Positions 1 through 64,000 of a DNA stretch of 64,000 bases are shown piece by piece (position 1 is the stretch's first letter; every line of letters starts with the position of its first letter). The notes under the pieces were generated by a model that had not been told where the DNA came from, ran no database searches, and was given only the letters and a program-made list of their open reading frames with translations. Position numbers and translations under genes: made by a program. This DNA is from Vitis vinifera (Eukaryota > Streptophyta > Magnoliopsida > Vitales > Vitaceae): contig NC_081815.1 in the NCBI RefSeq assembly GCF_030704535.1, forward strand, positions 19,180,001-19,244,000. The letters are read 5' to 3'.

Positions 1-168
1 AAGAGTGAGAAGCTCTCCATTGTTGAGTATCTTAGCACGCCCGTCTCCCCAAGTGATGTCAAAGTCTTGGTAGAAGTTACCTGCTGAGGCAGCCATTAAG
101 AAGCTCGCCACTACAGAGATTAGCAGGGCTGTTGAAACAACTGAAAAAGAAGAATAGATGGGTGCCAT
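1..168 (-). CDS. XTH: XTH gene, exon 1 only (cut by window edge), MAPI type
   Basis: This is the 5' end of an XTH gene whose remainder lies beyond the window start. The start codon is the complement of 166-168. The product begins MAPIYSS, then has a hydrophobic signal peptide of about 28 residues ending near SAG, then [20 protein letters not shown], the usual start of the mature XTH. It matches exon 1 of the gene at 50349 and that of the gene at 4981. A TATA box (complement of 257-262) lies about 90 bases upstream. Whether the rest of the gene is intact cannot be seen. It is the last member of the left, minus-strand arm, and its mirror partner near 56298 is truncated. Confidence 0.9.
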
Positions 169-735
169 TGGCGGATACGCTGTATGGTTGGTCAGAGGTG
201 TTTGAAGAGAAGAAGTTTGAATTTAGTGACTTGAAATTGATCTCTCAGAGCTCCAATTTATACTTGGTGGGAGAGATATAGTGAGATTGAGAGGGTACTG
301 CTGGGAAGGTTCAAAGTGGGAGAACAAAGAATGAGTTGTATACAGATGGCAGTGACAACCATATCTACAAATGGGCTTCCACCTCCCCCCTAATACTTTT
401 TAAATCATCAGAATCACACGGTTTTGCAATAGAAAAGTATTCAGGAAGTACCATAGTTTTTAACTTCTGCCGCGTCTACCTGTCTCCCCCCCACCTCCCC
501 CACCTCCCCCCAAAATTGCTTTTGTCCGTTTCCAATATATCAAACAGTTCAACAAAAAACAGCTCTCCAGTGTAAAAATGTGCTGGACCAGAGCTTCCTA
601 CATACATCACTCCACCCACTGTCTTTCTATGTCTAGAAATCCTAAATGCCAAAACAGGGAGAGAAAGATAAGTAGCACCTGCCCAAGCCATCATCATGCC
701 CAGTTGTAATAAAAAACAGCCCACCGTCTTTCGAA
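169..735 (-). promoter_or_regulatory. Promoter region of the MAPI-type XTH at the window edge
   Basis: A TATA box is visible as TTTATA at 257-262 (TATAAA on the minus strand). A conserved block at about 570-730, containing TGTGCTGGACCAGAGCTTCC, recurs upstream of every MAPI-type copy: near 6570 in the same orientation, and near 49.0, 49.85, 55.8 and 63.95 kb inverted. The conservation suggests a shared regulatory module, but no particular factor site can be named. Confidence 0.6.
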
Positions 736-1146
736 GTGCTTTTATTGGAAACGTTCTTTCTAAAAGTACTTTTTGGGAAAATCACATGAAAATGATTTTT
801 TAATTTTTTAAAAGTGATTTCTAAATTTTATCAAATATTTTATTTTTTTCAAAAATACTTTTAAATTAGAAATAATATTTAAAAATATTATCAAACATAC
901 ACTTTAAGTTTTGACACTACATCTTTTTTTTTTTTTTTAGAATATTGCTATCTTTTATAATTAACTACCATCTTTTATATTTTAGAGTATTAACTTTTTA
1001 TTATATCTATTGTTTTTAGATTTATAAGTCATTATGTACAAGTACTATATGATACAAATATAATATTTTTTATAAATTAATAAATATTTATTTATCAATA
1101 AATTAATAAATTATTCATTTATAAGTAAATCAACAATTTATTAAGA
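736..1146. other. AT-rich spacer mirrored at about 55.02-55.55 kb
   Basis: No gene is visible. The stretch from about 900 to 1140 is recognisably the reverse complement of the spacer at about 55.02-55.3 kb; for example ATTATTCATTTATAAGTAAA here corresponds to a near match there. This fixes the two arms as an inverted duplication that includes non-coding DNA. Confidence 0.6.
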
Positions 1147-1455
1147 TTATGTTTGGTTTTTGGAAAATACTAAGGAAAGAAAAAAAATGTAAAGGAAAAT
1201 AATTTTTTCATGTTTGATTGTCTTATAAAAAATATAAAAGAAAATCAAATATAATTAAAACTAATTAAAAACTTATATATTTTTAAATTATTTAATTTTT
1301 ATATTGATGAGTTAAAATAAATAAAATGAGTTTGAAGTAACAAAAAAATAATTTATCAACTTTTAATTTATTTTTTTATTTTTATTCACTTTTTCTTTCC
1401 TTTTACTTTTTCTTTGTATTTTCTTTCCCGTTTTCTTCAAATTTTATGGAACCAG
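1147..1455. mobile_element. MITE-like element, copy 1 of a 310-345 bp family
   Basis: An AT-rich non-coding repeat starts near TATGTTTGGTTTTTGG and ends near TTATGGAACCA, which are imperfect inverted termini. Its interior closely matches 43013-43331 and 60059-60402, including the shared core TTATATTGATGAGTTAAAAT. It carries no transposase. The mirrored spacer near 55.0 kb lacks it, so it probably inserted after the two arms were formed. Superfamily not assigned. Confidence 0.65.
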
Positions 1456-2148
1456 GTGATAATTTTTCTTGGTCTCAAGAATAGGGTTCTTATTGAAGTT
1501 TTAAAAAGCATACTACAAAATTCACAGGTGGCTTAGTATTCATGAATCATATCTCTTGTAATAGTAACTAATAATCAATCTATCTTTCATCAGAGAGTGA
1601 ATCAGACTCAAAAGCCAGTGAGGGAAATGATTGCTTTTATGGCCAATTAACTATAGGGATCATGGATTTGGGGGAGAAGGTTTCATTTAGGTTAATTTGA
1701 AACATTGGTGATTTTTGATTTGTTTGTTTGCCGCCTTCATCATGCATGGAGCATTTTGAATGATTCAGTGCATAGTTTTGGTGACTCTTAACTGAAGTTT
1801 CTTGCTGTTTGTGATTGAAGTGGAAAGAAATTAAGATTATTTACTCTTTAAATTTGGTGTAAGGCCCAATCCATATCTGTCAGAAGTTAAAGAACAAGCA
1901 GAAACAGAGAAAGGGCTAGAAGTTACATTGACAATGGTTCATCTCCTCAGTTATTTTCAACAATTTTCTTTTCTTTGTCATTCGTAAAGAATATTTTATT
2001 ATTTGTATTGTGCCATATATTACAATGTAAACAATATAATATTTCTGCTGTTGTAATAGCAACTAAAATGATAAAGAATGAAAGAATAGAAATGAAGAAA
2101 ATTTCAAAAGCAAACTATCTGATTGAATGGGCTTAGGTTCCATTCCTT
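1456..2148. other. 3' flank of the XTH at 2149, conserved among MASPS-type copies
   Basis: No coding gene is supported. The segment at about 1525-1950, read on the minus strand, matches the DNA downstream of the XTH genes at 46659 (about 47.9-48.8 kb), 53525 (54.75-54.99 kb) and 61704 (62.9-63.7 kb). A shared landmark is GCCGCCTTCATCATGCATGG. It probably includes the 3' untranslated region and was carried along with the duplicated units. Confidence 0.55.
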
Positions 2149-3242
2149 CTAAGACAAGGTGGTGGCAGTGCATTCAGGAGGAAGGCCTTGTGGGAATCGC
2201 TTTGTATCTGTGCAGTAATTGTAGATCATGTAATTCTTCTGTACCCATTTCATTCTCTCTTGGCTTGTGGAATCTAGCTCTTGTGAGTACCACTGACCAC
2301 TGGTGGAGGTAGAAGAGGGAGTAGTTGAACTGCAAGAAGATGCTCCAGAAGACCAAATGCAAGCATCTGCATTGAAGTTCCTATAGGAAGCAGTGAAGGG
2401 GGCTTGGCTCCAGTCTGTCTTGACCAGCCCACCTCTTGTTGCCCAGTCATCAGCATTCCAGAGGCTGGAGTATATCCTCATGGGCTGGTTCTTGGGATAT
2501 GAAACACCTATGGACTCAGAGTTCTTGAACTCTCTGATGGGGGTGCCGTCCACTGAGAAGCTGAAACAGAGATACCCCAGATGATTGAGCCAATTAAGAA
2601 ACCAAAAAAAAAAAAAAAACATAAACCAGATTTCACTATTGGGGATTAATTACTGTACTACTTACATAATCCGCTGGGGGTTCCAAAGGATGGAATAGGT
2701 GTGGAAATCAGCAGTTGGGTCAAACCAGAGGTAGAATTGCTGCTCTCTGTTGCCCTTGCCCTGGCTGAACACATTAGTGTGAAGAATGTATGGATCACCA
2801 CTGAGATTCCCCAAGAATTCGAAGTCTATCTCATCATGGGTTGGCCCTTGTGAAGATAGCTGCAATTACACAAACCAGAATGGTGATTTGTGAGTCAGGA
2901 GAAGATGAAACCAAGAAAGCATTTGATGGAAAAGCACTTGGTAAAGAGGAGGCTTACATAGTAGGCAGTGACAGTGCCAGCTGAGTTACCAGGCACAAGC
3001 TTCAGCTGCATATCAATCTTTCCAAACAGATACTCATTCTTGGACTGGAAGCCAGAGCCAGAGGTTTTGTCAAGGGAGAGAGTGAGAAGCTCTCCATTGT
3101 TGAGTATCTTGGCACGGCCATCACCCCAAGTGATTTCAAAATCCTGGTACAAGTTACCAACAGAAGCAACCACAAAGGAACCGAGCAGAAGAGAGACCAA
3201 GAACAACTTTGGTGAAAGATTCCAAGTAGAAGGAGAAGCCAT
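2149..3242 (-). CDS. XTH: Xyloglucan endotransglucosylase/hydrolase, MASPS type
   Basis: GH16 enzyme predicted to act in the cell wall, cutting xyloglucan and joining the new end to another xyloglucan chain (XET activity) or to water. Exons on the minus strand are 2958-3242, 2666-2859 and 2149-2560, with introns of 98 and 105 bp and GT-AG ends. They join in frame to 296 aa. Residues 1 to about 29 are a signal peptide (ends VVASVG before NLYQDF). The catalytic motif [10 protein letters not shown] is at 103-112, with nucleophile E105 and acid/base E109, followed at once by the N-glycosylation site NLS at 113-115. The C-terminal domain has the paired cysteines ([22 protein letters not shown]). 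Closest family: XTH22/23/25 (TCH4-like). Endotransglucosylase rather than hydrolase activity is inferred from the subgroup. TATA box is the complement of 3321-3326. Confidence 0.95.
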
Positions 3243-3560
3243 TGAATGTGAATTTAGAGACGAGAAATGGAAGTAGTTTTGAGCGTGGAAGTGAAGAGAA
3301 TGGCGTGGGTATGTGGGGGTTTTATAGTAGGTGTCGTGGGGGAAAGTGGAAGGAGATCGAGAAGAAGGTTCAGTCAGCAGCTGTACACGGTTGAAGATGT
3401 AAAGACAACAGTTGTCATCAAATAGCAAAACCCAGTTCATTTTCACGCGGATTTTGCATGGATTTAAAAGAGAAAAGTGCAGATCCACTTTCCCATTTCC
3501 CAAGCACCATTCATCGCTCATAACTAAAGCCACCACCGCCACTGAGTAAAAAACAAAAGC
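3243..3560 (-). promoter_or_regulatory. Conserved MASPS-type XTH promoter
   Basis: TATA box as TTTATA at 3321-3326 (TATAAAACCCCCACA on the minus strand). Further upstream are a CAGCTGCTGACTGAACCTTC-like block and a TTTGATGACAACTGTTGTCT block. The whole stretch matches 46341-46658 closely in inverted orientation, and 53290-53524 and 61440-61703 less closely. Confidence 0.65.
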
Positions 3561-4980
3561 GAATCAAACCCTTGAAACCGTGTCTCTCATTATTATTTTT
3601 CATCTCCAGTTGTATCCGAAAAAGAATCACCAAGCCCACAAATAAAGTCATAATAGTAGGAGCCAGTAACAGCCCAAAAGCTCTGTGCTTCGATGAAACC
3701 ACCATCTACTTGGTTTCCTGAAAAGAACTACTCACTGCCCTCTGCTCAACTAATTTTTAATTGTGATGGGTTGGCTTAGAGTTTAAATTTTAAAACTCAT
3801 GGATCAAGGGGTGGGCCATGTGCTTGAAGGCTTAAACCAACTGGTTACGATATTTCTTTTGGACAATGTTAGAATATCTTATACTAATGCGGTGTTTGTT
3901 TTTTTACTTAATTTTAAATAGAATCTTAATACTTAATAATGTTAAATATTAAATTATTTATTTTTATAGTATTTTATTTTTATTAAGTATTAAAAATTAA
4001 AAAAAAATCAATATATTATTTTTTTTATTTAAAAAAAACTACATATTTTTTATTTAGTAAAATGTTTATAATAAGTTATGAAAAAATAGAAAATCAAACA
4101 ACCTAAATTTTGAAAACAAATTACTTTTAGTAAAAAAAAAAAAAAAAAATACCACCTAAGTATCTTACTTCTTGAGCCATTATTTTGATGACGTTGACAT
4201 TGTTACAATTGCCAATAGCTTTTTATATGGTTCAAGTCAAACCAACAGGTCACAAATCAACACAATTTAAGCATTATTCAAAACTGTTTTAAGGATAGAT
4301 TTTCAAAACTCTTCTATAAAGAATAAAAATTTGTTTGAGAATTTAAAATATTTTTTTTATAACTTTCAATATTTTAAAAATAATTTATTTTTAATCATTA
4401 TTTATATTTGTATAATTATTTTTTAAAATAATTTTTGAAAAATAAGCCAAAACAATTGAAATAATTAAAAGATATTATTTGAAACCAATTTTTAGAAATA
4501 TAAAACTATCTTTTTTTAATATTTGGTTGTTAAACATGTTTTCCTCTTCTTTTTTTATTTTTATTTTTTTTTATCATGGAAACATAAAACCATTTTAAAA
4601 AGTAATTTCCAAATAATACCTAAATCTTGGGTGACAACATTATGTTTACTAATTTCGGTAGGGAAAGGAGGGCAGCTGTTGAAAAAGAGGTCATATTTTT
4701 TATTTTCCTTATTATTTTTCAAAACCAAATATAATGTAGAAACAATAGTATTGTGATTTCACTCTCTTCGTTACTTTGTGGGGTTCAACATTGAGGTTGA
4801 GATAATGATATACATGCCATTCATTGAGAAAGTAATCTTTGTTGTATTCATGTATTACATTGTCAACAATGTGGTGTTTCTGAAATTCTGATGGCAACAA
4901 AAACGATAAAGAATGAAAGAATATAATTTTGAAATTATAGAGGCAAACAACGAAGTGAATGGCCTTAGGTTCTGTTCCCT
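3561..4980. other. Intergenic, AT-rich
   Basis: About 1.4 kb between two minus-strand XTH genes. It holds poly-T/A tracts and low-complexity DNA, and I see no gene. The last 150 bases are the likely 3' untranslated region of the XTH at 4981. The corresponding spacer on the right arm (51.44-53.2 kb) is also AT-rich but poorly alignable by eye. Confidence 0.5.
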
Positions 4981-6072
4981 CTAGGACATGGTGGTGGCAG
5001 AGCATTCAGGAGGAAGGCCCTGTGGGAATCTCTTTGTGTCTGCGCAGTAATTGTAGATCATGTAATTCTTCTGCACCCATTTCATTCTCTCTTGGCTTGT
5101 GGAATCTAGCTCTTGTGAGTACCATCCCCCATTGGTGGAGGTAGAAGATGGAGAGGTTGAACTGCAAGAAGATGATCCAGAGGACCACAAACAAGCATTG
5201 GCATTGAAGTTCCTGTAGGAGGCTGTGAATGGTGCTTGGCTCCAGTCTGTCTTCACAAGCCCGCCTCTTGTTGCCCAGTCATCGGCATTCCAGAGACTGG
5301 AGTATATCCTCATGGGCTGGTTCTTCGGGTATGGGACACCTATGGATTCAGAGTTCTTGAACTCTCTGATGGGGGTGCCATCCACAGAGAAGCTGAAACA
5401 GAGATGCCCCAGATGAGCAAATCAATACGAAAACCCAAAAAACATAAACCAGATTGCAGTTTTGGAGATTAGGATAATAGTACTTACATAATGCGCTGGG
5501 GATTCCAGAGGATGGAATAGGTGTGGAAATCAGCAGTTGGGTCGAACCACAGGTAGAACTGCTGCTCTCTATTTCCCTTGCCTTGGCTGAACACATTAGT
5601 GTGGAGGATATAGGGGTCCCCACTGAGGTTCCCCAGGAATTCAAAGTCGATTTCATCATGGGTTGGCCCTTGTGAAGATAACTGCAATTACACACATACA
5701 TGAATGAGAACTACATACTAATCAGGAGAACATATCATCAAATGGAGGATGATGGGCAACAACTAATATGAATGGGGAACTTACATAGTAGGCTGTGACA
5801 GTGCCAGCAGAATTTCCAGGGACCAGTTTGAGCTGCATATCAATCTTGCCAAAGAGATACTCATTCTTGGACTGGAAACCAGATCCAGAGGGCTTGTCAA
5901 GGGAAAGAGTGAGAAGCTCTCCATTGTTGAGTATCTTACCACGTCCATCCCCCCAAGTGATATCAAAGTCTTGGTAGAAGTTACCTGCTGAGGCAGCCAT
6001 TAAGAAGCTCACCACTACAGACATTAGCAGGGCTGTTGAAACAGCTGAAGAAGAAGAACAGATGGGTGCCAT
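4981..6072 (-). CDS. XTH: Xyloglucan endotransglucosylase/hydrolase, MAPI type
   Basis: Exons on the minus strand are 5785-6072, 5488-5681 and 4981-5392; introns are 103 and 95 bp. The product is 297 aa: an [12 protein letters not shown] signal peptide ending near AASAG, a mature start [27 protein letters not shown] at 104-113 with catalytic E106 and E110, then NLS. Exon 2 encodes the same protein sequence as exon 2 of the gene at 2149 although roughly a tenth of its bases differ. Intron 1 is unrelated to intron 1 of the MASPS-type genes but similar to that of the gene at 50349. The small odd change is GRGKI where the paralogues have GRAKI. By order and flanks its mirror partner is the gene at 50349. 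TATA box is the complement of 6158-6163. Confidence 0.95.
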
Positions 6073-6840
6073 TGAGGGATATGCTGTATGGTTGGTAGGA
6101 GGTGTTTGAAGAGAAGTTTGATTTCAGTGAATTGAAATTGATCACTCTCAGCTCAGATTTATACTAATGGTGGAGAGAGAGGGGTTACTGCTGGGAAGGT
6201 TCAAAGTTGGAGAGCCAAAAAATGAGTTGTATACAGGTGGCAGTGGCAACCCCATCTGCAAATGGGCCTCCTTCATCAGTACTCATAATACAACCAAAAC
6301 TACCTTCCTTCTGATATTTTTGAAATCGTCACAATCACACGGTATCACAATAGAAAAGTAAGCAGCAAATATCATTGCTTTTAACCTCTGCCCTGTCCCC
6401 CAACCAGGTTTGGAATCCTTTCCAGTATATCTAAGTTGTTAACAGCTTAACAAAAGCTTGTCGTGATCAATTGGTGTTGATCATTACTTAATTCCAATCA
6501 TTTTCTTTTGACTGTAGTAAAGCTTTTGGCTTAAGATCCAGACCACAAAAGGGCATTTCAGTAACAATGTGCTGGACCACAGCTTCCCTCAGCCATTTGT
6601 CATAATGTGAAAGATCCTAAATGCCAACAGGGGAGAGAAAGACAAATAGCACCTCTCCAAGCCACCATCGCTGCCAGTTGGTAATTGCAAGCGCAACAAT
6701 CAGACAACAAACAAACACTGATAGCACAAGCCGAGTTACAGCCCGAAAAAGGCAGGTGATTCTCATGGCTTCAAATGCAGTTTACTTCTTATTATTTGCA
6801 CTGAATTAAGAGCAAGAAAAAAGAAAGAAAAATGCCAAAC
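6073..6840 (-). promoter_or_regulatory. Upstream region of the MAPI-type XTH at 4981
   Basis: TATA box at 6158-6163 (complement). The stretch at about 6550-6840, with GCACAAGCCGAGTTACAGCC and nearby landmarks, is the inverted counterpart of about 49565-49900, upstream of the gene at 50349. The inverted homology therefore reaches at least 6.8 kb on this side. Confidence 0.6.
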
Positions 6841-6990
6841 ATCACACAACAATGTATTCATTTCTGATATTTTATTATATATATATATATTGTCTATATA
6901 TATATATACATTGTAACACTGATTTTTGTGGAGTTTTTTAGTGGAAACTAAGATGAGGAACAAGGAAAGAATAAAACCATGGGTCGGCTT

Positions 6991-8044
6991 TTAAGTTACC
7001 ATGCATTCTGTAGGAAGGCCCTGGGAGAACCGCTCTGCATCAGTGCAGTAGTTGTAAATCATGTAGTTGTCCTCGACCCATTTCATCTTCTGCTGGTCTG
7101 TGGAATCAAGCACTTGTGAGAGCCATGGAGGAGAGTCCCAACTGCAAGAAGATGTTCCAGAATACAATATACAAGCATCAGCATTGAAGCTCCTATAGGA
7201 AGCCACGAAAGGAGCTTGGCTCCAGTTAGTTTTGACAAGGCCTCCTCTTGTTGCCCAGTCATCTGCATTCCATAAACTGGAGTATATCCGCATGGGCTGG
7301 CTCTTTGGGAAGAGAACACCAGCTGACTCCAAGTTCTTGAACTCCCTGATGGGGATGCCATCAACCCAGAAGCTGAAATGGACAGAAAACAAGCCAGTAC
7401 ATTGATTTAGATCGATTTGGATCATGCAAAAGGAAAGCGAAAATGCTGAAAGTATCCCGGTTTCTACTCACACCACGCATTGTGGATTCCAGAGGATGGA
7501 GTAGTTGTGGAAATCAGCAGTTGGGTCGAACCAGAGGTAGAATTGCTTCTCTCTTTTTCCCTGGCCTTGGATGTACACATTGGTGTGAAGAATGTAAGGA
7601 TCACCACTGAGGTTCCCCAAGAATTCAAAGTCTATTTCATCATGAGTCTCCCACTCTTTTGAAGACAACTGAAACCATCCACACATTCACACATAGAGAA
7701 CTAAATATCACGTCTAGCCTTCAAGAAATTAAAACTGGACACAAGGGAGGAGGGCTTACGTAATAGGCAGTTACAGTGCCAGCAGAGTTTCCAGGGACTA
7801 ACTTGATCTGCATAGCAATCTTCCCAAACAGATACTCATTCTTGGACTGAAAACCCGAGCCGGAGGCCTTGTCAAGAGAGAGAGTAAGAAGCTCCCCATT
7901 GTTGAGTATCTTAGCACGCCCATCCCCCCAAGTGATATCAAAGTCTTGGTAGAAGTTACCTGCTGAGGCAGCAGCCAAGAAGCTGATGATTAAAGACACT
8001 TGTAGGCCTGCTAAACCGCGTCTAAAAGAACAGAAAGCAGCCAT
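6991..8044 (-). CDS. XTH: Diverged xyloglucan endotransglucosylase/hydrolase
   Basis: Exons on the minus strand are 7760-8044, 7472-7668 and 6991-7372; introns are 91 and 99 bp. They join to 287 aa. Signal peptide at about 1-28 ([13 protein letters not shown] to AASAG). Exon 2 is one codon longer than in all other copies, reading [18 protein letters not shown]. Catalytic E106 and E110 and the following NLS are kept. The protein has [10 protein letters not shown] where most copies have [17 protein letters not shown] instead of DWSQAPF, and a shorter variable loop before the C-terminal cysteines. Exon 2 ends at a GTGAGT donor. It sits beside the left arm but has no visible mirror copy on the right, and it looks like an older, separate paralogue. 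Function as for the family; acceptor or substrate preference may differ. Confidence 0.93.
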
Positions 8045-9397
8045 TGAATCGATATTTGATTGAGCTCTATGAGCTAGAACTTATATAGAGGGTGAAGATA
8101 TACAAAGTTTTGGAAAAGAACAGTGATTCCATCATTCATGAGGATTGCTGATCATTCCATTTTGATGAACACAGGTTGTGGCAGTGCAGTCACGCATTGA
8201 ACTGCCTGATTTTCTGCTCAGTTACAGAATAAAACACCATTCACACACTTCTGCAGCATTGCTTCTTCCACCTTCCCATCAGTTACCAAGTTTTATAGGG
8301 CTGCTTTCTCAACAAATTTGATATGTATCAGGCAAGCATGCCTTCACAAAAATGCCATCCTCTTACTTTGTCAACCAAACAACAATGTGATGATCAGTTG
8401 CATTACACTAACCTACAAGAAAGAAATATATGCCCCATTTGGCAATGTTAATGTTTTTTCAAAACAGTTCTCAAGAGATTGTCTAGTCAACGGTTTTTAA
8501 AAACAGTTGTCATTATTTTCAAACTGTGCACTTCTATATTGGAACAGTACTTTAGTGAAGATATCTTGCTTTTATGTCCAATACAAAAGCCTTTAAAATA
8601 TTTTCCTCCACTGTTTCTTAAAACACACACAAAAAATAAAATAAAATCTCATTGTTCTTACTTTAAAGAGTAAAAAAATATTTGTAAAAACTGTTTTTCA
8701 ATAGACCTATATGAAGCCGGAAATTCAAGATTGCTAAAAGTGTAGTTTAGTATATCATATTGTTTATACCCCGATCACAGTTTGAAATAAGGTTGGGTAG
8801 ACCAAGGAAGGTGCTCATAGATTAGGCTGATTGTAAATCAGGATGCTCATAGATCAGACTGATTGTATTCACATTCTAATCACTTTTTTCATATCTTGGT
8901 TATCTTATTCACAGCTAATCACTTTCCTCGTGTCCTGCTTGTGTTTTTTCTACTTTAACCATATTCTTTTTTTATGCCTGTCTAAATTAATGAGATTGAT
9001 ACAGAAATGGTATGCAAAAGGTGTTTGCTTGATATGAAAGATGACCAACAAAAATTCCATATACAGCTAATATCATGAGTTTGCATGTAGAAACTTTGAA
9101 TATAAACAGAATGATAACTTTGGTTCTCTCTCTCTCAAATTCAATTCATTGCCTATGTTGTTGGCCTTCTGCTAGTCTTTAACCAAGACTCTCCTAACCT
9201 TTCAAGCCACAAGTTTTTCATTTGATTTTAGTTTTGGGATTGAGAATTTCTTTTTATAAAAAATTATAATTTCTTGTTATTCTTGGAATCCCCAATTTAA
9301 TCTTTTTGAAATCCCTATATTTTTTTTGCCTGCTATCCTCAAGTTCTGAATGATGTGTTTGTTTCCATAGAAACTATGATAGAAAAGTAATTGATAT
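8045..9397. other. Intergenic between XTH 6991 and the young copia element
   Basis: A TATATAAG-like box on the minus strand (near 8080-8087) probably serves the gene at 6991. Otherwise no gene or recognisable repeat. A short imperfect repeat of GCTCATAGATTAGGCTGATT occurs at about 8813-8866. Short open frames here show no family motifs. Confidence 0.4.
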
Positions 9398-9700
9398 TGT
9401 TGATATATGGCACAAGAACAGGGCAGAAATTTATGACAACAAAGGAAAAACTTGGTATCTGGAAGTATATTTTTATTCATTGCATTGCTCTTTATATAGA
9501 GCTGAAACATAACAGAAAGTCAAGAGAATTTGCTAATTTCTAGCCATGTCTAACCAATTCCTAATATCAAGCCAAAACAAAATATATATATATATATATA
9601 TATATCCAGAAAATATTCCTAAAGACTTGGTCTATTGACCAATTATTCAGCAACTTTTTGTTTGCCCATAACTGTAGCAACTAAAGGCACGTTTCCAACA
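9398..9700 (-). repeat. 3' LTR of the young copia element
   Basis: 303 bp, TG...CA ends, nearly identical to 13647-13941. It contains a (TA)n tract that is longer here than in the partner LTR. Confidence 0.95.
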
Positions 9701-12700
9701 CTCCTTCTTGCCTTAGTAGCTGCAAAGGCCTATTTTACCTCTTAAGGTTTCAAATCTAGCTTTTGGTAGAGCCTTGGTTAACACATCTGCAATTTGATCC
9801 TCAGTCTTGCAATAAAGCAGTTTAACTTCACCATCCTTTTGTTCTTCTCTTAAGTGATACAACTTGATCTTGAAATGCTTAGTCTTGCCATGAAAAACAG
9901 AATCATTTGAAATTGCAATTGCAGCTTGGTTATCTACATGAATCTGTGTTGGCTCATTTTGCTTCATGTGTAGATCTGCAAGTATTTTTCTGATCCAAAT
10001 TGCTTGATTTACAGTAGCATTGGCTGCTACATATTCTGCCTCTGCTGTACTTTGAGCTATCACATCTTGCTTCTTTGAGGACCATGAAAAAATTCCGGAT
10101 CCAAAGTTGAAACAAAATCCTGTTGTACTTCTCATGTCATCAATAGAACCTGCCCAATCACTATCAGAATAACCATGAAGTTTAAAATTCTGACAGTAAG
10201 AATATTTAATGCCATAATTTGTTGTGCCCTTGATATATCTTACAATCCTTTTGGCAGCTTGAAAATGCACTTCACTGGCACAATGCATGAATCTTGAAAG
10301 CAAGCTTACTGAAAACATTATGTCTGGTCTGGTGGCTGTAAGATACATCAAGCAACCAATCAGACTCCTATATTGGCTTTCATCCACTTTTTCTGTTCCA
10401 TCATCTTTGCTAAATTTCTCCTTCTGATTCATTGGTGTGCTGGTCCTTTTGCAATCATCCATGTGAAATTTGTTAAGAATTTCCTTTGCATACTTCTTTT
10501 GGCTTATGAAGACTCCATCATGATCTTGCTTCACCTCCATACCCAGAAAATAGGACATCAAGCCAAGGTCTGTCATCTCAAATACTTTGAGCATTTCAGC
10601 TTTAAACTCTTTTACCAGTTTCTCATTGCTACCTGTTACAAGCAGATCATCAACATAAACAGAAACTACAATTAAGTTAGCATCTGTTCCTTTTACATAT
10701 AATGTAGCTTCACTTGGACTTTTAACAAATCCAAGACTTTGAAGATGTTCATCAATCCTACTGTACCAGGCCCTGGGAGCCTGTTTAAGACCATATAAGG
10801 CCTTCTTCAACAAGTAGACCTTCTCCTCCTGTCCCTTGACTTGGAATCCCTCGGGCTGCTCTACATAAATTTCCTCTTGAAGATAACCATTTAAAAAAGC
10901 AGATTTTACATCCAACTGGTAAGTTTTCCATCCCTTTTGTGCTGTCAAAGCAAGCAACATTCTGATTGTATCCAAGCGTGCTACTCGAGCAAAAGTTTCT
11001 GAGAAATCCACTCCAAACACTTGACTATACCCCTTCACAACTAATCTGGCTTTGTATTTATTTACAGAACCATCTGCATTAAGTTTGGTTCTATAAACCC
11101 ATTTGACTCCAATGACCTTTCTGTGTTGAGGTCTGTCCACCAACTCCCAGGTGTCATTCTTTTCAATCATTCTAAGCTCCTCTTTCATTGCTTCAATCCA
11201 CTTGTCATCCTTCTCTGCCTCTTCAAATTCTGCAGGCTCAAAAACAGCAACATTGTTTCTTTCATAAACATCAGATAAGGACCTTATACCTCTAACTGGG
11301 ACATCATCTATGTCTTCATCAAAATATTGTGGAACCTTTGGCAGTTGCATCTTTATTGACTCCTCCCAGTTCCATTGTCTATCCTCCATGAACTTGACAT
11401 CTCTACTTACAAGAATTTTTCCATTTTGTGGTTGGAAAATTCTGTAAGCCTTGGAAGAGTTGCTATATCCAATGAAAACTCCTGGTTCTGCCTTCTTATC
11501 AAGTTTGTCTCTTTTCACCTGTGGCACATAAGAAAAACAGAGACAACCAAAAGTTCTTAAATTCTTCAAATCTGGTTTATAACCAAACCAGGCTTCAAAT
11601 GGAGTTTTTTTCTGCAAAACTCTAGTTGGCAGCCTATTCAGCAAAAAAACTGCAGTGTTTGCAGCCTCTGCCCACAATTTTTTTGGCAACTCCTTCTCAT
11701 GTAGCATACACCTTGTCATCTCCATAATACTTCGATTTTTTCTCTCACTTACTCCATTCTATTGTGGAGTGTAAGGTGTTGTGAGTTGGTGCTCTATACT
11801 GGCTTCTTCACAGAATTTATCAAAAATTTCATTTGTGTATTCTTTCCCATTATCTGACCTTATCTTCTGCATCCTGCAACTGCTTTGATTCTCCACCCAT
11901 GCTTTATATTTCCAAAATACATTAGCAACCTCAGATTTGGATTTGAGGAAATAAATCCAACAAAATCTGGTATAATCATCAATAAATGCAATGTAGTACT
12001 TACTACCATTTAAAGATGGTGTTTTCTGAGGTCCTCCAACATCTGTGTGTACCAGTTGCAGCTTGTGCATTGCTCTCCATGCTGTTTGAGGGAAGGGTCT
12101 TCTAGTTTGCTTGCCATATTGACAAGCCACACAATCAGCTAGCTTGTCTTCCAACAATGGCACACCTTTCACCAAATTCTGTTTCTGCATATATAGAAGT
12201 CCAACATGGTGGAAATGCCCAAGCCTTCTGTGCCATAATTCTGCATTGCTTACAGTGCTTGAAAATGCTATTTGCTCATCCTCCATTAGATTTAGAGCAA
12301 AGCTTTTTGCTCTCATTTTCACTTTGAATACATCTCTACCTTTCGCGTCTTTGATCATGCACCATTTGTCTTCAAATATGACTTTGAAACCTTTTTCAAT
12401 CAGCTGCCCAACACTAAGCAAGTTTTGATCAATGTCAGGCACATATAGAACATCAGTAATATACTTCAAACCTGTTAAGCTTTCTATAGCCACAGTTCCT
12501 TTACCCTTAACTGAAATAAATTCACCATTTCCAGTTTTTACTTTGGAGATGATAGTTTTATCAAGCTCTTTAAAGAGCTCTTGGTCATTGGTCATGTGGT
12601 TTGTGCAGCCACTATCAATCAACCAGGAATCGCTAGAACTGTTACTTGTTGTGAAGCATGTTGCAACAAAAAGTTGCTCTTCTTGATGTTGCTCAGTAGA

Positions 12701-13646
12701 AGCTTTTGCCTCTTCATGTTGTTGTGACTTGCAAATCCGCTCCATGTGTCCAATCTGACCACATTTCCTGCACTTGACATCAGGCCTCCACCAACACTTT
12801 CTTTGTGGGTGATTTGTCTTTTTGCAGTGTGGGCAAGGTGGATAAGTTCCATCCTTGTTTTTGTTGTTGTTGTCAGTCTTGTTATTCTTCTTCTTATTGT
12901 TGTTTTTCTTGTCTTTGCCTCATCCTGAATTTTCTGCCTTTGCTTGAAGCGCACCCTCCATCGATTCTTCTTTTCTTATCATTCTCCTTTGCTCTTGTGC
13001 CTGCAATGCATTCACCAATTCTGCCAAGGATATGCTTGACAAATCCTTAGATTCTTCTAATGAAGAAATTTTAGACTCATACTTTTCAGGCAGAGTTACA
13101 AGAATTTTTTGCACAATTCGTTCATCAGAGAAGTCCTTACCAAGCAACCTCACCTTGTTTACTATGCCCAGCAACTTGTCAGAGTAGTCTTTGATGTTTT
13201 CTGTCTCCTTCATTTTCAGCATTTCAAACTCCCTGATCAAGTTGAGTACTTTCATATTTTTGGTTCTTTCATTGCCTTGGTATTCCTTTTTGAGGTAGTC
13301 CCAAATATCTTTCGCTGACTCCAGGTTCATGATTCTTGTAAATATAGTGCTTGAAACAGTAGAGAATAAGTAGGCTTTAGCTTTGGACTTCCTGGTCTTC
13401 CTCTCTTTGTGGCTCTTAAGCTGAGCCATCGTAGGGTTCGCCGGCAATGGGGGAACATCATAGTCTTCCTCTATAGCTTCCCAAAGATCTAATGCTTCAA
13501 GATGGACTGTCATTCTAACAGCCCAGGCTTGATAGTTATCACCATCAAAAATTGGTGGTGCAACATGGGAGAAAGTTGTTTCAGTTTCCATTTCTGGATT
13601 CACTCAACTCACAGATCCCTCAAGAAGAAGAGCTCTGATACCAGAA

Positions 13647-13941
13647 TGTTGATATATGGCACAAGAACAGGGCAGAAATTTATGACAGCAAAGGAAAAAC
13701 TTGGTATCTGGAAGTATATTTTTATTCATTGCATTGCTCTTTATATAGAGCTGAAACATAACAGAAAGTCAAGAGAATTTGCTAATTTCTAGCCATGTCT
13801 AACCAATTCCTAATATCAAGCCAAAACAAAATATATATATATATATCCAGAAAATATTCCTAAAGACTTGGTCTATTGACCAATTATTCAGCAACTTTTT
13901 GTTTGCCCATAACTGTAGCAACTAAAGGCACGTTTCCAACA
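13647..13941 (-). repeat. 5' LTR of the young copia element
   Basis: 295 bp, TG...CA ends. The length difference from the partner LTR lies in the (TA)n tract; outside it I find a single base difference. Confidence 0.95.
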
Positions 13942-15293
13942 GATATGAAGAATTTGGTTACTCACCTTTTGAGATTTATTGGACGAGGCACCTGCATTCC
14001 TGAATGCCAGCTTCATTCCTTGTTCCTTATTCCTTTTCCTCTTGTTCTCTTTTTAAGAAAAATAAATGTTTCCACACTTTTGGACAAAGAAGAGCCTGGG
14101 CTGGCCACCCCGGAATAGGCCCATTGAGGGCCTTGTTAATTCATCTTCGGCCCATGGATCACCAAATTTTTGCAGACTTCATTTGGAATTTTCATATCAT
14201 AAAATAAAGAATTTATTCCAAATGACGGCACATTTTTCTGTGTCAAAGAAAAATTACATTGAATGTGTCAATTTTCAAAGAGTTGGAAGCTTATATTTGC
14301 CCTTTTTCTTCTGTTCCTATCTGAATGAGGATGAGGACTAGACACCGTGCTTAAGCTTGCATTGGACGTTGGACCATTTCAAGTTCTCTTCTTCTCCTCC
14401 AATTAATTCTTGATGACCTATTCTATTAGAAGCTGTCCTTGAAAGGCATGTTTGTTTGAATTCTAAATTGGGATGCAAATGTTTTGTTTTTTTTTGGGAC
14501 GAAAGGCGAATTTCCAACTTAGAAAATATGCATACAAGTAGGATATTTTTCGGGCATAAATTTAAAATGTTTTCGATTATTTATTATATAATGTCATTAG
14601 CAATAATTAGAAATATAGAGAATACTTTCAAAACTTTCATATCATATATAAGTATGTCGTAGTTTGAAGAATTCGTATAATTGTATTATTTTTTAAAAAC
14701 ACTTTTAATATGAAAACTGTTTTTGAAAAAAACTTATGATATTTAATAAAACTTAGATAATACTTTTAAAAAGTTAAAAAATTATTTAGAATATTTTTTA
14801 TAGAAGATCTTGATAGATGAATCTCTAATTCTTCTAAAAGAAATATTTCAAGTAGAAATACTTTAAATAGAAAATATCGTAAATCTATTTTAAAAGTATG
14901 TTTGAAAGTAATTCTTAAAAACATTTTTAATAATTTTAATGTTTAAAAATTTCAAATTTTAAAATATTAAAAAAACTAAAAACTTTTCTTAAAATAAATA
15001 CAAAACATACTCTAAATCTAAATCCAATGGTGGTTATATTTGAATTTCCGTCCATATTTTGCTGTTCAAAACAACCCGAAAGTGTTTTCGAACACGTAAG
15101 CATAGTCAATCCAGCCCAACGTTTTCCTTGTTCTATGTTGTGACAGAAAAGCTTTTAATATCATTCATTGACAAAGTAATAATTATTATACTGTAGGATT
15201 GATTTCATGCTTTTCTTAACAAAAATAGTTCAAAATTTACAGGGAAGTAGAACGAAATAATGGGTGTGAATGGCAACATGGGCTGTGCTCTTT
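13942..15293. other. Intergenic, no gene seen
   Basis: Starts with the second copy of the GATAT target duplication. Overlapping short open frames at about 13.9-14.3 kb share no motif with known families and are treated as chance. From 14.6 kb it is strongly AT-rich. The last 150 bases are likely the 3' end of the XTH at 15294. Confidence 0.4.
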
Positions 15294-16344
15294 CTAGGAG
15301 TTGTTTGTGGCAGTGCATTCAGGAGGAAGGCCCTGTGGGAAACGCTTTGTGTCTGTGCAGTAATTGTAAATCATGTAGTTCTTCTGCACCCACTTGAGCT
15401 TCTCTTGGCTTGAAGAGTCCAGCTCCTGGTAGAGCCAAGCGTTGGAGGTAGTAGAACTGGAATTTTTGCTGCAAGAAGATGATCCAGAAGACCACACACA
15501 AGCATTAGCATTGAAGTTCCTGTAGGAGGCAGTGAATGGTGCTTGGCTCCAGTCTGTCTTCACAAGCCCGCCTCTTGTTGCCCAGTCATCAGCATTCCAG
15601 AGACTGGAGTATATCCTCATGGGCTGGTTCTTTGGGTATGCAACACCTTTGGACTCCAAGTTCTTGAACTGTCTGATGGGGGTGCCATCCACAGAGAAGC
15701 TGAAACAGACATACCCCAGATGATCAAGTCAATTTAAAAACCCAAAAAGCATAACCCAGGTTGAAGTTTTGGGACTAATTACTGTACTACTTACATAATC
15801 AGCTGGGGATTCCAGAGGATGGAATAGGTGTGGAAGTCAGCAGTTGGGTCGAACCAGAGGTAGAACTGCTGCTCTCTATTTCCCTTGCCTTGGCTGAACA
15901 CATTAGTGTGGAGGATATATGGATCACCACTGAGGTTCCCCAGGAATTCAAAGTCGATTTCATCATGGGCAGACCCTTGTGAAGACAACTGCAATCACAC
16001 AAACCAGGATGGTGATTTGTGACTCAGAAGAAGATGAAGCCAAGAAAGAACTTGATGGAAAAACACATGGTAAAGAGGAGGCTTACATAGTAGGCAGTGA
16101 CAGTGCCCGCAGAGTTACCAGACACAAGTTTCAGCTGCATGTCAATCTTCCCAAACAGATATTCATTCCTGGACTGGAAGCCAGAGCCAGAGGCCTTGTC
16201 AAGGGAGAGGGTGAGAAGCTGTCCATTGTTGAGTATCTTGGCCCTGCCATCACCCCATGTGATGTCAAAGTCCTGGTTGAAGTTGCCTCCAGAGGCAACA
16301 ACTAACATAGACAACATCAACACAAGTATTGAAGAGGAAGCCAT
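15294..16344 (-). CDS. XTH: Xyloglucan endotransglucosylase/hydrolase
   Basis: Exons on the minus strand are 16087-16344, 15795-15988 and 15294-15699; introns are 98 and 95 bp. They join to 285 aa. The signal peptide is short ([20 protein letters not shown]). The mature protein starts [23 protein letters not shown] at 94-103 has catalytic E96 and E100, and NLS follows. The variable loop before the C-terminal cysteines is shortened ([11 protein letters not shown]), and the end is ECTATNNS. Both introns resemble those of the gene at 2149, while exon 2 is closer base by base to that of the gene at 4981, which suggests a conversion tract or a retained ancestral state. A TA-rich box at about 16429-16441 is a possible TATA element. 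Role as for the other XTH copies. Confidence 0.95.
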
Positions 16345-16880
16345 TGATATGGGTGGGAGTAGGCTGAGTGGAAGCTAGAATTTTTCAAAGCACTGAAGTT
16401 GATGATGGTCACCTCAACGTGGTAGCATATATATATATATAGAGCAAATGAAGGTGTGCTGCGTGAAGAAGAAGGGTGTGGAAGGTTCCTTGTGACAATT
16501 GATATTGAAATGGTTGAGTTGAGAACAGCTGGGTATGGCAAAGCCACACACAGATTGTTCCCATAATAATCACATAAGTTGGGTTAGGTGCCGCCTCATC
16601 ATATCAAAAGTGAATTCATAGATTCATTCTTTACTGGACGCGGTTTTGGAATGGTCAATACAATTGTTCACCTGCCTCTCTCTACCTTTATATATTTCTT
16701 AATTGCCAAGCCACTTACATGGGCCAGCAACAGGCTTTATTACATATATAAATAAGAGTAGGTCTATCCAGGATATATTCACTGAAAATGAGAATCATAG
16801 ACAAATATTATCAGGAGTGTAACTGGGTGGGCCACATCACTCAATTTCAACAATATTTTTAATACCCAAGTCAAGGTTTG
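16345..16880. other. Upstream DNA of XTH 15294
   Basis: Contains a short TA run near 16428-16441 at a plausible core-promoter distance. It does not resemble either the MASPS-type or the MAPI-type conserved promoter. Confidence 0.4.
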
Positions 16881-17086
16881 GTTGAGTTCTCTTAATGGAA
16901 ACTTAATCAGCTTAATTAGACTAAGGGGTTCGGGCAACTAGACCGGAAAGTCTCGCTGATTTGACATCATTAATGACCGAACAGTTGAGTTCTCTTAATG
17001 GAAACTTAATCAGCTTAATTAGACTAAGGGGTTCGGGCAATCAGACCGGAAAGTCTCGCTGATTTGACATCATTAATGACCGAACC
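16881..17086. repeat. Two tandem copies of a 103-bp unit
   Basis: Copies at 16881-16983 and 16984-17086 both read GTTGAGTTCTCTTAATGGAA, then through GGGGTTCGGGCAA and GACCGGAAAGTCTCGCTGA to ATTAATGACCGAAC. They are almost identical, so the duplication is recent. The unit is less AT-rich than its surroundings and I do not recognise it. Confidence 0.85.
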
Positions 17087-17878
17087 GAGTCATGAGCCCA
17101 TGGTTCTATCACCCAGCTTATGCAAGACCCAACCCATTTGGGACAGGAATGACCAAGCTGAAGTGAAGTGGGTTTCTTTACACAAGTGGGCCATGAACCC
17201 ATGAGTCCTGTCACCAAAATTTCACAAGACCCATCCCAATGGGGCTGGAATGCTAAGGACCAAACAAAGTGGGTTGGTTACGCCTAACCCAGGATGGTTG
17301 GCCACCTACTATGAGAAGGGGTCAAGCCCACTTTCTTGTCCAAAGTGGATCACTGTCAGGCCCTCCCATGCCCATACCGGGCCTATCTGGACCAACTGGT
17401 TGGTGATGAGATCAAGCTTGACTCGTATATTGAGACTTAAGGCCCTGTTGGGCGGAGTTTCTCAAACACTGAAAAGTAACATTTATCAATTAGATAGAAA
17501 TCTCAACCATAAACCTTATGCACTCCCTGACATGATGTATCTCAAAAGAACTCATTCATTATCAAATATGAAGGGAGGAATCAATTTTTATTAAATTAAA
17601 AATTTTAAAAATATTATAATTATCTTTTATCTTTAATAAAAACATATTTAAAATAGAGTTCTGAAACATAAAATTCAGTCATACATAATAATTACTTCTA
17701 ATTGTTTGCGAGATCAGGGCCAAAATGTTAGCAAATTCATGGCTTTTCAGAATGCAAAGCTGCATTTTCCCTTCTTTATATATATACCAGAGAAGGTTCA
17801 CTTTGTTTTTATTGGTGAAAACAAAACTGATAGTCTAATACTAATTAAACAGCTGAATATATGATCACAGTGTTTGCT
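17087..17878. other. Intergenic with a second, diverged tandem repeat
   Basis: The stretch at about 17091-17178 (ATGAGCCCATGG, then CAAGACCCAACCCATTTGGG) is repeated in diverged form at about 17208-17280 (ATGAACCCATGAG, then CAAGACCCATCCCAATGGGG). The GC content is higher than usual here to about 17450, and AT-rich DNA follows. It could be part of an old retroelement; no coding motif supports that. Confidence 0.45.
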
Positions 17879-18953
17879 CTAGGAATTGCTGGTGGCATGG
17901 CATTCTGCAGGGAAACCTCCTGGGAATCGCTTTGTGTCGGTGCAATAGTTGTAAATCATGTAGTTCCTCTGCACCCACATGAGCTTCTCTTGGCTCCGGG
18001 CATCAAGCTCTGGAGCCAGCCATGAGTTATCAGCCAAGATCAAAGAGGAAGAAACTGAGCTGCAAGAGGATTTCCCAGCAGACCAAATGCAGCCATTGGC
18101 GTTGAAGTTCCTATAGGAAGCAGTGAAGGGAGCTTGCGACCAGTCTGTCTTGACAAGCCCGCCTCTAGTCGCCCAGTCTTCAGCATCCCAGAGACTAGAG
18201 TATAAGCTCATCGCCTGGTTTTTCGGGTACTGGACTCCAATTGACTCAAGGTTCTTGAACTCTCTGATAGGGGTGTCATCAACGGAAAAGCTGGAAAAGC
18301 AGCCAGAAAGCCAACAAACAAGCTTAAGCAGAAGCCAGAAAAAAGCAACCCAAATTGAAGTGATGACGAATTAGTAGTTATTACATTATGTGTTTGGGAT
18401 TCCAGGTAAAGGAATAGGTGTGGAAATCAGCAGTTGGGTCGAACCAGAGGTGAAACTGCTGCTCTCTTTCACCCTTCCCTTGAGTATATACATTAGTGTG
18501 GACTGTGTAAGGATCCCCGCTGAGGTTCCCCAGGAACTCAAAGTCTATCTCATCACGGGTTGGCCCTGGTGAAGATAACTGCAACACAACATGATGGCGA
18601 TGGTTTTTTCAAGTAATTGTACATATAATAGCTTCAATAAGTTCATTCACAGAATGAGGTAAGAATCGGGAACATACGTAGAAGGCGGTGACCGTGCCAG
18701 CAGAATTGCCAGGAACAAGCTTGAGCTGCATCTCTATCTTTCCGAATAGGTACTCATTCTTGGACTGGAACCCTGCGCCACAGGTTCTATCAAGGGAAAG
18801 AGTAAGAAGCTGCCCATTGTTGAGTATCTTGGCGCGGTCATCTCCCCATTTGATGTCAATATCTTCATAAAGGGTACCTGCAGAAACAGCTATGAAAGAG
18901 GCAGCCATAAGAGAGATCAGAAACAGCAGCACTGTGGAAGAAAAAGAAGCCAT
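17879..18953 (-). CDS. XTH: Diverged xyloglucan endotransglucosylase/hydrolase with [10 protein letters not shown]
   Basis: Exons on the minus strand are 18678-18953, 18385-18578 and 17879-18290; introns are 99 and 94 bp. They join to 293 aa. I chose the start at [10 protein letters not shown] because it begins a normal signal peptide; an in-frame ATG 17 codons upstream would add a non-signal leader. The mature start [17 protein letters not shown] departs from the usual DITWGDGR. The active site reads [10 protein letters not shown] at 100-109 with E102 and E106 intact and NLS following. Other differences are LDRTCGAGF with an extra cysteine, [16 protein letters not shown], and DDTPIRE in place of DGTPIRE. 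Donors are GTATGT and GTAATA. An older paralogue outside the mirrored arms, probably active but possibly different in specificity. Confidence 0.93.
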
Positions 18954-20040
18954 GGATGTGATCAGGTGGTAAGCTTGATTTGTGAAGAATAACAATGGGC
19001 TCATTTGCTGTATTTATAATGAGGTAAAGGCGGTGTCGGTGATGGAAGATACAAATTTAATAAACAGCTGGATAGCAGGAGGAGAAACAGTTGGCCTTGT
19101 ATAACACCAGATATTGCTAAGAAAGTGAGGAAGTGCAGTGATGAATCCTTCAGCGAAACCACTTTTGGCCATTGCTAGCCATGTAGAATTCAACTTTCAA
19201 ATTGATATTATATCAGTTCACTACAAAAAAATACCAGTAACTTCCAAAGCCAATAAGCCAAGTTAACATCATGATTTCTAATTTGGGAACTCTATAGGGC
19301 AAAAGAACTTTTTGGCCTCATCTCAACTTTGGTTCAAATTAAAGAAACTTTTGTCCTACACTCCAGAACTTTCAATCTTATCCTCTCTTTCTTTCTTCCT
19401 TTTTCTCTTTTTTAATCACTCACACAAGTCCACTGCTCTTCCGATAATTGATTAATTTACAGCAGTTGATCTTCTGAACATTTAACTCACTTTTTTCCTT
19501 TGGATTAATGCTTGAACCAGTCTCTGAATTTGTAGTTAAAATTCAGTGGAGGGTGCTTGTGATATATAAGGGATTTATAAGAAAGAACGCCAACCCAGGT
19601 TGGAGCAATATTAATTATATTTCATTCAGCAAGAGAGAAAAGACCAAGGCAGATCATGACTACAAACAAATAGAATCTTAACGTGGAAACTTGTGATCAG
19701 TTTCGGTTTTGGAAAACTTAATTAACAGTGGAGAAGAATTGTAACGCCAAAATTCAGAACATGACTGATGATGAAGTAGAGAAAGACAAGTGGGTGGGGC
19801 TGGAGGCACCTCTTCTTATATGACCACATACTTCCACTGTACCTGGTAATCAGGAATTGGAAACAGAAATGCTTTCATAGAAGCTATTCCTAGCTAGCGT
19901 TTCTCTTGCCTTCTACTCATTCTTTTCAAGACCCCAATGGATACTAAGCTCCAAATTAGCTTCATGGGGTCACATGGATATATATATATATTTTTATATA
20001 TAGGAACAAGTCCTTCTAAGTAATCTTTGTCCCTATTATT
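18954..20040. other. Intergenic upstream of XTH 17879
   Basis: A TTTATAA box near 19013-19019 lies 60 bases upstream of the start codon on the minus strand. The rest contains no recognisable gene. A short TA run lies at about 19980-20000. Confidence 0.4.
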
Positions 20041-20830
20041 TTTTGTAACTCCAAGGCGTTTCATTACAAACTCTCCTTAAAGTTGATGTTGATATTAGAC
20101 ATATTCTTACCGGCAAATGTCATCAACGTATAACAATAAATAAGCAAGAGTCATCAAATAGTTCCTTGTGATAGATATAATTTTTATATTCACTTTTATA
20201 ATATTCATCTACTAATCGTAAAAGTATCAAATCTTTTATAATATCATCTAGGAGATTACTTCAAACCATAATGAGATTTATTCACTAAACAAATATGGTC
20301 CTCCTTTCCTAAAATAATGAATCCCTCAAATTAATGTATATAAATTTGTTCTTTCAATTCACCATGTAAAAAAGCAGTATTGACATGATCAAGTTGCTCT
20401 AATTTTAAATCAATTAAAGTGATCATGGTAAGTAATATTACACTAATTGAGCTATGCTTCATAACCGAAGAAAACACTTCATTGAAGTGTTTACACCCTC
20501 TTTTTGTGTGTGATCCCTTGCCACCTGAAGTTTAAACCTAACATCCTTTACACTTAGAATTCCTTCCTTTCTTCTAAAGATGCATTTGCAACCAACAATC
20601 TTTTGATTCTTAGGCTTCTCAACTAGTTGTTAAGTATGGGTCTTTTGAAGAGATTCATTCTTTTCTTTTGTAGTAACAATCAATGGTGTAAACTCTCTAC
20701 TAGTGAAGACTTCCTTATAAGTATAAGGTTCCTTATGTTCACTACTTTCTACCACACTAAGTGCATAAGCAACCATATCCGTATAAGTATACCTTTAAAG
20801 TGGTTTAATTTGCATAAGCTTGAAATAAAA
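20041..20830 (-). mobile_element. Ty1/copia relic, reverse transcriptase region
   Basis: Old, heavily broken fossil. Read on the minus strand it shows reverse transcriptase hallmarks: a YVDD-type motif near 20120-20140 and the VNTAFLHGEL stretch near 20355-20385. No LTRs were found. It has many breaks and abuts another copia relic in the opposite orientation. Confidence 0.7.
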
Positions 20831-20843
20831 GTTAAGACAAAAT

Positions 20844-22130
20844 ATGAAGTCTGTGTACAAGCTAAATGTTGAAAAAAAATTATTACATCTAATTCATAGT
20901 AATATATGTGATTTGAACAATATTATTACCCATGGAGGTAATATTGTTATATTTAATTATCTGATTGACTCAAAACTCAAAATATATAGAACTTTGATAG
21001 AAAATCAATCAGAAAATAAAATTAGAATTTTAAGGTCATATAGAAGGGGTGAATTTTCCTTATTAACTCTAAGAATGAATTACACGACAAATTCAAAATA
21101 TAAAAAAAATTGATAGAAAATCAATTAGAAAGTAAAATTAAAATTTTAATATCATATAGAGGAGTGAATATATATCAAAAGAGATGAATAATTTTTGTGA
21201 TCAACATGGGATAATTCATTAAATAACTACACCCTATTCCTCACAATCTAATGGATTTGTAAAGAGGAAAAATAGAATCTTGTTAGATATGGTAAATGTT
21301 ATGTTGACTATTTTAGGATTATCAAATAATTCATAGGATGAAGTCTTTTATTTTGTTTGTCACATTCTTAATAGAGTTCTTTATAAAAGTTTAGAAAAAA
21401 CAATATATGAAATTTGAAAAAATCATATGCCCAAATCTAAAATATTTAAAAGTGTGGGGTGTCTAGGTAAAGTAAACATATTCAAATAAATAAAAAGAGA
21501 AAATTAGGTTCAAAAACTATAGACTCCATATTTATTGGATATTTTTTAAATAGCATGACTTATGGATTTTTGGTGATAAATTCTTAAAATCCCAATTAAT
21601 TCTATATATTTTAGATTCACATGATGCTACATTTTTTAACATATCTTCCCTATGAAAAATAAATTATCCAAATTAGGAGAAGACTCAAACTCTAACTCTC
21701 TTGTAGAAATTATTTCAAATTTAAACTTAAAAATAAAGAAAATTATTATCTAAGAAGTAAAAGAGGAAGAATTGAAAAGAATTTTGGTGCTAACTTTTTC
21801 ACATACTTAGTTGAAGATGATCTAAGACATATAATGAAACAATGAATTTATCGGATGTTTTATTTTGGAAAAAAGCAATAAATAGTGAAATGAATTCTAT
21901 TACTAACAATACTATGATTTTTTTTTTAACTCATCTTTTAGAAAAAAAGTTAAGAACAAATGTAATTATAGAAACATTTAATGCTAGACTTATTACTAAG
22001 GGGTTTAAACAAAAGGAAGGAGTAGATTTCTTTGACATTTGTTTTACATGTAACTAGAGTTACAACTATTAGAGTGTTAATTGCAATAACTTTAATTTAT
22101 AAATTAGAAGTACATCAGATGTAAAAACAA
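20844..22130 (+). mobile_element. Ty1/copia relic, integrase to reverse transcriptase
   Basis: Old broken fossil in plus orientation. GAG-pre-integrase and integrase traces lie at about 20.85-21.4 kb (ENQSENKIRILRS near 21.0 kb, and a later PYSSQSNG-like integrase stretch near 21.24 kb). The start of reverse transcriptase is at about 21.86-22.1 kb (ARLITKGFKQKEGVDF). No LTRs are visible, and there are more than ten breaks. Confidence 0.75.
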
Positions 22131-23668
22131 TATTTTTGAAAGGTGAATTAAATGGTAATTGTGCTTATTCTTGTGATAATATTTTAGGAAAAGCATAGCT
22201 CTGAATAAATCCAAGTCAAGACTTTTGCAAGATCTTGATTGCAAATCATCCTTGAAGAACTCACCTCTGTGGGTATAGTAGTGTGATAGCTACCATGGGA
22301 AGTTATGCTAATCCCTAAAAACATTTATGAAATAAGGCACGTGCATGATAAAAAAAAAGTGCAAAACCGGATTGAATCAAGTCAATGACTCTTACTCTGC
22401 ATGTAATAAAAGGAAATATGAATTGAAGAACCCAATTCAAAATTTAAGTCATTGTGTTGTTTTAGATAAAAAGTTAGTGTAAGTTCAAATCTGAAAGACA
22501 CCAACACCTATTATAAAATAATTTTGCTCAATTTCAGTATATTAAATTTAATTTATGTGGGGATTTTTTATATTTATATTAAAATTTATAATTATTATAT
22601 TTATGTTAATTTTAATTTTATATATTTTTATCACAATTTTATTATTATTCTTTTTTAAAAATTGTTGTGGACACTGAGTGAGTGATTTTTTTTTTTTTTA
22701 AGGAGAATATGGAGTTGGAGTTAGCATAACCACCTTCTCTTTTCTTTTCTTTTACTAATTTTAATATATTAAATAAATTGAGCAATTATATATTGGAAAT
22801 AGAACTTTGAGTTAAACGTGAAGTAGGAGTTCCATTATAATAATACTTTTTTTTTTACTTTTTTTTTTATTATTAAGCAAGAGTGAATACTTGATTCGTG
22901 AAATTAAATTTTCTTTAATAATTTGATTTTAGAATATCGTTGTATTTGGGGAAAAGAACGTACATCCACATGCCCGCTTAGACTTTTGTAATTTCTCTTA
23001 AGGTAGGTATCAAAATATTAAAAACCCTCAAACATAGAAATTTTTTAATTTGAATATTTTGTGGAACCTTTCTTCAATCAACTCATTTAAGTATTGAGTA
23101 GATAAATACATCCCAAAACACAATTTTTCATTGGGGGCAACATATAGTTGATCTAGAATATAAATTTTCACTCTCATACTATTCATATTTCAAAACCTAG
23201 AACTCCATTCAAAATAATTGTGTTTTTGAAAACAAAAATACTCATACCTTTGATACATGAGTTTGGATTTTCATTGAGCAAAGTCAAAGACAATGGAAGT
23301 TTAAAGTGAAGGAAAATTTTTACCAAGATTGAATTGGGAATCATTGCTTGGTATAATATAATAATCTTTAGATCTAATGAAGATTTTTGCAACACTACCA
23401 CCCCTAGTTTTTCCCCAAATTATTTGAAGGAATTTATATGTGTATCCTTTATAATAAGTTATTTTCTTAATTTTGATTATTGTTTAGATTGGACTTGGAT
23501 TAATTAATTAAATTTGAATTAATTCTAGGAATCATGGACCTATTCAGCCCCTTCTCACCTAATGATAAAAATATCGGTTAGTATTTCAATTTTATGAATA
23601 TATTATAAATATATCAACTGATATTTTAGAAAAAAATATCGATAGACCTAAAATTAATCAAAATTCAT

Positions 23669-23707
<39 letters not shown>

Positions 23708-23995
23708 CTCATAGAAATGTAATTAGAAATATAATAAATATTTTAAAGTTATTTTGTTGAATTATTTGATATATATATATATATGATATAATTTATCATA
23801 TTTGATAACAATATCCTATATGTTAATAACAAAATATGAATTTTATATGTGTACATTTATTTTTAAATTACATCAAATATTATTTTATAATAATATTATG
23901 ATATTTGATTATAATATGTTTAATTTTAAAATATATTTAATACTAAAATTATGATCCATTTAATTCAATTATATTAAATAATATAAAATAAATTA

Positions 23996-24038
<43 letters not shown>

Positions 24039-25459
24039 ATACTTAATTAATCTATTTATGATATTAAAAACACTATGAAGAAATTATCATAAGAATTGTA
24101 TATTTTTTGCAATCAATTAAATAAGATTTTTTTATTTAATTATAAAATAATTATAATAAATTTTTTCTTTAAAATATTCTTTTAAAATTTTGTTTATATA
24201 ATGACTTTTATTTTGGTGCGTTATATTTAACAAGGGGCAAACTTGCCCCAGTGGTTGTCCACCTACTGGGTGAGCGCGTTGATCAATATTTCTCCACATA
24301 ATATTGTTTCCATAAGTTCCAATACGCAATATATCTTCTATATATCACGATATTTTCATCCATGCTCCCACCTCTATCCCAATTAATAGTATCAATTAGA
24401 ATTTTGCATAATGAATATATAGCTTAAAAATACTATTCCATAAAAAAACAAAATAAAACAAAACAGAACAAAAAAAAAAAAATGAAAAGAAAAAAATAAA
24501 TAAGTAAAGGGGTTTGTATAAATGAAATTTTAAAAAGATAAATATCTATAAATAGATTTTTTTTTTTCTCTTGCTGTTGGTACATGATATGTTTATTAGA
24601 ATGGATGACATGTTAACCCAATCTTATGATTAAATTGGAATTTTTATTATTTACATACTCCATAGAGTAAAATAGGTATTTTAAATAAATCTTACATAAA
24701 AATGGATTTTGTAATATGCTTATTCAGATTTGTGAAAGAGTAAAATATCAATGTACTATTCCCTATAAAAAAAAAATACAAAGAATATCCGAATGGATTT
24801 GTGAAAAACTAAATGTTTTTCCAGAGCAATTCACCTTAAAAAAAAAAGGAAAAAAAATTAATTTGGTAATTAGCCAAATATTTTAGAAAAGTGACAAATA
24901 AGTTATAAAAGTTGGTCCTTAATAGTTAATACAATTGTACTTTGATATATTTAATTCATCAAAATTTAATATTTTAATTGGCAAAATTAATATGTTTGTC
25001 AATACATATATCTAATTAATTGAAGGGAAATTAATGGTTAAGATGAGGTCTTTTGTAGTATATATTTGCAAAAATGATAGCCATTCCTTTTCTTTTTTAA
25101 TATTCTTTTCCTCTAATTTTTGAGTTTTTAATTATCATTAATGAACCAATTTGTTTTCAACAATAAATTCCAAAAATTTCTTCTAACAATAATTAAAATT
25201 AGAGCCTTAATATTGTACTCATACAAATGGCTGAAATTAAAATTATTTTAAAATTTTTAACAATTTTGGAAATCAATGGTCGTTTAATTTGTTTATTTTC
25301 CTCCCTTCATTATTATTATGGTATCTTCTTGGCTTCACCCAAAATAAATATGGAAAAAAATTACTTTTCTTTCCATCCAAAATTGATTTTCATAATCCAA
25401 TATTTAGAGTATTCTTTTCCTCTATATCTTTATTTCTTTTAGTGCTTGTGCTAGTTCTC
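22131..25459. other. Long AT-rich intergenic stretch
   Basis: About 3.3 kb with no supportable gene. It contains poly-A/T tracts and (TA)n runs at 23671-23703 and about 23999-24036. A small less AT-rich island at about 24233-24290 (GGGGCAAACTTGCCCCAGTG) stands out, but I cannot assign it. Confidence 0.5.
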
Positions 25460-25465
25460 TATAAA
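25460..25465 (+). promoter_or_regulatory. TATA box of the DXS gene
   Basis: TATAAA within CTCTATAAAAGCCACTCC, 90 bases before the DXS start codon. The position fits a plant core promoter with a leader of about 60 bases. Confidence 0.6.
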
Positions 25466-25549
25466 AGCCACTCCATTAATCTTCTTCTTCTTCAAATTTT
25501 GTTTACAGTCTCTTCCTTTCAATTAGGGTTTTTCCTTTTAGTGGAGAAA

Positions 25550-26823
25550 ATGGCTTCTTGTAGTGTTCTCAAAGGGAATTTCTCCCCCATGCTTCATTCT
25601 CAAGATGGGTTTTCTCTTTCGAGGTTGTCAACTTCTCTCCATTGCAAGAAGTGGAAGGTTAATTTCTTTCACTAGCTCTCATTTTCTTTCCTTCATTTTA
25701 TTCTTTACACATTTAGGATTTTGAAATATATATAATTAAGTGGATTTCGAAAAAACAAATCCCTATTATTAATAATAATAAAAAAAACCATTGAAAATGA
25801 TATTTTATTCTTGTGTTGGAAGATGCAAGTTTTTTGTACTTTCATTTTTTTTTTTTAAATTTTATAATTGTATTTTTAGGATCTTATAACATATTCGTAC
25901 ATTTCACTAATATATAGAAATATCTATATTAATAGTTTCTTTCTTTTATTTTATAAATGCATAAGATCTTTTATTAAACACACAGCATATTCATACATTT
26001 TATCAGTATATAGAAATATTTGTATTAATACTTTCTTTCTTTTTTCTTTTTTTTTTATAATTGTGTATCTAGAGTCTTATTTTATATGTACCACATATTT
26101 ATACATTTCATCTATATGTAGAAACATTTATATTAAAGAATCTTCATCTTCTTTTTAAATGTCTTGCATATTTAGACTTTAATTTATACTAAATTTATAG
26201 TAAATACACATACTATATGTTTTCCCTTTGAGTTTTTATGACAAATTTATTGAACCATGGGCTAATTTCCATCAAAGTTAACACTTCAAACCTATAATTT
26301 GGTTGACATGATAAGATATGATACATGTATCCTAATAAATCATTTGATATCATATTCAATGGGATATCCTAAGGCCTTAAATATCTATTAAGATATATTA
26401 TCTCATACTTACATTTAATTTATAAAATGAATAAAAAGATAAAATATTGCTTTTCAATGTTTTGATATTTGTTTAAAATGAAAACTATATTATATTCCAA
26501 TATTTACTATTAAAAAAATTATGAAATTTCTCCTACATTTAAAGATACTTAGAAATTATTAAATAATTTAATATTTAATATTTATTTATTTATAATATTT
26601 ATGATTAAAATATTTACAATTTATAAATAAAAAACTTATATTATATTATTCAATTTATAAAATAAAAAATTATATACTAAATAATACTATGAATTTTTTT
26701 TTATATATTTTACAATATATTTCATAACTATTTTTCTTAGTTTTTATTTTTAACTACAAATTTAATTTTTTAATAAAAAAATATTTTTCAAAATAAGTAA
26801 TATAAAAAAATTAAAAATGGATG

Positions 26824-26880
<57 letters not shown>

Positions 26881-29800
26881 TATATTACAACTTAAGATTA
26901 ACATATTTTATATAGAAAAAAAAATAGATAATATATTTAACCATTTATCCTATCATTAGACATAGAATAAAATATATTTTTCATCCCCTTTTTTATACTA
27001 TCTCTTGTTATATCCAATTAATCAAATCGTGACCTAATGGCATTAAAAATGAGAAGGAACATGAATCCAAATAAGATTTCAGATATTTCTTTTACCTCAA
27101 AACACGTACAATCTGAATTGTTCACAAGATCTAATGTGCATTCTTCTATCCTTTATTCTTGAAATCTTCAGCTGAATGTTGTAGCAAGTGCCGAAGACCA
27201 TAATGCAGATGAAGACAAGACTAATCCTGGAGCCATGAGTAGTGGTCAGCAAAAGCAAGAGAAACTGAAAGTCAAAAGGGCCCTCAATTTCTCTGGAGAA
27301 AAGCCTTCTACTTCCATCTTAGATACCATCAACCACCCAAAGCATATGAAGAATCTCTCCATTGAGGTAAACTATATAATCAAGATTACATTGATGTTTG
27401 TTCAAGCTATACTTCATATATTTTCCAAGTTTTCTCATTTACAAAATTTTAATTCTTACTTTTAGGAACTGGAGATGTTGGCTGATGAACTCCGGGAAGA
27501 GCTGGTTTATGTAGTCTCAAAGACTGGTGGGCATCTCAGTGCAAGCCTAGGAGTGGCTGAGCTCACAGTTGCCCTTCATCATGTCTTCAACACCCCAGAT
27601 GATAAGATCATTTGGGATGTTGGACATCAGGTGATCTTGGAATTTTAATTCGTATATTTTTACAGCATCTGCTTTTAATTTGTGATATTTCCAAGAACTA
27701 ATTCTCAGGAAAAATAAATTTTGTTTTATAGACTCAAATATGAAAAATGGTTTCCTTGATTCATTGTCCTTGTAGAATTATGCTCTTATGTATAATGCAA
27801 AAAATTTCGGTCTATTTTCCATGTTTCCAATCGTAGTATACCTAAAAGCGACTCAAAATTTATATGTAAAAATCATCCGGTTATTAGAACAAATTCTCAA
27901 AAAAATATTTTCTGTTGTAAACATGTTTTTAAAGCATAGAAATCATTTGCTTGAGTGAATTTCTTCTGTTGCAGGCATATCCGCATAAGATATTGACTGC
28001 CAGGAGATCAAGAATGCATACCATTCGACAGACTAGTGGGCTTGCTGGCTTCCCCAAGAGGGACGAGAGTGTGCATGATGCCTTTGGAGCTGGCCATAGC
28101 TCTACCAGCATTTCAGCTGGCTTAGGTACAGACCTTTTTATCATAAAGTCTTAGCCATGGACCTTTGCTCTTATCTCTCTTACCAAGTTCGCCACTTGGC
28201 AAGAATACATTCATATCACTTGAAAATTTCAGAATTTAATCAGACAACAAGTCTAAGCATAAACCTTGTAGATTTATCAGTCCCTATATATATAGGAAAA
28301 TGTTATGGTACCGTAGCATGATACCTACAGAATAGAAATCTAAACTGTTCAACATGTGTGCTGAAATCTAAGACATTGAATGAGATTACAAATGAATGAG
28401 ACTAAGGTAAAAGGGTAAAAATAAATGAGACTGGTACAAATAACAAGATTTAAAAATATGTACGTGGCACGGACTAATTAATCATGCAATTTGTTTTCTT
28501 TCTCTTTCAATGCCTTTCAGGGATGGCAGTTGCTAGAGACTTGTTAAGGAAGAACAACCATGTGATTGCGGTGATCGGGGATGGAGCCATGACAGCAGGA
28601 CAGGCATATGAGGCAATGAACAATGCAGGTTATCTCGATTCAAACCTTATCATCATCCTCAATGACAACAATCAAGTCTCTCTGCCCACTGCCACCGCTG
28701 ACGGCCCTGCTCCTCCCGTTGGAGCTCTAAGCAAAGCCCTAAAGAGGCTTCAGTCCAGTAGAAAATTTCAGCAGCTCCATCAAACCGCAAAGGTAAACCT
28801 ATGATCATTAGCTTATTCTTCATTAACTAAACATTCATGAATTTTATTGATCATCTCCATTTATATATTCATAAAATAGGCCATCACCGAGCGAGTTGGA
28901 GGCCAGGCCCATGAAATTGCTGCCAAAGTAGACTTGTACCTGAGAGGGATGATCAATGGGTTAGGAGCCTGCTTCTTTGAAGAGCTTGGATTGCACTATA
29001 TTGGTCCAGTGGATGGCCATAATATGGAAGAACTTGTCCATATATTGAAGGTGGTTAAGGCCATTCCTGGGCAGGGAGCTGTTCTAATCCATATTGTTAC
29101 TGAGAAAGGAAAAGGATATGCTCCTGCTGAAGCTGCCCCTGATAAGATGCATGGTGAAGTGTCTTGAAAACTTCTGCTATACTTCCTCATTATTATTTAG
29201 ACATGTTATCATTTGGCTTAACACTTCATCTTCTATCTGTAGGCGTCGTTAAATTCGATCCCCATTCAGGAAAACAGTTGAAGTCGAAATCGAGCACACT
29301 CTCATACACCCAATACTTTGCAGAGTCTTTGATTGCAGAAGCAGAAAGAGATGACAAGATTGTAGCAATCCATGCTGCAATGGGGGGAGGCACTGGACTT
29401 AATCTATTCCAGAAACGCTTCCCCAATAGATGCTTTGATGTTGGGATTGCAGAGCAACATGCTGTCACCTTTGCTGCTGGTCTAGCTACTGAAGGCCTCA
29501 AGCCTTTTTGTGCTATTTATTCTTCTTTTCTGCAAAGAGCTTTTGATCAGGTAGTTCATGATGTGGATCTTCAAAAGCTTCCAGTGAGATTTGCAATGGA
29601 CAGGGCTGGCCTTGTTGGTGCGGATGGTCCGACCCATTGCGGGGCCTTTGACACTACTTTCATGGCTTGTTTACCTAACATGGTGGTCATGGCCCCTTCG
29701 TGTGAACGCGAGCTCATGAACATGGTGGCCACAGCTGCAGCCATTGACGACAGACCCAGTTGCTTTAGGTACCCTAGAGGAAACGGCATTGGTTCTATTA

Positions 29801-30442
29801 TCCCTCCCTTCAACAAAGGGACACCTTTAGAGGTAATTACCAGGACTTTAGCCTAAATAAACATTTGTATGGGAATATCTTTTAAAACAAATTGAATGTA
29901 GGTTGGTAAGGGAAGGGTGCTGGAGGAGGGAACCAGGGTGGCTATACTGGGCTATGGCACAATTGTACAAAGCTGTGTGGCAGCATCACATCTACTTCAA
30001 AGGTTCGGCATATCAGCAACAGTGGTCGATGCACGATTCTGCAAGCCTCTTGATGGAGATTTGATCAGGCAGCTGGCTCGAGAGCATGAGGTCCTCCTCA
30101 CTGTTGAAGAAGGATCCATTGGAGGTTTTGGCTCTCACGTCTCCCATTTCTTGGCCTTGAATGGATTGCTGGATGGAACTCTTAAGGTCTGCAACTATTA
30201 CCATTTTATATTTTTTTTAAATAGAAAAGGGGTATATCCAAACAACACCTTAATTAATATTTTTAATGTCGTCCTTATTGGTGCAGTGGAGGGCTATGAT
30301 GCTACCCGATAGATACATCGATCATGGATCACAGAGGGAGCAGATTGAGGAGGCTGGGCTGACCTCGAAGCACATTGCGGCCACAGTTTTAGCTTTAATA
30401 GGTGAAAACAAGGATGCCCTTCACCAACTCAAATTAAAATAG
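25550..30442 (+). CDS. DXS: 1-deoxy-D-xylulose-5-phosphate synthase (nine exons)
   Basis: Plastid, thiamine-diphosphate-dependent enzyme that condenses pyruvate with glyceraldehyde 3-phosphate to DXP, the first step of the MEP isoprenoid pathway. Exons: 25550-25657, 27172-27366, 27466-27630, 27975-28125, 28521-28792, 28880-29153, 29243-29832, 29902-30186 and 30287-30442. All introns have GT-AG ends and the exons join to 731 aa. The first 60 or so residues are serine- and lysine-rich and look like a transit peptide. Key sites: H124 in KTGGHLSAS, the ThDP/Mg motif GDGAMTAGQ from 226 with NDN near 255, the catalytic Glu E459 in IAEQHAVT, and [13 protein letters not shown] in the pyrimidine-binding domain. 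The C-terminal transketolase domain ends at LHQLKLK. The GHLSAS form and [11 protein letters not shown] stretch suggest the divergent plant clade (often called type III) rather than DXS1; that placement is from memory. Intron 1 is 1.5 kb and holds a (TA)n run. Confidence 0.96.
26827..26878. repeat. (TA)n microsatellite in DXS intron 1
   Basis: An uninterrupted AT dinucleotide run of about 52 bases, likely polymorphic in length. Confidence 0.9.
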
Positions 30443-31700
30443 AAATTCATGTAAGTTTCAAATAATTAGACTAATGTTTCCGCTTCTAAATGTATTACCA
30501 AATTTCTATCATTGGAATTCTTCTAAACCCGAGACCATTAACCAAACCATGCACACACAAGTAAAAAAATAAAGAAAAAAGATAAGATTTTTAACGAGGG
30601 TTGACAATCAATATGAGTCTTACATCCATCAAGTATACCAGCATTCAAGAATTTACTAATAAAAAAAACGAGAAGAGTTACAATGATGAAACTCTCAAAA
30701 AACATCTTTCAATTATAACCACATTCTCTAAAAAATAAAAAAGATTAAAAACCAACAGGCACATAAAGACAAATGCTTTTTTACATGGAAAACCTCCACA
30801 CAATATGAGGAGATAAAAAAAACCATGAGGTCAAAGACCTCAAATCTACAATTAATCCACTATATGATAATGTAGTACACAATTTTACCTGACATACACT
30901 ACCTTAAGACTCACTCTCCAGTATCTATACGACATTCCTACATTCATGAAGCAACACCTCATGTGCTCCCAATGGATCTCATATAAATACGGGATGTAGA
31001 TCTCCTTCACAACCCAATAGAAATACAATAACCTTTTTGAGAGCTTCAGGAATGAGAAGACAAACTAGGTTTTTCAAAATGTTTGCATCAAATCAAAAAC
31101 CTTTTTGGGTAAGGTATTTATAGGATACAAATACCTAATGGACTCAAATTAGAATTTCCAAAATAAATTCAATTATAATTGTAAAATAAATATTTTCAAA
31201 ATGAATTTAAATACGTTGTAAAATAAATCCAATTACAAATGTAAAATAAATTGAGGTACAATTGTAAAATTAATCCAATTGTGCAAAATTAGAATTTTCC
31301 CACAAGTGCTTGAGTGTCTTTAAAAGCTTTTAAAAATATTTTTGCTTAGTTTAAAAAACCTTTAGTTCACTATAAACCTTATATAAATTCTATTAACCTT
31401 TCTCAGACATTTTTTATACTTTCTCATGTCATCTCGGTTGATGACGCAACGATCTTGAGTCTTCAATGAAGAGTAAGATATATAATCTAGAAAAGTCTTA
31501 TGCTAAAATGAATGGAACTACATTGTTAACTTAAATTACATAACCTAATGTACCAACAAACTAAAATACAAATGAGAAAAAAAAAATGTTTTCATTGAAA
31601 AAGACTATGTGAAAGACAATGACTATCAAGAGGATTCTTTAACAAATATTTATATTTCAAGCATATATTCTCTAATTAAAAGTTATCCTATGCAAACAAA
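30443..31700. other. DXS 3' flank and unassigned repeat-like DNA
   Basis: The DXS 3' untranslated region is presumably within the first 150 bases. From about 30.78 kb (TTTTTACATGGAAAACCTCC) the sequence has the look of an old retroelement flank. No LTR pair or coding motif was found until the copia relic at 31.7 kb. Confidence 0.35.
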
Positions 31701-32628
31701 AATAGGGCATGAGTCTAAATCACAAGGACTTGATCCCAAAACGTTCCCATATTATGTTTATACATCTAAAAGATTATGAAGTCATGATAGATATCAAAAT
31801 TACCAATGAAGGTTTAGTTAACTTTTGTCTATTTCCAAATTGTGATTCGATTTTGTATGAAGAAGTAGCAAGTGATGAAAAATGGATTCAAGTAATGAAT
31901 GAAGAAATTCAATTGATAGAGAATAACAACATAAGGGAACTAACCACTTTACCAGTCAAAAAGAAATGGGTGTTAAATTAGTTTATAAGACAAAATATAA
32001 ACCTGATGGTAAAGTTAATCGATTTAAGACAAGATTGGTTGCAAAAGGATATAAACATAAGCCACATATTGATTATTTTGAATTTTTTGCACCAATTACT
32101 AGACCAAACACCATTCACATGATAATTACAGTTGTAACACAAGAAAAGTAAAAAATTCACCAAATGGATGTAAAATAATTTTTTTCTTAATGGTGTACTT
32201 GAATAATAGATTTTTGTTGAACAACCACCATGATATATTAAGGAAGGACAAGAAAAATAAATTTATAAACTCAAAAATCCATTGTATAGGTTAAAGTAAG
32301 TATCATGTGCTTGGTACACACTATTTATGTTTATTTATTATAACATAGACTTCAAAATTATTCCTTTTAAGAACACACTATACATCAAGTCAAATTATAA
32401 TGGTGATGTAATTGTTGTACGTCTCTATGTGAATAATTTAATTTTTATAGGAAATTGTTAACATATATTTGAAGATTTTAGGAAAGCAATGACACAACAA
32501 TTTGAGGTGACAAATTAAAGATAAATATCCTATTTTCTTGGAATTGAATTCCAACAAATAGATAATGGTTTCTTCAAGGTCGCAAAAGAAATATGTCATA
32601 GACATTCTAAAGCGATTCAAGATCGAAT

Positions 32629-33064
32629 TGTGGAATTTGGTAGTCCAAAAATTGATTGGCCAAGTAAGCAAAGTTAGTTGATTAACTAATTGAAAGCATA
32701 CATGTTTTGCTTAGTTTTTTCCATGTACTTGTATAAAAGTGTGAAAAAAAAAAAACAGAAGTGTGTGAGTTTTCTTAATTAGAGAACATGTGTGAGAGGA
32801 TTTTAGAGTGTGAGTCTTCTTCATTGTATTGTAGGGAGAGCTTGAAAATTCTTAGAGATTCTTAAGGGTGTAAAATGGTTCAATCTTAGTGGATTTTTGG
32901 AGGTGATCTTGATCCGTGGATGTAGGATTCAAATCTTAGATCTGAATCACGTAAATTCTGCTTGTTTCGCTCTGTTTTTTCTGATTTATGATATTGTTTT
33001 TCTTTGTCTTCTTAAATTGGTGCTCGATCTCAATTTATTGAGGAACTTGGATAAAACCTCAACA
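32629..33064 (+). repeat. 5' LTR of the nested copia element
   Basis: 436 bp, TG...CA ends, with a plausible TATAAAAG box (near 32734) for element transcription. It aligns end to end with 37171-37605. Confidence 0.9.
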
Positions 33065-36000
33065 TCTGGTATCATAGCCAAATCAAGAACAGGGAAAGAA
33101 GAATGTCGACTACAAAGTATGATATTGAGAATTTCAATGGTAGAAATGACTTCGGGTTATGGAAGATGAAGATGGAGGCCATCTTGATTCAACAGGGCAT
33201 TACTTTACTGTCTGATAAAGTACTTCCAGAAAGCATGATTGAAAAGGAAAGGCAAGAAGTTCAAAGAAAGGCTTACAGCTCGATCATATTAAGTCTTTCT
33301 GATCAAGTTATGAGAAAAGTATCTCATGAGAAAACTATTGTTGGGGTTTAGAAAAAGCTGGTAGAACTGTACAGAACCCAAGCTTTTCCAAATTGCATTT
33401 ATCTAAAGGAACATTTATATGGTTTCAAGATTGAAGAATCCAGGCCAATTGATGATGCCTTAGATGAGTTTAATAAATTGGTGTTGGATTTAGAGAGTTT
33501 AGATATCAAGGTGGAGGATGAAGATAAGGCAATCATTCTCTTAAACTCTCTACCTAAATCTTAGAAGCACTTTAAAGAAACCTTAAAATGTGGCAGAGAT
33601 GCCATTACATTTTATGATGTTCAGAATGCCTTGAATGCTAAGGTGTTGGATATGAAGTCTTCTAACAAAACTAATAGTGGTGAAAGTTTAATTGCCAGAG
33701 GAAGACCTCAGAATAAAAATAACAATGGAAAATGAGGAAAATTTGGTTCAAGATCAAAGTCCAAAGATAAGAAATATTATAGGGATGTCAAGTGCCATCA
33801 TTGCAACAAGATGGGACATATAAGAAGAATATGTCTAGATAGACAAGAAGAAGAAAATACTCAAGCACAAGGAAGTGTTGCCATTATAGATGATGGTTAT
33901 GACGGTGTAGAGGTACTCACTGTTACATTGAATTAAAATCATGAAGAATGGGTCTTGGACTCGGGTTGCACCTAGCATATGTGTCTAAGAAGAGATTGGT
34001 TTTCATCCTATCTAGAAGTTAATGGTGGAAAGGTGTTGCTAGGAAACAACATCAGTTGTAGTGTGGTTGGAATTGGCACGGTGGCTATTAACATGTTTGA
34101 TGGAATGACAAGAACTCTCAAAGAAGTTAGGCATGTACTAGACCTGAAGAGAAATCTAATATCTCTTGGAACTTTGGACGAATCAGGTTATAGCTTCAAA
34201 GCATAAAATAGGAAATTAACCATTTCAAAATGTGTCATGGTTGTCATGAAGGGTCAGAAGAGAAATGGGTTGTATATCCTAGAAGGTCACACATTGAAAG
34301 GTTTAGTGGGATCGGTGTTAAGAACTGAAACTGATAAAACAATTCTTTGGCATATAAGACTTGATCACTTAAGTGATCGAGGTCTAAAAGAATTGCACAA
34401 GCAGGGCCTATTGTGTGGGGATAGCATCAACAAGATTGATTTTTGTCAATATTGTATTCTTGGCAAGCAACACAGGTTAGCATTCAAGTTGCAATACACA
34501 AGTCAAAGGATGTATTGGAATATGTACATTCAGATTTATGGGGGCTTGCAAGAGTCTCTACTCATGGGGGAAATAAGTACTTTCTATCCTTGATTGATGA
34601 TTACTCTAGAAAAGTTTGGCTATACTTGTTAAAAACTAAAGATGAACATACTGTCTTAACAAAGGTTAAGGAGTGGAAGGCTTTAGTTGAAAATCAAACT
34701 AATAAAAGAGTAAAAGTGTTAAGGAAGGATAATGGGCTAGAGTTTTGCAATGAGGAATTTGAAATGTTTTGTAAAAATCAAGGTATTTTAAGACACAAAA
34801 CAGTAAGGAATACACCTTAACAAAATGGCCTAGCAGAGATGATGAATAGGACATTGTTAGATAGAGTCATGTGTATATTGTATAGTTCTGGCATATATAA
34901 ACATTTTTGGGTTGAAACTGTAATGACAACTTGCTTTTTAGTAAATAGAACTCCATCTAGTGCAATAGACTTTAAAACTCCAGAAGAGTTTTGGTCTGGA
35001 AAGCCTTCTAACTATGATCACCTTAGAATCTTTGGGTGCACAGCTAATGTTCACCAAAGTGAAGGAAAATTAGAACCAAGGTTAATAAAATGTATCTTCT
35101 TAGGTTATCCAGAGGGTGTTAAAGGTTATAGGTTATGAAATAAGGAATCTCCGGGTATTAAAATAATAATAAGTCGTGATGTTGTGTTTAATGAAAATGA
35201 AATGCTTTCTATGAGGACTAACACTGCAGGTACAAAGGAAGATTCTGAAAATAGGAGTCTAACACTTGAAAAAGACCATTTTGAGTTTGAGGTGGAGTTA
35301 TCATCTCAAGATGGTCATGATCAACAAAAATGATTTAGCACATGATGGCCTAGAGACAGAAGATACTAAGGTGATAGGTTCAAATGTTGAAGGTGGTGTA
35401 ATAACCAACTCACAAGAAGCCAGTCTTGATTATCTCTTGTCAAGGGATAAGGCTAAGAGGAACATAAAACCCCTAGATAGGTTTGGTTTTGTAGATTTGA
35501 TTACCTATGCTCTATTGACTGCTATGGAGTATGAAGAGAGTGAGCCACTCTCTTACCAAGAAGCTATAAACAACAATGAATCGATGAAATGACTCACAAC
35601 AATGACTGAAGAATTTGAATCCTTATAGAAAAATCAAACCTAGGTGCTTGTAGAAAGAAAGCCAAATCAAAAAGTGGTAAGTTGTAAATGGATATTCAAG
35701 CGAAAACAGGGTGCCACTAAGAATGAACCCATAAGGTTCAAAGCTAGATTAGTGGCTCAAGGGTATACTCAGAGAGAGGGCATTGACTACACCAAAGTAT
35801 TCTCTCCAGTGGTGAAACATACCTCAATTAGAGTATTGATGTCCATTGTAGCTCAATTTGATTGGGAATTGGAGCAACTAGATGTTAAAACTGTCTTTTT
35901 TACATGGAGACTTAGAAGAAAAAAAATCTAATGACTCAACTTGAAGGTTTTAAAGAGCCAGAAAAGGAACATCTAGTGTGTTTACTTAAAAAATCCTTAT

Positions 36001-37170
36001 ATTGATTGAAACAATCCCCAAGACAATGGTATAAAAGGTTTGACACCTTTATACTAAAGATTGGTTTCAAAATGAGCAGTTATGATGGTTGTTTCTATTA
36101 TAAGAAGTTACAAGGAAGTCTGATGATATTTCTTCTAATATATGTCGATGATATGTTATTGGCTTGCAAAGATAAGTCACAAATTCAAGAGGTGAAGAGG
36201 ATTCTAAAGTCAGAATTTGATATGATGGATCTTGGGAATGCAAGAAGAATACTCGGCATGGAAATTGTAAGAAACATAAAGGATCGTACTTTATTCTTAT
36301 CACAAAATGGCTACTTAGAAAAGGTTTTGAAAAGGTTTTCCATGGAGAATTCAAAACCTGTAAGTATACCATTAGCAGGACATCTCAGATTGTCAATGAC
36401 ACAATTTCCTCAATCTGAAGTTGAAATGAAAGAGATGAATTTTGTTCCATATGCTAATGTTATAGGGTCACTCATGTATGCAATGGTGTGCTCACGACCA
36501 AATATTGTTCATTCAATAAGTGTTTTGAGCAGGTTTATGGCTAACCTAGGTAGAAAACATTGGAATGGAGTTAAATGGTTGCTAAGATATGTAAGAGGAT
36601 CTTTTGGTGTAGGATTGAAGTTTGGATATTCTAAAGAGGGTGTTGGTATCACAGGTTATGTGGATTCAGATTTGCAGAGGATCTTGATAAGAGAAGGTCA
36701 ACTACAAGTTATATTTTCACCTTATTTGGAGGACTTGTTAGCTGGAAGTCACAACTACAATCGATAGTGGCACTTTCAACAACCGAAGCTGAATATATAG
36801 CAATTACTGAGGCCATGAAAGAAGTTATTTGGTTGCAAGGACTTGTTAAGAGCTTGGAGTGCTGAATAGTGTAGTGGAAATATTTTTAGACAGTTAGAGT
36901 GCAATTCAGTTGCGTAAAAATCAAGTGTTTCATGAAAGGACCAAACATGTCGATGTTAGATATCACTTCATTAGAGAAAATGTAAGCTCAAGAGCAGTGA
37001 AGATGGAGAAGATTTCCACAGTTGATAATCTAACCGACATGGCAACTAAAGTTCTACCAGTAAGCAAATTCAGGTATTACCTGGATTTGGTCCAAGTAAT
37101 GTGCAACTACTATTTAAGTCAAATCTTCATCCGAAGAATCCAAATTCAATTTTTGAACCAAGGTGGAGAA

Positions 37171-37605
37171 TGTGGAATTTGGTGGTCCAAAAATTAATTA
37201 GCCACATAAGCAAAGTTAGTTGATTAACTAACTGAAAGCATACCTGTTTTGCTTAGTTTTTTCATGTACTTGTATAAAAGTGTGACGAAAAAAAAACAGA
37301 GGGGTGTGAGTTTTCTGAATTACAAAACAGGTGTGAGAGGATTTCAAAGTGTGAGTCTTGTTCATTGTACTGTAGAAAGAGTTTGAAAAATCTCAAAGAT
37401 TCTTGAAGGTGTAAAATGGTTCAATCTTAGTGGATTTTTGGAGATGATCTTGATCCATGGATGTAGGATTCAAATCTTGGATCCGAATCACATAAATTTT
37501 GGTTGTTTTGCTCTGTTTTTTCTGACTTCTGGTATTGTTTTTCTTTGTTTTCTTAAATTGGTGTTCGATCTCAATTTATTGAGGAACTTGGATAAAACCT
37601 CAACA
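37171..37605 (+). repeat. 3' LTR of the nested copia element
   Basis: 435 bp, aligned over its full length with 32629-33064 but with several dozen differences scattered along it. Confidence 0.9.
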
Positions 37606-38290
37606 CATATCATCATCAACAATTTGTACTCCTACAACAGAGCCTAGAGATGAAAAAAGAAGGCCTTGGAAAATAAATAAATACCACATATTTTAGGGGC
37701 ATAATAGGAAGTCTTTGTTATTTGACTTCTACAAGACCATATGTTGCTTATGGAGTTGGAATTATTAGTCGATTTATAAAAATAAAAAAGCATATCAATC
37801 ATACTTGCAAGCAATAATATGAATTTTAAGGTATGTAAGTTGTACTCGTAATTATGCTTTAGTTTAGTGGCCTACACACACACACTTTTATATATATATA
37901 TATATATATAGGTGATGGAAAGGCTAGAAATAGTACTATTTCTTATCTAGGAATAGAAGCATTATCGTAATCAACAAAGAAACATTAATTAGTTATAACA
38001 TTATCAACTATTGAATATATGGTAGTAACTTTTGCAACATGCCAAGTAATTTGGCTTTCCATGGTGGTTAGTGAATTAAAGTGTAAATAATAAAAGGGTC
38101 CTACAAATATTTTGTATGATAATAAACTTGTTATTACATCAACAAAGAATATGATGTTCAAAGCAAACAAATAAGTATCAAATTTCATTATATTAGAGAA
38201 ATCATAAAAATTGATGAGATCAAACCTAAATTTTGTAGATTAGAAGATCAAATTACATACATTTTTATAAAGCCACTAAAATAGTTGTGT

Positions 38291-38839
38291 TCAAGAATAA
38301 GATTTTTTTAGTTTTAAAAATTATTTTTATATATATAAAAACTTATTAAAATAGAAAAGAAATTTAGCTTCAATTTTATACATATAATATTATATAATTC
38401 TCCTACCCGGTTAGTCCACCCCAGTCCCACCCCTATTTAACTTTTTTTCATTTTTTCTAAACAAGACTAAGAATATATTTATAAAATAGCAAGGGGTTGG
38501 AATCAGTCTCATTTTCCATTCCTAGAAATAGTACACGAATACAACACCTAAGGCTGTAAAGTGTACCCACATTTTCAAGAAACCTTTATGTAAAGTAAAG
38601 CTCTCAATGTCAATTACCACCTCACACTTACATATCACCGACAGATACGACAAAGAATTTTGACTTCATATGTTTACTTTCATACCTCTATTCATTGGCC
38701 ACTTCAATCACAAACAAAAATTAAATTCCAACCAGCCCATATTCAACATTTACACTTTATTGAATACATAGAAATATGTACAGTACCAAGCAAAAGGCCT
38801 TGTTTTATACGAAGAAAGTACACAATTTCCATTCAAGTC
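38291..38839. other. Intergenic between copia relic and XTH 38840
   Basis: No gene is seen. The last 100-200 bases are probably the 3' untranslated region of the minus-strand XTH at 38840. Confidence 0.4.
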
Positions 38840-40054
38840 TTAAGCACATTCAGGGGGAGGGCTTTGTGGGAAGCGCTTAGTGTCAGTGCAGTAGTTGTAG
38901 ATCATGTAATTCTTCTGCACCCACCTCAGCCTTGCCTGGCTGGTGGAGTCCAGCTCATGTTTCATCCATGGACTGTTGCTGGAGGATGGAGACTTGGAAC
39001 TGCATGAGGATGCTCCTGAAGACCACACACAGGCATTACTGGCATCAAAGTTCCTGTAGGAGGCAGTGAAGGGTGCTTGGGACCAGTCTGTTTTTACGAG
39101 TCCACCTCTTGTAGCCCAGTCATCTGCATTCCAGAGACTGGAGTATATCCTCATGGGCTGCTTCTTTGGGAATGGAATTCCCATGGCCTCCAGGTTCTTG
39201 AACACTCTAATGGGTGTGCCATCCACTGAGAATCTGTACAAAAAAATTCAACCCCAAGTTGAGGATTAAATTAATCAATCTTATATGATAGTGATATGTA
39301 TTTGTAGCAGTTATGCAAGGGTTCTCACAGGATGTTATGGGGATTCCAGAGGACGGAATATGTGTGAAAGTTGGCAGTGGGATCGAACCAGAGGTAGAAC
39401 TGTTGCTCTCTGTTGCCCTTCCCTTGGCTGAACACATTGGTGTGAAGAATGTAAGGATCACCACTGAGGTTCCCCAAGAATTCAAAGTCTATCTCATCAT
39501 GGGTTGACCCTAGTGACGAAAACTGCAACACATGAAGCCAAGATTAAAAAGAAGCTGTACTCCCCAACTTCACCTTTATTGCAACATATAAATATATAAT
39601 AAAGACTAAGTCTTCACGTTATTTTCTCGATCATAAAATATTTGGAAATAAATTTTATCCATTGAATTTTGACTAGTTGTCAATATTTTGGATATACCTA
39701 CGTATGAGTATACCTCCGGAAGTACTGCAAATTTTTTCTAAAAACTAAGACTAATAGAAAAGTTAGTCATACATAGTAGGCGGTGACCGTGCCTGCAGAG
39801 TTGCCAGGGACAAGCTTAAGCTGCATATCGATCTTTCCAAACAAATACTCATTCTTGGACTTGAACCCTGAGCCAGATGCTCTGTCCAAGGAGAGAGTGA
39901 GGAGCTGGCCCTTGTCAAGCAGCTTAGCACGGTCATTTCCCCAAGTGATGTCAAACTCTTGGTAAAAATTGCCAGCAGAGGCAGCCATGAGAGAGCAAAA
40001 CATGTATACAACCAACCCCAATAGAGAAGATGAAGAAAAAGGAGAAGAAGCCAT
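38840..40054 (-). CDS. XTH: Xyloglucan endotransglucosylase/hydrolase with enlarged intron 1
   Basis: Exons on the minus strand are 39773-40054, 39329-39522 and 38840-39233. They join to 289 aa. Intron 1 is 250 bp, against 91-106 bp in all other copies; intron 2 is 95 bp. I chose [10 protein letters not shown] as the start because it opens a normal signal peptide (ending near AASAG); an in-frame ATG 23 codons upstream lies close to or at the expected transcript start. The mature start is [21 protein letters not shown], with GND for the usual GDG. Active site [10 protein letters not shown] at 102-111, E104 and E108 intact, with FSSLGST before it. The C-terminus ends ECA and lacks the usual TATT-like tail. 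TATA box is the complement of 40124-40129. A separate older paralogue between DXS and the right arm. Confidence 0.94.
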
Positions 40055-43012
40055 TGAATAAGTGACTGAGACTTGGAAGTGGTATTTTAGTTGGGGTGGG
40101 ATAATTGAGCATTTTGTTGGCATTTTATAGGAGGGAAGAGATAGAGATGAAGATCGAAGAGAGAAAAGGAGAGGTTAATTTTGAGTCTCAAGCCAAGTAC
40201 TAGCCAGCCATGAGTCTGCATGGGGGGGCTCGAAGTTGGGTACAGTTGGCTAAGTGAAAGTGATAAGTCATTAATGACATCCCAACCACTACTCACAATA
40301 CTTGGTTCTCGAGAGAAGACACCTGATTTGCCCCCTCTCCAAGAGATCATCACCAATTCTTAGCCTATTTTAGATTAGAGCAATTGAGAAGATAAGCTCA
40401 AACCCTAGTGTTATGCTTGAGGATGTGCCAAGATTTTATTGGTTGATTGGCTTCAAATTTCAAGTTTTCTATTTTATCAATTCACTTTAGGCATGAGGTT
40501 GATGTATTTTTTAGAACATGCATGTGAATAAGTTATATTTATATGACTGAATCATCTCTTTCTCGACTAATTTAACTTGGAAAGGAGCATTACTGTTGGA
40601 GGAGATGGGCACACCTGTGAAAAACCTTACGACTTTTGTCAAGCATTAGTGGTAAAGTTAAGTACACTGCATCAGAAAAAGAAAAAGAAAAAAATATATA
40701 AAAGAAATAGGGGAGGAGGACTTGGACTTATGATGTGATGCTTTTCAATTGGTATCTTAGCTGTGGAGCTATTCAGATAACATCTTACTACTATTGATGG
40801 TGGGGGCTATTCAGATAATATCTTACTACTATTGATGGTGGACAAACATCAGTTTGTTACAAATTTAGTGGCTTGCATCTGGATGGAGAGAGAGAGAGAG
40901 AGAAAGAGAGATAGAGAGAGAAGTGCGTGGCTAACAAGTGGCTTGTGTTTGAAGATAAAAGAGACGTGTTCGAATAAGAAAAGAGTGACAAAAAAAGGGG
41001 AGAGAAAGAGAGTAAAAAGATCTTAAGATATATAAAATTTTCATATATACTTAGATTTTTTTTCACATACCAACCTAGTAAAAGGTTAAAATTAATATCT
41101 AAATGAAATTCAAAGCAAAAGACCAAGTAAAAATAAATTGGGTCTTAGTAGGATGTTTACTTTCCTTAGGGCTAGTACAATCTATAGACTAGTTGCAAAC
41201 GAGTAAAATTGATTAGGTAATGTTAATTATTCTTAAATCATATTTCTTTTAAATTAAATTTCAATGATAGAATGAAACACATCTTTATTCTTTCTTCTTT
41301 TTTTCTTTTCAATCCCATAGTGATATTCCATTGATTCAATTATTTGAATAAGCATGATGTCTTTTAGTGGGATCCTATTATTCTAGAATGTGGAATAGGC
41401 AGGATCAAATCCAATCAGCTTGATGGTATGTTTGAAAAGGAATGGTTTGTGGAAAAATGAAAGACATCTCAACCATCTTCCTCACTCAAGGAAATTTTAC
41501 TTTAAAAAATAATTGTTTTAAAGGTAAATATAAAAATACGAAACTTTTTCTCATTGGTTTTATTTTTATCCAAATTTATCTTTTTAAAAGATAACTTCAT
41601 TTTTAGCCTTTTTCTTTTTAAAAGACAATTCATTTTATATTGAATTCAATTTTTTATCCTAAACTAAATTTTTTAATAGATTGGCTCACTTTTACACTAA
41701 ACTCATATTTTAAAAATGCGACTTCTACTTGAAATAAAAAAAAGTATGATTATTTAATAATTAATTTTTGTGGTACATTTTTTTAAAACAAATACATTAC
41801 TTTTACATAAAACTTGTTCACTCAATTGCCTCTCGCTCTTGGTAATTTGCAGCAATTAACATCACAAAACTTTTCATTTATATCTATAATCCTGTTGATC
41901 ATAGAATTTTGTAATTGGTAATTTCAAGAAAATACAAACAAGTTATAATTTTTATTTTTATTTCTACAAGGGAAATTCACTTAATTTTAAATAAACATTA
42001 AAAACTCTTATTTAAATTGATATTTTAAAAGATAAATCTCTTTTCTAAATTCCATATGAGTCTTCACCCATATTTTATGGTTTAATAGAAACATTTTAAT
42101 TTTCAAAAGCTTAATATATATATAAAAATAAGAGCAATTTCTCTTAGAAATTATGTTATATTTGATTAAATATTTATGATAACAAACTTGTATTTTTACA
42201 ATTATAATTTTTAATTAAAAAAATAATTCAATTAGAACAAAAAATTTATAATATTGTTCGATTGTGAAGTTCAAATCAATTTTATTATATTTTGCTCAAG
42301 ATGTCAAGTGTCGAGATATTCAGTCAGTTTTGTTGTGCTTTGTGAAAAAAAAAATTATGTATTAATTAATGAGTTTATCCCTATTATATATTTAAGGTTT
42401 TATTTTTTAAAAGTATAGTCATAATTAAAAAGTATTTTCAAAAGTTTGATCGTTATAACTATTTTTTTGGTTCTGAATAATAGATTATTGAATATTTAAG
42501 AACCAAGTTTTTTTTTTTTCTTGCTGGCGTATGGTGTGATTAAGAAATATCCCAAATATAAAAATATAGGAAAAGTGGGATATTTTGGGTGTCGGGGACT
42601 CTTGGCACCAAACTCTGAAAGGACTATCATCACCATTATTTTTGTATTATAATTATTATTTAGAGTAATGATTGAAAGAAACAACACTATGAAAAAAGAA
42701 ATGGGAGAAAGTCATAATACCAAGACAGATACATTAAAAGGGAGCAAGAAAATGTGCCCAAAACCAGCTAGCAATCCTTGACAGTAGTGCAGGACATATG
42801 GCTGGTGAAGGAGACAGGCTGACAGCAGAGGTTTAGTTATAAATGTTGTCCTTGCATGATGATATTAAATAATTGTATCATTACAAAGTCTCATTGTCAG
42901 ACTTTTATATCCACAAGTTTTCTTCTCAACAAAACTAAGAAAATTTCTCAACCACTTGACATATATTCTTTCATTATTTATTGTAGACTGACCTTATAAA
43001 ATATAGCTTTAG
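40055..43012. other. Intergenic, about 3 kb, no gene seen
   Basis: After the XTH promoter the DNA is AT-rich and mostly featureless. Two small repeats stand out: a 38-bp near-perfect tandem duplication at about 40767-40842 (CTATTCAGATAACATCTTAC twice) and a GA-rich run at 40883-40921. Short open frames show no known motif. Confidence 0.5.
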
Positions 43013-43331
43013 GCTATGTTAGGTCCCGAAAAGTATAAAAAAATAAAAAATAAAAAATATAAGAAAAATGATTTTCTTTGTCCTATAAAAAAATATAAAA
43101 AAAAAATTAAATATAATTAAAACTAATTAAAAATTTATGTATTTTTAAATTATTTAATCTTTATATTGATGAGTTAAAATAAATAAAATGAGTTTAAAGT
43201 AACAAAAAAAATAATTGATCAACTTTTAATCTATTTTTTTATTTTCCTTCACTTTTTATTTCCTTCTACTTTTCCTTTATATTTTCTTTTCCTCGCATTT
43301 TCCCTCAAATTTTCCAGGAACCAAACATAGC
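43013..43331. mobile_element. MITE-like element, copy 2
   Basis: Starts GCTATGTTAGGTCCCG and ends GGAACCAAACATAGC, which are imperfect terminal inverted repeats. The interior matches 1147-1455 and 60059-60402. It has no coding capacity. Confidence 0.75.
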
Positions 43332-43377
43332 CTTACAGAATTTTTTTTTTTTAAAAAAGGGAAAAAGAAAAGAAAAA

Positions 43378-43930
43378 AGTTCAAATTTTCTACACATTTA
43401 AGGTGATTAATGACTTATAAAAGAATAGTTTCAAAAATAGATTTTATAGTTTTTAGAATAAAAGTCTATTAGAGGATTTGGAATGGTGTTAACATATTTC
43501 TTGTGTTTTCAATTTTTTTTTTAAAATAATTTTTATCTTTAAAGTCTTTTTTCATATTTATATAATTATTTTTTAAAACAATTCTAACAAATAAGTGAAA
43601 ATAATTGAGATACGTTATTAAAAAATAATTTTTTTTAATTTTTTTTTTTAAAGTTCAGATTTTCCACACATTTAAGGTGACTGGTGACTTATAAAAAGTT
43701 GATGCTATTTAGAAACATTTTTAGAAATGATTATAAAAGAATAGTTTTTAAAAACAAATGTGATATTTCTTTAGAATAAATTAAAGTCCATTTAAGGATC
43801 TAGAATGTTCTCAACATATTTTTTGTATTTTCAAATATTTTTTTAAAAAAATACTTTTTATTTTTAATCATTTTTCATATTCATATAATTATTTTTTAAA
43901 ATAGTTCTAACAAATAAGTGAAAACAATTT
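43378..43930. repeat. Two direct copies of a roughly 250-bp AT-rich unit
   Basis: The unit beginning AGTTCAAATTTTCTACACAT at about 43378 recurs in diverged form from about 43651 (AAGTTCAGATTTTCCACACA). Both continue with TTTAAGGTGA, GACTTATAAAA and a later AATGGTGTTAACATATTTCT-like stretch. Origin unknown; possibly two copies of one non-autonomous element. Confidence 0.6.
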
Positions 43931-44219
43931 AAACCAATTGAAGTACATTATCAAAAATAATTTATTTTAAGAACAATTCTCCGAAAATGTAGTTTGAAAA
44001 CAATTAATAACCAAACATATTTTCCTTTTCTTTTTCTCAAAAATAAAAATTGTTCTTGAGAACAATTGCCCAATATAGTCTTAGGTTTGATAGCTTTTAG
44101 TTTAAAAAGTGTTTCTAAAAAAAAAAAATTAACTATTTAAAAAAATTTAGAAAATACTTTTAAAAACTTAAAAAATCATTTTTACGGTTGGAAAATTACT
44201 TATAATTTCTAAAGAAATA

Positions 44220-44458
44220 CTTAGAGTCTGTTTTGTAGTAATTTTAGGAAAGTTTTTAATTTTTCTAACACTTTAAATTTTTTGTTATTTAAATATTAAA
44301 AATGTTATAAATGTTTCCTAAAATTACTCTCAAACACACTCTTAGAGTCCATTTAACAGTGATTATAGGAAACGTATCTAACTTTTTTAAAGATAAAAAT
44401 TTTCATATATTAAAAATGCTAAAAATACTTCTTAAAACCACTACCAAACGCACTCTTA
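44220..44458. mobile_element. Pair of abutting small inverted-repeat elements
   Basis: 44220-44347 has inverted termini (CTTAGAGTCTGTTTTGTAGT at one end; TACTCTCAAACACACTCTTAG at the other, roughly complementary) and could fold into a hairpin. 44341-44458 has the same design (CTTAGAGTCCATTTAACAGT and CACTACCAAACGCACTCTTA). The two share the CTTAGAG junction. These look like short MITEs of a second family. Confidence 0.55.
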
Positions 44459-46107
44459 ATAGATGATTCTTCTAAAAATACTTTAAAAAAAAAAAAAAAA
44501 AAGGGAAGAAGAAGAAGAAGAAAACACTTCCACTAAAAAATGCATAAACAATAACAAATACACTTAAAAAGTTGTTCAATGTTGGTCTTGAAATTCATTG
44601 CCTCAAGCTAGCATTAAGAGAATTAAGTAACTGGGTTGGGCTTTGCTCGGGGCAACCTCTCATGGCCCAATTAAGTTTTCAGGCTGGACCAAAGTAGGAA
44701 GCCCGGGCCAAGCTCAACCTTGGCGTGTAAGTACCTCGAGCATAAATCTAGATGTAGAGTTAGGCTTAGATTGGGTTAGTGAAATTTATACAAAAAATAT
44801 ATAAAAATAAAATAAAATCGGCCTAGCGAATTACATAACTTGGATTGACCACATTGGAACTACTTCGGTTGAGTTCCTTACCAATGTGATTAATACAAAT
44901 TCAATGACTAAGATTTGATTTTGCTCAATCCAACGGGTGAAAAAAAAATGGAAAAATGGAAAAATGGAGGATAGAGGTTGATAGAATTAAAAAATAAATA
45001 AAATTGAAGGAGACTTTTCCTTGACCTAACCCAAATAAGGAAAGCGCAAGTGGAGGGCTAAAAATGTTCAAAATGTTTTCTTAAATTATTATCAAACAAA
45101 TGATAGTATTTTTATCTAAAGTATTTTCAGTAAAATTATTTTTTTTAAAGCATTTTTGAAAAAATCATTTATCTAGTATTTTTTTAGGAGACATTATAAA
45201 TATTTTTTCAATATTTTTAAAAGTGTTTCCAAATTTGTTAAACACCTTTTTTTTTTGTGCCTAAAAATCCTTTCTTATATTAAAAATGTTTTCTAAAAAT
45301 ACTATCAAACAGAACTCTTAATAAATACTTCCTCTAAAAATCAATTATTTGTTGTATAGCAAATTATTAAAAATACTACCAAAGAAAGATTCTTTTCTTT
45401 AGATTACAACACTAACTATTTCTTTATAAAACCTTTTTTTATATAGAAATGCTATTGATAAAAATATTATAGTTTGAAAGCACTTTTATTAAAATCACTT
45501 CGAGTACATAAGCTATGTTTTCAAAAATATGAAGAGGTCTTTTTCCCTTAATAGCATTTTTAGTGGATTAAAAGCATATCTTTAGTGATTAATTTGAGAA
45601 TGATAAAAAAATATTATTTTTTAAGACATTTAAAAATAATATTTTAGTTGAAGAGTGCATTTACCAATAATTCTAAAAAATGTTTTTAATTTTTTTATCT
45701 TTCAAGTATTAGAAACATTAGAAACCTTTTAAGCATTTACTAAAGTCACTATCAAAAATATTTGAAGAAATTTAGAAACAATTTTAGGTCAAAATATGTT
45801 GGTGGGAAGGTAACTATTTTTGAATTCATTTCAAATATCCCAAATTAGAAAATTAGCTTTGAGTGAGATTTTTGGAAAAATTCTAATTATTTATCATCTA
45901 TTAACCATTTAATCTAATAGAAATGCCAATTTAGCAATATTTTGGCAAAATAATACTTAAAAAAGAGTCCTTAAAAAGTTTTTGCAAATAATTACTAATT
46001 ATTTTTAGGAATAAATTCCATTTAATAATTCAAATACAAAGAATAATTATTTTAATTCATTCTTATAAAGATATTATACATTTAAAAAACAATTGAAAAT
46101 CCCTTAA

Positions 46108-46153
<46 letters not shown>

Positions 46154-46340
46154 TTTTTAAATTCTCAAATCCATTTTGGATCAAAAATTTTAAGTGAAAA
46201 ACTAATGTCGGTTGAAAATTTTTGGAAGACCTAAAATTCCTAATAACTGATATCTCGGGAATAGAATATCAAAGAAGCGTCTGAGAAGTAGATGAAAAAA
46301 ACATTTGTGAGCAACGCGGTTTCAAGGAGTTTGATTCGCT
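44459..46340. other. Intergenic, AT-rich
   Basis: No gene is supported. A moderately GC-richer patch at about 44.6-44.75 kb (GGGTTGGGCTTTGCTCGGGG) has no recognisable homology. A (TA)n run lies at 46111-46145. Phrases ending in CAAACACACTCTTA-like termini suggest further decayed copies of the small element family. Confidence 0.4.
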
Positions 46341-46658
46341 TTTGTTTTGTCACTCAATGGGGGTGGTGGCTTTAGGTATGGGCAATGAATGGTGTTTGGG
46401 AAATGGGAAAGTGGGTCTACACTTTTCTCTTTCAAATTCGTGCAAAATCCGCTTGAAAATGAACTGGGTTTTGCTATTTGATGACCCCTCTTCTTTACTT
46501 ACATTAGGAGTCCATCTGTATACAGCTGCTGACTGAAGCTTCCTCATCTCCTTCCAATTCCCCCAGAACTTCTACTATAAAACCCCACATACCCACGCTA
46601 TTCTCTTCACTTCCATACTCGAGCTGTTTTTCATTTCTCATCTCTATATTCGCATTCA
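46341..46658 (+). promoter_or_regulatory. Conserved MASPS-type XTH promoter
   Basis: TATA box at 46576-46581, 78 bases before the start codon, in CTACTATAAAACCCCACATA. Upstream, GAACTGGGTTTTGCTATTTG is shared exactly with the inverted promoter of the gene at 2149, and CAGCTGCTGACTGAAGCTTC is shared with all MASPS-type copies. Confidence 0.7.
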
Positions 46659-47743
46659 ATGGCTTCTCCTTCTACTTCAAATCTTTCACCAAAGTTGCTC
46701 TTGCTCTCTCTTCTGTTTGGTTCCTTTGTGGTTGCTTCTGTTGGTAACTTGTACCAAGATTTGGATATCACTTGGGGTGATGGCAGAGCCAAGATCCTCG
46801 ACAATGGACAGCTTCTTACTCTCTCCCTTGACAAAGCCTCTGGCTCTGGCTTCCAGTCCCAGGATGAATATCTGTTTGGGAAGATTGATATGCAGCTGAA
46901 GCTTGTGCCTGGTAACTCTGCTGGCACAGTCACTGCCTACTATGTAAAGCCTCCTCTTTACCAAGCGTTTTTCCATTAAATGCTTTCTTGGTTTCATCTT
47001 CTTCTGACTCACAAATCAATATCCTGATTTCTGTAATTGCAGCTATCTTCACAAGGGCCTACCCATGATGAGATAGATTTTGAATTCTTGGGGAATCTCA
47101 GTGGGGATCCATACATTCTTCACACTAATGTGTTCAGCCAAGGCAAGGGAAACAGAGAGCAGCAGTTCTACCTCTGGTTCGACCCTACTGCCGATTTCCA
47201 CACATATTCTGTTCTCTGGAATCCTCAGCGCATTATGTAAGTATTATTATCCTGATCTCCAAAACTGCAATCTGGTTTATGTTTTTTGGGTTTTGGCATT
47301 GATTTGCTCATCCGGGGTATCTCTGTTTCAGCTTCTCTGTGGATGGCACCCCCATCAGAGAGTTCAAGAACTCAGAGTCCATAGGTGTTCCATACCCCAA
47401 GAACCAGCCCATGAGGATATACTCCAGTCTCTGGAATGCTGATGACTGGGCAACAAGAGGTGGGCTGGTGAAGACAGACTGGAGCCTAGCCCCCTTCACA
47501 GCCTCCTACAGGAACTTCAATGCCAATGCATGTGTTTGGTCCTCTGGATCATCTTCTTGCAGTTCAAACTCTCCATCTTCTACCTCCACCAATGGTGGAT
47601 GGTACTCACAGGAGCTTGATTCCACAAGCCAAGAGAGAATGAAATGGGTGCAGAAGAACTACATGATCTACAATTACTGCACAGACACAAAGCGATTCCC
47701 ACAAGGCCTTCCTCTTGAATGCACTGCCACTACCACGTCCTAG
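46659..47743 (+). CDS. XTH: Xyloglucan endotransglucosylase/hydrolase, MASPS type
   Basis: Exons 46659-46943, 47043-47236 and 47332-47743; introns of 99 and 95 bp. They join to 296 aa. Signal peptide at about 1-29 ([20 protein letters not shown] to VASVG). Active site [10 protein letters not shown] at 103-112, catalytic E105 and E109, NLS following. Distinctive changes are [15 protein letters not shown] and [10 protein letters not shown], where sister genes have DFDIT, KILNNG and [10 protein letters not shown]. First plus-strand member of the right array. Its promoter is the closest match to that of the gene at 2149, and its 3' flank matches the 3' flank of the gene at 61704 for more than 1 kb. 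Confidence 0.95.
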
Positions 47744-48830
47744 AAAGAACCGAATCTAAGTCCATTCAATCAATTCTATTCTTTCATTCTTTATCATTAT
47801 AGTTGCTGTTACAGCAGCAGAAACATCATACTGTTTACATTGTAATATATGAGCCAATTCGGATAATAAAAGATTCTTTATGAATGACATGCACTGTTCT
47901 TCGAGCCTCAATTTGGATGTCAGAAACCACTAGAGAAAGAAAAGGGCATTGTCGAAAATAACTGAAGAGATTAACCATTGTCAATATAATTTTTAGCTTT
48001 TTTTCAATTTGTTTTCCCTGTTCTTTAACTTATGAGACACAGATGGGGCCTCGAACCAAATTTAAGGAGTAAATAATTTTGATTTCCTTCCTTTAAATTG
48101 CAAACAGCAAGAAAGTACAGTTAAAACCACAAACCAAGCACTGAGTCACATAAAAGCTCCAAGCATGATGAAGGGGGCAAACAGACACGTGAAAAATCAC
48201 CAATCCATGAACCCAAAAACAGTCCCATGCCCTATGAGTTATCTATTGTTATTTTCTGTCCTGCCTCCTTTGCTTGTGGAAGTCAGCAAGCCTCTTTATG
48301 GTGCTGGTGATATGTAGATTGGGTGTGGACTCATCTTAACATTGTAAATGTGTTTTAAAGTTGGGAATGATCTTTAGCCTCAGAAAGAACAAATATCTAT
48401 TCATTGGGATTGGATTGTTATAAATGATATTAAAATCGATCTCTAACCCCTCACGTGAGAATTTGTATAGTCCCGCAAAAGATGTACGTCTATTTTGCCC
48501 CACAATTCTATGAAACACAACAACGACGTTATGTCTATATGAGGGGTGGATAATTGTGATATCTTATATCGGATGAGGAGGAAATTTTTCTGGAGCTATA
48601 TAAATGTATTAACTCCTCTTAATCTTATAAAAACATTTTAAAGCTGTCAGGATCTTTTGAGTCTAGAGCGGACAATATCGTTTAACATACGAGTCTGATC
48701 CTCTTCTTATGACAGATAAATTGATTATTAGTTACTTCTATTACAATAGATAATACATGAATACTAAGCCACCTCTGATTTTTGTTTTATGTTTTTGTTT
48801 AAAGTTTCTCCCCTGTTCACATTAGGTAAG
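47744..48830. other. 3' flank of XTH 46659
   Basis: Contains the presumed 3' untranslated region and polyadenylation area (AATAAAAGATTCTTTATGAA near 47864). Closely parallel to 62788-63780 downstream of the gene at 61704 and, inverted, to about 1.5-2.1 kb. No gene is visible; the frame open at 63124-63384 in the sister flank is interrupted here. Confidence 0.55.
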
Positions 48831-50348
48831 CTCTACTGTATGTGAGTAGGTAACTGGATCTTACTATGGGTGTTGAACAGGCAGTGATGGAGTCTTGGGC
48901 AGGTGCTGCTTGTCTTTCTCTTGTTGTTTTGACATTTAGGATCTTTATACTTGGAAAAAGTGGATGACAGTGGGTGGAGTTATCTATATAGGAAGCTCTT
49001 GTCTAGCACATTTTTACACTAACACGCTCTTTTAAAGTTTGGTTCTGGTAAAAAGAAATGACTTCAATCAATTAATCAGCATCCACCAATCATGACATAT
49101 TCTTATTGAGATGATATTACAGAGAAGTGAATACATTGTAATGTGGTGTCTGGTGAAGATGCTCTAATTTTTCAAATAATTCAGTGAGTAGGAAGAGAAT
49201 GATCATTCTTTGAATATAACACTTTATTAAACATATGCAGCAAAAGATGCAAGAGAGAGGACTTAGATTTTGTTAGCACAAGGGACTTCAAAGGAGGAGA
49301 ACTTGCGTTCTCTTTGGTCGGAAGAAGCTATTTATAGAGTTTTTCCTTGGGTTTCTAATGAAATTTCTTACTTATTCAGATCTCTTTCATTTTAGTAGGA
49401 TTGGCAACTTTATAAACCTTGGAACTATGATCTTTGACTATTCTTGTTCTTGCAGTAGTTTTTTTTCTCTGATATATGTTTTTGTAGTCAAGCCATCATG
49501 TTGGTGATTTTACTGGCCTCCAGAAAAAATGAATACTTTGAGATGCCCAAAGTGGGGATTGTTAAATCTTCTGCACCTCCATCTGGCATTTTTGTTTTTT
49601 TTTCTGTACTCTTAATTCAGTGCAAATAATAAGAAATAAACTGCATATGAGAATCACCTGCCTTTTTCGGGCTGTAACTCGGCTTGTGCTATCAGTGTTT
49701 ATTTGTTGTCTGATTGATGCACTTGCAGCTACCAACTGGCAGTGATGATGGCTTGGGCAGGTGCTATTTGTCTTTCTCTCCCCTGTTTTTTGGCATTTAG
49801 GATCCTTCACACTAGGAAAAATGTCTAGGGAAGCTGTAGTCCAGCACATTTTTACACTGAAATGCCCTTTTGTGGTCTGGAACTTAAGCCACAAGCTTTA
49901 CTACAGTAAAAAGAAAATGATTGGAATCAAGTAATGATCAAACCAATTGATCAGGACAACTTTTTGTTAAGCTGTTAACAACTTTGATATGCTGAAAAGG
50001 ATTCCAAACCTGGTTGGGGGACGCGGCAGAAGTTAAAAGCAATGATATTTGCTCAGTACTTTTCCATTGGAATACCGTGTGATTGTGATGATTTTAAAAA
50101 TATCAGGAGGAAGTCGGTTGTGGTTGTATTGTGAGTACTGATGAAGGAGGCCCGTTTGCAAATGGGTTACCACTGCCACCTGTATACAACTCATTTTTTG
50201 GCTCTCCAACTTTGAACCTTCCCAGAATTAACACACCCCTCTCTCTCCTCCCTTAGTATAAATGTCGGCTGAGAAATCAATTTCAATTCACTGAAATCAA
50301 ACATCTTCTCTTCAAACACCTCTTACCAACCATACAGCACATCCCTCA
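48831..50348 (+). promoter_or_regulatory. MAPI-type promoter region with an internally duplicated block
   Basis: TATA box at 50257-50262 (TAGTATAAATGTC), 87 bases before the XTH start at 50349. Two related blocks lie upstream: about 48880-49080 and about 49735-49950. Both run from a GGCAGTGATG...CTTGGGCAGGTGCT stretch through TTTAGGATC to CCAGCACATTTTTACACT or a one-base variant. The downstream block is the normal MAPI promoter module. The upstream block is a second copy, so either this promoter was duplicated or a gene between the blocks was lost. Confidence 0.6.
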
Positions 50349-51443
50349 ATGGCACCCATCTATTCTTCTTCTTCAGCTGTTTCTACGGCCCTGCTAATCT
50401 CTGTAGTGGTAAGCTTCTTAATGGCTGCCTCAGCAGGTAACTTCTACCAAGACTTTGGCATCACTTGGGGGGATGGGCGTGCTAAGATACTCGACAATGG
50501 AGAGTTTCTCACTCTTTCCCTTGACAAGACCTCTGGATCTGGTTTCCAGTCCAAGAATGAGTATTTGTTTGGGAAGATTGACATGCAGCTCAAACTTGTT
50601 CCTGGAAACTCTGCTGGCACCGTCACTGCCTACTATGTAAGCCCGCCTTTCATATTACTTGTTGCACATCATCCTCCATTTGATGATCATTTGTTCTCCA
50701 GATTAATATGTAGTTCTCATTCATGTATGTGTGGATTTGCAGTTATCTTCACAAGGGCCAACCCATGATGAAATCGACTTTGAATTCCTGGGGAACCTCA
50801 GTGGGGATCCATATATCCTTCACACTAATGTGTTCAGCCAAGGCAAGGGAAATAGAGAGCAGCAGTTCTACCTGTGGTTTGACCCAACTGCCGATTTTCA
50901 CACCTATTCCATTCTCTGGAATCCCCAGCGCATTATGTAAGTACTATTATCCAAATCTTCAAAACTGCAATCTGGTTTATGTTTTTTGCGTTTTCATATT
51001 GATTTACTCGTCTGGGGTATCTCTGTTTCAGCTTCTCTGTGGATGGCACCCCCATCAGAGAGTTCAAGAACTCTGAGTCAATTGGTGTTCCATACCTAAA
51101 GAATCAGCCCATGAGAATATACTCCAGTCTATGGAATGCTGATGACTGGGCAACAAGAGGTGGGCTCATCAAGACAGACTGGACCCAAGCCCCCTTCACT
51201 GCTTCCTATAGGAACTTCAATGCAGATGCCTGCATTTGGTCTTCTGGAGCATCTTCTTGCAGTTCAAATACCCCCACTTCTATCTCCCCCAGTACTGACT
51301 GGTACTCACAAGAGCTAGATTCCACAAGCCAAGAGAGAATGAAATGGGTGCAGAAGAATTACATGATCTACAATTACTGCACTGACACAAAGCGATTCCC
51401 ACAAGGCCTTCCTCCTGAATGCACTGCAACCACCACATCCTAG
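50349..51443 (+). CDS. XTH: Xyloglucan endotransglucosylase/hydrolase, MAPI type
   Basis: Exons 50349-50636, 50743-50936 and 51032-51443; introns of 106 and 95 bp. They join to 297 aa. Signal peptide [12 protein letters not shown] to AASAG, mature start [33 protein letters not shown] at 104-113 with E106 and E110 and NLS. Exon 2 encodes the same protein as exon 2 of the genes at 2149, 4981 and 53525. Differences from sisters in exon 3 include [22 protein letters not shown] and a loop [14 protein letters not shown]. Mirror partner of the gene at 4981 by order, promoter and intron 1 similarity. A stray exon 1 piece lies less than 300 bases downstream. Confidence 0.95.
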
Positions 51444-51706
51444 AAGGAAACTCAACATTAAGGCCATTCAGTTGATGCTTTCTTTGTTGGCTTGTATCAT
51501 TTTTGTAACTCTATTCTTTCATTTTTTTTTTTTATCATTTAATTGTCATCAAAACAACAGAAGCCTCACATTGTTTACAGTATAATATATGAGGATTTCT
51601 GAGTAACTTTTATCATCACTTATTGCTTCAAAGTTCAAATGAAATAGGGTGGGAGATTTGAAACTCAATCTAATGATCATCAGTGCGGTAGAAAAGTGTT
51701 CTCGTC

Positions 51707-51842
51707 CGTGCCAATCTCTGTAATGGTTAGCTTCATAATGGCTGCCTCTGCAGGTAACTTCTACCAAGCTTTGACATCACTTGGGGAGATAGGCTTGCCA
51801 ATATACTCATCAATGGGGAGCTTCTTACTCTTCCCTAGACTT
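51707..51842 (+). pseudogene. XTH exon 1 fragment
   Basis: Reads like the middle of an MAPI-type exon 1: ATCTCTGTAATGGTTAGCTT, then ATGGCTGCCTCTGCAGGTAA, CTTCTACCAAG and a TTGACATCACTTGGGGAGAT stretch. The signal-peptide start and the rest of the exon are missing. A base is missing after CTTCTACCAAGC relative to sisters, so the frame shifts, and the LSLDK part is lost. Exons 2 and 3 are absent. A remnant of a lost tandem copy. Confidence 0.85.
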
Positions 51843-51849
51843 CATGAAA

Positions 51850-53200
51850 ATTTCAGCATTCTTTAACAAAGAAGTCTTGTAATCTAATCATATTGAGAAG
51901 TGACAGTGACACGATTCAATTCGCAGTGGCGTTTGTTATTTTAACTTAGGTAAGCAAGTCGTTTTAAAATTTAAGATAAAAGTTAAAAAAAATAAAATAC
52001 TTTTTTCTTTCAAATAAAGTTGTTTTAAAAAATAATAATAATTCAAAAAAACCAAACCGTTTTAAAAATACTAAACCCTCTAAACATTTTTTTTAAGACT
52101 TAATTTTTAGTATCCTAATTTTAAAAAAAAAAAAAATTGGTTTTAAATATATAAGGTAAATTTATTCTTTTATACAAAATGTTCTTTTTATATAGAATTT
52201 ATTTTTATTTTTTTTAAAAAAAAAAGGTGTATCCAAACAAATATTAAAAGTATAATAATTTTAAAAACTATTTAAAATTTTGAGTTACTACCTCAAATTT
52301 AAAACAAAAAAATTAAAGTGATTCTTAGTATATTGTAATCAATACTTTTTATATAAGATGTTTTACTTCTATATAGAAATCAAAAAGTGAAATCCAAATG
52401 ATGATTGGTATATGTTTAGATAGTTTTTTTTTATAAGATAAAAATAATTATTATTATTTTGTACAAAAAAAAAAAAAAAGATTTATATTGTATCTTTAAA
52501 GTCACTTCAAAAGTTTTAAAATTTGAGATGGTAAAAAAAAAATTATAACTCAATTTTTTTTAAATATTTTTAAAATCATTATATTTTCAATAAAAATATC
52601 TAAAAATTATGGCATTTTATATAAATATTACTATTATTTTTTATTCAAAAATATAAAATAAGAAATGTATTAGATAGACACTAGTATTAAATATTATTTA
52701 GACTTAAATTAAACTACAATCTATTAAATCCACTGTAATCATTATTGAAAAGTAACTTAATTACATTTGGAATTAACTTCATCGTATCCGTAGGTCCATC
52801 GTATAATTTGGTCATTATTGGAAAGTAATATACTCATGTATGAAAGTAAGTTGATCATATTTAGGAGATGAATTGGTTATCCATATGAATTTAATTATTA
52901 AAACTGAAGATATCATACCTCTACCACCCTACAATGCACAATGTAGACAAAGGTCCATCAATATTACACATTAAGCCCCAAAGCCCAATATAGAAATGAG
53001 TCAAATGACAGATAGATACTTCAAAACTTGAACCAAAAAGTGTGAAGTAGTTATTTTCAACACTAGAGATACATTTCCAAAAATCATAAGTTTATCTCAA
53101 TGACAAACATAGTTTTCAAGTAAATTAAAGAAATTAACTTTCACAAGCTTAAGAATACAATTAAATCAACTAGGTGGGGGTGGTTGGTTCAAACTTCAGG
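51850..53200. other. Intergenic, AT-rich
   Basis: No gene is seen. Long A/T tracts (for example near 52120 and 52465). It separates the MAPI-type gene at 50349 from the MASPS-type gene at 53525. Confidence 0.5.
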
Positions 53201-53524
53201 GACGGTGGTGGCTCTAGGTATGGATAATAATTGGTGTTTTGGTAGAAGGGAAAGTGGTTTGGCCCTTCTGTTTCTTTTTTCAAGTGCATGCATAGACCGT
53301 GTCAAAATGAAAGTGGGTTGCGCTTGTGCCATCAGATGACAGCTATTGCCTTCACATATTGAGCTCAACTGTGAACAGCTGCTGACTCATCCTTCCTTCT
53401 CTCCTTCCAGGCTTCCGCTTTTCCCCCTCACCATCTATACTATAAAACCCCACGTACCCACACCGTTCTCCTCACTTCCACACTCCAAACTTCTCCCCAT
53501 TTCCCATCCCTATATTCACATTCA
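53201..53524 (+). promoter_or_regulatory. Conserved MASPS-type XTH promoter
   Basis: TATA box at 53441-53446 (CTATACTATAAAACCCCACG), 84 bases before the start. The upstream blocks GTCAAAATGAAAGTGGG and CAGCTGCTGACT are shared with 61440-61703. Confidence 0.65.
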
Positions 53525-54608
53525 ATGGCTTCTCCCTCTACTTCGAATCTGTCACCAAAGTTGCTCTTGATGTCTCTTCTGCTTGGTTCCTTTGTGGTTG
53601 CTTCTGTTGGTAACTTGTACCAAGATTTTGATCTCACTTGGGGTGATGGCAGAGCCAAGATCCTCAACAATGGACAGCTTCTTACTCTCTCCCTTGACAA
53701 AGCCTCTGGCTCTGGCTTCCAGTCCAAGAATGAGTATCTGTTTGGGAAGATTGATATGCAGCTGAAGCTTGTGCCTGGAAACTCTGCTGGCACTGTCACT
53801 GCCTACTATGTAAGCCTCCTCTTTACCAAGTGTTTTTGCATCAAATGCTTTCTTGGTTTTATCTTCTTCTGACTCACAAACCAATACCTGCTTTGTGTAA
53901 TTGCAGCTATCTTCACAAGGGCCTACCCATGATGAGATAGATTTTGAATTCTTGGGGAATCTCAGTGGTGATCCATACATTCTTCACACTAATGTGTTCA
54001 GCCAAGGAAAGGGAAACAGAGAACAGCAGTTCTACCTCTGGTTTGACCCCACTGCTGATTTCCACACCTATTCCATCCTCTGGAATCCCCAGCGGATTAT
54101 GTAAGCACTATAGTAATTAATCTTCAAAATTGCAATCTGGTTTACGTTTTTCGGGTTTTTGTATTGATTTACTCATCTGGGGTATCTCTGTTTCAGCTTC
54201 TCTGTGGATGGCACCCCCATTAGAGAGTTCAAGAACTCTGAGTCCATTGGTGTTCCATTCCCAAAGAACCAGCCCATGAGGATATACTCCAGTCTCTGGA
54301 ATGCAGATGACTGGGCAACAAGAGGTGGTCTTGTGAAGACAGACTGGAGCCAAGCACCTTTCACAGCCTCCTACAGGAACTTCAATGCCAATGCTTGTGT
54401 TTGGTCCTCTGGATCATCTTCTTGCAGTTCAACCTCTCCATCTTCTACATCCACCAATAGTGGATGGTACTCACAAGAACTAGATTCCACAAGCCAAGAG
54501 AGAATGAAATGGGTGCAGAAGAACTACATGATCTACAATTACTGCACAGACACAAAGAGATTCCCACAGGGCCTTTCCCCTGAATGCACTGCCACCACCA
54601 CATCCTAG
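53525..54608 (+). CDS. XTH: Xyloglucan endotransglucosylase/hydrolase, MASPS type
   Basis: Exons 53525-53809, 53907-54100 and 54197-54608; introns of 97 and 96 bp. They join to 296 aa. Signal peptide at about 1-29, mature start [30 protein letters not shown] at 103-112 with E105 and E109 and NLS. Exon 3 has PFPKNQPMR, a TSTNSGW loop and GLSPEC where most sisters have GLPPEC. By gene order and flanking spacer it is the mirror partner of the gene at 2149, although the promoter of that gene is closer to the one at 46341. No defect visible. Confidence 0.95.
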
Positions 54609-55590
54609 AGGAAACTCAACCTTAAAGGCCATTCAGTTAGATAGTTTGCCTCTGTAGGTTTCCTCAGTTCTGTTCTTTCATTCTTTATCATTTTAGTCGG
54701 TATCACCACAGCTCATTGTTTACATTGAAATATATGAGATGAATAAAAAATCCTTTTAGCCCTTTTTCTGTTTCTTCTCCTTGTTCTTTAACTTCTGACA
54801 GATACAGATTGGGCCTTATACCAAATTTAAAGAGTAAATAATCTTAATTTCTTTCCACTTTAATCACAAACAGCAAGAAACTTCAGTTAAGAGTCACCAA
54901 AACTATGTACTGAGTCACACAAGAAGCTCCATGCATGATGAAGGCGGCACACAGACAAATGTAAAATCGCCCCCAAATCCATGAACCCTATAAAATAATA
55001 TTTTTCAAACTAAGAGAAATTATTACCTTAATGGCATGGTTGATTTATTCATAAATGAATAATTTATTAATTTATTGATAAATAAATAATTATCAATTAA
55101 TAAAGAATATTATATTCGTATTATATAGTTCTTGTACATATGACTTATTAATCTAAAAATAATAGATATAATAAAAAGTTAATATATAGAAACTTAAGAA
55201 ACCTGAAAAAATAAAAAATGGTTATTAATTATAAAAGATAGCGGGACTCTGAAAAGAAAAAAATGTAGTATCAAAACTTAAAAATTTATTTGATAATAAT
55301 TTTAAGTAACACATTTAATTTTAAAAGCATTTTTTTTAAAAAAAGAAATAAAAAAGACATTTCACAAGATTTGGAAAACACTTTTAAAAATTAATAAAAA
55401 AAGGTTTTCAACAAAAACACTTTTGAAGAGAAACAATGTCAAATTCACTTTTAATTGCTAAAACATAAATATTATTCATAAATTTTTTTAAACTCTTATA
55501 TATTTCTAAAATAATATTATTATCTTTTATATTTAATAAAGTTATTAATTTAGTACACAGCTCGAGGCGTTATCGAGCCTTTACCGTGTC
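54609..55590. other. 3' flank and AT-rich spacer, mirror of about 0.9-2.1 kb
   Basis: 54.75-54.99 kb matches the 3' flanks of the other MASPS-type genes. 55.02-55.55 kb is the inverted counterpart of about 0.8-1.14 kb. The MITE present at 1147-1455 on the left arm is missing here. No gene is seen. Confidence 0.55.
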
Positions 55591-56297
55591 TCCGATGTTC
55601 ACATTGGGTAAGCTCTTCGATATGTTGTTGGCTGGCAAGGAGATGAGCAGGTGACTGGATCTTGCCAGTGGTGTTCAACTTGCAATTACAAATTTACAAC
55701 TGGCCATGATGATGGCTTGGGCAGGTGCTACTTATCTTTCTCACCCTGTTTTGGCATTTAGGATCTTTAGACTTGGAAAAAAGTGGATGACAGTGGGTGG
55801 TGGAGTGATGTATGTAGGAAGCTCTGGTCCAGCACATTTTTACACTAGAGCCCTCTTTTGAGGTTTGGTTCTGGTAAAAGGAAAATGATTTGAATCAAGT
55901 AACCATCATCATCAACTAATCATGACAAGTTTTTTTTTTTGAACTGTTTGATATATTGGAAAGGGACAAAACCAGGTTGGGGAAGCAGGTAGACGAGGCA
56001 GAAGTAAGATCTATGATACTTCCTGAGTAGTTTTATATTGCAAAACCGTGTGGTTCTGATGATTTAAAAAGTATTAGTTGGGAGGAGGAAGCCCATTTGT
56101 AGATATGGTTGCCACTGCCATCTGTATACAACTTATTCTTTGGTCTCCCACTTTGAACCTTCCTGCAGCACCCTCTCAAGCTCACTAGATCTCTCCCACC
56201 AAGTATAAATTGGAGTTGGAAGAGATCAATTTCAAGTCACTAACATCAAACTTCTTCTCTTCAAACACCTCTTAGCAACTATATAGCATATCCCTCA
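55591..56297 (+). promoter_or_regulatory. MAPI-type promoter in front of a truncated XTH
   Basis: Carries the full MAPI-type module (CCAGCACATTTTTACACTAG near 55832) and a TATA-like CAAGTATAAATTGG near 56198-56211. It is the inverted match of 169-735. The gene it should drive is reduced to the fragment at 56298. Confidence 0.65.
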
Positions 56298-56366
56298 ATG
56301 GCACCCATCTATTCCTCTTGTTCAACTGTGACAACAACCCTGCTCATCTCTGTATCTCTACATTGA
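56298..56366 (+). pseudogene. Truncated XTH: start codon and signal peptide only
   Basis: Begins MAPIYSSCSTVTTTLLISV like other MAPI-type genes. Homology stops at about 56355, and the frame ends three codons later at TGA (56364-56366). No exon 1 remainder, exon 2 or exon 3 follows. This is a breakpoint of deletion or insertion, in the mirror position of the gene at 1-168. The retained promoter may still be transcribed. Confidence 0.85.
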
Positions 56367-57889
56367 TCATAGGATATATGTATGAATTCTGCATGTTTTA
56401 TTGCAGATAAATGAGTGGTTATTCAGAGGGCAGTGCATTGTAATGGCAGCCTCCAAATCATCTTAGTTCATTCAAAACATTGAGCAGTTTATTATAACAT
56501 CCTTTCTAGTGCAGGATTACCAGCTAGAGAGAAGAGTTCTTGATACTGATATATGTAGTACAGCTCTAATAGAAGTTGTTCTAAACCTTCAAGGTTTAAA
56601 TGAAGGTGGCTTCCTAATCTTAGTTGCTTGCTCGAAGCTATATGCAATCTCGATCATATTGTCACTAGTTTTATGGGGCATCCCAGGTTGGTGTAAAAAG
56701 TTGACAAAAGCTACCATGAAAAAAGATATTATTTATTGTAATTTTTCTCTTCATTTTTTAAGTGATACACCGGGTGATAGTATGACAATTGAAATGAATC
56801 ACAATAAATTATTCAAATAACAAAAATTATTACATTGTTTGAATTAATTTTTATTTTTATTAATAAAATAATTAAATATTTTATATCGAAGTTATAAATA
56901 TTTTTTATTTTTAAAAATAAAAAAATTATCTACATACCAATATACAATTTGTATGTATACACAGAAAAATCATTAAAACATTCATAGATAAGGATGAAAA
57001 TATTGGTTTTTACAAATATATTAGTAATTGGATTTTATGAATATATTAAAAAATATTGATGAAAATTTTAATAAAAGATATCAATAGGACGAAATTAATA
57101 AAACCTCATACAAAATGTTGAAAAAAAATTCTAAAAGATAATAGAAGAAACAACAGTAAAGTTATATATATATATATAATTTTTATGATATCAAGTAATA
57201 TTATATAGAACTCGGAAATATATTTATAGATGAATGTATTCAAAATAAAAGAGAATTATTATATATTATTTTCAAATTTATGTTTCTGTTACTTTCTTAA
57301 AGAAATGTTTTGTTGATTTTGAGAATCTCCTTTGATTTTTATAGCCGTTTGTGGTTGATGGCATAGAGATCATAGTAAATAATTACAATTTTCTGACCAT
57401 TTTTCTGGCCTATTGTTTTGTTTCGTGAAATTGAAAATTTGGTAATAAAAACCTTTTTCCAATTTGTAACACTGAAAACTTGAAGTTGCAAAAAAGGTAA
57501 ATTCATGGAAGTTTGTGATTGACATGTGATGGTTTAAATTTTAGCCTGTGTGGGCTACAATGGAAATTTCAGTGGCTAAATGTAACTAGTTTCTGCAACA
57601 TGTTTTTAACACGCTAGGCAAGAAAATTTGTTAATATTTTTTTTCTCAATTTTATTAATCCAAATAGTCTAACCATAGATGGAGAATGAACAATACAAAT
57701 AGTGGTGTGTATCACTGAATATAGTTAGAGGGAGGGTTGAATGAGACTGATATCTTTTTTACCAATCTACTCTAAGAGTTTAATTTTTGTTTTCCTGAAA
57801 TTTTTTTATTATTTAACAAATTGATAATCATCTAAAATAAATTGTTAATTTTATTTTTCTTCCATTTTTCCTTTATTTTATTTCGTGGT
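56367..57889. other. Unassigned DNA after the truncated XTH
   Basis: At 56509-56820 there is an open frame of 103 codons preceded by a TTTCTAGTGCAG acceptor-like sequence. Its first 60 or so residues (LNEGGFLILVACSKLYAISI) have protein-like composition. I do not recognise it; it may be an exon scrap of another gene brought in at the XTH breakpoint, or chance. From 56.82 kb the DNA is AT-rich without features. Confidence 0.3.
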
Positions 57890-58053
57890 TAACCAAACAA
57901 AAGAAAATGAATTCCTTTTTTTTTTTCCTTTAATTTTTCATGGATAACCAAATAAGTGAAAAAATTTATATTTATTTCCTTAACTTTTTCTTTTTTTCCA
58001 TTTTTTCTCCCATTTTTCTTTCTCTTGCATTTTCCCGAACCAAACATAGCCTA
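57890..58053. repeat. Partial MITE-like end
   Basis: Ends in CCCGAACCAAACATAGCC, the terminus shared by the elements at 43013 and 60059, after a pyrimidine-rich stretch similar to their right half. The left half is not evident. Confidence 0.45.
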
Positions 58054-58140
58054 AAAAAACAGGTTTTCTCATATTTAGTTTTATCATAGAAAAAATATAT
58101 ATATATATATAAGTTAAAACCTCTTTAGGAACTTCTATCT

Positions 58141-58919
58141 TGACCTTACGCTAAACCAGCCCACCAACCTATCACAGTTGACAATTGGTTGAGCTCTGGC
58201 GGTGAGTGGCTTTTGTCAGAAGCCGAGTAGATTTCAATGAAGCTAGCTAGCACCGATCTTTTGGGCTGTTACTGGGTCCAGCATGAGCGTATTTGCTGGG
58301 TTGGTGATGCTTTTTCAGGTACAAGTGGAGATGGTGGTAGCTGGGCCAGGTGTGTAATTTGTCCTTGTCTCCCTGTTTGGCCATTTAGGATCCTTTTGAC
58401 TGAGAAAAAGTAGCTGATACCGACAGGAGTGATCTCTCCAGGAGCTTCTCTTCTAGGAGAAGGCGGACGCGGCAGACAGAAAGAGTCTTGCAATCAATTT
58501 CCAGATTTTTCTATTCCAAAACCGCGTGAGTATTGTTGATGCCTTGCGTTCTAGGATACACATAGCTGCCAAGTGGACACGCGCCTTCAATCAAGATTGA
58601 GTCCTGACTCAGTCGGCCCTGTAAAAGGTATCCGGATAGGGTGTCCGGACACACCATCCGATGATTTTGTTAGCCATGACATAAGATGAAGATACTAAAA
58701 GGAAAGCAGCTTTAAATGTATCAAGAATACTGATGATGGAGGCCCACTTGTAGACGGCGCTACTGTATACAGCTCAGTTTCTGCTCTCCAAATATGAACT
58801 TTCCCAGTAGTATCAGCATCATTATAACTAAGAGATTAGAGAGATTGATTTCATTGATTCAGCATAACCAAATTTCTTCACTTTGAACATTTCTTACCAA
58901 CCATACAACATAGTTTTCA
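58141..58919 (+). promoter_or_regulatory. Decayed XTH-type upstream region
   Basis: Contains weak versions of the MAPI-type promoter landmarks: GGTAGCTGGGCCAGGTGTGT near 58334, CATTTAGGATCCTTTTGACT near 58381 and GGAGGCCCACTTGTAGACGG near 58738. It leads to the pseudogene at 58920. More diverged than the other promoters, so an older copy. Confidence 0.5.
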
Positions 58920-59666
58920 ATGGTATCTCCATATTCTTCTTTAGCTTCAGGCCTGCTGATCTCTCTACTGGTCAGCTTCTTAATAGTTGCTTCAACAGGT
59001 AACTTGGCATTACTTAGGGGGATGGGCGTGCTCAGATACTCAACAATCATCCCTATTTGATGTGAGATATCAGATGGCATTACTTAAAATGTGTTTACAT
59101 GATTAAGAGGAACTCACACTTTTACAGTATTAGAAACTTTCTCCCTATCTGATGTGGGATATCACAATCATCCCCATAAAAACACAACGTCCTTGTTGCA
59201 TCACAAGGGATTACAAGGTCAAACAAACCCTTACATTGAGGTTAAAGATCAACTTGATACCATTTGTAAGACTCGTTCTTAACTATGTAGATTTTATCCT
59301 CTCTAAACCCAAAATAACCCTCAATACTTCAAAACGCATCTACATAATTAAGAGAAGTACACATTTACATAGCGTCAAGAGTTTATCTCGTCTACGATGT
59401 AGGATATCACAAAGCACCATTCACTGCCTCCTACAAGAACTACAATGTCAATGTTTGTGTTTGGTTCTCTAGATCATCTTCTCACAATTCAACCCCTCCC
59501 TTTTCTACTTCCACCAATGGTGCATGGTACTCAAGAGCTAAATTCCACAAGCCAAAAAAGAATGAAATGAAGGCAGAAGAATTACATGATCTACAATTAC
59601 TGCACGGGCATAAAGCAATTCCCACAAGACCATGCTCCTAAATGCATTGCTGCCACCACATCCTAA
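58920..59666 (+). pseudogene. XTH pseudogene with exons 1 and 3 remnants
   Basis: 58920 to about 59048 is an exon 1 remnant: start codon, signal peptide (MVSPYSSLASGLLISLLVSF), then a short in-exon deletion removing the YQDFDIT part, and a stop at the SLLD region. About 59412-59666 is the end of exon 3, starting near APFTASYKNYN and ending at TAA (59664-59666), with a frame shift at the YSQELD position and an ATGAAG for TGGGTG change. The end of exon 1, all of exon 2 and the first part of exon 3 are gone. Foreign repeat DNA (59049-59411) lies between. Clearly non-functional. Confidence 0.88.
59049..59411. repeat. Repeat DNA replacing the middle of the XTH pseudogene
   Basis: Contains three variants of a CTATCTGATGTGGGATATCA motif (near 59052, 59143 and 59390) and paired TACATGATTAAGAGGAACTC and TACATAATTAAGAGAAGTAC stretches. 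A GATACCATTTGTAAGACTCG stretch near 59256 resembles DNA often seen in plant repeats. Type not determined. Confidence 0.5.
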
Positions 59667-60058
59667 AGGAAACTCAACCCTAATAACATTCAGTTGACTC
59701 TTTCTTTGCTTGTATCATCTTGATAATTCTATTCTTTCATTCTTTATTGATAATAACAACAATTGAATCAAGAAAAAAAGTGTGATATCTCATTAATTGT
59801 TTAAGTTATGAACAGAGGAATTATTTATACAAGGGCAAGCACTAATTCCATAGCAAGATGACATGTTGGTTGAGTGGTTACAACTGAGTAGTAGCTTGTA
59901 TAACAGTTTGGTAATTAATCAGTTGTTAGTTTAGTCACTGTTAACTATCTAGCATTTATAATCACGATTTTTATAATGTAATTATGAATTATGAAATTTA
60001 CTTATTCTGAAATATTACCTTTTTTAATAAATGACCAACATAAATAGAAAAGCTTTAG
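59667..60058. other. Intergenic, no gene seen
   Basis: The first 80 bases match XTH 3' untranslated regions (TATCATCTTGATAATTCTAT, then CTTTCATTCTTTAT). Nothing else is recognisable. Confidence 0.45.
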
Positions 60059-60402
60059 GTTATGTTTGGTTTCCGGAAAATACAAAGTAAAGAAAAAAAA
60101 TACAAAGGAAAGAAAAAAAATACAAAGGAAAATGATCTTTTCATGTTTGATTGTTCTATGAAAAATATAAAAAAAATCAAATATAATTAAAATTAATTAA
60201 AAACTTATGTATTTTTAAATTATTTAATCTTTATATTGATGAGTTAAAATAAATAAAATGAGTTTGAAGTAACAAAAAAAAATAATTTATCAACTTTTAA
60301 TTAATTTTTTTATTTTCCTTCACTTTTTCTCTCCTTCTACTTTTCTTTTGTATTTTCTTTCCCTTACATTTTTCTTCAAATTTTCTAGGAACCAAACATA
60401 GC
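60059..60402. mobile_element. MITE-like element, copy 3
   Basis: 344 bp from GTTATGTTTGGTTTCCGG to TAGGAACCAAACATAGC, good terminal inverted repeats. TTTAG flanks it on both sides, a possible 5-bp target duplication. The interior matches 1147-1455 and 43013-43331. No coding capacity. Confidence 0.75.
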
Positions 60403-60419
60403 TTTAGTCTAGGCAAAAA

Positions 60420-60960
60420 CCTTGGATTTGCAATGGCAAAACTTGTGTATTTTATTATTGTTCTATATATACACAAAAGGACGTTACTTTACAAAAAAGA
60501 AGAAATACAAGAAGTATAAATTAGGAAAAAGAAGGAATTATGCTCAGAGAAGATTCAATCACAAATAAAGTACACCAAAATCAAAGATGTACAAAAACAA
60601 AATATTCGATAATACTCTCCCTCAAGTTGAAGTATGGAGGTACGAACACCCACTTATGAATGAGGGAAGGAAAAACGTTAACTCTTAAAGTCTTGATAAA
60701 GACATCGATTAATTGGTCTTTGATTTGAATATATGCAATATGAACTAAATCAACTTTAATTCTTTCGCGTATCACATGACAATCAATTTCGATGTATTTA
60801 GTGTGTTCACAAAATGCTAGATTTACAACCATATTGAGCTTAGGTTGTTATTGCAAAACATGATAGTAGGTTGCATATGGGTAATGTGTAGATCATGGAA
60901 CAATAAAAGAAGTCATTGAATTTCACAAGTTGTAACCATGACACGATATTTCGGCTTTAT
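60420..60960 (-). mobile_element. Ty1/copia relic, 3' end
   Basis: Fossil piece in minus orientation. About 60.58-60.95 kb holds the end of RNase H (HTKYIEIDCHVIRERIKVDL and KDQLIDVFIKTL). A purine tract (CAACTTGAGGGAGAG on the minus strand) lies near 60618-60632, with a partial LTR-like stretch to its left. The rest of the element is missing. Confidence 0.75.
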
Positions 60961-61439
60961 TAGAGGTGATTCTTTAAAAAATCACTTGTTTATATATCAA
61001 AAATCAAAATGGGTGTTATTTGTAAACACTTCTTGCTTTATTCCTAGATTAAATGTAAAAAATACACTTACCTTTAAAAAGTAATGTATTTTAAAAAGTA
61101 TTTAAAAAAATTGAAATATTAAAAAAAAATTACTACTTCAAATTTTAAGAATTTTAAAAATACATTTTAGAGATATAAAGTAAATTGATAGTTTTATATA
61201 AGAATTATTCTATTTTATATAAAAGTTAATATTTATTTCTATTTTAAAAAATAAATAATAAAAAATATATCCAAACAGGCATTAAACAATTATTTTTTTA
61301 AAGGTCCGGGATGAACTGTTAATAAAAGTATACAAACAATAACGTTTTAACTAAAAATCACTCTACAACAAACTTTAAATTATGTAAAATTCAGGGTTTG
61401 ATAAGTTTCCAACTCAGGGTTTAATAATGTGTTTGGTAA
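60961..61439. other. Intergenic, AT-rich
   Basis: No gene or distinct repeat is visible. Confidence 0.4.
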
Positions 61440-61703
61440 AAGGGAAAGTGGATCTGCCCTTTTGTCCGCTTTAAGTGCATTCATAAACCGTGTCAAAATG
61501 AAAGTGGGCTCTGCTTGTCCCATTTGATGACAACTATTTTCTTTACATTTTGGAGCCCAGCTGTGCCCAGCTGCTGACTGAACCTTCCTCATCTCCTTCC
61601 AATTCCCCCAGAACTTCTACTATAAAACCCCACATACCCACGCTATTCTCTTCACTTCCATACTCAAGCTTCTTTCCATTTCTCGTCTCTGTATTCGCAT
61701 TCA
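61440..61703 (+). promoter_or_regulatory. Conserved MASPS-type XTH promoter
   Basis: TATA box at 61621-61626, 78 bases before the start. CCTTCCTCATCTCCTTCCAA through to CCACATACCCACGCTATTCT agrees almost base for base with 46540-46610. Confidence 0.7.
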
Positions 61704-62787
61704 ATGACTTATCCTACTACTTCAAATCTTTCACCAAAGTTGCTCTTGCTCTCTCTTCTGCTTGGTTCCTTTGTGGTTGCTTCTGTTGGTAACTTGTACC
61801 AAGATTTTGATATCACTTGGGGTGATGGCAGAGCCAAGATCCTCAACAATGGACAGCTTCTTACTCTCTCTCTTGACAAAGCCTCTGGCTCTGGCTTCCG
61901 GTCCAATAATGAGTATCTGTTTGGGAAGATTGATATGCAGCTGAAGCTTGTGCCTGGAAACTCTGCTGGCACTGTCACTGCCTACTATGTAAGCCTCCTC
62001 TTTACCAAGCGTTTTTCCATCAAACGCTCTCTTGTTTTCATCTTCTTCTGACTCACAAATCAATATCCTGCTTTGTGTAATTGCAGCTATCGTCACAAGG
62101 GCCTACCCATGATGAGATAGATTTTGAATTCTTGGGGAATCTCAGTGGTGATCCATACATTCTTCACACTAATGTGTTCAGCCAAGGCAAGGGAAACAGA
62201 GAGCAGCAATTCTACCTCTGGTTCGACCCAACTGCCGATTTCCACACATACTCCGTTCTCTGGAATCCCCAGCGCATTATGTAAGTACTATTATCCTGAT
62301 CTCCAAACCTGAAATCTGGTTTATGTTTTTCGGGTTTCTGTATTGATTTACTCATCATGGGTATCTCTGTTTCAGCTTCTCTGTGGATGGCACCCCCATC
62401 AGAGAGTTCAAAAATTCAGAATCCATTGGTGTTCCATACCCGAAAAACCAGCCCATGAGGATATACTCCAGTCTATGGAATGCAGATGACTGGGCAACAA
62501 GGGGTGGGCTTGTCAAGACAGACTGGAGCCAAGCACCCTTCACTGCCTCCTACAGGAACTTCAATGCCAATGCTTGTGTGTGGTCCTCTGGATCATCTTC
62601 TTGCAGTTCAACCTCTCCATCTTCTACCTCCACCAATGGTGGATGGTATTCACAGGAGCTAGATTCCACAAGCCAAGAGAGAATGACATGGGTGCAGAAG
62701 AATTACATGATCTACAATTACTGCACTGACACAAAGCGATTCCCACAGGGCCTTCCTCCTGAATGCACAGCCACTACCATGTCCTAG
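61704..62787 (+). CDS. XTH: Xyloglucan endotransglucosylase/hydrolase, MASPS type
   Basis: Exons 61704-61988, 62087-62280 and 62376-62787; introns of 98 and 95 bp. They join to 296 aa. The leader starts [20 protein letters not shown] rather than MASPS, but the rest of the signal peptide is the same. [10 protein letters not shown] at 103-112 with E105 and E109 and NLS. Differences from sisters: [10 protein letters not shown] where others have [18 protein letters not shown] (shared with the gene at 46659) and ERMTWVQKN for ERMKWVQKN. Promoter and 3' flank closely match those of the gene at 46659, so these two are recent direct duplicates. Confidence 0.95.
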
Positions 62788-63780
62788 AAGGAACCGAACC
62801 TAAGCCCATTCAATCAATTCTATTCTTTAATTCTTTATCCTTTTAGTTGCTGTTACAACAGCAGAAACCTCATATTGTTTACATTGTAATATACGAGTCA
62901 ATGCAGATAATAAAAGATTATTTATGAATGACATGCACTGTTTTTGAACCTCAATTTGGATGTCAAAAACCACTAGAGAAAGAAAGGAAATTGTTGAAAA
63001 TGACTGAAGAGATGAACCATTGTCAATGCAATTTTTAGCTTTTTTTTTCAATTTGCTTTCCCTGTTCTTTAACTTATGAGACACAGATGGGGCCTTGAAC
63101 CAAATTTAAGGAGTAAATAGTTTTTATTTCCTTCCTTCTAATTGTAAACAGCAAGAAAGTACAGTTAAAACCACAAAAACCAAGCACTGAGTCGCACAAG
63201 AAGCTCTAAGCATGATGAAGGTGGCAAACAGACCCATGAAAAACCACCAATTCATGAACAAAACAGTCCCACGTCCCATGAATAATCTATTGTTAATTTC
63301 TGTCCCACCTCCTTTGCTTGTGGAAGTCAGCAAACCTCTCTGTGGTTCTGGTGACATGGACATTGTTGTATAGACTCCTCTCAATATCTACCCAATTGGG
63401 AGGAGATCGTTACAATGATATCAAAGTCGATCATCGACCTCAATATGAGAGTTTGTTTGGCCTTACAAGAAGTGTCTGTCTATTTAATTAGATAATCTTA
63501 TGAAACACAATGAGGATGTTATGTCTGCATAAGGAGTAGGTGATTGTAATATTCCCTAAATACATATGAGTTTCTCTTTACCTTATAGAAATGTTTTAAA
63601 GTCGTGAGGATTCTTTGAGTTTAAAGTTGACAATATCCCCTATCATATGAGTTTGATTCTCTTTGTGATAATAGGTAAATTGATTATTAGTCACTTCTAC
63701 TATAATAGATATGACACATGAATACTAAGTCACCTCTGATTTTTGTAGTGTGCTTTTTTATAAGTTTCTGCCCTGTTCAC
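62788..63780. other. 3' flank of XTH 61704
   Basis: Near copy of 47744-48830. On the minus strand 63124-63384 is an open frame of 86 codons with hydrophobic stretches (NWWFFMGLFATFIML). The sister flanks near 48.2, 54.9 and 1.7 kb do not keep it open, so I do not call a gene. Confidence 0.5.
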
Positions 63781-64000
63781 ATTAGGGAAGCTCTAGAATA
63801 TGTGAGTAGGTAACTGGATCTTACTATGGGTGTTGAACTGGCAGTGACGGATGCTTGGGCAGGTGCTGCTTGTCTTTCTCTCCTTGTTTTGGCACTTCGG
63901 ATGTTTAGAGTTGGAAAAAGTGGCTGACAGTGGGTGGAGTGATCTATGTAGGAAGCTCTCGTCCAGCACATTTTTACACTACAACGTCCTTTCAAGGTTT
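63781..64000 (+). promoter_or_regulatory. Start of another MAPI-type promoter running off the window
   Basis: Matches 48831-49030 and 55600-55870 (GCTTGGGCAGGTGCTGCTTG, then GTCCAGCACATTTTTACACT near 63960). By analogy a further MAPI-type XTH gene may begin within about 0.5-1.5 kb beyond the window. Confidence 0.55.

Follow-up and report, generated by a model that had tools for sequence, protein, structure and literature searches.

Opposed XTH gene blocks in a grapevine cluster probably derive from an old inverted block duplication

We analysed a stretch of 64,000 nucleotides (the window) of Vitis vinifera, NC_081815.1, positions 19,180,001-19,244,000, that lies within a cluster of cell-wall (XTH) genes extending beyond both of its ends. 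Window coordinates are used throughout; negative positions lie to the left of the window and positions above 64 kb to its right. By tblastn with the exons, 15 XTH copies (G1-G15), some of them damaged, matched all three exons within about 76 kb. The single XTH open reading frame scanned (4981-5421) contained PF06955 and PF00722 (XET_C and GH16 domains), and the copies are predicted to function as ordinary XTH enzymes. In the genome search, 17 of 40 PF06955 matches fell in this cluster (exon matches were counted, fragments included), and 4 on C5 and 3 on C10. The minus strand carries G1-G7 and the plus strand G8-G15, with a single switch between 40.1 and 46.6 kb. Gene models were built by enumeration of GT..AG introns, which gave odd exon ends in G3, G4, G5, G10, and G12 and no model for G14 and G15; the first exon of G14 is split between frames. 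Start positions were taken from the models, except in G10, G14, and G15, and segment bounds from the G1 model.

The features are listed in Table 1. Most of G1 is located to the left of the window (about -923 to 168 by exon matches; ATG at 168). In the right arm, the place of the third gene is taken by a remnant, Rem56, whose homology to G1 and to a copy at 74.4 kb stops at 56354, as seen by alignment and by reading the sequence. XTH-like DNA resumes with a gutted fragment (about 58.4-59.7 kb), in which 58.7-59.05 kb weakly resembles upstream and first-exon DNA and an exon match begins at 59372. Beyond the window, right block B contains G12-G15 and a fragment.

Table 1. Features of the locus and alignments between its parts
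Feature	Position	Strand or orientation	Remark
G1 (MAPI-b type), first codons and promoter	112-709	-	inverse match to 56354-55694, 84.6-86.7%
G2-G1 spacer	787-1922	-	inverse blocks of 78.0% and 90.4%
G2 (MASPS type) with flanks	2014-3545	-	inverse match to 54736-53196, 84.9%; gene model 296 aa
G3-G2 spacer	3546-4847	.	without recognisable kinship to right spacer 51593-53195
G3 (MAPI-a type) and 765 bp upstream DNA	4848-6837	-	inverse match to 51592-49584, 88.4%
G4	6994-8044	-	enclosed, more divergent XTH copy, outside arms; tblastn exons, gene model
G5	15297-16344	-	as G4
G6	17882-18953	-	as G4
G7	38846-40054	-	as G4
G8 (MASPS type) and downstream spacer	46290-49452	+	first unit of right block A
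G9 (MAPI-a type) and upstream DNA	49584-51592	+	inverse match to G3, 88.4%
G10 (MASPS type) and 3' flank	53196-54971	+	inverse match to G2, 84.9%; flank 90.4%
Spacer and Rem56 (lost MAPI-b gene)	55036-56354	+	promoter and first 57 coding bases; ATG 56298
Gutted XTH fragment	58352-59747	+	upstream pieces and 3' exon; closes right block A
G11	61422-64000	+	starts right block B, which runs to 77.2 kb outside window
Inverse block 1	112-559 / 56354-55932	inverse	84.6%
Inverse block 2	556-709 / 55859-55694	inverse	86.7%
Inverse block 3 (AT spacer)	787-1137 / 55410-55036	inverse	78.0%
Inverse block 4	1707-1922 / 54971-54753	inverse	90.4%
Inverse block 5	2014-3545 / 54736-53196	inverse	84.9%
Inverse block 6	4848-6837 / 51592-49584	inverse	88.4%
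G8 region, blocks A/B	46392-49452 / 61429-64388	direct	85.1%
G9 region, blocks A/B	49601-51309 / 64425-66140	direct	93.7%
G10 region, blocks A/B	53180-54757 / 68272-69867	direct	95.0%
Rem56 region, blocks A/B	55586-56354 / 73629-74414	direct	85.3%
Gutted-fragment piece, blocks A/B	58352-58525 / 76039-76213	direct	90.3%
Gutted-fragment piece, blocks A/B	58676-59046 / 76225-76599	direct	90.1%
Gutted-fragment piece, blocks A/B	59412-59747 / 76862-77199	direct	81.6%

Six collinear inverse blocks connect 112-6837 with 56354-49584 at 78-90% identity (mean 86.1%), so that several units recur in reversed order and orientation; the inner end of the homology on the left is 6837. Exact copies of the start ATGGCACCCATCT are present at 168 (-), 6072 (-), 50349 (+), and 56298 (+), against a mean expectation of 0.04 at up to one mismatch. 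The similarity is not confined to exons: 2444 of the 4483 non-genic bases of the left arm are covered by inverse blocks, and the upstream-DNA and AT-spacer landmarks named in the initial annotation were both recovered by local alignment. The inverted duplication described there, with the order MAPI, MASPS, MAPI on both sides, thus holds as inverse collinearity, but the third right-hand gene is reduced to a promoter and 57 coding bases, the arms are interrupted by gaps of 1.3-1.6 kb, and they are part of a larger repeat with a second block on the right. Continuous inverse identity over both arms was absent. The AT spacer reaches 78% in BLAST only, and a one-piece global alignment gives 44-57% there.

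The spacers on the two sides of the MASPS gene behave differently. The G3-G2 spacer scored 54 against its right counterpart (30 shuffles, 37.7 +/- 4.8, largest 47), and two unrelated control pairs scored 32 (z -0.1) and 49 (z 6.0). The absence of a common spacer between MAPI-a and MASPS counts against an inverted block duplication. The G2-G1 spacer scored 359 (shuffles, 34.7 +/- 4.6) and contains a repeat insertion at 1164-1454, which has 14 matches, including itself, in a 264-kb region. Owing to the mutual resemblance of MASPS 3' flanks, it aligned with two further spacers as well, G8-G9 (score 332) and G13-G14 (score 150); it is thus not a private link between the arms, which again counts against the block duplication. 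In block B, its highest-scoring run (540) is confined to the MASPS 3' flank.

The lack of kinship between the MAPI-a to MASPS spacers of the two sides also fits an alternative in which XTH genes, each with its own promoter and flanks, reached the right side through separate copying events and the order of three units is coincidental. By hand calculation, the run MAPI-a, MASPS, MAPI-b occurs in 6 of the 60 arrangements of the five labelled units of block A (near 10%); the order alone is therefore weak evidence, and the similarity of the G2-G1 spacer could be composed of two units, each a gene plus its flanks. However, on the right a gap of only 64 bp separates the homology to the MASPS 3' flank from that to the MAPI-b upstream DNA (the left gap is 569 bp, including the 291-bp repeat insertion), and block 787-1137 matched right block A alone among the matches listed. 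Both observations fit joint movement, and we consider one-by-one copying quite unlikely.

Promoter distances also connect units by position. The G3 promoter differs from those of G9 and G12 by 8.8 and 9.6%, and the G1 promoter from those of Rem56 and G15 by 13.4 and 13.9%; the distance between the two promoter types is 23.7-25.1%. These positional pairs count for the inverted block duplication. In the case of G2, the nearest promoter is that of G8 (14.9%), and the other four MASPS promoters are at 24.2-24.8%. As the supposed counterpart, G10, is at 24.3%, this counts against the block duplication and agrees with separate copying. The best partner of G2 varies along its length: G8 in the promoter, G14 in the body, and G10 in the distal 3' flank. 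In the promoter tree, G9 and G12 were grouped with a support of 95, which indicates that the left MAPI-a copy split off before the right MAPI-a copies duplicated. G15 and Rem56 were grouped with a support of only 75; since the longer promoter alignment gave 11.7% for G1-Rem56 and 11.6% for G15-Rem56, no split order of the MAPI-b copies is favoured. A fragment to the left of the window (-3166 to -1513) repeats 5595-7316 directly, across the junction at 6837. It was considered as an indicator of the ancestral side and set aside, since the promoter tree comes close to a trifurcation, with AU p 0.45-0.53 for the three topologies.

The right array consists of two blocks, A (46.4-59.7 kb) and B (61.4-77.2 kb), which match in direct order at 82-95%. 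Block B also matches the left arm inversely: 5115-6819 (G3 region) aligned with 66140-64425 at 89.1%, and G1 with its promoter aligned with 75679-73971 at 89.9% over 1.7 kb. The 5' and 3' gene trees, built without G12 (truncated 3' exon), G4, G6, and G7, reject each other; part of the 5' tree is based on poorly aligned sequence, since alignment of intron 1 between types reaches about 50%. G2 and G14 were grouped in the 3' tree with a support of 100.

We consider it fairly probable that these features go back to an old inverted block duplication in the XTH cluster, followed by direct duplication, exon exchange, and erosion. A block of MAPI-a, MASPS, and MAPI-b would have been placed in opposite orientation on either side of the divergent XTH copies and DXS, and we infer a single-block origin for the inverted copy. 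The right-hand block would then have been duplicated again in direct orientation, probably via unequal crossing-over, and its copies would have exchanged 3' exons. One MAPI-b gene would have been reduced to its promoter, and the spacers reworked by repeats and deletions; this order of the later steps is likewise tentative.

A plain inversion could give the same layout without any inverted duplication: the array would once have been in a single orientation with repeated MAPI-a/MASPS/MAPI-b modules, and its right half would then have been flipped. The right array read backwards has the module order of the left, and the strands switch only once, at 40.1-46.6 kb. However, a separate inversion event is required, for which the present sequence by itself offers no breakpoint evidence; the sequence alone fits either reading, and we regard this course of events as unlikely, though deserving some weight. 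An assembly artefact is also thought unlikely, since between positional partners the non-coding parts show 9-15% divergence as well as length differences.

The suggestion in the initial annotation that the arms can pair and cause inversion or conversion was not supported. Exact inverse identity extended over at most 81 bp inside the arms; in the wider comparison of -4000..8100 with 46000..77300, the maximum was 107 bp. The lowest left-right Ks was 0.152 in e1 and 0.178 in e2+e3, versus 0.014 (e1) within the right array. In the permutation test of shared runs, none of the 21 left-right pairs reached p<=0.001 in e1 or e2-i2-e3; the sole such pair among 45 in either segment was G10-G15 (e1), within the right array. 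Whole-body tests within types gave 0 of 6 and 0 of 15 pairs at this level. G12 was left out of the Ks and permutation analyses, G5 of the permutation, and G4, G6, and G7 of all segment comparisons. Recent conversion between the arms was thus not supported. The view that recombination is active between the arms and converts or inverts the enclosed 43 kb could draw on the inverse homology with its exact stretches, on the grouping of G2 with G14, and on four left-right pairs with low uncorrected p values: G2-G15 in e1 (0.0060), and G1-G13 (0.0030), G1-G10 (0.0040), and G3-G11 (0.0185) in e2-i2-e3. Given the short blocks of 78-90% identity, the Ks values, and the permutation result for left-right pairs, we consider it extremely unlikely. 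It also appears very unlikely, if slightly less so, that the opposed blocks repeatedly swapped 3' exons across orientations in Vitis evolution (G2-G14, and G3 with right MASPS genes) and that the DXS interval is inverted in some Vitis haplotypes. The arms are not a long matching pair poised to recombine, and the locus is a case of ordinary plant gene-cluster growth.

Unequal crossing-over between direct repeats by itself gives no orientation change. Tandemly arrayed genes formed by this process, as presented in the available text of PMC7565063, likewise comprise clustered paralogues, block repeats, and damaged members; the present array differs in its one orientation change. In all likelihood, the cluster corresponds to the one published as VvXTH17-VvXTH30 on chromosome 11 (PMC9202548), because the counts on three chromosomes are similar: in the available text of that paper, Chr.11 has 15 of the 34 grapevine XTH genes, Chr.5 has 4, and Chr.10 has 3, and we counted 17, 4, and 3 matches. 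The copies were matched to it at the level of chromosome counts. The distributions differ in that C1 and C7 have 2 and 1 genes there and 3 matches each here (exon matches, fragments included), and in that we found matches on C14 and C19 and none on C16. The main text of PMC9202548 reports tandem duplication only, with no segmental duplication, and does not contain the word 'inverted'; here, the non-genic DNA shows repetition of blocks in both inverse and direct orientation. Among the titles and abstract openings of the literature matches listed, none describes an inverted block in the grapevine XTH cluster. In the available texts, PMC11642401 places a chromosome 11 signal at 3.1 Mb, away from the present locus, and PMC3072343 uses poplar XTHs.

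The largest grapevine XTH cluster thus appears to have grown by block repetition in both orientations with exon exchange, not just by gene-by-gene tandem copying, in what is otherwise routine plant gene-cluster evolution. As the 5' and 3' halves of the genes have different histories, trees and dates based on whole coding sequences can mislead.

The two arms of the inverted duplication proposed in the initial annotation do align inversely. Six collinear blocks join left positions 112-6837 (minus-strand XTH copies G3, G2, and the start of G1) to right positions 49584-56354 (G9, G10, and Rem56). Their identity is 78-90% (weighted mean, 86.1%), and together they account for 4687 of the 6726 left-arm bases and 2444 of the 4483 non-genic ones. 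In a one-piece global alignment, identity was high across genes, promoters, and 3' flanks and chance-like (44-60%) for 4947-3509 versus 51487-53232; over 1546-803 it was 44-57%, yet local alignment recovered 787-1137 at 78%. The supposed third right-hand gene proved to be a remnant, Rem56, with a promoter and 57 coding bases, and homology stops at 56354. The inverted block repeat is genuine, although eroded, and belongs to an XTH cluster that was already known; the details are new, but it is of an ordinary kind.

The G2-G1 spacer is homologous to the G10-Rem56 spacer (score 359; shuffles 34.7 +/- 4.6). As it also resembles the G14-G15 (540), G8-G9 (332), and G13-G14 (150) spacers, part of the similarity is flank common to MASPS genes. 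The G3-G2 spacer had no convincing relation to its right counterpart (score 54, against 37.7 +/- 4.8 for shuffles); of two control pairs of unrelated sequence, one scored 32 and the other 49, the latter with a z of 6.0.

We examined 264 kb, comprising the window (C11, 19180001-19244000), 80 kb to its left, and 120 kb to its right, with window numbering carried into the flanks (coordinates below 1 or above 64000). Fifteen XTH copies, some damaged, matched all three exons, and fragments occurred on both sides (tblastn with exon pieces); one scanned ORF contains GH16 and XET_C domains. In a genome search (495.6 Mb, 21 contigs), 17 of 40 XET_C matches lay in this cluster, four on C5, and three on C10. 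This agrees with a published survey (15 grapevine XTH genes on Chr.11, four on Chr.5, and three on Chr.10; PMC9202548), with small differences on C1, C7, C14, C16, and C19.

Coordinates of cluster members, repeated segments, and other elements
Feature	Position	Strand	Matching position	Identity	Remark
G1-G7	about -923 to 40054	minus			tblastn, exon pieces
G8-G15	46659 to 75451	plus			tblastn, exon pieces
Right block direct repeat	46392-49452		61429-64388	85.1%	
Right block direct repeat	49601-51309		64425-66140	93.7%	
Right block direct repeat	53180-54757		68272-69867	95.0%	
Right block direct repeat	55586-56354		73629-74414	85.3%	
Right block direct repeat, fragment	58352-59747		76039-77199	82-90%	
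Left-flank direct copy	-3166 to -1513		5595-7316	83.2%	across G3 promoter/G4 3' end junction
MAPI-type first-exon fragment	51706-51840		-8 to 128	86.9%	inverse; just 3' of G9
Transketolase-type frame	29158-29856				fits DXS (name from initial annotation)
Copia-like element	9398-13941			97.0%	between direct end repeats
Copia-like element	32629-37605			90.6%	between direct end repeats
103-bp unit, two repeats	16881-17085			98%	
AT-rich dispersed repeat	1164-1454		60097-60394	90.3%	14 matches including itself in 264 kb

The right block is directly repeated beyond the window, and G1 with its promoter matches G15 there at 89.9% over 1.7 kb, exceeding every right-hand copy inside the window; thus, the two-arm picture is partly an effect of the window's end. 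The left-flank copy, whose G4 portion shares 92.9% identity with G4 itself, crosses the G3 promoter/G4 junction, so the left block, too, began tandem duplication. The opposed layout of these two sides could be attributed to inversion of half an array, which we consider unlikely. The first-exon fragment beside G9 is perhaps a scar of unequal exchange.

The arm copies are of MAPI or MASPS type by first codons and promoter. MAPI promoters form type a (G3, G9, G12) and type b (G1, G15, Rem56), differing by 23.7-25.1% between and 5.7-13.9% within types. Distances across sides were 8.8% (G3-G9), 9.6% (G3-G12), 13.4% (G1-Rem56), and 13.9% (G1-G15), against 5.7% (G9-G12) and 11.5% (Rem56-G15) inside the right side; a longer alignment gave 9.1, 10.8, 11.7, and 12.3% against 6.7 and 11.6%, and its tree joined G9 with G12 at 95 and G15 with Rem56 weakly (75). 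For MAPI-a, the left-right split therefore predates the right duplication; for MAPI-b, the two events may have come in either order. Positional pairing of promoters is kept between the two sides. We regard inverted duplication of a block as the probable origin; copying of single units is still more doubtful than inversion. The differing nearest partners along G2 count against a tidy history: G8 has the nearest promoter (14.9%), G14 the nearest body (differing by 4.6% in e2, 8.2% in i2, and 4.7% in e3), and G10 the nearest distal 3' flank (90.4% identity).

Trees of the 5' (e1+i1) and 3' (e2 to e3) parts of 11 copies rejected each other (AU p <1e-50 each way). Between MAPI and MASPS genes, intron 1 differs by about 45-54% and intron 2 by only about 6-24%, pointing to a putative exchange boundary near exon 2. 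Exon exchange has taken place among the XTH copies. Right-array shuffling after the left-right split can explain it; past exchange across the two sides is possible. Two tests addressed conversion between the arms and gave no support for recent events. Among 11 copies, the lowest left-right Ks values were both for G1-G15 (0.152 in e1, about 70 silent sites; 0.178 in e2+e3), and the lowest right-right values were 0.014 in e1 (G11-G13) and 0.113 in e2+e3 (G10-G13). In a shared-run permutation test of 10 copies, for neither segment did any of the 21 left-right pairs reach p<=0.001 (the lowest value was 0.0030); one of 21 right-right pairs did. Assuming 6.5e-9 changes per site per year, Ks values of 0.15-0.22 in e1 between positional partners would, as a rough estimate, correspond to about 12-17 million years. 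The published survey dates VvXTH duplications to 2.91-78.39 Mya (PMC9202548).

The arms enclose G4-G7, the plus-strand G8, the transketolase-type frame, and two Copia-like elements, the left of which is apparently the younger. The AT-rich dispersed repeat, which we take to be MITE-like, was not found in the corresponding right spacer (54972-55035).
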